A DNA stretch of 64,000 nucleotides, from contig NC_134701.1 in assembly GCF_043290135.1 (NCBI RefSeq), positions 6,230,001-6,294,000 on the forward strand, written 5' to 3'. The stretch comes from Rhipicephalus microplus (taxonomy: Eukaryota > Arthropoda > Arachnida > Ixodida > Ixodidae). Positions 1 to 64,000 of the stretch are shown piece by piece. The notes below the pieces were generated by a model. It searched no databases and was not told where the DNA came from. It saw nothing but the letters and a program-made list of their open reading frames with translations. The translations under genes were made by a program, and so were the position numbers. The number at the start of each line of letters is the position of its first letter. Position 1 is the first letter of the stretch.

Positions 1-39
1 GAAGATATGTTCTGATGGTGGTGAGAGTGGAGCACGACT

Positions 40-113
40 GTCTCCGTGGCGCAATCGGCTAACGCGATCGGCTGTTAACCGAAAGGTTGGAGGTACGAGC
101 CCTCCTGGGAGTG
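40..113 (+). pseudogene. Class B pseudo-tRNA-Asn, CGGCTAACGC D arm
   Basis: This class B form carries AATCGGCTAACGC in the D arm, so 13:22 becomes C.A. The anticodon GTT is intact, the B box is GGTACGAGCCC, and the 3' end is CCTCCTGGGAGTG (usually CCTCCCGGGAGTG). The T stem GGAGG/CCTCC is paired. Copies of this D-arm form are frequent, for example 927, 2553, 3883, 4032, 6835, 7425, 8754, 8903, 37362 and 45179. Confidence 0.68.
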
Positions 114-122
114 GTGTGTTGC

Positions 123-129
123 TTTTTTT
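123..129 (+). terminator. Pol III-type T7 terminator, class B
   Basis: Seven T bases start 10 bases after the end of the body at 40-113, followed by A and four more T. Runs of four or more T on the sense strand end Pol III transcription. This T7-A-T4 arrangement recurs at the same place in nearly every class B unit, so each unit could make a separate pre-tRNA of about 85-90 nt. Confidence 0.7.
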
Positions 130-134
130 ATTTT

Positions 135-187
135 GGGCTGATAGCTTTGAAGATATGTTCTGATGGTGGTGAGAGTGGAGCACGACT
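135..187 (+). other. Inter-unit spacer, representative copy
   Basis: The 53 bp between the T run and the next body begin GGGCTGATAGC and end GAGCACGACT. It is about as conserved among copies as the tRNA body, which shows that body and spacer were amplified together. It contains TGATAG (a WGATAR-type string) and GATGGTGGTGAG. No TATA-like box stands at the usual place about 25-30 bp upstream. Common variants are TTTGAAAATATG, CTCTGAAGAAATG, TATGTAATGATGG and GTGAGTGTGGAGCAGG. Confidence 0.8.
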
Positions 188-261
188 GTCTCCGTGGCGC
201 AATTGGCTAGCGCGATCGGCTGTTAACCGAAAGGTTGGAGGTACGAGCAAACCCGGTGGTG
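188..261 (+). pseudogene. Class A pseudo-tRNA-Asn (CCACCC-GGTGG type)
   Basis: An example of the common class A unit, here with the variant GAGCAAACCCGG. The GTT loop, A box and D stem are intact. T55 is A (GGTACGAGC). In typical class A units the T-stem 3' strand is CCACC while the 5' strand is GGAGG, leaving A51.A63 unpaired; CCACC instead matches the GGTGG directly downstream. The acceptor 3' strand CGGTGGT does not match GTCTCCG. I read class A as non-functional in translation, though its A box and T8 run remain. Confidence 0.72.
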
Positions 262-270
262 GTGCGGCGC

Positions 271-278
271 TTTTTTTT
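271..278 (+). terminator. Pol III-type T8 terminator, class A
   Basis: Eight T bases, then C and three T, follow the class A body at 188-261 after a nine-base trailer ending GCGGCGC. This form is typical of class A units. Run length varies from about 7 to 9 across copies, as expected for slippage-prone homopolymers, and accounts for many one-base spacing differences. Confidence 0.7.
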
Positions 279-335
279 CTTTGGGCTGATAGCTTTGAAG
301 ATATGTTCTGATGGTGGTGAGAGTGGAGCATGACT

Positions 336-408
336 GTCTCCATGGCGCAATTGGCTATTCGATCGGCTGTTAACTGAAAGGTTTGAGGTTCGAGCCCTGC
401 CGGGAGTG
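336..408 (+). pseudogene. Class C pseudo-tRNA-Asn (TATTCG D-arm deletion, 73 nt)
   Basis: Class C reads GGCTATTCGATCGG where other units have GGCTAGCGCGATCGG: one base is lost and the 3' strand of the D stem is destroyed. The anticodon stem 3' side is CTGAA, making 30:40 a G.T wobble, and the variable loop reads AGGTTT. The B box GGTTCGAGCCC is intact, so promoter and terminator survive while the tRNA fold does not. About 44 copies occur; those at 45769, 49601 and 52695 read TATTAGA. Confidence 0.72.
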
Positions 409-778
409 TTGTGTTGCTTTTTTTATTTTGGGCTGATAGCAATGAAGATATGTAATGATGGTGGTGAGAGTGGAGCACGACTGTCTCTGTGGCGCAATTG
501 GCTAGCGCGATCGGCTGTTAACCGAAAGGTTGGAGGTGCGAGCCCTCCCGGGAGTGGTGTGTTGCTTTTTTTATTTTGGGCTGATAGCTTTGAAGATATG
601 TTCTGATGGTGGTGAGAGAGGAGCACGACTGTCTCCGTGGCGCAATTGGCTAGCGCAATCGGCTGTTAACCGAAAGGTTGGAGGTACGAGCCCAACCGGT
701 GGTGGTGCGGCGCTTTTTTTTCTTTGGGATGATAGCTTTGAAGATATGTTCTGATGGTGTTGAGAGTGGAGCAGGACT

Positions 779-852
779 GTCTCCGTGGCGCAATGGGCTA
801 GCGCTATCGGCTCTTAACCGAAATTTTGGAGGTACGAGCCCACCCGGTGGTG
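779..852 (+). pseudogene. Lys-type anticodon (CTT) singleton
   Basis: The loop reads CTCTTAA with CTT at 813-815, a lysine anticodon, by G34-to-C. The anticodon 3' arm is followed by ATTTTGG, and the D arm has ATGGGCTAGCGC. Its relatives at 7278, 27363 and 30909 keep GTT, so the change is private to this copy. Confidence 0.75.
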
Positions 853-1369
853 GTGCGGCGCTTGTTTTTCTTTGGGCTGATAGCTTTGAAGATATGTTCT
901 GATGGTGGTGAGAGTGGAGCACGACTGTCTCCGTGGCGCAATCGGCTAACGCGATCGGCTGTTAACCGAAAGGTTGGAGGTACGAGCCCTCCTGGGAGTG
1001 GTGTGTTGCTTTTTTTATTTTGGGCTGATAGCTTTGAAGATATGTTCTGATGGTGGTGAGAGTGGAGCACGACTGTCTCCGTGGCGCAATTGGCTAGCGC
1101 GATCGGCTGTTAACCGAAAGGTTGGAGGTACGAGCAAACCCGGTGGTGGTGCGGCGCTTTTTTTTCTTTGGGCTGATAGCTTTGAAGATATGTTCTGATG
1201 GTGGTGAGAGTGGAGCATGACTGTCTCCATGGCGCAATTGGCTATTCGATCGGCTGTTAACTGAAAGGTTTGAGGTTCGAGCCCTGCCGGGAGTGTTGTG
1301 TTGCTTTTTTTATTTTGGGCTGATAGCAATGAAGATATGTAATGATGGTGGTGAGAGTGGAGCACGACT

Positions 1370-1443
1370 GTCTCTGTGGCGCAATTGGCTAGCGCGATCG
1401 GCGGTTAACCGAAAGGTTGGAGGTTCAAGCCCTCCCGGGAGTG
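1370..1443 (+). pseudogene. U33-to-G pseudo-tRNA-Asn class
   Basis: The loop is CGGTTAA: the invariant U33, needed for the anticodon U-turn, is G at 1403, next to GTT at 1404-1406. The rest is well kept, including D stem, T stem and (as GGTTCAAGCCC here) the B box. The 5' end is usually GTCTCTG. Copies: 1370, 2996, 5358, 5949, 7868, 10673, 12152, 17767, 19392, 21457, 23082, 26034, 27954, 31499, 42380, 53582, 55795, 57121, 58452, 60665, 61991. A U33-to-A form (CAGTTAA) occurs at 39280, 40011, 43268, 43996, 50192 and 50921. Confidence 0.8.
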
Positions 1444-2404
1444 GTGTGTTGCTTTTTTTATTTTGGGCTGATAGCTTTGAAAATATGTTCTGATGGTGGT
1501 GAGTGTGGAGCAGGACTGTCTCAGTGGCGCAATTGGCTAGCGCGATCGGCTGTTAACCGAAAGGTTGGAGGTACGAGCCTACCCGGTGGAGGTGCGGCGC
1601 TTTTTTTTCTTTGGGCTGATAGCTTTGAAGATATGTTCCGATGGTGGTGAGAGTGGAGCACGACTGTCTCCGTGGCGCAATTGGCTAGCGCGATCGGCTG
1701 TTAACCGAGAGGTTGGAAGTTGGAGCCCAACCGGTGGTGGTGCGGCGATTTTTTTTTTCCTTTTGGCTGATAGCTTTGAAAATATGTTCTGATGGTGGTG
1801 AGTGTGGAGCAGGACTGTCTCCGTGAAGCAATTGGCTAGCGCGATCGGCTGTTAACCGAAAGGTTGGAGGTACGAGCCCACCCGGTGCTGGTGCGGCGCT
1901 TTCTTTTCTTTGGGCTGATAGCTTTGAAGATATGTTCTGATGGTGGTGAGAGTGGAGCACGACTGTCCCCGTGGCGCAATAGGCTAGCGCGATCGGCTGT
2001 TAACCGAAAGGTTGGAGGTTTGAGCCCTCCCGGGAGTGGTGTGTTGCTTTTTTTTCTTTGGGCTTATAGTTTTGAAGATATGTTCTCATGGTGGTGAGAG
2101 TGGAGCAGGACTGTCTCCGTGGCGCAATTGGCTAGCGCGATCGGCTGTTAACCGAAATTTGGAGGTACGAGTCCACCCGGTGGTGGTGCGGCGCTTTTTT
2201 TTTGGGCTGATAGCTTTGAAGAAATGTTCTGATGGTGGTGAGAGTGGAGCACATCTGTCTCCGTGGCGCAATTGGCTAGCGCGATCGGCTGTTAACCGAA
2301 AGGTTGGAGGTTTGAGCCCTCCCGGGAGTGGTGTGTTGCTTTTTTTATTTTGGGCTGATAGCTTTGAAACTATGTTCTGATGGTGGTGAGTGTGGAGCAG
2401 GACT

Positions 2405-2478
2405 GTCTCCGTGGCGCAATTGGCTAGCGCGATTGGCTGTAAACCGAAAGGTTGGAGGTACGAGCCTACCCGGTGGAG
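2405..2478 (+). pseudogene. Tyr-type anticodon (GTA) derivative of the Asn unit
   Basis: The loop reads CTGTAAA, giving GTA at 2439-2441, a tyrosine anticodon, by T36-to-A. The B box has the A55 form and the 3' end is CCTACCCGG. Copies with the same anticodon: 2405, 14962, 18800, 22490, 25443, 62722. Position 28-31 varies (TTGG or TCGG), so these six are not all one recent duplication. Confidence 0.8.
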
Positions 2479-3440
2479 GTGCGGCGCTTTTTTTTCTTTG
2501 CGCTGATAGCTTTGAAGATATGTTCTGATGGTGGTGAGAGTGGAGCACGACTGTCTCCGTGGCGCAATCGGCTAACGCGATCGGCTGTTAACCGAAAGGT
2601 TGGAGGTACGAGCCCTCCCGGGAGTGGTGTGTTGCTTTTTTTATTTTGGGCTGATAGCTTTGAAGATATGTTCTGATGGTGGTGAGAGTGGAGCACGACT
2701 GTCTCCGTGGCGCAATTGGCAAGCGCGATCGGCTGTTAACCGAAAGGTTGGAGGTACGAGCCCACCCGGTGGTGGTGCGGCGCTTTTTTTTCTTTGGGCT
2801 GATAGCTTTGAAGATATGTTCTGATGGTGGTGAGAGTGGAGCACGACTGTCTCCATGGCGCAATTGGCTATTCGATCGGCTGTTAACTGAAAGGTTTGAG
2901 GTTCGAGCCCTGCCGGGAGTGTTGTGTTGCTTTTTTTATTTTGGGCTGATAGCTATGAAGATATGTAATGATGGTGGTGAGAGTGGAGCACGACTGTCTC
3001 TGTGGCGCAATTGGCTAGCGCGATCGGCGGTTAACCGAAAGGTTGGAGGTTCGAGCCCTCCCGGGAGTTGTGTGTTTCTTTTTTTATTTTGGGCTGATAG
3101 CTTTGAAAATATGTTCTGATGGTGGTGAGTGTGGAGCAGGACTGTCTCCGTGGCGCAATTGGCTAGCGCGATCGGCTGTTAACCGAAAGGTTGGAGGTAC
3201 GAGCCTACCCGGTGGAGGTGCGGCGCTTTTTTTTCTTTGGGCTGATAGCTTTGAAGATATGTTCTGATGGTGGTGAGAGTGGAGCACGACTGTCTCCGTG
3301 GCGCAATTGGCTAGCGTGATCGGCTGTTAACCGAGAGGTTGGAAGTTGGAGCCCACCCGGTGGTGGTGCGGCGATTTTTTTTCCTTTTGGCTGATAGCTC
3401 TGAAGAAATGTTCTGACGGTGGTGAGAGTGGAGCACGACT

Positions 3441-3513
3441 GTCTCCATGGCGCAATTGGCTATGCGATCGGCTGTCAACTGAAAGGTTGGAGGTTCGAGT
3501 CCCGCGGGAGTGG
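3441..3513 (+). pseudogene. Asp-type anticodon (GTC) derivative of the Asn unit
   Basis: The loop reads CTGTCAA, so 3474-3476 is GTC, an aspartate anticodon, by T36-to-C. The body is 73 nt with GGCTATGCG in the D arm and 5' end GTCTCCA; the B box is intact (GGTTCGAGTCC). Twenty copies share it: 3441, 6394, 8313, 9939, 12597, 15407, 17033, 19837, 20723, 23527, 26479, 28399, 30025, 31944, 33570, 36185, 37953, 41346, 56239, 61109. The rest of the body is Asn-like, so this is a mutated Asn unit that was amplified, not a true tRNA-Asp. Confidence 0.82.
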
Positions 3514-4328
3514 TGTATTGCTTTTTTTTCTTTGGGCTGATAGCTTTGAAGATGTGTTCTGATGGTGGTAAGAGTGGAGCACGACTGTCTCCGTGGCGCA
3601 ATTGGCTAGCGCTATCGGCTGTTAACCGAAAGGTTGGAGGTTCGGGCCCACCTGGTGATGGTGCGGCGCTTTTTTTTCTTTGGGCTGATAGCTTTGAAGA
3701 TATGTTCTGATGGTGGTGAGAGTGGAGCACGACTGTCTCCGTGGCGCAATTGGCTAGCGCGATCGGCTGTTAACCGAAAGGTTGAAGGTACGAGCCCACC
3801 CGGTGGTGGTGCGGCGCTTTTTTTTCTTTGGGCTGATAGCTTTGAAGATATGTTTTGATGGTGGTGAGAGTGGAGCAGGACTGTCTTCGTGGCGCAATCG
3901 GCTAACGCGATCGGCTGTTAACCGAAAGGTTGGAGGTACGAGCCCTCCCGGGAGTGGTGTGTTGCTTTTTTTTATTTTGGGCTGATAGCTTTGAAGATAT
4001 GTTCTGATGGTGGTGAGAGTGGAGCACGACTGTCTCCGTGGCGCAATCGGCTAACGCGATCGGCTGTTAACCGAAAGGTTGGAGGTGCGAGCCCTCCCGG
4101 GAGTGGTGTGTTGCTTTTTTTATTTTGGGCTGATAGCTTAGAAGATTTGTTCTGATGGTGGTGAGAGTGGAGCACGACTGTCTCCGTGGCGCAATTTGCT
4201 AGCGCGATCGGCTGTTAACCGAAAGGTTGGAGGTACGAGCCCACACGGTGGTGGTCCGGCACTTTTTTATTCTTTGGACTGATAGCTCTGAAGAAATGTT
4301 CTGACGGTGGTGAGAGTGGAGCACGACT

Positions 4329-4401
4329 GTCTCCGTGGCGCAATTGGCTATGCGAAATGCTGTTAACCGGAAGGTTGGAGGTTCGAGCCCTCGCGGGAGT
4401 G
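4329..4401 (+). pseudogene. Collapsed anticodon-stem class (GCGAAATG / CCGGA)
   Basis: Bases before the loop read AAATG here and AAAGG in sister copies, while the 3' strand is CCGGA, leaving only one or two pairs in the anticodon stem. GTT and the B box GGTTCGAGCCC are intact. Copies: 4329, 24414, 34450, 38246, 41644, 48131, 54765, 59635. They usually follow a unit with the trailer GTCCGGCAC. Confidence 0.72.
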
Positions 4402-7400
4402 GTGTGTTGCTTTTTTTTGAGGCTGATAGCTTTGAAGATATGTTTTGATGGTGGTGAGAGTGGAGCAGGACTGTCTCCGTGGCGCAATAGGCTAGCGCGA
4501 TCGGCTGTTAACCGAAAGGTTGGAGGTACGAGCCCACCCGGTGTGGTGCGGCGCTTTTTTTCTTTGGGCTCATAGCTCTGAAGAAATGTTCTGACGGTGA
4601 TGAGAGTGGAGCACGACTGTCTCCGTGGCGCATTTGGCTAGCGCGATCGGCTGTTAACTAAAAGGTTGGAGGTACGAGCCCTCCCGGGAGTGGTGTGTTG
4701 CTTTTTTTTCTTTGGGCTGATAGCTTTGAAAATATGTTCTGATGGTGGTGAGTGTTGAGCAGGACTGTCTCCGTGAAGCAATTGGCTAGCGCGATCGGCT
4801 GTTAACCGAAAGGTTGGAGGTACGAGCCCACCCGGTGCTGGTGCGGCGCTTTCTTTTCTTTGGGCTGATAGCTTTGAAGATATGTTCTGATGGTGGTGAG
4901 AGTGGAGCACGACTGTCCCCGTGGCGCAATAGGCTAGCGCGATCGGCTGTTAACCGAAAGGTTGGAGGTTTGAGCCCTCCCGGGAGTGGTGTGTTGCTTT
5001 TTTTTCTTTGGGCTGATAGTTTTGAAGATATGTTCTGATGGTGGTGAGAGTGGAGCACGACTGTCTCCGTGGCGCAATTGGCTAGCGCGATCGGCTGTTA
5101 ACCGAAAGGTTCGAGGTACGAGCCCACCCGGTGGTGGTGCGGCGCTTTTTTTTCTTTGGGCTGATAGCTTTGAAGATATGTTCTGATGGTGGTGAGAGTG
5201 GAGCACGACTGTCTCCATGGCGCAATTGGCTATTCGATCGGCTGTTAACTGAAAGGTTTGAGGTTCGAGCCCTGCCGGGGGTGTTGTGTTGCTTTTTTTA
5301 TTTTGGGCTGATAGCTATGAAGATATGTAATGATGGTGGTGAGAGTGGAGCACGACTGTCTCTGTGGCGCAATTGGCTAGCGCGATCGGCGGTTAACCGA
5401 AAGGTTGGAGGTTCGAGCCCTCCCGGGAGTGGTGTGTTTCTTTTTTTATTTTGGGCTGATAGCTTTGAAAATATGTTCTGATGGTGGTGAGAGTGGAGCA
5501 CGACTTTCTCCGTGGCGCAATCGGCTAACGCGATCGGCTGTTAACCGAAAGGTTGGAGGTACGAGCCCTCCCGGGAGTGGTGTGTTGCTGTTTTTATTTT
5601 GGGCTGATAGCTTTGAAGATATGTTCTGATGGTGGTGAGAGTGGAGCACGACTGTCTCCGTGGCGCAATTGGCTAGCGCGATCGGCTGTTAACCGAAAGG
5701 TTCGAGGTACGAGCCCACCCGGTGGTGGTGCGGCGCTTTTTTTTCTTTGGGCTGATAGCTTTGAAGATATGTTCTGATGGTGGTGAGAGTGGAGCACGAC
5801 TGTCTCCATGGCGCAATTGGCTATTCGATCGGCTGTTAACTGAAAGGTTTGAGGTTCGAGCCCTGCCGGGGGTGTTGTGTTGCTTTTTTTATTTTGGGCT
5901 GATAGCTATGAAGATATGTAATGATGGTGGTGAGAGTGGAGCACGACTGTCTCTGTGGCGCAATTGGCTAGCGCGATCGGCGGTTAACCGAAAGGTTGGA
6001 GGTTCGAGCCCTCCCGGGAGTGGTGTGTTTCTTTTTTTATTTTGGGCTGATAGCTTTGAAAATATGTTCTGATGGTGGTGAGTGTGGAGCAGGACTGTCT
6101 CCGTGGCGCAATTGGCTAGCGCGATCGGCTGTTAACCGAAAGGTTGGAGGTACGAGCCTACCCGGTGGAGGTGCGGCGCTTTTTTTTCTTTGGGCTGATA
6201 GCTTTGAAGATATGTTCTGATGGTGGTGAGAGTGGAGCAAGACTGTCTCCGTGGCGCAATTGGCTAGCGCGATCGGCTGTTAACCGAGAGGTTGGAAGTT
6301 GGAGCCCACCCGGTGGTGGTGCGGCGATTTTTTTTCCTTTTGGCTGATAGCTCTGAAGAAATGTTCTGACGGTGGTGAGAGTGGAGCACGACTGTCTCCA
6401 TGGCGCAATTTGCTATGCGATCGGCTGTCAACTGAAAGGTTGGAGGTTCGAGTCCCGTGGGAGTGGTGTATTGCTTTTTTTTCTTTGGGCTGATAGCTTT
6501 GAAGATGTGTTTTGATGGTGGTAAGAGTGGAGCACGACTGTCTCCGTGGCGCAATTGGCTAGCGCTATCGGCTGTTAACCGAAAGATTGGAGGTTCGGGC
6601 CCACCTGGTGGTGGTGCGGCGCTTTTTTTTCTTTGGGCTGATAGCTTTGAAGATATGTTCTGATGGTGGTGAGAGTGGAGCACGACTGTCTCCGTGGCGC
6701 AATTGGCTAGCGCGATCGGCTGTTAACCGAAAGGTTGAAGGTACGAGCCCACCCGGTGGTGGTGCGGCGCTTTTTTTCTTTGGGCTGATAGCTTTGAAGT
6801 TATGTTCTGATGGTGGTGAGAGTGGAGCAGGACTGTCTCCGTGGCGCAATCGGCTAACTCGGTCGGCTGTTAACCGAAAGGTTGGAGGTACGAGCCCTCC
6901 CGGGAGTGGTGTGTTGCTTTTTTTATTTTGGGCTGATAGCTTTGAAGATATGTTCTGATGGTGGTGAGAGTGGACACGACTGTCTCCGTGGCGCAATCGG
7001 CTAACGCGATCGGCTGTTAACCGAAAGGTTGGAGGTGCGAGCCCTCCCGGGAGTGGTGTGTTGCTTTTTTTATTTTGGGCTGATAGCTTTGAAGATATGT
7101 TCTGATGGTGGTGAGAGTGGAGCACGACTGTCTCCGTGGCGCAATTGGCTAGCGCAATCGGCTGTTAACCGAAAGGTTGGAGGTACGAGCCCAACCGGTG
7201 GTGGTGCGGCGCTTTTTTTTCTTTGGGATGATAGCTTTGAAGATATGTTCTGATGGTGTTGAGAGTGGAGCAGGACTGTCTCCGTGGCGCAATGGGCTAG
7301 CGCTATCGGCTGTTAACTGAAATTTTGGAGGTACGAGCCCACCCGGTGGTGGTGCGGCGCTTGTTTTTTTTGGGCTGATAGCTTTGAAGATATGTTCTGA

Positions 7401-8163
7401 TGGTGGTGAGAGTGGAGCACGACTGTCTCCGTGGCGCAATCGGCTAACGCGATCGGCTGTTAACCGAAAGGTTGGAGGTACGAGCCCTCCCGGGAGTGGT
7501 GTGTTGCTTTTTTTATTTTGGGCTGATAGCTTTGAAGATATGTTCTGATGGTGGTGAGAGTGGAGCACGACTGTCTCTGTGGCGCAATTGGCTAGCGCGA
7601 TCGGCTGTTAACCGAAAGGTTGGAGGTACGAGCAAACCCGGTGGTGGTGCGGCGCTTTTTTTTCTTTGGGCTGATAGCTTTGAAGATATGTTCTGATGGT
7701 GGTGAGAGTGGAGCACGACTGTCTCCATGGCGCAATTGGCTATTCGATCGGCTGTTAACTGAAAGGTTTGAGGTTCGAGCCCTGCCGGGAGTGTTGTGTT
7801 GCTTTTTTTATTTTGGGCTGATAGCTATGAAGATATGTAATGATGGTGGTGAGAGTGGAGCACGACTGTCTTTGTGGCGCAATTGGCTAGCGCGATCGGC
7901 GGTTAACCGAAAGGTTGGAGGTTCGAGCCCTCCCGGGAGTGGTGTGTTGCTTTTTTTATTTTGGGCTGATAGCTTTGAAAATATGTTCTGATGGTGGTGA
8001 GTGTGGAGCAGGGCTGTCTCCGTGGCGCAATTGGCTAGCGCGATCGGCTGTTAACCGAAAGGTTGGAGGTACGAGCCTACCCGGTGGAGGTGCGGCGCTT
8101 TTTTTTCTTTGGGCTGATAGCTTTGAAGATATGTTCCGATGGTGGTGAGAGTGGAGCACGACT

Positions 8164-9935
8164 GTCTCCGTGGCGCAATTGGCTAGCGCGATCGGCTGTT
8201 AACCGAGAGGTTGGAAGTTGGAGCCCAACCGGTGGTGGTGCGGCGATTTTTTTTCCTTTTGGCTGATAGCTCTGAAGAAATGTTCTTACGGTGGTGAGAG
8301 TGGAGCACGACTGTCTCCATGGCGCAATTGGCTATGCGATCGGCTGTCAACTGAAAGGTTGGAGGTTCGAGTCCCGCGGGAGTGGTGTATTGCTTTTTTT
8401 TCTTTGGGCTGATAGCTTTGAAGATGTGTTCTGATGGTGGTAAGAGTGGAGCACGACTGTCTCCGTGGCGCAATTGGCTAGCGCTATCGGCTGTTAACCG
8501 AAAGGTTGGAGGTTCGGGCCCACCTGGTGGTGGTGCAGCGCTTTTTTTCCTTTGGGCTGATAGCTTTGAAGATATGTTCTGATGGTGGTGAGAGTGGAGC
8601 ACGACTGTCTCCGTGGCGCAATTGGCTAGCGCGATCGGCTGTTAACCGAAAGGTTGAAGGTACGAGCCCACCAGGTGGTGGTGCGGCGCTTTTTTTCTTT
8701 GGGCTGATAGCTTTGAAGCTATGTTCTGATGGTGGTGAGAGTGGAGCAGGACTGTCTCCGTGGCGCAATCGGCTAACGCGATCGGCTGTTAACCGAAAGG
8801 TTGGAGGTACGAGCCCTCCCGGGAGTGGTGTGTTGCTTTTTTTTATTTTGGGCTGATAGCTTTGAAGATATGTTCTGATGGTGGTGAGAGTGGAGCACGA
8901 CTGTCTCCGTGGCGCAATCGGCTAACGCGATCGGCTGTTAACCGAAAGGTTGGAGGTGCGAGCCCTCCCGGGATTGGTGTGTTGCTTTTTTTATTTTGGG
9001 CTGATAGCTTTGAAGGAATGTTCTGATGGTGGTGAGAGTGGAGCACGACTGTCTCCGTGGCGCAATTGGCTAGCGCGATCCGCTGTTAACCGAAAGGTTG
9101 GAGGTACGAGCCCAACCGGTGGTGGTGCGGCGCTTTTTTTTCTTTGGGATGATAGCTTTGAAGATATGTTCTGATGGTGTTGAGAGTGGAGCAGGACTGT
9201 CTCCGTGGCGCAATGGGTTAGCGCGATCAGCTGTTAACAGAAAGGTTGGAGGTACGAGCCCACCCGGTGGTGGTGCGGCGCTTGTTTTTCTTTGGGCTGA
9301 TAGCTTTGAAGATATATTCTGATGGTGGGAAGAGTGGAGCACGGCTGTCTTCATGGCGCAAGTGGCTAGCGCGATCGGCTGTTAACCGAAAGGTTGGAGG
9401 TACGAGCCCTTCCGGGAGTGGTGCGGCGCTTTTTTTTCTTTGGGCTGATAGCTCTGAAGAAATGTTCTGACGGTGGTGAGAGTGGAGCACGACTGTCTCC
9501 ATGGCGCAATTGGCTAGCGCGGTTGGCTGTTAACCGAAAGGTTGGAGGCTCGAGCCCTCCCGGGAGTGTTGTGTTGCTTTTTTTATTTTTTGCTGATAGC
9601 TTTGAAAATATGTTTTGATGGTGGTGAGTGTGGAGCAGGACTGTCTCCGTGACGCAATTGGCTAGCTCGATCGGCTGTTAACCGAAAGGTTGGAGGTACG
9701 AGCCCACCCGGTGGAGGTGCGGCGCTTTTTTTTCTTTGGACTGATAGCTTTGAAGATATGTCCTGATGGTGGTGAGAGTGGAGCACGACTGTCTCCGTGG
9801 CGCAATTGGCTAGCGCGATCGGCTGTTAACCGACAGGTTGGAGGTTGGAGCCCTCCCGGTGGTGGTGCGGCGATTTTTTTCCTTTTGGCTGATAGCTCTG
9901 AAGAAATGTTCTGACGGTGGTGAGAGTGGAGCACG
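8164..9935 (+). repeat. Direct repeat with 12448-14219 (offset 4284)
   Basis: Twelve units follow in the same order, including GTGGTAAGAG before 8459/12743, the AACAGAAAGG stem at 9199/13483 and GCTCGAGCCC at 9495/13779. Identity ends where 9939 continues as a GTC unit and 14223 as GTGGCGCATTTGG. Together with the 7,094 and 2,810 offsets (12448 to 15258) this block exists at least five times, including 28250-30021 and 31795-33566. Confidence 0.85.
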
Positions 9936-10081
9936 ACTGTCTCCATGGCGCAATTGGCTATGCGATCGGCTGTCAACTGAAAGGTTGGAGGTTCGAGTCC
10001 TCCCGGGAGTGGTGTATTGCTTTTTTTTGGGCTGATAGCTTTGAAGATATGTTCTCGTGGTGGTGAGAGTGGAGCAGGACT

Positions 10082-10155
10082 GTCTCCGTGGCGCAATTGG
10101 CTAGCGCGATCGGCTGTTAACCGAAAGGTTGGAGGTTCGAGCCCTCCCGAGGGTG
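10082..10155 (+). tRNA. tRNA-Asn-GTT: tRNA-Asn(GUU)-like with intact B box and altered acceptor
   Basis: D arm, anticodon loop with GTT at 10116-10118, T stem and T loop TTCGAGC are as in the best copy. The acceptor 3' strand here is CGAGGGT rather than CGGGAGT, giving G7-C66, C6-G67, a C5.A68 mismatch, T4.G69 wobble, C3-G70 and two wobbles: somewhat better in register than the usual form. Sister copies are at 17176, 20866 and 33713, and the same 3' end is at 36771. Confidence 0.65.
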
Positions 10156-12447
10156 GTGTGTTGCTTTTTTTATTTTGGGCTGATAGCTTTGAAAATATGT
10201 TTTGATGGTGGTGAGTGTGGAGCAGGACTGTCTCCGTGACGCAATTGGCTAGCGCGATCGGCTGTTAACCGAAAGGTTGGAGGGACGAGCCCTCCCGGGA
10301 CTGGTGCGTTGCTTTTTTTTCTTTGGGCTGATAGCTTTACAGATATGTTCTGATGGTGGTAAGAGTGGAGCACGACTGTCTCCGTGGCGCAATTGGCTAG
10401 CGCGATCTGCTGTTAACCGAAAGGTTGGAGGTACGAGCCCAACCGGTGGTGGTGCGGCGCTTTTTTTTCTTTGGGCTGATAGCTTTGAAGATATGTTCTG
10501 ATGGTGGTGAGAGTGGAGCATGACTGTCTCCATGGCGCAATTGGCTATTCGATCGGCTGTTAACTGAAAGGTTTGAGGTTCGAGCCCTGCCGGGAGTGTT
10601 GTGTTGCTTTTTTTATTTTGGGCTGATAGCTTTGAAGATATGTAATGATGGTGGTGAGAGTGGAGCACGACTGTCTCTGTGGCGCAATTGGCTAGCGCGA
10701 TCGGCGGTTAACCGAAAGGTTGGAGGTTCAAGCCCTCCCGGGAGTGGTGTGTTGCTTTTTTTATTTTGGGCTGATAGCTTTGAAAATATGTTCTGATGGT
10801 GGTGAGTGTGGAGCAGGACTGTCTCAGTGGCGCAATTGGCTAGCGCGATCGGCTGTTAACCGAAAGGTTGGAGGTACGAGCCTACCCGGTGGAGGTGCGG
10901 CGCTTTTTTTTCTTTGGGCTGATAGCTTTGAAGATATGTTCCGATGGTGGTGAGAGTGGAGCACGACTGTCTCCGTGGCGCAATTGGCTAGCGCGATCGG
11001 CTGTTAACCGAGAGGTTGGAAGTTGGAGCCCAACCGGTGGTGGTGCGGCGATTTTTTTTTCCTTTTGGCTGATAGCTTTGAAAATATGTTCTGATGGTGG
11101 TGAGTGTGGAGCAGGACTGTCTCCGTGAAGCAATTGGCTAGCGCGATCGGCTGTTAACCGAAAGGTTGGAGGTACGAGCCCACCCGGTGCTGGTGCGGCG
11201 CTTTCTTTTCTTTGGGCTGATAGCTTTGAAGATATGTTCTGATGGTGGTGAGAGTGGAGCACGACTGTCCCCGTGGCGCAATAGGCTAGCGCGATTGGCT
11301 GTTAACCGAAAGGTTGGAGGTTTGAGCCCTCCCGGGAGTGGTGTGTTGCTTTTTTTTCTTTGGGCTTATAGTTTTGAAGATATGTTCTCATGGTGGTGAG
11401 AGTGGAGCAGGACTGTCTCCGTGGCGCAATTGGCTAGCGCGATCGGCTGTTAACCGAAATTTGGAGGTACGAGTCCACCCGGTGGTGGTGCGGCGCTTTT
11501 TTTTTTGGGCTGATATCTTTGAAGAAATGTTCTGATGGTGGTGAGAGTGGAGCACATCTGTCTCCGTGGCGCAATTGGCTAGCGCGATCGGCTGTTAACC
11601 GAAAGGTTGGAGGTTTGAGCCCTCCCGGGAGTGGTGTGTTGCTTTTTTTTCTTTGCGCTGATAGCTTTGAAGATATGTTCTGATGGTGGTGAGAGTGGAG
11701 CACGACTGTCTCCGTGGCGCAATCGGCTAACGCGATCGGCTGTTAACCGAAAGGTTGGAGGTACGAGCCCTCCCGGGAGTGGTGTGTTGCTTTTTTTTAT
11801 TTTGGGCTGATAGCTTTGAAGATATGTTCTGATGGTGGTGAGAGTGGAGCACGACTGTCTCCGTGGCGCAATTGGCAAGCGCGATCGGCTGTTAACCGTA
11901 AGGTTGGAGGTACGAGCCCACCCGGTGGTGGTGCGGCGCTTTTTTTTCTTTGGGCTGATAGCTTTGAAGATATGTTCTGATGGTGGTGAGAGTGGAGCAC
12001 GACTGTCTCCATGGCGCAATTGGCTATTCGATCGGCTGTTAACTGAAAGGTTTGAGGTTCGAGCCCTGCCGGGAGTGTTGTGTTGCTTTTTTTATTTTGG
12101 GCTGATAGCTATGAAGATATGTAATGATGGTGGTGAGAGTGGAGCACGACTGTCTCTGTGGCGCAATTGGCTAGCGCGATCGGCGGTTAACCGAAAGGTT
12201 GGAGGTTCGAGCCCTCCCGGGAGTTGTGTGTTTCTTTTTTTATTTTGGGCTGATAGCTTTGAAAATATGTTCTGATGGTGGTGAGTGTGGAGCAGGACTG
12301 TCTCCGTGGCGCAATTGGCTAGCGCGATCGGCTGTTAACCGAAAGGTTGGAGGTACGAGCCTACCCGGTGGAGGTGCGGCGCTTTTTTTTCTTTGGGCTG
12401 ATAGCTTTGAAGATATGTTCTGATGGTGGTGAGAGTGGAGCACGACT

Positions 12448-14219
12448 GTCTCCGTGGCGCAATTGGCTAGCGTGATCGGCTGTTAACCGAGAGGTTGGAA
12501 GTTGGAGCCCACCCGGTGGTGGTGCGGCGATTTTTTTTCCTTTTGGCTGATAGCTCTGAAGAAATGTTCTTACGGTGGTGAGAGTGGAGCACGACAGTCT
12601 CCATGGCGCAATTGGCTATGCGATCGGCTGTCAACTGAAAGGTTGGAGGTTCGAGTCCCGCGGGAGTGGTGTATTGCTTTTTTTTCTTTGGGCTGATAGC
12701 TTTGAAGATGTGTTCTGATGGTGGTAAGAGTGGAGCACGACTGTCTCCGTGGCGCAATTGGCTAGCGCTATCGGCTGTTAACCGAAAGGTTGGAGGTTCG
12801 GGCCCACCTGGTGGTGGTGCAGCGCTTTTTTTTCTTTGGGCTGATAGCTTTGAAGATATCTTCTGATGGTGGTGAGAGTGGAGCACGACTGTCTCCGTGG
12901 CGCAATTGGCTAGCGCGATCGGCTGTTAACCGAAAGGTTGAAGGTACGAGCCCACCAGGTGGTGGTGCGGCGCTTTTTTTCTTTGGGCTGATAGCTTTGA
13001 AGCTATGTTCTGATGGTGGTGAGAGTGGAGCAGGACTGTCTCCGTGGCGCAATCGGCTAACGCGATCGGCTGTTAACCGAAAGGTTGGAGGTACGAGCCC
13101 TCCCGGGAGTGGTGTGTTGCTTTTTTTTATTTTGGGCTGATAGCTTTGAAGATATGTTCTGATGGTGGTGAGAGTGGAGCACGACTGTCTCCGTGGCGCA
13201 ATCGGCTAACGCGATCGGCTGTTAACCGAAAGGTTGGAGGTGCGAGCCCTCCCGGGAGTGGTGTGTTGCTTTTTTTATTTTGGGCTGATAGCTTTGAAGC
13301 AATGTTCTGATGGTGGTGAGAGTGGAGCACGACTGTCTCCGTGGCGCAATTGGCTAGCGCGATCCGCTGTTAACCGAAAGGTTGGAGGTACGAGCCCAAC
13401 CGGTGGTGGTGCGGCGCTTTTTTTTCTTTGGGATGATAGCTTTGAAGATATGTTCTGATGGTGTTGAGAGTGGAGCAGGACTGTCTCCGTGGCGCAATGG
13501 GTTAGCGCGATCAGCTGTTAACAGAAAGGTTGGAGGTACGAGCCCACCCGGTGGTGGTGCGGCGCTTGTTTTTCTTTGGGCTGATAGCTTTGAAGATATA
13601 TTCTGATGGTGGGAAGAGTGGAGCACGGCTGTCTTCATGGCGCAAGTGGCTAGCGCGATCGGCTGTTAACCGAAAGGTTGGAGGTACGAGCCCTTCCGGG
13701 AGTGGTGCGGCGCTTTTTTTTCTTTGGGCTGATAGCTTTGAAGAAATGTTCTGATGGTGGTGAGAGTTGAGCACGTCTGTCTCCGTGGCGCAATTGGCTA
13801 GCGCGGTTGGCTGTTAACCGAAAGGTTGGAGGCTCGAGCCCTCCCGGGAGTGTTGTGTTGCTTTTTTTATTTTTTGCTGATAGCTTTGAAAATATGTTTT
13901 GATGGTGGTGAGTGTGGAGCAGGACTGTCTCCGTGACGCAATTGGCTAGCTCGATCGGCTGTTAACCGAAAGGTTGGAGGTACGAGCCCACCCGGTGGAG
14001 GTGCGGCGCTTTTTTTTCTTTGGACTGATAGCTTTGAAGATATGTCCTGATGGTGGTGAGAGTGGAGCACGACTGTCTCCGTGGCGCAATTGGCTAGCGC
14101 GATCGGCTGTTAACCGACAGGTTGGAGGTTGGAGCCCTCCCGGTGGTGGTGCGGCGATTTTTTTCCTTTTGGCTGATAGCTCTGAAGAAATGTTCTGACG
14201 GTGGTGAGAGTGGAGCACG
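12448..14219 (+). repeat. Direct repeat, partner of 8164-9935
   Basis: Same unit order as the 8.2-9.9 kb block. Private changes include GACAGTCTCC at the 12597 start and GAAGATATCTTC near 12855. After 14219 it joins the 14223-15010 block, shared with 24704-25491. Confidence 0.85.
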
Positions 14220-14222
14220 ACT

Positions 14223-15010
14223 GTCTCCGTGGCGCATTTGGCTAGCGCGATCGGCTGTTAACTAAAAGGTTGGAGGTACGAGCCCTCCCTGGAGTGGTGT
14301 GTTGCTTTTTTTTCTTTGGGCTGATAGCTTTGAAAATATGTTCTGATGGTGGTGAGTGTTGAGCAGGACTGTCTCCGTGAAGCAATTGGCTAGCGCGATC
14401 GGCTGTTAACCGAAAGGTTGGAGGTACGAGCCCACCCGGTGCTGGTGCGGCGCTTTCTTTTCTTTGGGCTGATAGCTTTGAAGATATGTTCTGATGGTGG
14501 TGAGAGTGGAGCACGACTGTCCCCGTGGCGCAATAGGCTAGCGCGATCGGCTGTTAACCGAAAGGTTGGAGGTTTGAGCCCTCCCGGGAGTGGTGTGTTG
14601 CTTTTTTTTCTTTGGGCTGATAGTTTTGAAGATATGTTCTCATGGTGGTGAGATTGGAGCACGACTGTCTCCGTGGCGCTATTGGCTAGCGCGATCGGCT
14701 GTTAACCGAAAGGTTGGAGGTTCGAGCCCACCCGGTGGTGGTGCGGCGCTTTATTTCTTTGGGCTGAAAGGTTTGAAGATGTGTTCTGATGGTGGTAAGA
14801 GTGGAGCACGACTGTCTCCGTGGCGCAATTGGCTAGCGCGATCGGCTGTTAACCGAAAGGTTGGAGGTTTGAGCCCTCCCGGGAGTGGTGTGTTGCTTTT
14901 TTTATTTTGGGCTGATAGCTTTGAAAATATGTTCTGATGGTGGTGAGTGTGAAGCAGGACTGTCTCCGTGGCGCAATTGGCTAGCGCGATCGGCTGTAAA
15001 CCGAAAGGTT
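14223..15010 (+). repeat. Direct repeat with 24704-25491 (offset 10,481)
   Basis: Five units match one by one, with the rare markers GTGGCGCTATTGG (14667/25148), CTTTATTTCTTTGGG (about 14751/25232), GGCTGAAAGGTTTG and GTGTGAAGCAGG. The offset is unrelated to the 20,086 or 7,094 periods, so this block moved independently. Confidence 0.85.
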
Positions 15011-15023
15011 GGAGGTACGAGCC

Positions 15024-18000
15024 CTCCCGGGAGTGGTGTGTTGCTTTTTTTATTTTGGGCTGATAGCTTTGAAAATATGTTCTGATGGTGGTGAGTGTGG
15101 AGCAGGACTGTCTCCGTGGCGCAATTGGCTAGCGCGATCGGCTGTTAACCGAAAGGTTGGAGGTACGAGCCTACCCGGTGGAGGTGCGGCGCTTTTTTTT
15201 CTTTGGGCTGATAGCTTTGAAGATATGTTCCGATGGTGGTGAGAGTGGAGCACGACTGTCTCCGTGGCGCAATTGGCTAGCGCGATCGGCTGTTAACCGA
15301 GAGGTTGGAAGTTGGAGCCCAACCGGTGGTGGTGCGGCGATTTTTTTTCCTTTTGGCTGATAGCTCTGAAGAAATGTTCTTACGGTGGTGAGAGTGGAGC
15401 ACGACTGTCTCCATGGCGCAATTGGCTATGCGATCGGCTGTCAACTGAAAGGTTGGAGGTTCGAGTCCCGCGGGAGTGGTGTATTGCTTTTTTTTCTTTG
15501 GGCTGATAGCTTTGAAGATGTGTTCTGATGGTGGTAAGAGTGGAGCACGACTGTCTCCGTGGCGCAATTGGCTAGCGCTATCGGCTGTTAACCGAAAGGT
15601 TGGAGGTTCGGGCCCACCTGGTGGTGGTGCAGCGCTTTTTTTTCTTTGGGCTGATAGCTTTGAAGATATGTTCTGATGGTGGTGAGAGTGGAGCACGACT
15701 GTCTCCGTGGCGCAATTGGCTAGCGCGATCGGCTGTTAACCGAAAGGTTGAAGGTACGAGCCCACCAGGTGGTGGTGCGGCGCTTTTTTTCTTTGGGCTG
15801 ATAGCTTTGAAGCTATGTTCTGATGGTGGTGAGAGTGGAGCAGGACTGTCTCCGTGGCGCAATCGGCTAACGCGATCGGCTGTTAACCGAAAGGTTGGAG
15901 GTACGGGCCCTCCCGGGAGTGGTGTGTTGCTTTTTTTTATTTTGGGCTGATAGCTTTGAAGATATGTTCTGATGGTGGTGAGAGTGGAGCACGACTGTCT
16001 CCGTGGCGCAATCGGCTAACGCGATCGGCTGTTAACCGAAAGGTTGGAGGTGCGAGCCCTCCCGGGAGTGGTGTGTTGCTTTTTTTATTTTGGGCTGATA
16101 GCTTTGAAGGAATGTTCTGATGGTGGTGAGAGTGGAGCACGACTGTCTCCGTGGCGCAATTGGCTAGCGCGATCCGCTGTTAACCGAAAGGTTGGAGGTA
16201 CGAGCCCAACCGGTGGTGGTGCGGCGCTTTTTTTTCTTTGGGACGATAGCTTTGAAGATATGTTCTGATGGTGTTGAGAGTGGAGCAGGACTGTCTCCGT
16301 GGCGCAATGGGTTAGCGCGATCAGCTGTTAACAGAAAGGTTGGATGTACGAGCCCACCCGGTGGTGGTGCGGCGCTTGTTTTTCTTTGGGCTGATAGCTT
16401 TGAAGATATATTCTGATGGTGGGAAGAGTGGAGCACGGCTGTCTTCATGGCGCAAGTGGCTAGCGCGATCGGCTGTTAACCGAAAGGTTGGAGGTACGAG
16501 CCCTTCCGGGAGTGGTGCGGCGCTTTTTTTTCTTTGGGCTGATAGCTTTGAAGAAATGTTCTGATGGTGGTGAGAGTTGAGCACGTCTGTCTCCGTGGCG
16601 CAATTGGCTAGCGCGGTTGGCTGTTAACCGAAAGGTTGGAGGCTCGAGCCCTCCCGGGAGTGTTGTGTTGCTTTTTTTATTTTTTGCTGATAGCTTTGAA
16701 AATATGTTTTGATGGTGGTGAGTGTGGAGCAGGACTGTCTCCGTGACGCAATTGGCTAGCTCGATCGGCTGTTAACCGAAAGGTTGGAGGTACGAGCCCA
16801 CCCGGTGGAGGTGCGGCGCTTTTTTTTCTTTGGACTGATAGCTTTGAAGATATGTCCTGATGGTGGTGAGAGTGGAGCACGACTGTCTCCGTGGCGCAAT
16901 TGGCTAGCGCGATCGGCTGTTAACCGACAGGTTGGAGGTTGGAGCCCTCCCGGTGGTGGTGCGGCGATTTGTTTCCTTTTGGCTGATAGCTCTGAAGAAA
17001 TGTTCTGACGGTGGTGAGAGTGGAGCACGACTGCCTCCATGGCGCAATTGGCTATGCGATCGGCTGTCAACTGAAAGGTTGGAGGTTCGAGTCCTCCCGG
17101 GAGTGGTGTATTGCTTTTTTTTGGGCTGATAGCTTTGAAGATATGTTCTCGTGGTGGTGAGAGTGGAGCAGGACTGTCTCCGTGGCGCAATTGGCTAGCG
17201 CGATCGGCTGTTAACCGAAAGGTTGGAGGTTCGAGCCCTCCCGAGGGTGGTGTGTTGCTTTTTTTATTTTGGGCTGATAGCTTTGAAAATATGTTTTGAT
17301 GGTGGTGAGTGTGGAGCAGGACTGTCTCCGTGACGCAATTGGCTAGCGCGATCGGCTGTTAACCGAAAGGTTGGAGGGACGAGCCCTCCCGGGACTGGTG
17401 CGTTGCTTTTTTTTCTTTGGGCTGATAGCTTTACAGATATGTTCTGATGGTGGTAAGAGTGGAGCACGACTGTCTCCGTGGCGCAATTGGCTAGCGCGAT
17501 CTGCTGTTAACCGAAAGGTTGGAGGTACGAGCCCAACCGGTGGTGGTGCGGCGCTTTTTTTTCTTTGGGCTGATAGCTTTGAAGATATGTTCTGATGGTG
17601 GTGAGAGTGGAGCATGACTGTCTCCATGGCGCAATTGGCTATTCGATCGGCTGTTAACTGAAAGGTTTGAGGTTCGAGCCCTGCCGGGAGTGTTGTGTTG
17701 CTTTTTTTATTTTGGGCTGATAGCTTTGAAGATATGTAATGATGGTGGTGAGAGTGGAGCACGACTGTCTCTGTGGCGCAATTGGCTAGCGCGATCGGCG
17801 GTTAACCGAAAGGTTGGAGGTTCAAGCCCTCCCGGGAGTGGTGTGTTGCTTTTTTTATTTTGGGCTGATAGCTTTGAAAATATGTTCTGATGGTGGTGAG
17901 TGTGGAGCAGGACTGTCTCAGTGGCGCAATTGGCTAGCGCGATCGGCTGTTAACCGAAAGGTTGGAGGTACGAGCCTACCCGGTGGAGGTGCGGCGCTTT

Positions 18001-19870
18001 TTTTTCTTTGGGCTGATAGCTTTGAAGATATGTTCCGATGGTGGTGAGAGTGGAGCACGACTGTCTCCGTGGCGCAATTGGCTAGCGCGATCGGCTGTTA
18101 ACCGAGAGGTTGGAAGTTGGAGCCCAACCGGTGGTGGTGCGGCGATTTTTTTTTCCTTTTGGCTGATAGCTTTGAAAATATGTTCTGATGGTGGTGAGTG
18201 TGGAGCAGGACTGTCTCCGTGAAGCAATTGGCTAGCGCGATCGGCTGTTAACCGAAAGGTTGGAGGTACGAGCCCACCCGGTGCTGGTGCGGCGCTTTCT
18301 TTTCTTTGGGCTGATAGCTTTGAAGATATGTTCTGATGGTGGTGAGAGTGGAGCACGACTGTCCCCGTGGCGCAATAGGCTAGCGCGATCGGCTGTTAAC
18401 CGAAAGGTTGGAGGTTTGAGCCCTCCCGGGAGTGGTGTGTTGCTTTTTTTTCTTTGGGCTTATAGTTTTGAAGATATGTTCTCATGGTGGTGAGAGTGGA
18501 GCAGGACTGTCTCCGTGGCGCAATTGGCTAGCGCGATCGGCTGTTAACCGAAATTTGGAGGTACGAGTCCACCCGGTGGTGGTGCGGCGCTTTTTTTTGG
18601 ACTGATAGCTTTGAAGAAATGTTCTGATGGTGGTGAGAGTGGAGCACATCTGTCTCCGTGGCGCAATTGGCTAGCGCGATCGGCTGTTAACCGAAAGGTT
18701 GGAGGTTTGAGCCCTCCCGGGAGTGGTGTGTTGCTTTTTTTATTTTGGGCTGATAGCTTTGAAACTATGTTCTGATGGTGGTGAGTGTGGAGCAGGACTG
18801 TCTCCGTGGCGCAATTGGCTAGCGCGATTGGCTGTAAACCGAAAGGTTGGAGGTACGAGCCTACCCGGTGGAGGTGCGGCGCTTTTTTTTCTTTGCGCTG
18901 ATAGCTTTGAAGATATGTTCTGATGGTGGTGAGAGTGGAGCACGACTGTCTCCGTGGCGCAATCGGCTAACGCGATCGGCTGTTAACCGAAAGGTTGGAG
19001 GTACGAGCCCTCCCGGGAGTGGTGTGTTGCTTTTTTTTATTTTGGGCTGATAGCTTTGAAGATATGTTCTGATGGTGGTGAGAGTGGAGCACGACTGTCT
19101 CCGTGGCGCAATTGGCAAGCGCGATCGGCTGTTAACCGAAAGGTTGGAGGTACGAGCCCACCCGGTGGTGGTGCGGCGCTTTTTTTTCTTTGGGCTGATA
19201 GCTTTGAAGATATGTTCTGATGGTGGTGAGAGTGGAGCACGACTGTCTCCATGGCGCAATTGGCTATTCGATCGGCTGTTAACTGAAAGGTTTGAGGTTC
19301 GAGCCCTGCCGGGAGTGTTGTGTTGCTTTTTTTATTTTGGGCTGATAGCTATGAAGATATGTAATGATGGTGGTGAAAGTGGAGCACGACTGTCTCTGTG
19401 GCGCAATTGGCTAGCGCGATCGGCGGTTAACCGAAAGGTTGGAGGTTCGAGCCCTCCCGGGAGTTGTGTGTTTCTTTTTTTATTTTGGGCTGATAGCTTT
19501 GAAAATATGTTCTGATGGTGGTGAGTGTGGAGCAGGACTGTCTCCGTGGCGCAATTGGCTAGCGCGATCGGCTGTTAACCGAAAGGTTGGAGGTACGAGC
19601 CTACCCGGTGGAGGTGCGGCGCTTTTTTTTCTTTGGGCTGATAGCTTTGAAGATATGTTCTGATGGTGGTGAGAGTGGAGCACGACTGTCTCCGTGGCGC
19701 AATTGGCTAGCGTGATCGGCTGTTAACCGAGAGGTTGGAAGTTGGAGCCCACCCGGTGGTGGTGCGGCGATTTTTTTTCCTTTTGGCTGATAGCTCTGAA
19801 GAAATGTTCTGACGGTGGTGAGAGTGGAGCACGACTGTCTCCATGGCGCAATTGGCTATGCGATCGGCTG
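15024..19870 (+). repeat. Higher-order repeat, partner of 7930-12630
   Basis: The segment keeps the GTA-type unit at 18800 missing from its partner. It ends inside the GTC unit at 19837, after which the sequence jumps to a class A 3' half (TTCGGGCCCACCTGG at about 19889), a visible recombination joint within GGTTGGAGGTTCG. Confidence 0.86.
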
Positions 19871-19880
19871 TCAACTGAAA
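16561..19880 (+). repeat. 3.3-kb repeat with 20251-23570 (offset 3690)
   Basis: The start is GAGTTGAGCACGTCT before the units at 16589 and 20279, and 22 or more units follow in identical order. Differences are few, for example TTGTTTCC at about 16969 against TTTTTTCC at 20659. The right copy continues into the GTCCCGCGGG unit form at 23527, the left copy recombines at 19,889. Confidence 0.87.
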
Positions 19881-20250
19881 GGTTGGAGGTTCGGGCCCAC
19901 CTGGTGGTGGTGCAGCGCTTTTTTTTCTTTGGGCTGATAGCTTTGAAGATATGTTCTGATGGTGGTGAGAGTGGAGCACGACTGTCTCCGTGGCGCAATT
20001 GGCTAGCGCGATCGGCTGTTAACCGAAAGGTTGAAGGTACGAGCCCACCAGGTGGTGGTGCGGCGCTTTTTTTCTTTGGGCTGATAGCTTTGAAGCTATG
20101 TTCTGATGGTGGTGAGAGTGGAGCAGGACTGTCTCCGTGGCGCAATGGGTTAGCGCGATCAGCTGTTAACAGAAAGGTTGGATGTACGAGCCCACCCGGT
20201 GGTGGTGCGGCGCTTGTTTTTCTTTGGGCTGATAGCTTTGAAGATATATT

Positions 20251-23200
20251 CTGATGGTGGTGAGAGTTGAGCACGTCTGTCTCCGTGGCGCAATTGGCTA
20301 GCGCGGTTGGCTGTTAACCGAAAGGTTGGAGGCTCGAGCCCTCCCGGGAGTGTTGTGTTGCTTTTTTTATTTTTTGCTGATAGCTTTGAAAATATGTTTT
20401 GATGGTGGTGAGTGTGGAGCAGGACTGTCTCCGTGACGCAATTGGCTAGCTCGATCGGCTGTTAACCGAAAGGTTGGAGGTACGAGCCCACCCGGTGGAG
20501 GTGCGGCGCTTTTTTTTCTTTGGACTGATAGCTTTGAAGATATGTCCTGATGGTGGTGAGAGTGGAGCACGACTGTCTCCGTGGCGCAATTGGCTAGCGC
20601 GATCGGCTGTTAACCGACAGGTTGGAGGTTGGAGCCCTCCCGGTGGTGGTGCGGCGATTTTTTTCCTTTTGGCTGATAGCTCTGAAGAAATGTTCTGACG
20701 GTGGTGAGAGTGGAGCACGACTGCCTCCATGGCGCAATTGGCTATGCGATCGGCTGTCAACTGAAAGGTTGGAGGTTCGAGTCCTCCCGGGAGTGGTGTA
20801 TTGCTTTTTTTGGGGCTGATAGCTTTGAAGATATGTTCTCGTGGTGGTGAGAGTGGAGCAGGACTGTCTCCGTGGCGCAATTGGCTAGCGCGATCGGCTG
20901 TTAACCGAAAGGTTGGAGGTTCGAGCCCTCCCGAGGGTGGTGTGTTGCTTTTTTTATTTTGGGCTGATAGCTTTGAAAATATGTTTTGATGGTGGTGAGT
21001 GTGGAGCAGGACTGTCTCCGTGACGCAATTGGCTAGCGCGATCGGCTGTTAACCGAAAGGTTGGAGGGACGAGCCCTCCCGGGACTGGTGCGTTGCTTTT
21101 TTTTCTTTGGGCTGATAGCTTTACAGATATGTTCTGATGGTGGTAAGAGTGGAGCACGACTGTCTCCGTGGCGCAATTGGCTAGCGCGATCTGCTGTTAA
21201 CCGAAAGGTTGGAGGTACGAGCCCAACCGGTGGTGGTGCGGCGCTTTTTTTTCTTTGGGCTGATAGCTTTGAAGATATGTTCTGATGGTGGTGAGAGTGG
21301 AGCATGACTGTCTCCATGGCGCAATTGGCTATTCGATCGGCTGTTAACTGAAAGGTTTGAGGTTCGAGCCCTGCCGGGAGTGTTGTGTTGCTTTTTTTAT
21401 TTTGGGCTGATAGCTTTGAAGATATGTAATGATGGTGGTGAGAGTGGAGCACGACTGTCTCTGTGGCGCAATTGGCTAGCGCGATCGGCGGTTAACCGAA
21501 AGGTTGGAGGTTCAAGCCCTCCCGGGAGTGGTGTGTTGCTTTTTTTATTTTGGGCTGATAGCTTTGAAAATATGTTCTGATGGTGGTGAGTGTGGAGCAG
21601 GACTGTCTCAGTGGCGCAATTGGCTAGCGCGATCGGCTGTTAACCGAAAGGTTGGAGGTACGAGCCTACCCGGTGGAGGTGCGGCGCTTTTTTTTCTTTG
21701 GGCTGATAGCTTTGAAGATATGTTCCGATGGTGGTGAGAGTGGAGCACGACTGTCTCCGTGGCGCAATTGGCTAGCGCGATCGGCTGTTAACCGAGAGGT
21801 TGGAAGTTGGAGCCCAACCGGTGGTGGTGCGGCGATTTTTTTTTCCTTTTGGCTGATAGCTTTGAAAATATGTTCTGATGGTGGTGAGTGTGGAGCAGGA
21901 CTGTCTCCGTGAAGCAATTGGCTAGCGCGATCGGCTGTTAACCGAAAGGTTGGAGGTACGAGCCCACCCGGTGCTGGTGCGGCGCTTTCTTTTCTTTGGG
22001 CTGATAGCTTTGAAGATATGTTCTGATGGTGGTGAGAGTGGAGCACGACTGTCCCCGTGGCGCAATAGGCTAGCGCGATCGGCTGTTAACCGAAAGGTTG
22101 GAGGTTTGAGCCCTCCCGGGAGTGGTGTGTTGCTTTTTTTTCTTTGGGCTTATAGTTTTGAAGATATGTTCTCATGGTGGTGAGAGTGGAGCAGGACTGT
22201 CTCCGTGGCGCAATTGGCTAGCGCGATCGGCTGTTAACCGAAATTTGGAGGTACGAGTCCACCCGGTGGTGGTGCGGCGCTTTTTTTTGGGCTGATAGCT
22301 TTGAAGAAATGTTCTGATGGTGGTGAGAGTGGAGCACATCTGTCTCCGTGGCGCAATTGGCTAGCGCGATCGGCTGTTAACCGAAAGGTTGGAGGTTTGA
22401 GCCCTCCCGGGAGTGGTGTGTTGCTTTTTTTATTTTGGGCTGATAGCTTTGAAACTATGTTCTGATGGTGGTGAGTGTGGAGCAGGACTGTCTCCGTGGC
22501 GCAATTGGCTAGCGCGATTGGCTGTAAACCGAAAGGTTGGAGGTACGAGCCTACCCGGTGGAGGTGCGGCGCTTTTTTTTCTTTGCGCTGATAGCTTTGA
22601 AGATATGTTCTGATGGTGGTGAGAGTGGAGCACGACTGTCTCCGTGGCGCAATCGGCTAACGCGATCGGCTGTTAACCGAAAGGTTGGAGGTACGAGCCC
22701 TCCCGGGAGTGGTGTGTTGCTTTTTTTTATTTTGGGCTGATAGCTTTGAAGATATGTTCTGATGGTGGTGAGAGTGGAGCACGACTGTCTCCGTGGCGCA
22801 ATTGGCAAGCGCGATCGGCTGTTAACCGAAAGGTTGGAGGTACGAGCCCACCCGGTGGTGGTGCGGCGCTTTTTTTTCTTTGGGCTGATAGCTTTGAAGA
22901 TATGTTCTGATGGTGGTGAGAGTGGAGCACGACTGTCTCCATGGCGCAATTGGCTATTCGATCGGCTGTTAACTGAAAGGTTTGAGGTTCGAGCCCTGCC
23001 GGGAGTGTTGTGTTGCTTTTTTTATTTTGGGCTGATAGCTATGAAGATATGTAATGATGGTGGTGAAAGTGGAGCACGACTGTCTCTGTGGCGCAATTGG
23101 CTAGCGCGATCGGCGGTTAACCGAAAGGTTGGAGGTTCGAGCCCTCCCGGGAGTTGTGTGTTTCTTTTTTTATTTTGGGCTGATAGCTTTGAAAATATGT

Positions 23201-23570
23201 TCTGATGGTGGTGAGTGTGGAGCAGGACTGTCTCCGTGGCGCAATTGGCTAGCGCGATCGGCTGTTAACCGAAAGGTTGGAGGTACGAGCCTACCCGGTG
23301 GAGGTGCGGCGCTTTTTTTTCTTTGGGCTGATAGCTTTGAAGATATGTTCTGATGGTGGTGAGAGTGGAGCACGACTGTCTCCGTGGCGCAATTGGCTAG
23401 CGTGATCGGCTGTTAACCGAGAGGTTGGAAGTTGGAGCCCACCCGGTGGTGGTGCGGCGATTTTTTTTCCTTTTGGCTGATAGCTCTGAAGAAATGTTCT
23501 GACGGTGGTGAGAGTGGAGCACGACTGTCTCCATGGCGCAATTGGCTATGCGATCGGCTGTCAACTGAAA
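20251..23570 (+). repeat. 3.3-kb repeat, partner of 16561-19880
   Basis: With 16561-19880 it forms a near-tandem pair separated by the short eroded stretch 19.89-20.25 kb. From about 21.3 kb it is also the start of the right copy of the 8.8-kb repeat, so the duplications are nested. Confidence 0.87.
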
Positions 23571-24703
23571 GGTTGGAGGTTCGAGTCCCGCGGGAGTGGT
23601 GTATTGCTTTTTTTTCTTTGGGCTGATAGCTTTGAAGATGTGTTCTGATGGTGGTAAGAGTGGAGCACGACTGTCTCCGTGGCGCAATTGGCTAGCGCTA
23701 TTGGCTGTTAACCGAAAGGTTGGAGGTTCGGGCCCACCTGGTGATGGTGCGGCGCTTTTTTTTCTTTGGGCTGATAGCTTTGAAGATATGTTCTGATGGT
23801 GGTGAGAGTGGAGCACGACTGTCTCCGTGGCGCAATTGGCTAGCGCGATCGGCTGTTAACCGAAAGGTTGAAGGTACGAGCCCACCCGGTGGTGGTGCGG
23901 CGCTTTTTTTTCTTTGGGCTGATAGCTTTGAAGATATGTTCTGATGGTGGTGAGAGTGGAGCAGGACTGTCTTCGTGGCGCAATCGGCTAACGCGATCGG
24001 CTGTTAACCGAAAGGTTGGAGGTACGAGCCCTCCCGGGAGTGGTGTGTTGCTTTTTTTATTTTGGGCTGATAGCTTTGAAGATATGTTCTGATGGTGGTG
24101 AGAGTGGAGCACGACTGTCTCCGTGGCGCAATCGGCTAACGCGATCGGCTGTTAACCGAAAGGTTGGAGGTGCGAGCCCTCCCGAGAGTGGTGTGTTGCT
24201 TTTTTTATTTTGCGCTGATAGCTTAGAAGATTTGTTCTGATGGTGGTGAGAGTGGAGCACGACTGTCTCCGTGGCGCAATTTGCTAGCGCGATCGGCTGT
24301 TAACCGAAAGGTTGGAGGTACGAGCCCACACGGTGGTGGTCCGGCACTTTTTTATTCTTTGGACTGATAGCTCTGAAGAAATGTTTTGACGGTGGTGAGA
24401 GTGGAGCACGACTGTCTCCGTGGCGCAATTGGCTATGCGAAATGCTGTTAACCGGAAGGTTGGAGGTTCGAGCCCTCCCGGGAGTGGTGTGTTGCTTTTT
24501 TTTGAGGCTGATAGCTTTGAAGATATGTTTTGATGGTGGTGAGAGTGGAGCAGGACTGTCTCCGTGGCGCAATAGGCTAGCGCGATCGGCTGTTAACCGA
24601 AAGGTTGGAGGTACGAGCCCACCCGGTGTGGTGCGGCGCTTTTTTTCTTTGGGCTCATAGCTCTGAAGAAATGTTCTGACGGTGGTGAGAGTGGAGCACG
24701 ACT

Positions 24704-25491
24704 GTCTCCGTGGCGCATTTGGCTAGCGCGATCGGCTGTTAACTAAAAGGTTGGAGGTACGAGCCCTCCCGGGAGTGGTGTGTTGCTTTTTTTTCTTTGG
24801 GCTGATAGCTTTGAAAATATGTTCTGATGGTGGTGAGTGTTGAGCAGGACTGTCTCCGTGAAGCAATTGGCTAGCGCGATCGGCTGTTAACCGAAAGGTT
24901 GGAGGTACGAGCCCACCCGGTGCTGGTGCGGCGCTTTCTTTTCTTTGGGCTGATAGCTTTGAAGATATGTTCTGATGGTGGTGAGAGTGGAGCACGACTG
25001 TCCCCGTGGCGCAATAGGCTAGCGCGATCGGCTGTTAACCGAAAGGTTGGAGGTTTGAGCCCTCCCGGGAGTGGTGTGTTGCTTTTTTTTCTTTGGGCTG
25101 ATAGTTTTGAAGATATGTTCTCATGGTGGTGAGATTGGAGCACGACTGTCTCCGTGGCGCTATTGGCTAGCGCGATCGGCTGTTAACCGAAAGGTTGGAG
25201 GTTCGAGCCCACCCGGTGGTGGTGCGGCGCTTTATTTCTTTGGGCTGAAAGGTTTGAAGATGTGTTCTGATGGTGGTAAGAGTGGAGCACGACTGTCTCC
25301 GTGGCGCAATTGGCTAGCGCGATCGGCTGTTAACCGAAAGGTTGGAGGTTTGAGCCCTCCCGGGAGTGGTGTGTTGCTTTTTTTATTTTGGGCTGATAGC
25401 TTTGAAAATATGTTCTGATGGTGGTGAGTGTGAAGCAGGACTGTCTCCGTGGCGCAATTGGCTAGCGCGATCGGCTGTAAACCGAAAGGTT
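24704..25491 (+). repeat. Direct repeat, partner of 14223-15010
   Basis: It lies inside the right copy of the 8.8-kb repeat, and its 3' part (25.1-25.45 kb) is where that copy differs in unit type from the left copy at 5.04-5.46 kb. Total length is unchanged, so units were replaced, not inserted. Confidence 0.83.
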
Positions 25492-26509
25492 GGAGGTACG
25501 AGCCTACCCGGTGGAGGTGCGGCGCTTTTTTTTCTTTGGGCTGATAGCTTTGAAGATATGTTCTGATGGTGGTGAGAGTGGAGCACGACTTTCTCCGTGG
25601 CGCAATCGGCTAACGCGATCGGCTGTTAACCGAAAGGTTGGAGGTACGAGCCCTCCCGGGAGTGGTGTGTTGCTGTTTTTATTTTGGGCTGATAGCTTTG
25701 AAGATATTTTCTGATGGTGGTGAGAGTGGAGCACGACTGTCTCCGTGGCGCAATTGGCTAGCGCGATCGGCTGTTAACCGAAAGGTTGGAGGTACGAGCC
25801 CACCCGGTGGTGGTGCGGCGCTTTTTTTTCTTTGGGCTGATAGCTTTGAAGATATGTTCTGATGGTGGTGAGAGTGGAGCACGACTGTCTCCATGGCGCA
25901 ATTGGCTATTCGATCGGCTGTTAAATGAAAGGTTTGAGGTTCGAGCCCTGCCGGGGGTGTTGTGTTGCTTTTTTTATTTTGGGCTGATAGCTATGAAGAT
26001 ATGTAATGATGGTGGTGAGAGTGGAGCACGACTGTCTCTGTGGCGCAATTGGCTAGCGCGATCGGCGGTTAACCGAAAGGTTGGAGGTTCGAGCCCTCCT
26101 GGGAGTGGTGTGTTTCTTTTTTTATTTTGGGCTGATAGCTTTGAAAATATGTTCTGATGGTGGTGAGTGTGGAGCAGGACTGTCTCCGTGGCGCAATTGG
26201 CTAGCGCGATCGGCTGTTAACCGAAAGGTTGGAGGTACGAGCCTACCCGGTGGAGGTGCGGCGCTTTTTTTTCTTTGGGCTGATAGCTTTGAAGATATGT
26301 TCTGATGGTGGTGAGAGTGGAGCAAGACTGTCTCCGTGGCGCAATTGGCTAGCGCGATCGGCTGTTAACCGAGAGGTTGGAAGTTGGAGCCCACCCGGTG
26401 GTGGTGCGGCGATTTTTTTTCCTTTTGGCTGATAGCTCTGAAGAAATGTTCTGACGGTGGTGAGAGTGGAGCACGACTGTCTCCATGGCGCAATTTGCTA
26501 TGCGATCGG

Positions 26510-29500
26510 CTGTCAACTGAAAGGTTGGAGGTTCGAGTCCCGTGGGAGTGGTGTATTGCTTTTTTTTCTTTGGGCTGATAGCTTTGAAGATGTGTTTTGA
26601 TGGTGGTAAGAGTGGAGCACGACTGTCTCCGTGGCGCAATTGGCTAGCGCTATCGGCTGTTAACCGAAAGATTGGAGGTTCGGGCCCACCTGGTGGTGGT
26701 GCGGCGCTTTTTTTTCTTTGGGCTGATAGCTTTGAAGATATGTTCTGATGGTGGTGAGAGTGGAGCACGACTGTCTCCGTGGCGCAATTGGCTAGCGCGA
26801 TCGGCTGTTAACCGAAAGGTTGAAGGTACGAGCCCACCCGGTGGTGGTGCGGCGCTTTTTTTCTTTGGGCTGATAGCTTTGAAGTTATGTTCTGATGGTG
26901 GTGAGAGTGGAGCAGGACTGTCTCCGTGGCGCAATCGGCTAACTCGGTCGGCTGTTAACCGAAAGGTTGGAGGTACGAGCCCTCCCGGGAGTGGTGTGTT
27001 GCTTTTTTTATTTTGGGCTGATAGCTTTGAAGATATGTTCTGATGGTGGTGAGAGTGGACACGACTGTCTCCGTGGCGCAATCGGCTAACGCGATCGGCT
27101 GTTAACCGAAAGGTTGGAGGTGCGAGCCCTCCCGGGAGTGGTGTGTTGCTTTTTTTATTTTGGGCTGATAGCTTTGAAGATATGTTCTGATGGTGGTGAG
27201 AGTGGAGCACGACTGTCTCCGTGGCGCAATTGGCTAGCGCAATCGGCTGTTAACCGAAAGGTTGGAGGTACGAGCCCAACCGGTGGTGGTGCGGCGCTTT
27301 TTTTTCTTTGGGATGATAGCTTTGAAGATATGTTCTGATGGTGTTGAGAGTGGAGCAGGACTGTCTCCGTGGCGCAATGGGCTAGCGCTATCGGCTGTTA
27401 ACTGAAATTTTGGAGGTACGAGCCCACCCGGTGGTGGTGCGGCGCTTGTTTTTTTTTGGGCTGATAGCTTTGAAGATATGTTCTGATGGTGGTGAGAGTG
27501 GAGCACGACTGTCTCCGTGGCGCAATCGGCTAACGCGATCGGCTGTTAACCGAAAGGTTGGAGGTACGAGCCCTCCCGGGAGTGGTGTGTTGCTTTTTTT
27601 ATTTTGGGCTGATAGCTTTGAAGATATGTTCTGATGGTGGTGAGAGTGGAGCACGACTGTCTCTGTGGCGCAATTGGCTAGCGCGATCGGCTGTTAATCG
27701 AAAGGTTGGAGGTACGAGCAAACCCGGTGGTGGTGCGGCGCTTTTTTTTCTTTGGGCTGATAGCTTTGAAGATATGTTCTGATGGTGGTGAGAGTGGAGC
27801 ACGACTGTCTCCATGGCGCAATTGGCTATTCGATCGGCTGTTAACTGAAAGGTTTGAGGTTCGAGCCCTGCCGGGAGTGTTGTGTTGCTTTTTTTATTTT
27901 GGGCTGATAGCTATGAAGATATGTAATGATGGTGGTGAGAGTGGAGCACGACTGTCTCTGTGGCGCAATTGGCTAGCGCGATCGGCGGTTAACCGAAAGG
28001 TTGGAGGTTCGAGCCCTCCCGGGAGTGGTGTGTTGCTTTTTTTATTTTGGGCTGATAGCTTTGAAAATATGTTCTGATGGTGGTGAGTGTGGAGCAGGAC
28101 TGTCTCCGTGGCGCAATTGGCTAGCGCGATCGGCTGTTAACCGAAAGGTTGGAGGTACGAGCCTACCCGGTGGAGGTGCGGCGCTTTTTTTTCTTTGGGC
28201 TGATAGCTTTGAAGATATGTTCCGATGGTGGTGAGAGTGGAGCACGACTGTCTCCGTGGCGCAATTGGCTAGCGCGATCGGCTGTTAACCGAGAGGTTGG
28301 AAGTTGGAGCCCAACCGGTGGTGGTGCGGCGATTTTTTTTCCTTTTGGCTGATAGCTCTGAAGAAATGTTCTTACGGTGGTGAGAGTGGAGCACGACTGT
28401 CTCCATGGCGCAATTGGCTATGCGATCGGCTGTCAACTGAAAGGTTGGAGGTTCGAGTCCCGCGGGAGTGGTGTATTGCTTTTTTTTCTTTGGGCTGATA
28501 GCTTTGAAGATGTGTTCTGATGGTGGTAAGAGTGGAGCACGACTGTCTCCGTGGCGCAATTGGCTAGCGCTATCGGCTGTTAACCGAAAGGTTGGAGGTT
28601 CGGGCCCACCTGGTGGTGGTGCAGCGCTTTTTTTTCTTTGGGCTGATAGCTTTGAAGATATGTTCTGATGGTGGTGAGAGTGGAGCACGACTGTCTCCGT
28701 GGCGCAATTGGCTAGCGCGATCGGCTGTTAACCGAAAGGTTGAAGGTACGAGCCCACCAGGTGGTGGTGCGGCGCTTTTTTTCTTTGGGCTGATAGCTTT
28801 GAAGCTATGTTCTGATGGTGGTGAGAGTGGAGCAGGACTGTCTCCGTGGCGCAATCGGCTAACGCGATCGGCTGTTAACCGAAAGGTTGGAGGTACGAGC
28901 CCTCCCGGGAGTGGTGTGTTGCTTTTTTTTATTTTGGGCTGATAGCTTTGAAGATATGTTCTGATGGTGGTGAGAGTGGAGCACGACTGTCTCCGTGGCG
29001 CAATCGGCTAACGCGATCGGCTGTTAACCGAAAGGTTGGAGGTGCGAGCCCTCCCGGGAGTGGTGTGTTGCTTTTTTTATTTTGGGCTGATAGCTTTGAA
29101 GGAATGTTCTGATGGTGGTGAGAGTGGAGCACGACTGTCTCCGTGGCGCAATTGGCTAGCGCGATCCGCTGTTAACCGAAAGGTTGGAGGTACGAGCCCA
29201 ACCGGTGGTGGTGCGGCGCTTTTTTTTCTTTGGGATGATAGCTTTGAAGATATGTTCTGATGGTGTTGAGAGTGGAGCAGGACTGTCTCCGTGGCGCAAT
29301 GGGTTAGCGCGATCAGCTGTTAACAGAAAGGTTGGAGGTACGAGCCCACCCGGTGGTGGTGCGGCGCTTGTTTTTCTTTGGGCTGATAGCTTTGAAGATA
29401 TATTCTGATGGTGGGGAGAGTGGAGCACGGCTGTCTTCATGGCGCAAGTGGCTAGCGCGATCGGCTGTTAACCGAAAGGTTGGAGGTACGAGCCCTTCCG

Positions 29501-30055
29501 GGAGTGGTGCGGCGCTTTTTTTTCTTTGGGCTGATAGCTTTGAAGAAATGTTCTGATGGTGGTGAGAGTTGAGCACGTCTGTCTCCGTGGCGCAATTGGC
29601 TAGCGCGGTTGGCTGTTAACCGAAAGGTTGGAGGCTCGAGCCCTCCCGGGAGTGTTGTGTTGCTTTTTTTATTTTTTGCTGATAGCTTTGAAAATATGTT
29701 TTGATGGTGGTGAGTGTGGAGCAGGACTGTCTCCGTGACGCAATTGGCTAGCTCGATCGGCTGTTAACCGAAAGGTTGGAGGTACGAGCCCACCCGGTGG
29801 AGGTGCGGCGCTTTTTTTTCTTTGGACTGATAGCTTTGAAGATATGTCCTGATGGTGGTGAGAGTGGAGCACGACTGTCTCCGTGGCGCAATTGGCTAGC
29901 GCGATCGGCTGTTAACCGACAGGTTGGAGGTTGGAGCCCTCCCGGTGGTGGTGCGGCGATTTTTTTCCTTTTGGCTGATAGCTCTGAAGAAATGTTCTGA
30001 CGGTGGTGAGAGTGGAGCACGACTGTCTCCATGGCGCAATTGGCTATGCGATCGG
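26510..30055 (+). repeat. 3.55-kb tandem duplication, left half (24 units)
   Basis: Units 26625-29877 recur as 30171-33422, offset 3,545-3,546. The halves abut inside a GTC unit (26479/30025/33570), so the exchange took place within matching GTC units. Very few base differences are seen, such as one T in the run near 27447 and GGGAC for GGTAC at 31256, which indicates a recent event. Confidence 0.9.
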
Positions 30056-33000
30056 CTGTCAACTGAAAGGTTGGAGGTTCGAGTCCCGTGGGAGTGGTGT
30101 ATTGCTTTTTTTTCTTTGGGCTGATAGCTTTGAAGATGTGTTTTGATGGTGGTAAGAGTGGAGCACGACTGTCTCCGTGGCGCAATTGGCTAGCGCTATC
30201 GGCTGTTAACCGAAAGATTGGAGGTTCGGGCCCACCTGGTGGTGGTGCGGCGCTTTTTTTTCTTTGGGCTGATAGCTTTGAAGATATGTTCTGATGGTGG
30301 TGAGAGTGGAGCACGACTGTCTCCGTGGCGCAATTGGCTAGCGCGATCGGCTGTTAACCGAAAGGTTGAAGGTACGAGCCCACCCGGTGGTGGTGCGGCG
30401 CTTTTTTTCTTTGGGCTGATAGCTTTGAAGTTATGTTCTGATGGTGGTGAGAGTGGAGCAGGACTGTCTCCGTGGCGCAATCGGCTAACTCGGTCGGCTG
30501 TTAACCGAAAGGTTGGAGGTACGAGCCCTCCCGGGAGTGGTGTGTTGCTTTTTTTATTTTGGGCTGATAGCTTTGAAGATATGTTCTGATGGTGGTGAGA
30601 GTGGACACGACTGTCTCCGTGGCGCAATCGGCTAACGCGATCGGCTGTTAACCGAAAGGTTGGAGGTGCGAGCCCTCCCGGGAGTGGTGTGTTGCTTTTT
30701 TTATTTTGGGCTGATAGCTTTGAAGATATGTTCTGATGGTGGTGAGAGTGGAGCACGACTGTCTCCGTGGCGCAATTGGCTAGCGCAATCGGCTGTTAAC
30801 CGAAAGGTTGGAGGTACGAGCCCAACCGGTGGTGGTGCGGCGCTTTTTTTTCTTTGGGATGATAGCTTTGAAGATATGTTCTGATGGTGTTGAGAGTGGA
30901 GCAGGACTGTCTCCGTGGCGCAATGGGCTAGCGCTATCGGCTGTTAACTGAAATTTTGGAGGTACGAGCCCACCCGGTGGTGGTGCGGCGCTTGTTTTTT
31001 TTGGGCTGATAGCTTTGAAGATATGTTCTGATGGTGGTGAGAGTGGAGCACGACTGTCTCCGTGGCGCAATCGGCTAACGCGATCGGCTGTTAACCGAAA
31101 GGTTGGAGGTACGAGCCCTCCCGGGAGTGGTGTGTTGCTTTTTTTATTTTGGGCTGATAGCTTTGAAGATATGTTCTGATGGTGGTGAGAGTGGAGCACG
31201 ACTGTCTCTGTGGCGCAATTGGCTAGCGCGATCGGCTGTTAATCGAAAGGTTGGAGGGACGAGCAAACCCGGTGGTGGTGCGGCGCTTTTTTTTCTTTGG
31301 GCTGATAGCTTTGAAGATATGTTCTGATGGTGGTGAGAGTGGAGCACGACTGTCTCCATGGCGCAATTGGCTATTCGATCGGCTGTTAACTGAAAGGTTT
31401 GAGGTTCGAGCCCTGCCGGGAGTGTTGTGTTGCTTTTTTTATTTTGGGCTGATAGCTATGAAGATATGTAATGATGGTGGTGAGAGTGGAGCACGACTGT
31501 CTCTGTGGCGCAATTGGCTAGCGCGATCGGCGGTTAACCGAAAGGTTGGAGGTTCGAGCCCTCCCGGGAGTGGTGTGTTGCTTTTTTTATTTTGGGCTGA
31601 TAGCTTTGAAAATATGTTCTGATGGTGGTGAGTGTGGAGCAGGACTGTCTCCGTGGCGCAATTGGCTAGCGCGATCGGCTGTTAACCGAAAGGTTGGAGG
31701 TACGAGCCTACCCGGTGGAGGTGCGGCGCTTTTTTTTCTTTGGGCTGATAGCTTTGAAGATATGTTCCGATGGTGGTGAGAGTGGAGCACGACTGTCTCC
31801 GTGGCGCAATTGGCTAGCGCGATCGGCTGTTAACCGAGAGGTTGGAAGTTGGAGCCCAACCGGTGGTGGTGCGGCGATTTTTTTTCCTTTTGGCTGATAG
31901 CTCTGAAGAAATGTTCTTACGGTGGTGAGAGTGGAGCACGACTGTCTCCATGGCGCAATTGGCTATGCGATCGGCTGTCAACTGAAAGGTTGGAGGTTCG
32001 AGTCCCGCGGGAGTGGTGTATTGCTTTTTTTTCTTTGGGCTGATAGCTTTGAAGATGTGTTCTGATGGTGGTAAGAGTGGAGCACGACTGTCTCCGTGGC
32101 GCAATTGGCTAGCGCTATCGGCTGTTAACCGAAAGGTTGGAGGTTCGGGCCCACCTGGTGGTGGTGCAGCGCTTTTTTTTCTTTGGGCTGATAGCTTTGA
32201 AGATATGTTCTGATGGTGGTGAGAGTGGAGCACGACTGTCTCCGTGGCGCAATTGGCTAGCGCGATCGGCTGTTAACCGAAAGGTTGAAGGTACGAGCCC
32301 ACCAGGTGGTGGTGCGGCGCTTTTTTTCTTTGGGCTGATAGCTTTGAAGCTATGTTCTGATGGTGGTGAGAGTGGAGCAGGACTGTCTCCGTGGCGCAAT
32401 CGGCTAACGCGATCGGCTGTTAACCGAAAGGTTGGAGGTACGAGCCCTCCCGGGAGTGGTGTGTTGCTTTTTTTTATTTTGGGCTGATAGCTTTGAAGAT
32501 ATGTTCTGATGGTGGTGAGAGTGGAGCACGACTGTCTCCGTGGCGCAATCGGCTAACGCGATCGGCTGTTAACCGAAAGGTTGGAGGTGCGAGCCCTCCC
32601 GGGAGTGGTGTGTTGCTTTTTTTATTTTGGGCTGATAGCTTTGAAGGAATGTTCTGATGGTGGTGAGAGTGGAGCACGACTGTCTCCGTGGCGCAATTGG
32701 CTAGCGCGATCCGCTGTTAACCGAAAGGTTGGAGGTACGAGCCCAACCGGTGGTGGTGCGGCGCTTTTTTTTCTTTGGGATGATAGCTTTGAAGATATGT
32801 TCTGATGGTGTTGAGAGTGGAGCAGGACTGTCTCCGTGGCGCAATGGTTTAGCGCGATCAGCTGTTAACAGAAAGGTTGGAGGTACGAGCCCACCCGGTG
32901 GTGGTGCGGCGCTTGTTTTTCTTTGGGCTGATAGCTTTGAAGATATATTCTGATGGTGGGGAGAGTGGAGCACGGCTGTCTTCATGGCGCAAGTGGCTAG

Positions 33001-33600
33001 CGCGATCGGCTGTTAACCGAAAGGATGGAGGTACGAGCCCTTCCGGGAGTGGTGCGGCGCTTTTTTTTCTTTGGGCTGATAGCTTTGAAGAAATGTTCTG
33101 ATGGTGGTGAGAGTTGAGCACGTCTGTCTCCGTGGCGCAATTGGCTAGCGCGGTTGGCTGTTAACCGAAAGGTTGGAGGCTCGAGCCCTCCCGGGAGTGT
33201 TGTGTTGCTTTTTTTATTTTTTGCTGATAGCTTTGAAAATATGTTTTGATGGTGGTGAGTGTGGAGCAGGACTGTCTCCGTGACGCAATTGGCTAGCTCG
33301 ATCGGCTGTTAACCGAAAGGTTGGAGGTACGAGCCCACCCGGTGGAGGTGCGGCGCTTTTTTTTCTTTGGACTGATAGCTTTGAAGATATGTCCTGATGG
33401 TGGTGAGAGTGGAGCACGACTGTCTCCGTGGCGCAATTGGCTAGCGCGATCGGCTGTTAACCGACAGGTTGGAGGTTGGAGCCCTCCCGGTGGTGGTGCG
33501 GCGATTTTTTTCCTTTTGGCTGATAGCTCTGAAGAAATGTTCTGACGGTGGTGAGAGTGGAGCACGACTGTCTCCATGGCGCAATTGGCTATGCGATCGG
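30056..33600 (+). repeat. 3.55-kb tandem duplication, right half
   Basis: Partner of 26510-30055. After the GTC unit at 33570 it continues with the CTCGTGG spacer and unit 33713, the order also seen after 9939 and 17033, which shows the ancestral continuation before duplication. Confidence 0.9.
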
Positions 33601-34744
33601 CTGTCAACTGAAAGGTTGGAGGTTCGAGTCCTCCCGGGAGTGGTGTATTGCTTTTTTTTGGGCTGATAGCTTTGAAGATATGTTCTCGTGGTGGTGAGAG
33701 TGGAGCAGGACTGTCTCCGTGGCGCAATTGGCTAGCGCGATCGGCTGTTAACCGAAAGGTTGGAGGTTCGAGCCCTCCCGAGGGTGGTGTGTTGCTTTTT
33801 TTATTTTGGGCTGATAGCTTTGAAAATATGTTTTGATGGTGGTGAGTGTGGAGCAGGACTGTCTCCGTGACGCAATTGGCTAGCGCGATCGGCTGTTAAC
33901 CGAAAGGTTGGAGGGACGAGCCCTCCCGGGACTGGTGCGTTGCTTTTTTTTCTTTGGGCTGATAGCTTTACAGATATGTTCTGATGGTGGTAAGAGTGGA
34001 GCACGACTGTCTCCGTGGCGCAATTGGCTAGCGCGATCTGCTGTTAACCGAAAGGTTGGAGGTACGAGCCCAACCGGTGGTGGTGCGGCGCTTTTTTTCT
34101 TTGGACTGATAGCTCAGAAGAAATGTTCTGACGGTGGTGAGAGTGGAGCACGACTGTCTCCGTGCGAAATTGGCTAGCGCGATCGGCTGTTAACCGAAAG
34201 GTTGGGGGTAGGAGCCCTCCCGGGAGTGGTGTGTTGCTTTTTACTCTTTGGGCTGATAGCTTTGAAGATATGTTCTGATGGTGGTGAGAGTGGAGCAGGA
34301 CTGTCTCCGTGGCGCAATCGGCTAACGCGATCGGCTGTTAACCGAAAGGTTGGAGGTAAGAGCCCAACCGGTGGTGGTGCGGCGCTTTTTTTCTTTGGAC
34401 TGATAGCTCAGAAGAAATGTTCTGACGGTGGTGAGAGTGGAGCACGACTGTCTCCGTGGCGCAATTGGCTATGCGAAAGGCTGTTAACCGGAAGGTTGGA
34501 GGTTCGAGCCCTCCCGGGAGTGGTGTGTTGCTTTTTTTTTCTTTGGGCTGATAGCTTTGAAGATATGTTCTGATGGTGGTGAGAGTGGAGCACGACTGTC
34601 TCCGTGGCGCAATTGGCTATTCGATCGGCTGTTAACCGAAAGGTTTGAGGTTCGGGCCCACCCGGTGCTGGTGCGGCGCTTTCTTTTCTTTAGGCTGATA
34701 GCTTTGAAGATATGTTCTGATGGTGGTGAGAGTGAAGCACGACT

Positions 34745-34811
34745 GTCCCCGTGGCGCAATAGGCTAGCGCGATCGGCTGTTAACCGAAAGATTGGAGCCC
34801 TCCCGGGAGTG
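34745..34811 (+). pseudogene. Unit with 8-base deletion in the T arm
   Basis: The body runs AAAGATTGGAGCCCTCCCGGG, whereas relatives at 38540 and 42528 have AGATTGGAGGTTTGAGCCC. Eight bases covering the T-arm 5' strand and half the T loop are gone, removing the B box. The deletion lies between short GGAG/GAG repeats. Confidence 0.72.
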
Positions 34812-35573
34812 GTGTGTTGCTTTTTTTATTTCGGGCTGATAGCTTTGAAGATATGTTCTGGTGGTGGTGAGTGTGGAGCAGGACTGTCTCCGTGGCGCAA
34901 TTGGCTAGCGCGATCGGCTGTTAACCGAAAGGTTGGACGTACGAGCCCTCCCGGGAGTGGTGCATTGCTTTTTTTTCTTTGGGCTGATAGCTTTGAAGAT
35001 ATGTTCTCATGGTGGTGAGAGTGGAGCACGACTGTCTCCGTGGCGCTATTGGCTAGGGCGATCGGCTGTTAACCGAAAGGTTGGAGGTTCGAGCGCACCC
35101 GGTAGTGGTGCGGCGCTTTTTTTTCTTTGGGCTGATAGCTCAGAAGATGTGTTCTGACGGTGGTAAGAGGGGAGCACGACTGTCTCCGTGGCGCAATTGG
35201 CTAGCGCTATCAGCTGTTAACCAAAAGGTTGGAGGTTCGGGCCCTCCCGGGAGTGGTGTGTTGCTTTTTATTCTCTGGGCTGATAACTTTGAAGATATGT
35301 TCTGATCGTGGTGAGAGTGGAGCAGGACTGTCTCCGTGGCGCAATCGGCTAACGCGATCGGCTGTTAACCGAAAGGTTGGAGGTACGAGCCCACCCGGTG
35401 GTGGTGCGGCGCTTTTTTTTTCTTTGGGCTGATAGCTTTGAAGACATGTTCTGATGGTGGTGAGAGTGGAGCAGGACTGTCTCCGTGGCGGAATGGGCTA
35501 GCGCGATCGGCTGTTAACCGAAGGTTAGAGGTACGAGCCCACGCGGTGGTGGTGCGGCGATTGTTTTTCTTTG

Positions 35574-35647
35574 GTCTCCGTTGCGCATTTGGCTAGTGCG
35601 ATCAGCTGTTAACCGAAATTTAGAGGTACGAGCCCACCTGGTTGTGG
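35574..35647 (+). pseudogene. Spacerless unit fused to the preceding T run
   Basis: The body starts directly after TTGTTTTTCTTTG, so about 53 bp of spacer are missing between the preceding terminator and this copy. It also carries GTTGCGC, a GTGCG D arm, GATCAGC and a shortened 3' arm (GAAATTTAGAGG). This is the clearest break in unit length in the window and sits in the irregular 34.7-36.2 kb stretch. Confidence 0.75.
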
Positions 35648-35727
35648 TGCGGCGATTTTTTTTCTTTGGGCTGATAGCTCTGAAGAAATGTTCTGACGGT
35701 GGTGTGAGTGGAGCACGACTGTCTCCG

Positions 35728-35739
35728 TGGCGCAATTGG
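35728..35739 (+). promoter_or_regulatory. Internal Pol III A box
   Basis: The string TGGCGCAATTGG spans tRNA positions 8-19 and fits the A-box pattern TRGYNNANNNGG, with T8, A14 and G18-G19 in place. The same string or a one-base variant (ATCGG, ATAGG, ATGGG) is present at bases 8-19 of most of the 434 bodies, so the A box is the least decayed promoter part of the array. Confidence 0.75.
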
Positions 35740-35772
35740 CTAGCGCGATCGGCTGTTAACCGAAAGGTTGGA

Positions 35773-35783
35773 GGTTCGAGCCC
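35773..35783 (+). promoter_or_regulatory. Internal Pol III B box, intact form
   Basis: GGTTCGAGCCC matches the TFIIIC-binding B-box consensus GGTTCRANNCC exactly. It lies 33 bases after the A box ends, a normal spacing. Most class A and B units instead read GGTACGAGCCC, which changes T55, an invariant tRNA base and a key B-box base; intact forms are mainly in class C, U33-to-G, GTC and some class B units. Confidence 0.75.
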
Positions 35784-35869
35784 TCCCGGGAGTGGTGTGT
35801 CGCTTGTTTTTATTTTGGGCTGATAGCTTTGAAAATATGTTCTGATGGTGGTGAGTGTGGAGCAGGACT

Positions 35870-35964
35870 GTCTCCGTGGTGCAATTGGCTAGCGCGATCG
35901 GCTGTTAACCGAAAGGTTGGAGGTACGAGCCTACCCGGTGGAGGTGCGAGCCCACCCGGTGGAG
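35870..35964 (+). pseudogene. Unit with internal 21-bp duplication
   Basis: The 3' arm reads GAGCCTACCCGGTGGAGGTGC and then again GAGCCCACCCGGTGGAGGTGC: a direct repeat of 21 bp joining a CCTACCC type to a CCCACCC type. The two halves differ by one base, as if two unit types recombined within GGTGGAGGTGC. The following spacer has also lost four bases (GATATACTGATGG). Confidence 0.78.
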
Positions 35965-37508
35965 GTGCGGCGCTTTTTTTTCTTTGGGCTGATAGCTTTG
36001 AAGATATACTGATGGTGGTGAGAGGGGAGCACTACTGTCTCCGTGGCGCAATTGGCTAGCGCGATCGGCTGTTAACCGAGAGGTTGGAGGTTGGAGCCCT
36101 CCCGGTGGTGGTGCGGCGATTTTTTTCCTTTTGGCTGATAGCTCTGAAGAAATGTTCTGACGGTGGTGAGAGTGGAGCACGACTGTCTCCATGGCGCAAT
36201 TGGCTATGCGATCGGCTGTCAACTGAAAGGTTGGAGGTTCGAGTCCTCCCGGGAGTGGTGTATTGCTTTTTTTTTGGGCTGATAGCTTTGAAGATATGTT
36301 CTGATGGTGGTGAGAGTGGAGCACGACTGTCTCGGTGGCGCAGTTGGCTAGCGCGATCGGCTGTTAACCGAAAGGTTGGAGGTACGAGCCCACCCGGTGG
36401 TGGTGTGGCGCTTTTTTTTCTTTGGGCTGATAGCTGTGAAGAAATGTTCTGACGGTGGTGAGAGTGGAGCACGACTGTCTTCGTGGCGCAATTGGCTATG
36501 CGATCGGCTGTTAACTGAAAGGTTGGAGGTTGGAGCCCTCCCGGGAGTGGTGTGTTGCGTTTTTTTCTTTGGGCTGATAGCTTTGAAGATGTGTTCTCGT
36601 GGTGGTGAGAGTGGAGCAGGACTGTCTCCGTGGCACAATTGGCTAGCGCGATCGGCTGTTAACCGAAATTTGGAGGTACGAGCCCACCCGGTGGTGGTGC
36701 GGCGCTTTTTTTTCTTTGGGCTGATAGCTTTGAAGAAATGTTCTGATGGTGGTGAGAGTGGAGCACGTCTGTCTCCGTGGCTCAATTGGCTAGCGCGGTC
36801 GGATGTTAACCGAAAGGTTGGAGGTTCGAGCCCTCCCGAGGGTGGTGTGTTGCTTTTTTTATTTTGGGCTGATAGCTTTGAAAATATGTTTTGATGGTGG
36901 TGAGTGTGGAGCAGGACTGTCTCCGTGACGCAATTGGCTAGCGCGATCGGCTGTTAACCGAAAGGTTGGAGGGACGAGTCCTCCCGGGACTGGTGCGTTG
37001 CTTTTTTTTCTTTGGGCTGATAGCTTTACAGATATGTTCTGATGGTGGTAAGAGTGGAGCACGACTGTCTCCGTGGCGCAATTGGCTAGCGCGATCGGCT
37101 GTTAACCGAAAGGTTGGAGGTAAGAGCCCAACAGGTGGTGGTGCGGCGCTTTTTTTCTTTGGACTGATAGCTCAGAAGAAATATTCTGACGGTGGTGAGA
37201 GTGGAGCACGACTGTCTCCGTGGCGAAATTGGCTAGCGCGATCGGCTGTTAACCGAAAGGTTGGGGGTAGGAGCCCTCCCAGGAGTGGTGTGTTGCTTTT
37301 TACTCTTTGGGCTGATAGCTTTGAAGATATGTTCTGATGGTGGTGAGAGTGGAGCAGGACTGTCTCCGTGGCGCAATCGGCTAACGCGATCGGCTGTTAA
37401 CCGAAAGGTTGGAGGTACGAGCCCTCCCGGGAGTGGTGTGTTGCTTTTTTTCTTTGGGCTGATAGCTTTGAAGATATGTTCTGATGGTGGTGAGAGTGGA
37501 GCACGACT

Positions 37509-37581
37509 GTCTCCGTGGCGCAATTGGCTATTCGATCGGCATTTAACTGAAAGGTTTGAGGTTCGAGCCCTTCTCGGAGAG
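37509..37581 (+). pseudogene. Class C unit with CATTTAA loop
   Basis: The loop is CATTTAA: U33 is A and the anticodon triplet is TTT. Without U33 it should not work as tRNA-Lys. The 3' end is CCTTCTCGGAGAGG. The same variant is at 41049, with matching trailer GTGTGTTG, so it is one lesion in two related segments. Confidence 0.7.
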
Positions 37582-37952
37582 GTGTGTTGCTTTTTTTTTA
37601 TTTTGGGCTGATAGCTTTGAAGATATGTTCTGATGGTGGTGAGAGTGGAGCACGACTGTCTCCGTGGCGCAATTGGCTAGCGCGATCGGCTGTTAACCGA
37701 AAGGTTGGAGGTAAGAGCCCAACCGGTGGTGGTGCGGCGCTTTTTTTCTTTGGACTGATAGCTCAGAAGAAATATTCTGACGGTGGTGAGAGTGGAGCAC
37801 GACTGTCTCCGTGGCGAAATTGGCTAGCGCGATCGGCTGTTAACCGAAAGGTTGGGGGTAGGAGCCCTCCCAGGAGTGGTGTGTTGCTTTTTACTCTTTG
37901 GGCTGATAGCTTTGAAGATATGTTCTGATGGTGGTGAGAGTGGAGCAGGACT

Positions 37953-38026
37953 GTCTCCGTGGCGCAATCGGCTAACGCGATCGGCTGTCAACTGAAAGGT
38001 TGGAGGTTCGAGTCCTCCCGGGAGTG
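37953..38026 (+). pseudogene. GTC-anticodon unit with full-length D arm
   Basis: This copy joins a class B 5' half (AATCGGCTAACGCG) to a GTC 3' half (CTGTCAACTGAAAGG, GGTTCGAGTCC). It looks like a recombinant made inside the anticodon arm. Its trailer reads GTGAATTGC. The unit at 41346 has the same 3' half with GCCATTGGCTAGCGCG upstream, so the chimeric type was itself copied or formed twice. Confidence 0.72.
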
Positions 38027-38495
38027 GTGAATTGCTTTTTTTTCGGGCTGATAGCTTTGAAGATATGTTCTGATGGTGGTGAGAGTGGAGCACGACTGTC
38101 TCCGTGGCGCAATTGGCTAGCGCGATCGGCTGTTAACCGAAAGGTTGGAGGTACGAGCCCACACGGTGGTGGTCCGGCACTTTTTTTTCTTTGGGCTGAT
38201 AGCTCTGAAGAAATGTTCTTACGGTGGTGAGAGTGGAGCACGACTGTCTCCGTGGCGCAATTGGCTATGCGAAAGGCTGTTAACCGGAAGGTTGGAGGTT
38301 CGAGCCCTCCCGGGAGTGGTGTGTTGCTTTTTTTTTCTTTGGGCTGATAGCTTTGAAGATATGTTCTGATGGTGGTGAGAGTGGAGCAGGACTTCTCCGT
38401 GGCGCAATTGGCTAGCGCGATCGGCTGTTAACCGAAAGGTTGGAGGTACGAGCCCACCCGGTGGTGGTGCGGCGCTTTTTTTCTTTGGGCTGATA
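37985..38495 (+). repeat. Direct repeat with 41378-41893
   Basis: Shared markers are the GTC 3' half with trailer GTGAATTGC, GTCCGGCAC, TTCTTACGG, the AAAGG/CCGGA unit and GGACTTCTCC (38393/41791). Offsets of 3,393-3,398 differ only through T-run length. Confidence 0.82.
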
Positions 38496-39721
38496 GCTTT
38501 GAAGATATGTTCTGATGGTGGTGAGAGTGAAGCACGACTGTCCCCGTGGCGCAATAGGCTAGCGCGATCGGCTGTTAACCGAAAGATTGGAGGTTTGAGC
38601 CCTCCCGGGAGTGGTGTGTTGCTTTTTTTTATTTCGGGCTGATAGCTTTGAAGATATGTTCTGGTGGTGGTGAGTGTGGAGCAGGACTGTCTCCGTGGCG
38701 CAATTGGCTAGCGCGATCGGCTGTTAACCGAAAGGTTGGACGTACGAGCCCTCCCGGGAGTGGTGCATTGCTTTTTTTTCTTTGGGCTGATAGCTTTGAA
38801 GATATGTTCTCATGGTGGTGAGAGTGGAGCACGACTGTCCCGTGGCGCTATTGGCTAGCGAGATCGGCTGTTAACCGAAAGGTTGGAGGTTCGAGCCCAC
38901 CCGGTAGTGGTGCGGCGCTTTTTTTTTCTTTGGGCTGATAGCTTTGAAGATGTGTTCGGATGGTGATAAGAGTGGAGCATGACTGTCTCAGTGGCGCAAT
39001 TGGCTAGCGCTATCGGCTGTTAACCGAAAGGTTGGAGGTTCGGGCCCACCTGGTGGTGGTGCGGCGCTTTTTTTTCTTTGGACTGATAGCTTTGAAGATA
39101 TGTTCTGATGGTGGTGAGAGTGGAGCACGACTGTCTCCGTGGCGCAATTGTCTAGCGCGATCGGCTGTTAACCGAAAGGTTGGAGGTACGAGCCCACCCG
39201 GTGGTGGTGCGGCGCTTTTTTTCTTTGGGCTGATAGCTTTGAAGATATGTTCTGATGGTGGTGAGAGTGGAGCAGGACTGTCTCCGTGGCGCAATCAGCT
39301 AACGCGATCGGCAGTTAACCGAAAGGTTGGAGGTACGAGCCCTTCCGGGAGTGGTGTGTTGCTTTCTTTATTTTGGGCTGATAGCTTTGAAGATATGTTC
39401 TGATGGTGGTGAGAGTGGAGCACGACTTTCTCCGTGGCGCAATTGGCTAGTGCGATCGGCTGTTAACCGAAAGGTTGGAGGTACGAGCCCACCTGGTGGT
39501 GGTGCGGCGCTTTTTTTCCTTTGGGCTGATAGCTTTGAAGATATGTTCTGATGGTGGTGAGAGTGGAGCACGACTGTCTCGATGGCGCAATTGGCTATTC
39601 GATCGGCTGTTAACTGAAAGGTTTGAGGTTCGAGCCCTTCCGGGAGTGGTGTGTTGTTTTTTTATTTTGGGCTGATAGCTTTGAAGATATGTAATGATGG
39701 TGGTGAGAGTGGAGCATGACT

Positions 39722-39794
39722 GTCTCCATGGCGCAATTGGCTATGCGATCGGCTGTTAACTCAAAGGTTGGAGGTTCGAGCCCTCGCGGGAGTG
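39722..39794 (+). pseudogene. Short-D-arm unit with CTCAA anticodon 3' strand
   Basis: The body has GGCTATGCG, the loop CTGTTAA with GTT, and 3' strand CTCAA, so 29:41 is C.C. The B box GGTTCGAGCCC is intact and the 3' end is CCTCGCGGGAGTG. It is followed by a run of G after T7 (TTTGGGGGG). Copies are at 43709 and 50634 with GTCTCCA or GCCTCCA 5' ends. Confidence 0.66.
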
Positions 39795-40900
39795 GTGTGT
39801 TGCTTTTTTTGGGGGGCTGATTGCTTTGAAGATATGTTCTGATGGTGGTGAGAGTGGAGCAGGACTGTCTCCTTGGCGCAATTGGCTAGCGCGATCGGCT
39901 GTTAACCGAAAGGTTTCAGGTTCAGGCCCACCTGGTGCTGGTGCGGCGCTTTTTTTTGGGCTGATAGCTTTGAAGATATGTTCTGAAGTTGGTGAAAGTG
40001 GAGCACGACTGTCCCCGTGGCGCAATAGGCTAGCGCGATCGGCAGTTAACCGAAAGAATGGAGGTTTGAGCCCTCCCGGGAGTGGTGTGTTGCTTTTTTT
40101 ATTTTGGGCTGATAGCTTTGAAGATATGTTCTCGTGGTGGTAAGTGTGCAGCAGGACTGTCTCCGTGGCGCAATTGGCTAGCGCGATCGGCTGTTAACCG
40201 AAAGGTTGGACGTACGAGCCCTCTCGGGAGTGGTGCATTGCTTTTTTTCTCTTTGGGCTGATAGCTTTGAAGATATGTTCTCATGGTGGTGAGAGTGGAG
40301 CACGACTGTCTCCGTGGCGCTATTGGCTAGCGCGATCGGCTGTTAACCGATAGGTTGGAGGTTCGAGCCCACCCGGTGGTGGTGCGGCGCTTTTTTTTTC
40401 GTTGGGCTGATAGCTTCGAAGATGTGTTCTGATGGTGGTAAGAGTGGAGCACGACTGTCTCCGTGGCGCAATTGGCTAGCGCTATCGGCTGTTAACCGAA
40501 AGGTTGGAGGTTCGGGCCCACCTGGTGGTGGTGCGGCGCTTTTTTTTCTTTGGGCTGATAGCTTTGAAGATATGTTCTGATGGTGGTGAGAGTGGAGCAC
40601 GACTGTCTCCGTGGCGCAATTGACTAGTGCAATCGGCTGTTAACCGAAAGGTTGGAGGTACGAGCCCACCCGGTGGTGGTGCGGCGCTTTTTTTTCTTTG
40701 GGCTGATAGCTTTGAAGATATGTTCTGATGGTGTTGAGAGTGGAGCAGGACTGTCCCCGTGGCGCAATGGGCTAGCGCGATCGGCTGTTAACCGAAAAGT
40801 TGGAGGTACGAGCCCACCCGGTGGTGGTGTGGCGCTTGTTTTTCTTTGGGCTGATAGCTTTGAAGATATGTTCTGATGGTGGTGAGAGTGGAGCACGACT

Positions 40901-40974
40901 GTCTTCGTGGCGCAATTGGCTAGCGCGATCGGCTGTTAACCGAAAGGTTGGAGGTTCGAGCCCTCCCGGGAGTG
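40901..40974 (+). tRNA. tRNA-Asn-GTT: tRNA-Asn(GUU)-like, GTCTTCG 5' end
   Basis: The body keeps GTT in a normal loop, the intact B box GGTTCGAGCCC and the paired T stem GGAGG/CCTCC. The acceptor 5' strand is GTCTTCG, a C5-to-T change leaving a T.G wobble. Equivalent copies stand at 44884, 48717 and 51810, each following a unit whose trailer ends GTGGCGCTTG. The T7 run is followed by AATTT instead of ATTTT in three of them. Confidence 0.62.
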
Positions 40975-42527
40975 GTGTGTTGCTTTTTTTAATTTGGGCT
41001 GATAGCTTTGAAGATATGTTCTGATGGTGGTGAGAGTGGAGCACGACTGTCTCCATGGCGCAATTGGCTATTCGATCGGCATTTAACTGAAAGGTTTGAG
41101 GTTCGAGCCCTTCTCGGAGAGGTGTGTTGTTTTTTTTTTATTTTGGGCTGATAGCTTTGAAGATATGTAATGATGGTGGTGAGAGTGGAGCACGAATGTC
41201 TCCGTGGCGCAATTGGCTAGCGCGATCGGCTGTTAACCGAAAGGTTGGAGGTACGAGCCTACCCAGTGGAGGTGCGGCGCTTTTTTTTCTTTGGGCTGAT
41301 AGCTTTGAAGATATGTTCTGATGGTGGTGAGAGTGGAGCACGACTGTCTCCGTGGCGCCATTGGCTAGCGCGATCGGCTGTCAACTGAAAGGTTGGAGGT
41401 TCGAGTCCTCCCGGGAGTGGTGAATTGCTTTTTTTTTCTTTGGGCTGATAGCTTTGAAGATATGTTCTGATGGCGGTGAGAGTGGAGCACGACTGTCTCC
41501 GTGGCGCAATTGGCTAGCGCGATCGGCTGTTAACCGAAAGGTTGGAGGTACGAGCCCACACGGTGGTGGTCCGGCACTTTTTTTTTCTTTGGGCTGATAG
41601 CTCTGAAGAAATGTTCTTACGGTGGTGAGAGTGGAGCACGACTGTCTCCGTGGCGCAATTGGCTATGCGAAAGGCTGTTAACCGGAAGGTTGGAGGTTCG
41701 AGCCCTCCCGGGAGTGGTGTGTTGCTTTTTTTTTCTTTGGGCTGATAGCTTTGAAGATATGTTCTGATGGTGGTTAGAGTGGAGCAGGACTTCTCCGTGG
41801 CGCAATTGGCTAGCGCGATCGGCTGTTAACCGAAAGGTTGGAGGTACGAGCCCACCCGGTGGTGGTGCAGCGCTTTTTTTCTTTGGGCTGATAGCTCTGA
41901 AGAAATGTTCTGACGGTGGTGAGAGTGGAGCACGACTGTCTCCGTGGCGCATTTGGCTAGCGCGATCGGCTGTTAACCGAAAGGTTGGAGGTACGAGCCC
42001 TCCCGGGAGTGGTGTGTTGCTTTTTATTCTTTGGGCAGATAGCTTTGAAGATATGTTCTGATGTTGGTGAGAGTGGAGCAGGACTGTCTCCGTGGCGCCA
42101 TTGGCTAACGCGATCGGCTGTTAACCGAAAGTTTGGAGGCACGAGCCCACGCAGTGGTGGTGCGGCGCTTTTTTTTCTTTGGACTGATAGCTTTGAAGAT
42201 ATGTTCTGATGGTGGTGAGAGTGGAGCACGACTGTCTCCGTGGCGCAATTGGCTATTCGATCGGCTGTTGACTGAAAGTTTGGATGTTCGAACCCTCCCG
42301 GGAGCAGTGTGTTGCTTTTTTTCTTTGGGCTGATAGCTTCGAAGATATGTTCTGATGGTGGTGAGAGTGGAGCAGGACTGTCTCCGTGGCGCAATTGGCT
42401 GCCGCGATTGGCGGTTAACCGAAAGGTTTGAGGTTCGGGCCCAAACGGTGCTGGTGCGGCGCTTTCTTTTCTTTAGGCTGATAGCTTTGAAGATATGTTC
42501 TGATGGTGGTGAGAGTGAAGCACGACT

Positions 42528-44990
42528 GTCCCCGTGGCGCAATAGGCTAGCGCGATCGGCTGTTAACCGAAAGATTGGAGGTTTGAGCCCTCCCGGGAGT
42601 GGTGTGTTGCTTTTTTTTATTTCGGGCTGATAGCTTTGAAGATATGTTCTGGTGGTGGTGAGTGTGGAGCAGGACTGTCTCCGTGGCGCAATTGGCTAGC
42701 GCGATCGGCTGTTAACCGAAAGGTTAGACGTACGAGCCCTCCCGGGAGTGGTGCATTGCTTTTTTTTCTTTGGGCTGATAGCTTTGAAGATATGTTCTCA
42801 TGGTGGTGAGAGTGGAGCACGACTGCCTCCGTGGCGCTATTGGCTAGCGAGATCGGCTGTTAACCGAAAGGTTGGAGGTTCGAGCCCACCCGGTAGTGGT
42901 CGGCGCTTTTTTTTTCTTTGGGCTGATAGCTTTGAAGATGTGTTCGGATGGTGGTAAGAGTGGAACACGACTGTCTCCGTGGCGCAATTGGCTAGCGCTA
43001 TCGGCTGTTAACCGAAAGGTTGGAGGTTCGGGCCCACCTGGTGGTGGTGCGGCGCTTTTTTTTCTTTGGGCTGATAGCTTTGAAGATATGTTCTGATGGT
43101 GGTGAGAGTGGAGCACGACTGTCTCCGTGGCGCAATTGTCTAGCGCGATCGGCTGTTAACCGAAAGGTTGGAGGTACGAGCCCACCCGGTGGTGGTGCGG
43201 CGCTTTTTTTCTTTGGGCTGATAGCTTTGAAGATATGTTCTGATGGTGGTGAGAGTGGAGCAGGACTGTCTCCGTGGCGCAATCAGCTAACGCGATCGGC
43301 AGTTAACCAAAAGGTTGGAGGTACGAGCCCTTCCGGGAGTGGTGTGTTGCTTTCTTTATTTTGGGCTGATAGCTTTGAAGATATGTTCTGATGGTGGTGA
43401 GAGTGGAGCACGACTTTCTCCGTGGCGCAATTGGCTAGCGCGATCGGCTGTTAACCGAAAGGTTGGAGGTACGAGCCCACCTGGTGGTGGTGCGGCGCTT
43501 TTTTTCCTTTGGCTGATAGCTTTGAAGATATGTTCTGATGGTGGTGAGAGTGGAGCACGACTGTCTCCATGGCGCAATTGGCTATTCGATCGGCTGTTAA
43601 CTGAAAGGTTTGAGGTTCGAGCCCTTCCGGGAGTGGTGTGTTGCTTTTTTATTTTGGGCTGATAGCTTTGAAGATATGTAATGATGGTGGTGAGTGTGGA
43701 GCATGACTGCCTCCATGGCGCAATTGGCTATGCGATCGGCTGTTAACTCAAAGGTTGGAGGTTCGAGCCCTCGCGGGAGTGGTGTGTTGCTTTTTTGGGG
43801 GCTGATTGCTTTGAAGATATGTTCTGATGGTGGTGAGAGTGGAGCAGGACTGTCTCCTTGGCGCAATTGGCTAGCGCGATCGGCTGTTAACCGAAAGGTT
43901 TGAGGTTCAGGCCCACCTGGTGCTGGTGCGGCGCTTTTTTTTGGGCTGATAGCTTTGAAGATATGTTCTGAAGTTGGTGAAAGTGGAGCACGACTGTCCC
44001 CGTGGCGCATTAGGCTAGCGCGATCGGCAGTTAACCGAAAGGTTGGAGGTTTGAGCCCTCCCGGGAGTGGTGTGTTGCTTTTTTTATTTTGGGCTGATAG
44101 CTTTGAAGATATGTTCTCGTGGTGGTAAGTGTGCAGCAGGACTGTCTCCGTGGCGCAATTGGCTAGCGCGATCGGCTGTTAACCGAAAGGTTGGACGTAC
44201 GAGCCCTCTCGGGAGTGGTGCATTGCTTTTTTTTCTTTGGGCTGATAGCTTTGAAGATATGTTCTCATGGTGGTGAGAGTGGAGCACGACTGTCTCCGTG
44301 GCGCTATTGGCTAGCGCGATCGGCTGTTAACCGATAGGTTGGAGGTTCGAGCCCACCCGGTGGTGGTGCGGCGCTTTTTTTTCGTTGGGCTGATAGCTTC
44401 GAAGATGTGTTCTGATGGTGGTAAGAGTGGAGCACGACTGTCTCCGTGGCGCAATTGGCTAGCGCTATCGGCTGTTAACCGAAAGGTTGGAGGTTCGGGC
44501 CCACCTGGTGGAGGTGCGGCGCTTTTTTTTCTTTGGGCTGATAGCTTTGAAGATATGTTCTGATGGTGGTGAGTGTGGAGCACGACTGTCTCCGTGGCGC
44601 AATTGACTAGTGCGATCGGCTGTTAACCGAAAGGTTGGAGGTACGAGCCCACCCGGTGGTGGTGCGGCGCTTTTTTTTCTTTGGGCTGATAGCTTTGAAG
44701 ATATGTTCTGATGGTGTTGAGAGTGGAGCAGGACTGTCCCCGTGGCGCAATGGGCTAGCGCGATCGGCTGTTAACCGAAAGGTTGGAGGTACGAGCCCAC
44801 CCGGTGGTGGTGTGGCGCTTGTTTTTCTTTGGGCTGATAGCTTTGAAGATATGTTCTGATGGTGGTGAGAGTGGAGCACGACTGTCTTCGTGGCGCAATT
44901 GGCTAGCGCGATCGGCTGTTAACCGAAAGGTTGGAGGTTCGAGCCCTCCCGGGAGTGGTGTGTTGCTTTTTTTAATTTGGGCTGAGAGCT
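42528..44990 (+). repeat. 2.5-kb repeat, partner of 38540-41000
   Basis: Its 3' part is shared again with 49.7-53.0 kb, so three versions of 43.0-44.9 kb exist (39.0, 43.0, 49.9 kb). The U33-to-A units occur only in these three versions. Confidence 0.87.
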
Positions 44991-46090
44991 TTGAAGATAT
45001 GTATTGATGGTGGCGAGAGTGGAGCACGACTGTCTCCGTGGCGCAATTGGCTAGCGCGATCGGCTGTTAACCGAAAGTTGGAGGTACAAGCCCACCCGGT
45101 GGTGGTGCGGCGCTTTTTTTTCTTTGGGCTGATAACGTTGAAGATATGTTCTGATGTTGGTGAGAGTGGAGCAGGACTGTCTCCGTGGCGCAATCGGCTA
45201 ACGCGATCGGCTGTTAACCAAAAGGTTGGAGGTACGAGCCCTCCCGGGAGTGGTGTGTTGCTTTTTTTATTTTGGGCTGATAGCTTTGAAGATATGTTCT
45301 GATGGTGGTGAGAGTGGAGCACGACTGTCTCCGCGGCGCAATTGGCTAGCGCGATCAGCTGTTAACCGAAAGGTTGGAGGTACGAGCCCACCCGGTGGTG
45401 GTGCGGCGCTTTTTTTTCTTTGGGCTGATAGCTTTGAAGATATGTTCTGATGGTGGTGAGAGTGGAGCACGACTGTCTCCATGGCGCAATTGGCTATTCG
45501 ATCGGCTGTTAACTGAAAGGTTTGAGGTTCGAGCCTTTCCGGGAGTTGTGTGTTGCTTTTTTATTTTGGGCAGATAGCTTTGAAGATATGTAATGATGGT
45601 GGTGAGAGTGGAGCACGACTGTCTCCGTGGCGCAATTGGCTAGCGCGATCGGCTGTTAACCGAAAGGTTGGAGGTACGAGCCCACCCGGTGGTGGTGCGG
45701 CGCTTTTTTTTCTTTGGGCTGATAGCTTTGAAGATATGTTCTGATGGTGGAGAGAGTGGAGCACGACTGTCTCCATGGCGCAATTGGCTATTAGATCGGC
45801 TGTTAACTGAAAGGTTTGAGGTTCGAGCCCTTCCGGGAGTGGTGCGGCGCTTTTTTTTCTTTGGGCTGATAGCTTTGAAGAAATGTTCTTATGGTGGTGA
45901 GAGTTGAGCACGTCTGTCTCCGTGGCGCAATTGGCTAGCGCGGTCGGCTGTTAACCGAAAGGTTGGAGGTTCGAGCCCTCCCGGGAGTGGTGTGTTGCTT
46001 TTTTTATTTTTTGCTGATAGCTTTGAAAATATGTTTTGATGGTGGTGAGTGTGGAGCAGGACTGTCTCCGTGACGCAATTGGCTAGCTCG
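42790..46090 (+). repeat. 3.3-kb repeat with 49713-53015 (offset 6,923-6,926)
   Basis: About 22 units are in the same order, including GACTGCCTCC (42825/49748), CTCCGCGGCGC (45327/52253), TATTAGATCGG (45769/52695) and GTTCTTATGG before 45916/52842. One clear difference is AGTGGTCGGCGC (42896) against AGTGGTGCGGCGC (49819), a base lost in the left copy. Confidence 0.88.
45916..45989 (+). tRNA. tRNA-Asn-GTT: tRNA-Asn(GUU)-like, GTCGG anticodon stem
   Basis: This unit follows a spacer with GAGTTGAGCACGTCT and carries GCGCGGTCGG before the loop, so position 27 is G rather than A; 27:43 stays unpaired (G.A). The loop is CTGTTAA and the B box is intact. Sister copies stand at 47394, 52842 and 63608, and a C54 form (GGCTCGAGCCC) with GTTGG at 9495, 13779, 16589, 20279, 29581 and 33126. 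Confidence 0.6.
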
Positions 46091-46739
46091 ATCGGCTGTT
46101 AACCGAAAGGTTGGAGGTACGAGCCCACCCGGTGGAGGTGCGGCGCTTTTTTTTCTTTAGACTGATAGATTTGAAGATATGTCCTGATGGTGGTGAGAGT
46201 GGAGCACGACTGTCTCCGTGGCGCCATTGGCTAGCGCGATCGACTGTTAACCGAGAGGTTGGAGGTTCGAGCCCACCCGGTAGTGGTGTGTTGCTTTTTT
46301 TATTTTTTGCTGATAGCTTTGAAGACATGCTCTGATGGTGGTGAGAGCGGAGCACGACTGTCTCCGTGGCGCAATTGGCTAGCGCGATTGGCTGTTAACC
46401 GAAAGGTTGGAGGTATGAGCCCACCCGGTGGTGGTGTGGCGCTTGTTTTTCTTTGGGCTGATAGCTTTGAAGATATGTTCTGATGGTGTTGAGAGTGGAG
46501 CACGACTGTCTCCGTGGCGCAATTGGCTAGCGCGATCGGCTGTTAACCGAAAGGTTAGAGGTTGGAGCCCTCCCGGGAGTGGTGTGTTGTTTTTTTTATT
46601 TTGGGCTGATAGCTTTGAAGATATGTAATGATGGTGGTGAGAGTGGAGCAGGACTGTCTCCGTGGCGCAATTGGCTAGCGCGATCGGCTGTTAACCAAAG
46701 GGTAGGAGGTACGAGCCCTCCCGGGAGTGGTGTGTTGCT

Positions 46740-47840
46740 TTTTTTATTTTGGGCTGATAGCTTTGAAGATATGTTCTGATGGTGGTGAGAGTGGAGCGCG
46801 ACTGTCTCCGTGGCGCAATTGGCTAGCGCGATCGGCTGTTAACCGAAAGGTTGGAGGTACGAGCCCACCCGGTGGTGGTGCGGCGCTTTTTTTTCTTTGG
46901 GCTGATAGCTTTGAAGATATGTTCTGATGGTATTGAGAGTGGAGCACGACTGTCTCCATGGCGCAATTGGCTATTCGATCGGCTGTTAACTGAAAGGTTT
47001 GAGTTTCGAGCACTTCCGGGATTGGTGTGTTGCTTTTTTTATTTTGTGCAGATAGCTTTGAAGATATGTAATGATGGTGGTGAGAGTGGAGCACGACTGT
47101 CTCCGTGGCGCAATTGGCTAACGCGATCAGCTGTTAACCGAAAGGTTGGAGGTACGAGCCCACCCAAAGGTGGTGCGGCGCTTTTTTTTCTTTGGGCTGA
47201 TAGCTTTGAAGATATGTTCTGATGGTGGTGAGAGTGGAGCACGACTGTCTCCATGGCGCAATTGGCTATTCGATCGGCTGTTACCTGAAAGGTTTGAGGT
47301 TCGAGCCCTTCCGGGAGTGGTGCGGCGCTTTTTTTTCTTTGGGCTGATAGCTTTGAACAAATGTTCTGATGGTGGTGAGAGTTGAGCACGTCTGTCTCCG
47401 TGGCGCAATTGGCTAGCGCGGTCGGCTGTTAACCGAAAGGTTGGAGGTTCGAGCCCTTCCGGGAGTGGTGTGTTGCTTTTTTTATTTTTTGCTGATAGCT
47501 TTGAAAATATCTTTTGATGTAGGTGAGTGTGGAGCAGGACTGTCTCCGTGACGCAATTGGCTAGCTCGATTGGCTGTTAACCGAAAGGTTGGAGGTACGA
47601 GCCCACCCGGTGGAGGTGCGGCGCTTTTTTTTCTTTGGACTGATAGCTTTGAAGATATGTCCTGATGGTGGTGAGAGTGGAGCACGACTGTCTCTGTGGC
47701 GCAATTGGCTAGCGCGATAGACTGTTAACCGAGAGGTTGGAGGTTTGAGCCCACCCGGTGGTGGTGCGGCAATTTTTTTCCTTTAGGCTGATAGCTCTGA
47801 AAAAATGTTCAGACGGTGGTGAGAGTGGAGCACGGCTGTC
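46740..47840 (+). repeat. Direct repeat with 62954-64000 (offset 16,214)
   Basis: Units 46804-47690 match 63018-63904. Shared markers are GGGCAGATAGC or GTGCAGATAGC, GAACAAATG and ATATCTTTTGATGTAGGTGAG. The partner runs to the window end, so its full extent is unknown. The 46-47 kb copy has more private changes (GATGGTATTGAG, CACCCAAAGG, GTTACCTG). Confidence 0.85.
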
Positions 47841-48529
47841 TTCATGGCGCAAGTGGCTATGCGATCAGCTGTTAACTGAAAAGTTGGAGGTTCCAGCCCT
47901 CTCGGGAGTGGTTTGTTGCTTTTTTTTGGGGCTGATAGCTTAGAAGATTTGTTCTGATGGTGGTGAGAGTGGAGCACGACTGTCTCCGTGGCGCAATTTG
48001 CTAGCGCGATCGGTTGTTAACCGAAAGGTTGGAGGTACGAGCCCACACGGTGGTGGTCCGGCACTTTTTTTTTCTTTGGACTGATAGCTCTGAAGAAATG
48101 TTCTGACGGTGGTGAGAGTGGAGCACGACTGTCTCCGTGGCGCAATTGGCTATGCGAAAGGCTGTTAACCGGAAGGTTGGAGGTTCGAGCCCTCCCGGGA
48201 GTGGTGTGTTGCTTTTTTTTGAGGCTGATAGCTTTGAAGATATGTTTTGATGGTGGTGAGAGTGGAGCAGGACTGTCTCCGTGGCGCAATAGGCTAGCGC
48301 GATCGGCTGTTAACCGAAAGGTTGGAGGTACGAGCCCACCCGGTGGTGGTGCGGCGCTTTTTTTCTTTGGGCTCATAGCTCTGAAGAAATGTTCTGACGG
48401 TGGTGAGAGTGGAGCACGACTGTCTCCGTGGCGCATTTGGTTAGCGCGATCGGCTGTTAACCGAAAGGTTGGAGGTACGAGCCCACCCGGTGGTGGTGCG
48501 GCGCTTTTTTTTCTTTGGGCTGATAGCTT

Positions 48530-49680
48530 TGAAGATATGTTCTGATGGTGTTGAGAGTGGAGCAGGACTGTCCCCGTGGCGCAATGGCTAGCGCGATCGG
48601 CTGTTAACCGAAAGGTTGGAGGTACGAGCCCACCCGGTGGTGGTGTGGCGCTTGTTTTTCTATGGGCTGATAGCTTTGAAGATATGTTCTGATGGTGGTG
48701 AGAGTGGAGCACGACTGTCTTCGTGGCGCAATTGGCTAGCGCGATCGGCTGTTAACCGAAAGGTTGGAGGTTCGAGCCCTCCCGGGAGTGGTGTGTTGCT
48801 TTTTTTATTTGGGCTGATAGCTTTGAAGATATGTATTGATGGTGGTGAGAGTGAAGCACGACTGTCTCCGTGGCGCAATTGGCTAGCGCGATCGGCTGTT
48901 AACCGAAAGTTGGAGGTACAAGCCCACCCGGTGGTGGTGCGGCGCTTTTTTTTCTTTGGGCTGATAACGTTGAAGATATGTTCTGATGTTGGTGAGAGTG
49001 GAGCAGGACTGTCTCCGTGGCGCAATCGGCTAACGCGATCGGCTGTTAACCAAAAGGTTGGAGGTACGAGCCCTCCCGGGAGTGGTGTGTTGCTTTTTTT
49101 ATTTTGGGCTGATAGCTTTGAAGATATGTTCTGATGGTGGTGAGAGTGGAGCACGACTGTCTCCGCGGCGCAATTGGCTAGCGCGATCAGCTGTTAACCG
49201 AAAGGTTGGAGGTACGAGCCCACCCGGTGGTGGTGCGGCGCTTTTTTTTCTTTGGGCTGATAGCTTTGAAGATATGTTCTGATGGTGGTGAGAGTGGAGC
49301 ACGACTGTCTCCATGGCACAATTGGCTATTCGATCGGCTGTTAACTGAAAGGTTTGAGGTTCGAGCCTTTCCGGGAGTTGTGTGTTGCTTTTTTATTTTG
49401 GGCAGATAGCTTTGAAGATATGTAATGATGGTGGTGAGAGTGGAGCACGACTGTCTCCGTGGCGCAATTGGCTAGCGCGATCGGCTGTTAACCGAAAGGT
49501 TGGAGGTACGAGCCCACCCGGTGGTGGTGCGGCGCTTTTTTTTCTTTGGGCTGATAGCTTTGAAGATATGTTCTGATGGTGGAGAGAGTGGAGCACGACT
49601 GTCTCCATGGCGCAATTGGCTATTAGATCGGCTGTTAACTGAAAGGTTTGAGGTTCGAGCCCTTCCGGGAGTGGTGCGGC
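48530..49680 (+). repeat. 1.15-kb block, third copy of 44.70-45.85 and 51.63-52.78 kb
   Basis: Eight units from 48570 to 49601 match 44736-45769 at offset about 3,833 and 51662-52695. Shared markers are GTCCCCG with ATGGGCTAGCG (48570 lost one G), AAAGTTGGAGGTACAAGCCC, GATAACGTTGAAG and CTCCGCGGCGC. At 49.68 kb it joins the GTTCTCATGG block. Confidence 0.85.
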
Positions 49681-49712
49681 GCTTTTTTTTCTTTGGGCTG
49701 ATAGCTTTGAAG

Positions 49713-52700
49713 ATATGTTCTCATGGTGGTGAGAGTGGAGCACGACTGCCTCCGTGGCGCTATTGGCTAGCGAGATCGGCTGTTAACCGAAAGGTTGGAG
49801 GTTCGAGCCCACCCGGTAGTGGTGCGGCGCTTTTTTTTTCTTTGGGCTGATAGCTTTGAAGATGTGTTCGGATGGTGGTAAGAGTGGAGCACGACTGTCT
49901 CCGTGGCGCAATTGGCTAGCGCTATCGGCTGTTAACCGAAAGGTTGGAGGTTCGGGCCCACCTGGTGGTGGTGCGGCGCTTTTTTTTCTTTGGGCTGATA
50001 GCTTTGAAGATATGTTCTGATGGTGGTGAGAGTGGAGCACGACTGTCTCCGTGGCGCAATTGTCTAGCGCGATCGGCTGTTAACCGAAAGGTTGGAGGTA
50101 CGAGCCCACCCGGTGGTGGTGCGGCGCTTTTTTTCTTTGGGCTGATAGCTTTGAAGATATGTTCTGATGGTGGTGAGAGTGGAGCAGGACTGTCTCCGTG
50201 GCGCAATCAGCTAACGCGATCGGCAGTTAACCAAAAGGTTGGAGGTACGAGCCCTTCCGGGAGTGGTGTGTTGCTTTCTTTATTTTGGGCTGATAGCTTT
50301 GAAGATATGTTCTGATGGTGGTGAGAGTGGAGCACGACTTTCTCCGTGGCGCAATTGGCTAGCGCGATCGGCTGTTAACCGAAAGGTTGGAGGTACGAGC
50401 CCACCTGGTGGTGGTGCGGCGCTTTTTTTCCTTTGGGCTGATAGCTTTGAAGATATGTTCTGATGGTGGTGAGAATGGAGCACGACTGTCTCCATGGCGC
50501 AATTGGCTATTCGATCGGCTGTTAACTGAAAGGTTTGAGGTTCGAGCCCTTCCGGGAGTGGTGTGTTGCTTTTTTATTTTGGGCTGATAGCTTTGAAGAT
50601 ATGTAATGATGGTGGTGAGTGTGGAGCATGACTGCCTCCATGGCGCAATTGGCTATGCGATCGGCTGTTAACTCAAAGGTTGGAGGTTCGAGCCCTCGCG
50701 GGAGTGGTGTGTTGCTTTTTTGGGGGCTGATTGCTTTGAAGATATGTTCTGATGGTGGTGAGAGTGGAGCAGGACTGTCTCCTTGGCGCAATTGGCTAGC
50801 GCGATCGGCTGTTAACCGAAAGGTTTGAGGTTCAGGCCCACCTGGTGCTGGTGCGGCGCTTTTTTTTGGGCTGATAGCTTTGAAGATATGTTCTGAAGTT
50901 GGTGAAAGTGGAGCACGACTGTCCCCGTGGCGCAATAGGCTAGCGCGATCGGCAGTTAACCGAAAGGTTGGAGGTTTGAGCCCTCCCGGGAGTGGTGTGT
51001 TGCTTTTTTTATTTTGGGCTGATAGCTTTGAAGATATGTTCTCGTGGTGGTAAGTGTGCAGCAGGACTGTCTCCGTGGCGCAATTGGCTAGCGCGATCGG
51101 CTGTTAACCGAAAGGTTGGACGTACGAGCCCTCTCGGGAGTGGTGCATTGCTTTTTTTTCTTTGGGCTGATAGCTTTGAAGATATGTTCTCATGGTGGTG
51201 AGAGTGGAGCACGACTGTCTCCGTGGCGCTATTGGCTAGCGCGATCGGCTGTTAACCGATAGGTTGGAGGTTCGAGCCCACCCGGTGGTGGTGCGGCGCT
51301 TTTTTTTTCGTTGGGCTGATAGCTTCGAAGATGTGTTCTGATGGTGGTAAGAGTGGAGCACGACTGTCTCCGTGGCGCAATTGGCTAGCGCTATCGGCTG
51401 TTAACCGAAAGGTTGGAGGTTCGGGCCCACCTGGTGGAGGTGCGGCGCTTTTTTTTCTTTGGGCTGATAGCTTTGAAGATATGTTCTGATGGTGGTGAGT
51501 GTGGAGCACGACTGTCTCCGTGGCGCAATTGACTAGTGCGATCGGCTGTTAACCGAAAGGTTGGAGGTACGAGCCCACCCGGTGGTGGTGCGGCGCTTTT
51601 TTTTCTTTGGGCTGATAGCTTTGAAGATATGTTCTGATGGTGTTTAGAGTGGAGCAGGACTGTCCCCGTGGCGCAATGGGCTAGCGCGATCGGCTGTTAA
51701 CCGAAAGGTTGGAGGTACGAGCCCACCCGGTGGTGGTGTGGCGCTTGTTTTTCTTTGGGCTGATAGCTTTGAAGATATGTTCTGATGGTGGTGAGAGTGG
51801 AGCACGACTGTCTTCGTGGCGCAATTGGCTAGCGCGATCGGCTGTTAACCGAAAGGTTGGAGGTTCGAGCCCTCCCGGGAGTGGTGTGTTGCTTTTTTTA
51901 ATTTGGGCTGATAGCTTTGAAGATATGTATTGATGGTGGTGAGAGTGGTGCACGACTGTCTCCGTGGCGCAATTGGCTAGCGCGATCGGCTGTTAACCGA
52001 AAGTTGGAGGTACAAGCCCACCCGGTGGTGGTGCGGCGCTTTTTTTTCTTTGGGCTGATAACGTTGAAGATATGTTCTGATGTTGGTGAGAGTGGAGCAG
52101 GACTGTCTCCGTGGCGCAATCGGCTAACGCGATCGGCTGTTAACCAAAAGGTTGGAGGTACGAGCCCTCCCGGGAGTGGTGTGTTGCTTTTTTTATTTTG
52201 GACTGATAGCTTTGAAGATATGTTCTGATGGTGGTGAGAGTGGAGCACGACTGTCTCCGCGGCGCAATTGGCTAGCGCGATCAGCTGTTAACCGAAAGGT
52301 TGGAGGTACGAGCCCACCCGGTGGTGGTGCGGCGCTTTTTTTTCTTTGGGCTGATAGCTTTGAAGATATGTTCTGATGGTGGTGAGAGTGGAGCACGACT
52401 GTCTCCATGGCGCAATTGGCTATTCGATCGGCTGTTAACTGAAAGGTTTGAGGTTCGAGCCATTCCGGGAGTTGTGTGTTGCTTTTTTATTTTGGGCAGA
52501 TAGCTTTGAAGATATGTAATGATGGTGGTGAGAGTGGAGCACGACTGTCTCCGTGGCGCAATTGGCTAGCGCGATCGGCTGTTAACCGAAAGGTTGGAGG
52601 TACGAGCCCACCCGGTGGTGGTGCGGCGCTTTTTTTTCTTTGGGCTGATAGCTTTGAAGATATGTTCTGATGGTGGAGAGAGTGGAGCACGACTGTCTCC

Positions 52701-53015
52701 ATGGCGCAATTGGCTATTAGATCGGCTGTTAACTGAAAGGTTTGAGGTTCGAGCCCTTCCGGGAGTGGTGCGGCGCTTTTTTTTCTTTGGGCTGATAGCT
52801 TTGAAGAAATGTTCTTATGGTGGTGAGAGTTGAGCACGTCTGTCTCCGTGGCGCAATTGGCTAGCGCGGTCGGCTGTTAACCGAAAGGTTGGAGGTTCGA
52901 GCCCTCCCGGGAGTGGTGTGTTGCTTTTTTTATTTTTTGCTGATAGCTTTGAAAATATGTTTTGATGGTGGTGAGTGTGGAGCAGGACTGTCTCCGTGAC
53001 GCAATTGGCTAGCTC
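49713..53015 (+). repeat. 3.3-kb repeat, partner of 42790-46090
   Basis: It ends at the 52990 unit, whose 3' half switches to the CCTACCCGGTGGAGG type that begins the 4,870-bp duplication. The switch falls inside a body, in the T arm. Confidence 0.87.
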
Positions 53016-54615
53016 GATCGGCTGTTAACCGAAAGGTTGGAGGTACGAGCCTACCCGGTGGAGGTGCGGCGCTTTTTTTTTCTTTAGACTGATAGCTTTG
53101 AAGATATGTTCTGATGGTGGTGAGAGTGGAGCACGACTGTCTCCGTGGCGCCATTGGCTAGCGCTATCGACTGTTAACCGAAAGGTTGGAGGTTTCAGCC
53201 CTCCCGGGAGTGGTGTGTTGCTTTTTTTATTTTGGGCTGATAGCTTTGAAGATATGTTCTGATGGTGGTGAGAGTTGAGCACGACTGTCTCCGTGGCGCA
53301 ATTGGCTAGCGCGATCGGCTGTTAACCAAAGGGTTGTTGGTACGAGCCCTCCCGGGAGTGGTGTGTTGCTTTTTTTATTTTGGGCTGATAGCTTTGAAGA
53401 TATGTTCTGATGGTGGTGAGAGTGGAGCACGACTGTCTCCGTGGCGCAATTGGCTATTCGATCGGCTGTTAACTGAAAGGTTTGAGGTTCGAGCCCTTCC
53501 GGGAGTGTTGTGTTGCTTTTTTTATTTTGGGCTGATAGCTATGAAGATATGTAATGATGGTGGTGAGAGTGGAGCACGACTGTCTCTGTGGCGCAATTGG
53601 CTAGCGCGATCGGCGGTTAACCGAAAGGTTGGAGGTTCGAGCCCTCCCGGGAGTGGTGTGTTGCTTTTTTTATTTTGGGCTGATAGCTTTGAAAATATGT
53701 TCTGATGGTGGTGAGTGTGGAGCAGGACTGTCTCCGTGGCGCAATTGGCTAGCGCGATCGGCTGTTAACCGAAAGGTTGGAGGTACGAGCCTACCCGGTG
53801 GAGGTGCGGCGCTTTTTTTTCTTTGGGCTGATAGCTTTGAAGATATGTTCTGATGGTGGTGAGAGTGGAGCACGACTGTCTCCGTGGCGCAATTGGCTAT
53901 TCGATCGGCTGTTACCTGAAAGGTTTGAGGTTCGAGTCCTTCCGGGAGTGGTGCGGCGCTTTTTTTTCTTTGGGCTGATAGCTTTGAAGAAATGTTCTGA
54001 TGGTGGTGAGAGTTGAGCACGTCTGTCTCCGTGGCGGAATTGGCTAGCGCTTTCGGCTGTTAACCGAAAGGTTGGAGGTTCGAACCCTCCTGGGAGTGGT
54101 GTGTTGCTTTTTTTATTTTTTGCTGATAGCTTTGAAAATATGTTTTGATGGTGGTGAGTGTGGAGCAGGACTGTCTCCGTGACGCAATTGGCTAGCTCGA
54201 TCGGCTGTTAACCGAAAGGTTGGAGGTACGAGCCCACTCGATGGAGGTGCGGCGCTTTTTTTTCTTTGGACTGATAGCTTTGAAGATATGTCCTGATGTT
54301 GGTGAGAGTGGAGCACGACTGTCTCCGTGGCGCAATTGGCTAGCGCGATCGACTGTTAACCGAGAGGTTGGAGGTTCGAGCCCACACGGTGGTGGTCCGG
54401 CACTTTTTTTTTCTTTGGACTGATAGCTCTGAAGAAATGTTCTGACGGTGGTGAGAGTGGAGCACGACTGTCTCCGTGGCGCATTTGGCTAGCGCGATCG
54501 GCTGTTAACCGAAAGGTTGGAGGTACGAGCCCTCCCGGGAGTGGTTTGTTGCTTTTTTTATTTCGGCCTGAAAGCTATGAAGATATGTTCTGATGCTGGT
54601 GAGAGTGGAGCCCGA

Positions 54616-54688
54616 CTCTCCGTGGCGCAATTTGCTAGCGCGATCGGTTGTTAACCGAAAGGTTGGAGGTACGAGCCCACACGGTGGT
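54616..54688 (+). pseudogene. Unit with damaged 5' end (GACTCTCCG)
   Basis: Two bases (GT) are missing at the body start, so the acceptor 5' strand lacks position 1. The D arm reads AATTTGCTAGCG and the anticodon region GATCGGTTGTTAACC, where the loop base 32 is T. The copy at 59486 has the same lesion. The preceding spacer reads GATGCTGGTGAGAGTGGAGCC. Confidence 0.68.
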
Positions 54689-57600
54689 GGTCCAGCACTT
54701 TTTTTTTCTTTGGACTGATAGCTCTGAAGAAATGTTCTGACGGTGGTGAGAGTGGAGCACGACTGTCTCCGTGGCGCAATTGGCTATGCGAAAGGCTGTT
54801 AACCGGAAGGTTGGAGGTTCGAGCCCTCCCGGGAGTGGTGTGTTGCTTTTTTTTGAGGCTGATAGCTTTGAAGATATGTTTTGATGGTGGTGAGAGTGGA
54901 GCAGGACTGTCTCCGTGGCGCAATAGGCTAGCGCGATCGGCTGTTAACCGAAAGGTTGGAGGTACGAGCCCACCCGGTGGTGGTGCGGCGCTTTTTTTCG
55001 TTGGGCTCATAGCTCTGAAGAAATGTTCTGACGGTGGTGAGAGTGGAGCACGACTGTCTCCGTGGCGCATTTGGTTAGCGCGATCGGCTGTTAACTAAAA
55101 GGTTGGAGGTACGAGCCCTCCCGGGAGTGGTGTGTTGCTTTTTTTTCTTTGGGCTGATAGCTTTGAAAATATGTTCTGATGGTGGTGAGTGTGGAGCAGG
55201 ACTGTCTCCGTGAAGCAATTGGCTAGCGCGATCGGCTGTTAACCGAAAGGTTGGAGGTACGAGCCCACCCGGTGCTGGTGCGGCGCTTTCTTTTCTTTGG
55301 GCTGATAGCTTTGAAGATATGTTCTGATGGTGGTGAGAGTGGAGCACGACTGTCCCCGTGGCGCAATAGGCTAGCGCGATCGGCTGTTAACCGAAAGGTT
55401 GGAGGTTTCAGCCCTCCTGGGAGTGGTGTGTTGCTTTTTTTATTTTGGGCTGATAGCTTTGAAGATATGTTCTGATGGTGGTGAGAGTGGAGCACGACTG
55501 TCTCCGTGGCGCAATTGGCTAGCGCGATCGGCTGTTAACCGAAAGGTTGGAGGTACGAGCCCACCCGGTGGTGGTGCGGCGCTTTTTTTTCTTTGAGCTG
55601 ATAGCTTTGAAGATATGTTCTGATGGTGGTGAGAGTGGAGCACGACTGTCTCCGTGGCGCAATTGGCTATTCGATCGGCTGTTAACTGAAAGGTTTGAGG
55701 TTCGAGCCCTTCCGGGAGTGTTGTGTTGCTTTTTTTATTTTGGGCTGATAGCTATGAAGATATGTAATGATGGTGGTGAGAGTGGAGCACGACTGTCTCT
55801 GTGGCGCAATTGGCTAGCGCGATCGGCGGTTAACCGAAAGGTTGGAGGTTCGAGCCCTCCCGGGAGTGGTGTGTTGCTTTTTTTATTTTGGGCTGATAGC
55901 TTTGAAAATATGTTCTGATGGTGGTGAGTGTGGAGCAGGACTGTCTCCGTGGCGCAATTGGCTAGCGCGATCGGCTGTTAACCGAAAGGTTGGAGGTACG
56001 AGCCTACCCGGTGGAGGTGCGGCGCTTTTTTTTCTTTGGGCTGATAGCTTTGAAAAAATGTTCTTATGGTGGTGAGAGTGGAGCACGACTGTCTCCGTGG
56101 CGCAATTGGCTACGCGATCGGCTGTTAACCGAGAGGTTGGAAGTTGGAGCCCACCCGGTGGTGGTGCGGCGATTTTTTTTCCTTTTGGCTGATAGCTCTG
56201 AAGAAAAGTTCTGACGGTGGTGAGAGTGGAGCACGACTGTCTCCATGGCGCAATCGGCCATGCGATCGGCTGTCAACTGAAAGGTTGGAGGTTCGAGTCC
56301 CGCGGGAGTGGTGTATTGCTTTTTTTTCTTTGGGCTGATAGTTTGAAGATGTGTTCTGATGGTGGTAAGAGTTGAGCACGACTGTCTCCGTGGCGCAATT
56401 GGCTATTCGATCGGCTGTTAAATGAAAGGTTGGATGTTCGAGCCCTCCCGAGAGTAGTGTGTTGCTTTTTTTTCTTTGGGCTGATAGCTTCGAAGATATG
56501 TTCTGATGGTGGTGAGAGTGGAGCAGGACTGTCTCCGTGGCGCAATTGGCTGCCGCGATCGGCTGTTAACTGAAAGGTTGGAGGTACGAGCCTACCCGGT
56601 GGAGGTGCGCCGCTTTTTTTCTTTGGGCTGATAGCTTTGAAGATATGTTCTGATGGTGGTGAGAGTGGAGCACGACTGTCTCCGTGGCGCAATCGGCTAA
56701 CGCGATCGGCTGTTAACCGAAAGGTTGGAGGTACGAGCCCTCCCGGGAGTGGTGTGTTGCTTTTTTTATTTTGGGCTGATAGCTTTGAAGATATGTTCTG
56801 ATGGTGGTGAGAGTGGAGCACGACTGTCTCCGTGGCGCAATTGGCTAGCGCGATCGGCTGTTAACCGAAAGGTTGGAGGTACGAGCCCACCCGGTGGTGG
56901 TGCGGCGCTTTTTTTTCTTTGGGCTGATAGCTTTGAAGATATGTTCTGATGGGGGTGAGAGTGGAGCACGACTGTCTCCATGGCGCAATTGGCTATTCGA
57001 TCGGCTGTTAACTGAAAGGTTTGAGGTTCGAGCCCTTCCGGGAGTGTTGTGTTGCTTTTTTTATTTTGGGCTGATAGCTTTGAAGATATGTAATGATGTT
57101 GGTGAGAGTGGAGCACGACTGTCTCTGTGGCGCAATTGGCTAGCGCGATCGGCGGTTAACCGAAAGGTTGGAGGTTCGAGCCCTCCCGGGAGTGGTGTGT
57201 TGCTTTTTTTATTTTGGGCTGATAGCTTTGAAAATATGTTCTGATTGTGGTGAGTGTGGAGCAGGACTGTCTCCGTGGCGCAATTGGCTAGCGCGATCGG
57301 CTGTTAGCCGAAAGGTTGGAGGTACGAGCCTACCCGGTGGAGGTGCGGCGCTTTTTTTTCTTTGGGCTGATAGCTTTGAAGATATGTTCTGATGGTGGTG
57401 AGAGTGTAGCACGACTGTCTCAGTGGCGCAATTTGCTAGCGCGATCGGCTGTTAACCGAAAGGTTGGAGGTACGAGCCCACCTGGTGGTGGTGCGGCGCT
57501 TTTTTTTCTTTGGGCTGATAGCTTTGAAGATATGTTCTGATGGTGGTGAGAGTGGAGCACGACTGTCTCCATGGCGCAATTGGCTATTCGATCGGCTGTT

Positions 57601-57711
57601 AACTGAAAGGTTTGATGTTCGAGCCCTTCCGGGAGTGGTGTGTTGCTTTTTTTATTTTGGGCTGATAGCTTTGAAGATATGTAATGATGGTGGTGAGTGT
57701 GGAGCACGACT

Positions 57712-57783
57712 GTCTCCGTGGCGCAATTGGCTAGCGCGATCGGCTGTTAACCGAAAGGTTGGAGGTTCGAGCCCTTCGGGAGT
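57712..57783 (+). tRNA. tRNA-Asn(GUU)-like with 3' arm deletion
   Basis: The first 60 bases match the best-preserved type with TTCGAGC, but the 3' arm reads CCCTTCGGGAGTG, two bases short, so T stem and acceptor cannot both pair fully. The copy at 62575 has the same lesion, as expected from the 4,870-bp duplication. Likely a pseudogene. Confidence 0.6.
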
Positions 57784-57879
57784 GGTGTGTTGCTTTTTTT
57801 ATTTTGGGCTGATAGCTTTGAAAATATGTTCTTATGGTGGTGAGTGTGGAGCAGGACTGTCTCCGTGGCGCAATTGGCT

Positions 57880-60800
57880 AGCTCGATCGGCTGTTAACCG
57901 AAAGGTTGGAGGTACGAGCCTACCCGGTGGAGGTGCGGCGCTTTTTTTTTTCTTTAGACTGATAGCTTTGAAGATATGTTCTGATGGTGGTGAGAGTGGA
58001 GCACGACTGTCTCCGTGGCGCCATTGGCTAGCGCTATCGACTGTTAACCGAAAGGTTGGAGGTTTCAGCCCTCCCGGGAGTGGTGTGTTGCTTTTTTTAT
58101 TTTGGGCTGATAGCTTTGAAGATATGTTCTGATGGTGGTGAGAGTTGAGCACGACTGTCTCCGTGGCGCAATTGGCTAGCGCGATCGGCTGTTAACCAAA
58201 GGGTTGGAGGTACGAGCCCTCCCGGGAGTGGTGTGTTGCTTTTTTTATTTTGGGCTGATAGCTTTGAAGATATGTTCTGATGGTGGTGAGAGTGGAGCAC
58301 GACTGTCTCCGTGGCGCAATTGGCTATTCGATCGGCTGTTAACTGAAAGGTTTGAGGTTCGAGCCCTTCCGGGAGTGTTGTGTTGCTTTTTTTATTTTGG
58401 GCTGATAGCTATGAAGATATGTAATGATGGTGGTGAGAGTGGAGCACGACTGTCTCTGTGGCGCAATTGGCTAGCGCGATCGGCGGTTAACCGAAAGGTT
58501 GGAGGTTCGAGCCCTCCCGGGAGTGGTGTGTTGCTTTTTTTATTTTGGGCTGATAGCTTTGAAAATATGTTCTGATGGTGGTGAGTGTGGAGCAGGACTG
58601 TCTCCGTGGCGCAATTGGCTAGCGCGATCGGCTGTTAACCGAAAGGTTGGAGGTACGAGCCTACCCGGTGGAGGTGCGGCGCTTTTTTTTCTTTGGGCTG
58701 ATAGCTTTGAAGATATGTTCTGATGGTGGTGAGAGTGGAGCACGACTGTCTCCGTGGCGCAATTGGCTATTCGATCGGCTGTTACCTGAAAGGTTTGAGG
58801 TTCGAGTCCTTCCGGGAGTGGTGCGGCGCTTTTTTTTCTTTGGGCTGATAGCTTTGAAGAAATGTTCTGATGGTGGTGAGAGTTGAGCACGTCTGTCTCC
58901 GTGGCGGAATTGGCTAGCGCTTTCGGCTGTTAACCGAAAGGTTGGAGGTTCGAACCCTCCTGGGAGTGGTGTGTTGCTTTTTTTATTTTTTGCTGATAGC
59001 TTTGAAAATATGTTTTGATGGTGGTGAGTGTGGAGCAGGACTGTCTCCGTGACGCAATTGGCTAGCTCGATCGGCTGTTAACCGAAAGGTTGGAGGTACG
59101 AGCCCACTCGATGGAGGTGCGGCGCTTTTTTTTCTTTGGACTGATAGCTTTGAAGATATGTCCTGATGTTGGTGAGAATGGAGCACGACTGTCTCCGTGG
59201 CGCAATTGGCTAGCGCGATCGACTGTTAACCGAGAGGTTGGAGGTTCGAGCCCACACGGTGGTGGTCCGGCACTTTTTTTTTCTTTGGACTGATAGCTCT
59301 GAAGAAATGTTCTGACGGTGGTGAGAGTGGAGCACGACTGTCTCCGTGGCGCATTTGGCTAGCGCGATCGGCTGTTAACCGAAAGGTTGGAGGTACGAGC
59401 CCTCCCGGGAGTGGTTTGTTGCTTTTTTTATTTCGGCCTGAAAGCTATGAAGATATGTTCTGATGCTGGTGAGAGTGGAGCCCGACTCTCCGTGGCGCAA
59501 TTTGCTAGCGCGATCGGTTGTTAACCGAAAGGTTGGAGGTACGAGCCCACACGGTGGTGGTCCGGCACTTTTTTTTTCTTTGGACTGATAGCTCTGAAGA
59601 AATGTTCTGACGGTGGTGAGAGTGGAGCACGACTGTCTCCGTGGCGCAATTGGCTATGCGAAAGGCTGTTAACCGGAAGGTTGGAGGTTCGAGCCCTCCC
59701 GGGAGTGGTGTGTTGCTTTTTTTTGAGGCTGATAGCTTTGAAGATATGTTTTGATGGTGGTGAGAGTGGAGCAGGACTGTCTCCGTGGCGCAATAGGCTA
59801 GCGCGATCGGCTGTTAACCGAAAGGTTGGAGGTACGAGCCCACCCGGTGGTGGTGCGGCGCTTTTTTTCGTTGGGCTCATAGCTCTGAAGAAATGTTCTG
59901 ACGGTGGTGAGAGTGGAGCACGACTGTCTCCGTGGCGCATTTGGTTAGCGCGATCGGCTGTTAACTAAAAGGTTGGAGGTACGAGCCCTCCCGGGAGTGG
60001 TGTGTTGCTTTTTTTTCTTTGGGCTGATAGCTTTGAAAATATGTTCTGATGGTGGTGAGTGTGGAGCAGGACTGTCTCCGTGAAGCAATTGGCTAGCGCG
60101 ATCGGCTGTTAACCGAAAGGTTGGAGGTACGAGCCCACCCGGTGCTGGTGCGGCGCTTTCTTTTCTTTGGGCTGATAGCTTTGAAGATATGTTCTGATGG
60201 TGGTGAGAGTGGAGCACGACTGTCCCCGTGGCGCAATAGGCTAGCGCGATCGGCTGTTAACCGAAACGTTGGAGGTTTCAGCCCTCCCGGGAGTGGTGTG
60301 TTGCTTTTTTTATTTTGGGCTGATAGCTTTGAAGATATGTTCTGATGGTGGTGAGAGTGGAGCACGACTGTCTCCGTGGCGCAATTGGCTAGCGCGATCG
60401 GCTGTTAACCGAAAGGTTGGAGGTACGAGCCCACCCGGTGGTGGTGCGGCGCTTTTTTTTCTTTGAGCTGATAGCTTTGAAGATATGTTCTGATGGTGGT
60501 GAGAGTGGAGCACGACTGTCTCCGTGGCGCAATTGGCTATTCGATCGGCTGTTAACTGAAAGGTTTGAGGTTCGAGCCCTTCCGGGAGTGTTGTGTTGCT
60601 TTTTTTATTTTGGGCTGATAGCTATGAAGATATGTAATGATGGTGGTGAGAGTGGAGCACGACTGTCTCTGTGGCGCAATTGGCTAGCGCGATCGGCGGT
60701 TAACCGAAAGGTTGGAGGTTCGAGCCCTCCCGGGAGTGGTGTGTTGCTTTTTTTATTTTGGGCTGATAGCTTTGAAAATATGTTCTGATGGTGGTGAGTG

Positions 60801-62750
60801 TGGAGCAGGACTGTCTCCGTGGCGCAATTGGCTAGCGCGATCGGCTGTTAACCGAAAGGTTGGAGGTACGAGCCTACCCGGTGGAGGTGCGGCGCTTTTT
60901 TTTCTTTGGGCTGATAGCTTTGAAAAAATGTTCTTATGGTGGTGAGAGTGGAGCACGACTGTCTCCGTGGCGCAATTGGCTACGCGATCGGCTGTTAACC
61001 GAGAGGTTGGAAGTTGGAGCCCACCCGGTGGTGGTGCGGCGATTTTTTTTCCTTTTGGCTGATAGCTCTGAAGAAAAGTTGTGACGGTGGTGAGAGTGGA
61101 GCACGACTGTCTCCATGGCGCAATCGGCCATGCGATCGGCTGTCAACTGAAAGGTTGGAGGTTCGAGTCCCGCGGGAGTGGTGTATTGCTTTTTTTTCTT
61201 TGGGCTGATAGTTTGAAGATGTGTTCTGATGGTGGTAAGAGTTGAGCACGACTGTCTCCGTGGCGCAATTGGCTATTCGATCGGCTGTTAAATGAAAGGT
61301 TGGATGTTCGAGCCCTCCCGAGAGTAGTGTGTTGCTTTTTTTTCTTTGGGCTGATAGCTTCGAAGATATGTTCTGATGGTGGTGAGAGTGGAGCAGGACT
61401 GTCTCCGTGGCGCAATTGGCTGCCGCGATCGGCTGTTAACTGAAAGGTTGGAGGTACGAGCCTACCCGGTGGAGGTGCGCCGCTTTTTTTCTTTGGGCTG
61501 ATAGCTTTGAAGATATGTTCTGATGGTGGTGAGAGTGGAGCACGACTGTCTCCGTGGCGCAATCGGCTAACGCGATCGGCTGTTAACCGAAAGGTTGGAG
61601 GTACGAGCCCTCCCGGGAGTGGTGTGTTGCTTTTTTTATTTTGGGCTGATAGCTTTGAAGATATGTTCTGATGGTGGTGAGAGTGGAGCACGACTGTCTC
61701 CGTGGCGCAATTGGCTAGCGCGATCGGCTGTTAACCGAAAGGTTGGAGGTACGAGCCCACCCGGTGGTGGTGCGGCGCTTTTTTTTCTTTGGGCTGATAG
61801 CTTTGAAGATATGTTCTGATGGGGGTGAGAGTGGAGCACGACTGTCTCCATGGCGCAATTGGCTATTCGATCGGCTGTTAACTGAAAGGTTTGAGGTTCG
61901 AGCCCTTCCGGGAGTGTTGTGTTGCTTTTTTTATTTTGGGCTGATAGCTTTGAAGATATGTAATGATGTTGGTGAGAGTGGAGCACGACTGTCTCTGTGG
62001 CGCAATTGGCTAGCGCGATCGGCGGTTAACCGAAAGGTTGGAGGTTCGAGCCCTCCCGGGAGTGGTGTGTTGCTTTTTTTATTTTGGGCTGATAGCTTTG
62101 AAAATATGTTCTGATTGTGGTGAGTGTGGAGCAGGACTGTCTCCGTGGCGCAATTGGCTAGCGCGATCGGCTGTTAGCCGAAAGGTTGGAGGTACGAGCC
62201 TACCCGGTGGAGGTGCGGCGCTTTTTTTTCTTTGGGCTGATAGCTTTGAAGATATGTTCTGATGGTGGTGAGAGTGTAGCACGACTGTCTCAGTGGCGCA
62301 ATTTGCTAGCGCGATCGGCTGTTAACCGAAAGGTTGGAGCCCACCTGGTGGTGGTGCGGCGCTTTTTTTTCTTTGGGCTGATAGCTTTGAAGATATGTTC
62401 TGATGGTGGTGAGAGTGGAGCACGACTGTCTCCATGGCGCAATTGGCTATTCGATCGGCTGTTAACTGAAAGGTTTGATGTTCGAGCCCTTCCGGGAGTG
62501 GTGTGTTGCTTTTTTTATTTTGGGCTGATAGCTTTGAAGATATGTAATGATGGTGGTGAGTGTGGAGCACGACTGTCTCCGTGGCGCAATTGGCTAGCGC
62601 GATCGGCTGTTAACCGAAAGGTTGGAGGTTCGAGCCCTTCGGGAGTGGTGTGTTGCTTTTTTTATTTTGGGCTGATAGCTTTGAAAATATGTTCTTATGG
62701 TGGTGAGTGTGGAGCAGGACTGTCTCCGTGGCGCAATTGGCTAGCGCGAT
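57880..62750 (+). repeat. 4,870-bp tandem duplication, right half
   Basis: It differs from the left half by a handful of bases (GTTGTTGG at 53334 against GTTGGAGG at 58204; GAGAGTGG against GAGAATGG at about 59174; TTCTGACGG at 56209 against TTGTGACGG at 61079) and the 7-base deletion in unit 62287. This is the youngest-looking large duplication in the window. Confidence 0.92.
62287..62353 (+). pseudogene. Unit with private 7-base T-arm deletion
   Basis: Where its sister at 57417 reads TTGGAGGTACGAGCCC, this unit reads TTGGAGCCC: seven bases are lost. This is the one length change I can see between the two halves of the 4,870-bp tandem duplication, so it postdates that duplication. Confidence 0.8.
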
Positions 62751-63903
62751 CGGCTGTAAACCGAAAGGTTGGAGGTACGAGCCTACTCAGTGGAGGTGCG
62801 GCGCTTTTTTTTCTTTGGGCTGATAGCTTTGAAGATATGTTCTGATGGTGGTGAGAGTGGAGCACGACTGTCTCCGTGGCGCAATTGGCTAGCGCGATCG
62901 ACTGTTAACCGAGAGGTTGGAGGTACGAGCCCTCCCGGGAGAGGTGTGTGCTTTGTTTTATTTTGGGCTGATAGCTTTGAAGATATGTTCTGATGGTGGT
63001 GAGAGTGGAGCACGACTGTCTCCGTGGCGCAATGGGCTAGCGCGATCGGCTGTTAACCGAAAGGTTGGAGGTACGAGCCCACCCGGTGGTGGTGCGGCGC
63101 TTTTATTTCTTTGGGCTGATAGCTTTGAAGATATGTTCTGATGGTGGTGAGAGTGGAGCACGACTGTCTCCATGGCGCAATTGGCTATTCGATCGGCTGT
63201 TAACTGAAAGGTTTGAGGTTCGAGCCCTTCCGGGAGTGGTGTGTTGCTTTTTTTATTTTGGGCAGATAGCTTTGAAGATATGTAATGATGGTGGTGAGAG
63301 TGGAGCACGACTGTCTCCGTGGCGCAATTGGCTAGCGCGATCGGCTGTTAACCGAAAGGTTGGAGGTACGAGCCCACCCGGTGGTGGTGCGGCGCTTTTT
63401 TTTCTTTGGGCTGATAGCTTTGAAGATATGTTCTGATGGTGGTGAGAGTGGAGCACGACTGTCTCCATGGCGCAATTGGCTATTCGATCGGCTGTTAACT
63501 GAAAGGTTTGAGGTTCGAGCCCTTCCGGGAGTGGTGCGGCGCTTTTTTTTCTTTGGGCCGATAGCTTTGAACAAATGTTCTGATGGTGGTGAGAGTTGAG
63601 CACGTCTGTCTCCGTGGCGCAATTGGCTAGCGCGGTCGGCTGTTAACCGAAAGGTTGGAGGTTCGAGCCCTCCCGGGAGTGGTGTGTTGCTTTTTTTATT
63701 TTTTGCTGATAGCTTTGAAAATATCTTTTGATGTAGGTGAGTGTGGAGCAGGACTGTCTCCGTGACGCAATTGGCTAGCTCGATCGGCTGTTAACCGAAA
63801 GGTTGGAGGTACGAGCCCACCCGGTGTAGGTGCGGCGCTTTTTTTTCTTTGGACTGGTAGCTTTGAAGATATGTCCTGATGGTGGTGAGAGTGGAGCACG
63901 ACT

Positions 63904-63977
63904 GTCTCTGTGGCGCAATTGGCTAGCGCGATCGACTGTTAACCGAGAGGTTGGAGGTTCGAGCCCACCCAGTGGTG
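63904..63977 (+). pseudogene. Last complete unit in the window
   Basis: The 5' end is GTCTCTG, the stem is ATCGA/CCGAG so 31:39 is A.C, and GTT is present. The B box GGTTCGAGCCC is intact and the 3' end is CCACCCAGTGG. Its T7 run at 63987-63993 is followed by CCTTTGG, and the window ends in the next spacer, so the array continues to the right. Confidence 0.7.
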
Positions 63978-64000
63978 GTGCGGCGATTTTTTTCCTTTGG

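What the first reader, a model, noticed from the sequence alone, without database searches (positions are those of the whole stretch)
1..64000. A tRNA-Asn-derived satellite filling at least 64 kb, every unit with Pol III promoter and terminator remnants
434 hand-counted copies of a ~148-bp unit, all on one strand, with nothing else in between. tRNA gene clusters and tRNA-derived SINEs are known, but an uninterrupted satellite made of single-isotype tRNA units with a T run in each is unusual. If transcribed it would be a very large source of short Pol III RNAs.
Basis: partly seen in the sequence, partly recalled or inferred. Interest (0 to 1): 0.88.

Follow-up and report, generated by a model that had tools for sequence, protein, structure and literature searches.

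The report
Megabase satellite from tRNA-Asn gene
The window lies in a repeat block, sampled over more than four million bases, of head-to-tail 148-base copies of an asparagine tRNA sequence, and the genome (probably that of a hard tick) holds more than 300,000 copies of the unit's spacer on several chromosomes; the tRNA copies in the window are decayed and likely serve as structural repeat DNA rather than making working tRNA.

Summary
Observation confirmed. The window is wall-to-wall 148-bp units: 435 by alignment, 432 whole, one strand. The tRNA-Asn likeness is real: ARAGORN 237 calls, 221 Asn; 267 Rfam matches, best 51.5 bits.

The scale is larger than reported. On scaffold C2 the array is present, same strand, in 25 of 25 samples from 5.2 to 9.9 Mb, and on the other strand in 8 of 8 from 10.2 to 10.55 Mb. 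A 44-base spacer probe (up to 3 mismatches) has 376,056 matches in the genome, about 56 Mb or 1.7%. Capped lists place the family on C2, C3, C4, C6, C8, C9, C12 and C13; C1 shows one match, an intact tRNA-Asn gene of 67.7 bits.

'Every unit with Pol III promoter' is only partly right: T run in 429 of 432, A box in 365, canonical B box in 112; no unit forms all 21 stem pairs. Averaged over its length, the tRNA part is not less variable than the spacer, though some tRNA segments are. Best reading: a tRNA gene turned satellite. A Pol III or TFIIIC role is unlikely, not excluded.

The parts
1..64000 (+). Part of a satellite array of 148-bp tRNA-Asn-derived units; the window is G000:C2:6230001-6294000
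   Evidence: array present in 25 of 25 samples on C2 from 5.2 to 9.9 Mb
40..187 (+). First whole unit (148 bp), given as example
   Evidence: alignment; read
40..113 (+). tRNA-Asn-like part of that unit (39.0 bits to RF00005); anticodon GTT at 74-76
47..57 (+). A-box-like element TGGCGCAATCG of the first unit
   Evidence: sequence; consensus present in 365 of 432 units
92..101 (+). B-box position of the first unit, GGTACGAGCC (T55 changed to A), the commonest form
   Evidence: sequence; 184 of 432 units have exactly this form, canonical B box in 112 of 432
123..129 (+). T7 run behind the tRNA part of the first unit, terminator-like
   Evidence: sequence; T run of 4 or more in 429 of 432 units
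10082..10155 (+). Best-scoring tRNA-like copy (51.5 bits; ties at 17176, 20866, 33713), canonical B box
52990..57416 (+). Block of 30 units repeated 4,869 bp further on at 99.8% mean unit identity: recent multi-unit amplification
1075..5062 (+). Block of 27 units repeated 20,087 bp further on at 99.5% mean unit identity
35479..35573 (+). Deleted unit of 95 bp
35870..36036 (+). Unit of 167 bp with an internal 21-bp duplication

Best explanation
This is a satellite DNA whose 148-bp unit carries a tRNA-Asn(GTT) sequence with a T run behind it, and which most likely arose by head-to-tail amplification of one tRNA-Asn gene with its terminator, likely grew by unequal exchange of multi-unit blocks, probably moved between chromosomes, and likely no longer makes working tRNA. 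Shown: unit structure, tRNA likeness, near-identical multi-unit blocks, presence over megabases of C2 at every sampled point, presence on several scaffolds with sampled units about as alike between as within scaffolds, an array edge on C8 whose consensus is nearer to the gene, and loss of stem pairs and B box in window units. Inferred: that the edge form is older, that the array is weakly transcribed heterochromatin, and that it is kept by repeat turnover (with or without a structural role) and not by selection for tRNA or a Pol III product.
For: Units and blocks. tRNA identity. Intact gene in the same genome: C1:249,482,145-249,482,218, 67.7 bits, 21 of 21 stem pairs, T8 behind it; window units match it at 90.5% on average over tRNA columns 8-66. 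Decay: 13 to 19 of 21 pairs per unit, none above 19, in 432 units. Mean diversity, tRNA against spacer: type A 0.072 and 0.062, type B 0.097 and 0.078, C8 edge 0.161 and 0.122. C8 edge: T28 in 23 of 24 units and B box in 17 of 24 (0.71), against 0 of 431 and 0.26 in the window. Consensus of tRNA columns 8-66 differs from the gene at 1 place in the edge form, 2 in type B, 4 in type A (read from the lines). Edge to type A: 6 changes in the 74 tRNA columns, 7 in the other 74. Extent and number. Between scaffolds: mean identity within blocks 0.859-0.902, between blocks 0.853-0.896, the C8 edge (4 units) apart.
Against: T runs (429 of 432) and A box (365 of 432) are kept, as a Pol III unit would have; recent common descent explains this too and was not separated. 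Some tRNA segments vary less than the spacer: in type A the 5' acceptor strand 0.031, A box 0.057 and anticodon arm 0.046 against spacer 0.062; in type B the A box 0.062 against 0.078; anticodon columns over all units 0.043 against 0.075. Unit by unit the C8 edge copies are not more intact than the window (mean pairs 17.08 against 16.99, acceptor pairs 5.12 against 5.60, identity to the gene 0.896 against 0.905): only their consensus, T28 and B box are nearer. The canonical B box is commoner elsewhere (147 of 369; 0.10 to 0.79 by locus) than in this window. The flanks of the C1 gene do not resemble the spacer, so the source gene is not found. No expression, chromatin or cytological data.
Confidence: 0.75

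Rival explanations
1. The array is an active Pol III domain: a fraction of units with intact A box, B box and T run is transcribed into short tRNA-like RNAs or tRNA fragments, or binds TFIIIC as chromatin anchor or boundary.
For: A box, B box and T run of 4 or more together in 100 of 432 window units; B box in 147 of 369 units sampled elsewhere; T runs almost universal; A-box columns in types A and B and anticodon columns over all units vary less than the spacer.
Against: 218 of 432 window units carry T55A in the B box; stem pairs are lost; B-box columns vary more than the spacer in types A and B (0.130 and 0.118 against 0.062 and 0.078) and about as much in the edge set (0.118 against 0.122).
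Confidence: 0.13
2. It is the centromeric satellite of the species, with the near-nucleosome unit length of 148 bp as the functional feature and the tRNA origin incidental. (Not exclusive with the best explanation.)
For: Unit length near 147 bp, megabase array with an orientation switch, one or two regions per scaffold in the lists.
Against: C1 (303 Mb) shows no array in any of five lists. C5 and C7 are missing from the lists, C10 and C11 from that; these lists are capped and use rare variants. C4, C9 and C12 show two regions each. CENP-A placement untested; cattle-tick chromosomes have been described as holocentric (recalled).
Confidence: 0.2
3. The units descend from a tRNA-Asn-headed SINE, not from a tRNA gene directly.
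For: Most tRNA-derived repeats of animals are SINEs (recalled), and SINE-derived satellites are described in squamates (abstract of PMC10702118).
Against: C1 lists a single exact match to the 25-base tRNA probe, the intact gene, and no exact match to the 44-base spacer probe. The unit has a T run shortly after the tRNA and no LINE-like or A-rich tail was seen. Divergent dispersed copies were not searched for.
Confidence: 0.08
4. Assembly artefact: a small cluster of tRNA genes expanded by mis-assembly.
For: Not checked against raw reads.
Against: The 432 whole units include about 250 distinct sequences (254, 250); the 25 longest repeated runs are 98.1-99.9% and not 100% identical; arrays occur in both orientations on several scaffolds and end in other sequence; no N in the array samples.
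Confidence: 0.03

Closest known systems
RMR-1 tandem repeat of the cattle tick Rhipicephalus microplus (Hill et al. 2009, recalled; paper not held)
   Same: Recalled as a repeat unit of about 149 bp in subtelomeric positions of most autosomes and not on the X; same size class, similar placement.
   Different: Its sequence could not be read here, so identity is untested; I do not recall a tRNA origin from that paper. If it is the same family, the satellite itself is known and only its origin and scale are new.
SINE-derived satellites of squamate reptiles (PMC10702118, abstract read)
   Same: Tandem repeats that grew from short interspersed elements and are likely linked to subtelomeric regions.
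   Different: Parts of SINEs, and according to the abstract not amplified to the degree of typical satellites; here a whole tRNA sequence with T run, in more than 300,000 copies by the spacer probe.
Complex satellites with tRNA-derived parts in Harttia catfish (PMC11955569, two passages read)
   Same: tRNA gene pieces inside satellite units.
   Different: There most are complex units with SINE, LINE and tRNA parts mixed; here tRNA, T run and a 52-bp spacer are the whole unit.
Tandem tRNA gene clusters (recalled: Entamoeba tRNA arrays, Arabidopsis Tyr/Ser arrays, Xenopus tDNA)
   Same: Repeated tRNA units in tandem.
   Different: Those encode tRNAs in far smaller numbers (recalled); here no copy in the window pairs fully.
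Expanded tRNA gene sets reported for ticks (PMC13105059, passages read)
   Same: Probably the same broad host group; large excess of tRNA-like loci.
   Different: That preprint reports a uniform increase over isotypes after a score cut of 50 and a filter against tRNA-derived repeats; the present family is one isotype, and only 13 of its 267 Rfam matches exceed 50 bits (another scoring program).

Membership tests
Satellite DNA | Long head-to-tail array of a short unit | tested here: met
   435 units in 64 kb; 25 of 25 samples over 4.7 Mb of C2 in one orientation
Satellite DNA | Concerted evolution and multi-unit block amplification | tested here: met
   97 runs of 5 or more near-identical units, the longest 30 units at 99.8%; within- and between-scaffold identity alike in the sample
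tRNA-Asn gene | tRNA fold recognised by a covariance model, GTT anticodon | tested here: met
   267 Rfam matches; GTT in 403 of 432
tRNA-Asn gene | Fully paired cloverleaf | tested here: not met
   0 of 432 units form 21 of 21 pairs, best 19; the C1 gene forms 21
tRNA-Asn gene | Purifying selection on the tRNA part | tested here: not met
   whole tRNA part as variable as or more variable than the spacer in three unit sets, though single segments (A box, anticodon arm in type A) are less variable
Pol III transcription unit | A box, B box and T-run terminator | tested here: inconclusive
   all three in 100 of 432 units; higher B-box share in most other samples
Pol III transcription unit | Transcript or Pol III occupancy | not testable with these tools
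   no expression or ChIP data
tRNA-derived SINE | Dispersed single copies with tRNA head, body and tail | tested here: inconclusive
   one exact 25-base match listed on 303-Mb C1, which is an intact tRNA gene; divergent copies and other scaffolds not searched
RMR-1 (cattle tick) | Sequence identity of the repeat unit | not tested
   paper not held; no tick sequence collection here
RMR-1 (cattle tick) | Unit near 149 bp at chromosome ends of most autosomes (recalled) | tested here: inconclusive
   148 bp; near ends on C2, C3, C6 but interior on C4 and C8
Centromeric satellite | Present on every chromosome | tested here: inconclusive
   no array on C1 in five capped lists; C5 and C7 absent from lists 34 and 44, C10 and C11 from list 44 (rare variants)
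Centromeric satellite | CENP-A chromatin | not testable with these tools
   no data

The most novel reading that the evidence does not exclude
A tRNA-Asn gene became one of the main structural DNAs of a genome: several hundred thousand tRNA-shaped units form megabase domains that still bind TFIIIC, anchor and cluster chromosome regions, and feed a pool of tRNA-Asn-like fragments, so that a translation gene has been turned into chromosome architecture.
Probability: 0.12. Interest if true: 0.85.

Novelty: new variant of a known kind. Interest (0 to 1): 0.6.

Why it matters
It offers, in one genome, an intact tRNA gene, a gene-like array edge and a homogenised megabase satellite of the same sequence, which makes the question of how satellites are born testable. 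It also warns that tRNA counts in such genomes can be swamped by one decayed family unless filtered, and it is a natural test of whether Pol III promoters can persist in a satellite.

Tried and rejected
A DNA search of the own genome with the whole unit returned nothing; the tool says it skips very common words, so exact patterns were used. Species: no name was obtained. The COX1 family search found only a short nuclear insert on C7; a protein search with a retrotransposon frame from the start of C2 listed 120 relatives, the best 73% identical, with no tick named among those that carry names. An exact 25-base spacer pattern had 0 matches in genome contigs and viral contigs; the 25-base tRNA pattern hit one cyanobacterium, a tRNA-Asn-like sequence without the satellite spacer in the 241 bases read. 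WW-dinucleotide periods of the consensus: strongest at 4.35 and 5.48 bp, 9.86 bp fourth, so no dominant nucleosome-type signal.

Literature, all ten searches: tRNA-derived or tick satellites, tRNA gene arrays, RMR-1; tick repeats, holocentric or subtelomeric repeats, tick genomes. Lists show titles and abstract starts; one search listed 15 of 33 and one search listed 20 of 42. None of the listed papers announces a tRNA-Asn satellite in a tick. Seen: abstract of PMC10702118; passages of PMC11955569, PMC7417564, PMC12211944, PMC13105059, PMC2893602, PMC12341941; PMC7417564, PMC12211944 and PMC12341941 gave nothing on this repeat. The 2009 paper on RMR-1 is not held and is recalled only.

Rejected: working tRNA cluster, assembly artefact; SINE as direct source is thought unlikely (see rivals). 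Not done: RF00005 search of the whole genome and a further spread pattern (tool busy), raw-read depth, expression.

Limits of counts. Lists of pattern places are capped at 100, one search's list looks thinned by stretch, and one search's ends in C9, so absence of a scaffold from a list is weak evidence; C1 comes first in the order and is the firmest case. In one search, 30 satellite-bearing samples were used; L008-L016, L042-L070, L071 and L081 were left out, and units with more than 15 gaps, more than 10 inserted bases or identity of 70% or less were dropped; the window entered as every twelfth unit (36). In some searches units with more than 15 gaps or 12 inserted bases were dropped (431 window units kept). 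Confidence in the best explanation was lowered from 0.77 to 0.75 on checking, because the C8 edge units are gene-like in consensus, T28 and B box but not in mean pairing.
Full report
What was checked. The window is filled from end to end by a 148-bp unit. A wraparound alignment gives 435 units, 432 whole, mean identity 92.8% to the unit, with no minus-strand match at the same threshold; TRF sees the same array. ARAGORN tRNAs, 221 of them Asn, and Rfam gives 267 matches, best 51.5 bits against a gathering score of 29 (the 150 listed are all RF00005). The anticodon columns read GTT in 403 of 432 units. The tRNA identity is therefore not chance.

Anatomy of a unit. Columns 1-74 are the tRNA, columns 84-91 the T run, columns 97-148 a spacer; an exact 25-base spacer pattern has no match in the prokaryote and viral collections. 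Two types share the array about equally (205 and 209 of 431): type B with the tRNA-like B box GGTTCGAGCC and 3' acceptor CGGGAGT, type A with GGTACGAGCC and CGGTGGT. Neither consensus has a fully paired acceptor: B mismatches at 3-71, A at 4-70; both have lost the top anticodon-stem pair through A28. T run of 4 or more: 429 of 432; A box: 365; canonical B box: 112; A and B box together: 100, all of which also have the T run.

Order in the array. A and B units are mixed without a fixed period. Of 97 runs of 5 or more units that recur at 97% or more, the 25 longest span 11 to 30 units, at lags of 13 to 160 units and 98.1-99.9% identity; the longest exact repeat is 1,589 bp. This is the mark of recent unequal exchange or block duplication (inference).

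Scale. The own genome is held (3.26 Gb, 1,202 contigs). The window is C2:6,230,001-6,294,000. Two-kilobase samples show the array on the + strand in 25 of 25 samples from 5.2 to 9.9 Mb, a second satellite of about 130 bp in 5 of 5 samples from 9.95 to 10.15 Mb, and the tRNA-Asn array on the - strand in 8 of 8 samples from 10.2 to 10.55 Mb; it is still there at 10.570 Mb and gone at 10.585 Mb. Between the sampled points continuity is inferred, except for the window and 5.108-5.134 Mb, which were read almost throughout. The left edge, at about C2:5,109,56x, abuts DNA with TTAGG-type repeats, which is also rich in samples further left. A 25-base tRNA probe has 106,258 exact matches in the genome and 186 in the window; a 44-base spacer probe with up to 3 mismatches has 376,056 in the genome and 359 in the window, with 0 for the reversed control. 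Times 148 bp that is about 56 Mb (1.7%); scaled by the window's hit rate the two probes give about 248,000 and 454,000 units, 37 and 67 Mb. Rare variants place the family on C2, C3, C4 (two regions), C6, C8, C9 (two regions), C12 (two regions) and C13. On C1 one match is listed.

The intact gene. That C1 match is a proper tRNA-Asn gene: 67.7 bits, all 21 stem pairs, T8 behind it. Window units match it at 90.5% on average over tRNA columns 8-66. It shows what an intact tRNA-Asn of this genome looks like; it is not shown to be the source gene, since its flanks do not resemble the spacer.

Decay. No unit forms more than 19 of 21 pairs. Mean diversity of the whole tRNA part is above that of the spacer in type A (0.072, 0.062), type B (0.097, 0.078) and edge units (0.161, 0.122); over all units together it is 0.109 against 0.075, not significant column by column (Mann-Whitney p = 0.064). 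Against this, single segments are quieter than the spacer: in type A the 5' acceptor strand, A box and anticodon arm, in type B the A box, and over all units the anticodon. Among 250 distinct units, one-sided changes in the D, anticodon and T stems kept a pair in 154 cells and broke it in 355; two-sided changes kept pairing in 4; the T-stem count includes the A/B difference at column 64.

An edge nearer to the gene. Units near 125.0 Mb on C8, beside a LINE-like frame, keep T28 in 23 of 24 and the B box in 17 of 24, against 0 of 431 and 0.26 in the window, and their consensus ends the acceptor in C73. Over columns 8-66 the edge consensus differs from the C1 gene at 1 place, type B at 2, type A at 4 (read). 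This suggests the order gene, edge form, type B, type A: T28A and C73T first, then T56A (the B-box T55), T64A and acceptor changes. Unit by unit, however, the edge copies are worn: mean pairs 17.08 against 16.99 in the window, acceptor pairs 5.12 against 5.60, identity to the gene 0.896 against 0.905. They look like an old, no longer homogenised margin, which is inference. From edge to type A there are 6 changes in the tRNA half and 7 outside it.

Units of different scaffolds. Mean identity is 0.859-0.902 within blocks and 0.853-0.896 between them, except for the C8 edge (4 units, 0.810-0.830 to the others), in a sample of 369 units and 36 from the window. No scaffold-specific family shows; exchange between chromosomes is inferred.

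How it likely works. A tRNA-Asn gene with its T run was duplicated head to tail; the array grew by unequal exchange; blocks moved between chromosomes; selection on the tRNA was gone. The A box and T run persist in most copies, which could be descent alone. A structural role (heterochromatin near chromosome ends, perhaps near centromeres) is plausible by position, as C2, C3 and C6 carry it near an end, but C4 and C8 carry it inside. That step is untested.

Against this reading. The B box is commoner in most other samples than in this window (147 of 369 units; 0.10 to 0.79 by locus), and A-box and anticodon columns are quiet. A minority of transcribed or TFIIIC-bound units is therefore possible; TFIIIC binding needs no full tRNA fold (established knowledge).

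Comparison with the known. The nearest named candidate, recalled and not read, is RMR-1 of the cattle tick, about 149 bp and subtelomeric on most autosomes. If identical, the repeat is known and its tRNA nature is the new part. SINE-derived satellites in squamates (abstract) and tRNA pieces in catfish satellites (passages) show the general kind. A tick preprint reports a uniform rise of tRNA genes after a score cut of 50 (passages); only 13 of 267 Rfam matches here exceed 50 bits (a different scoring program). A ~95-bp repeat estimated at more than a million copies in Ixodes scapularis is mentioned in PMC2893602 (passage).

Species. Not named by any search. TTAGG telomeres, a nuclear COX1 insert that is open in pieces under the invertebrate mitochondrial code, and ten scaffolds of 110-303 Mb plus one of 513 Mb fit a hard tick with ten autosomes and a large X (recalled karyotype).

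Verdict. Observation right and understated; interpretation half right. New variant of a known kind, interest 0.6.

Noticed in passing
L072-L076 (G000:C2 9.95-10.15 Mb): A second satellite of about 130 bp (dimer 267), rich in GGACGCA/GACAGACAGACT, lies between the two oppositely oriented tRNA-Asn blocks and itself switches strand between 10.00 and 10.05 Mb.
   Followed up: partly
G000:C2:10015129-10015157 (-): A gene-like (T28) tRNA-Asn match lies inside the stretch sampled as second satellite; its surroundings were not read.
   Followed up: no
L002-L004, L022-L026, L042 (G000:C2 1.0-5.1 Mb), L092, L106: Repeats bearing TTAGG-type stretches fill samples to the left of the array and switch strand between 3.0 and 4.5 Mb; similar DNA lies near the start of C6.
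   Followed up: no
G000:C4 174.6-175.4 Mb: The list for the T28 (gene-like) form is dense here, so this may be another gene-like region of the satellite besides C8 near 125.0 Mb.
   Followed up: no
L108 about 620-1711: A LINE-like reverse transcriptase frame adjoins the edge units on C8.
   Followed up: no
L122 1290-1790 (G000:C7:122.89 Mb): A nuclear insert of the 3' part of mitochondrial COX1, split over two frames.
   Followed up: partly
L111 2924-3047 (Baaleninema simplex PCC 7105): A tRNA-Asn-like sequence with, by eye, an extra stretch of roughly 40-50 bases between D arm and anticodon arm; ARAGORN does not call it.
   Followed up: no
L081 about 750-1400 (G000:C2:10.45 Mb): A stretch without unit words inside the minus-strand array, perhaps an insertion.
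   Followed up: no
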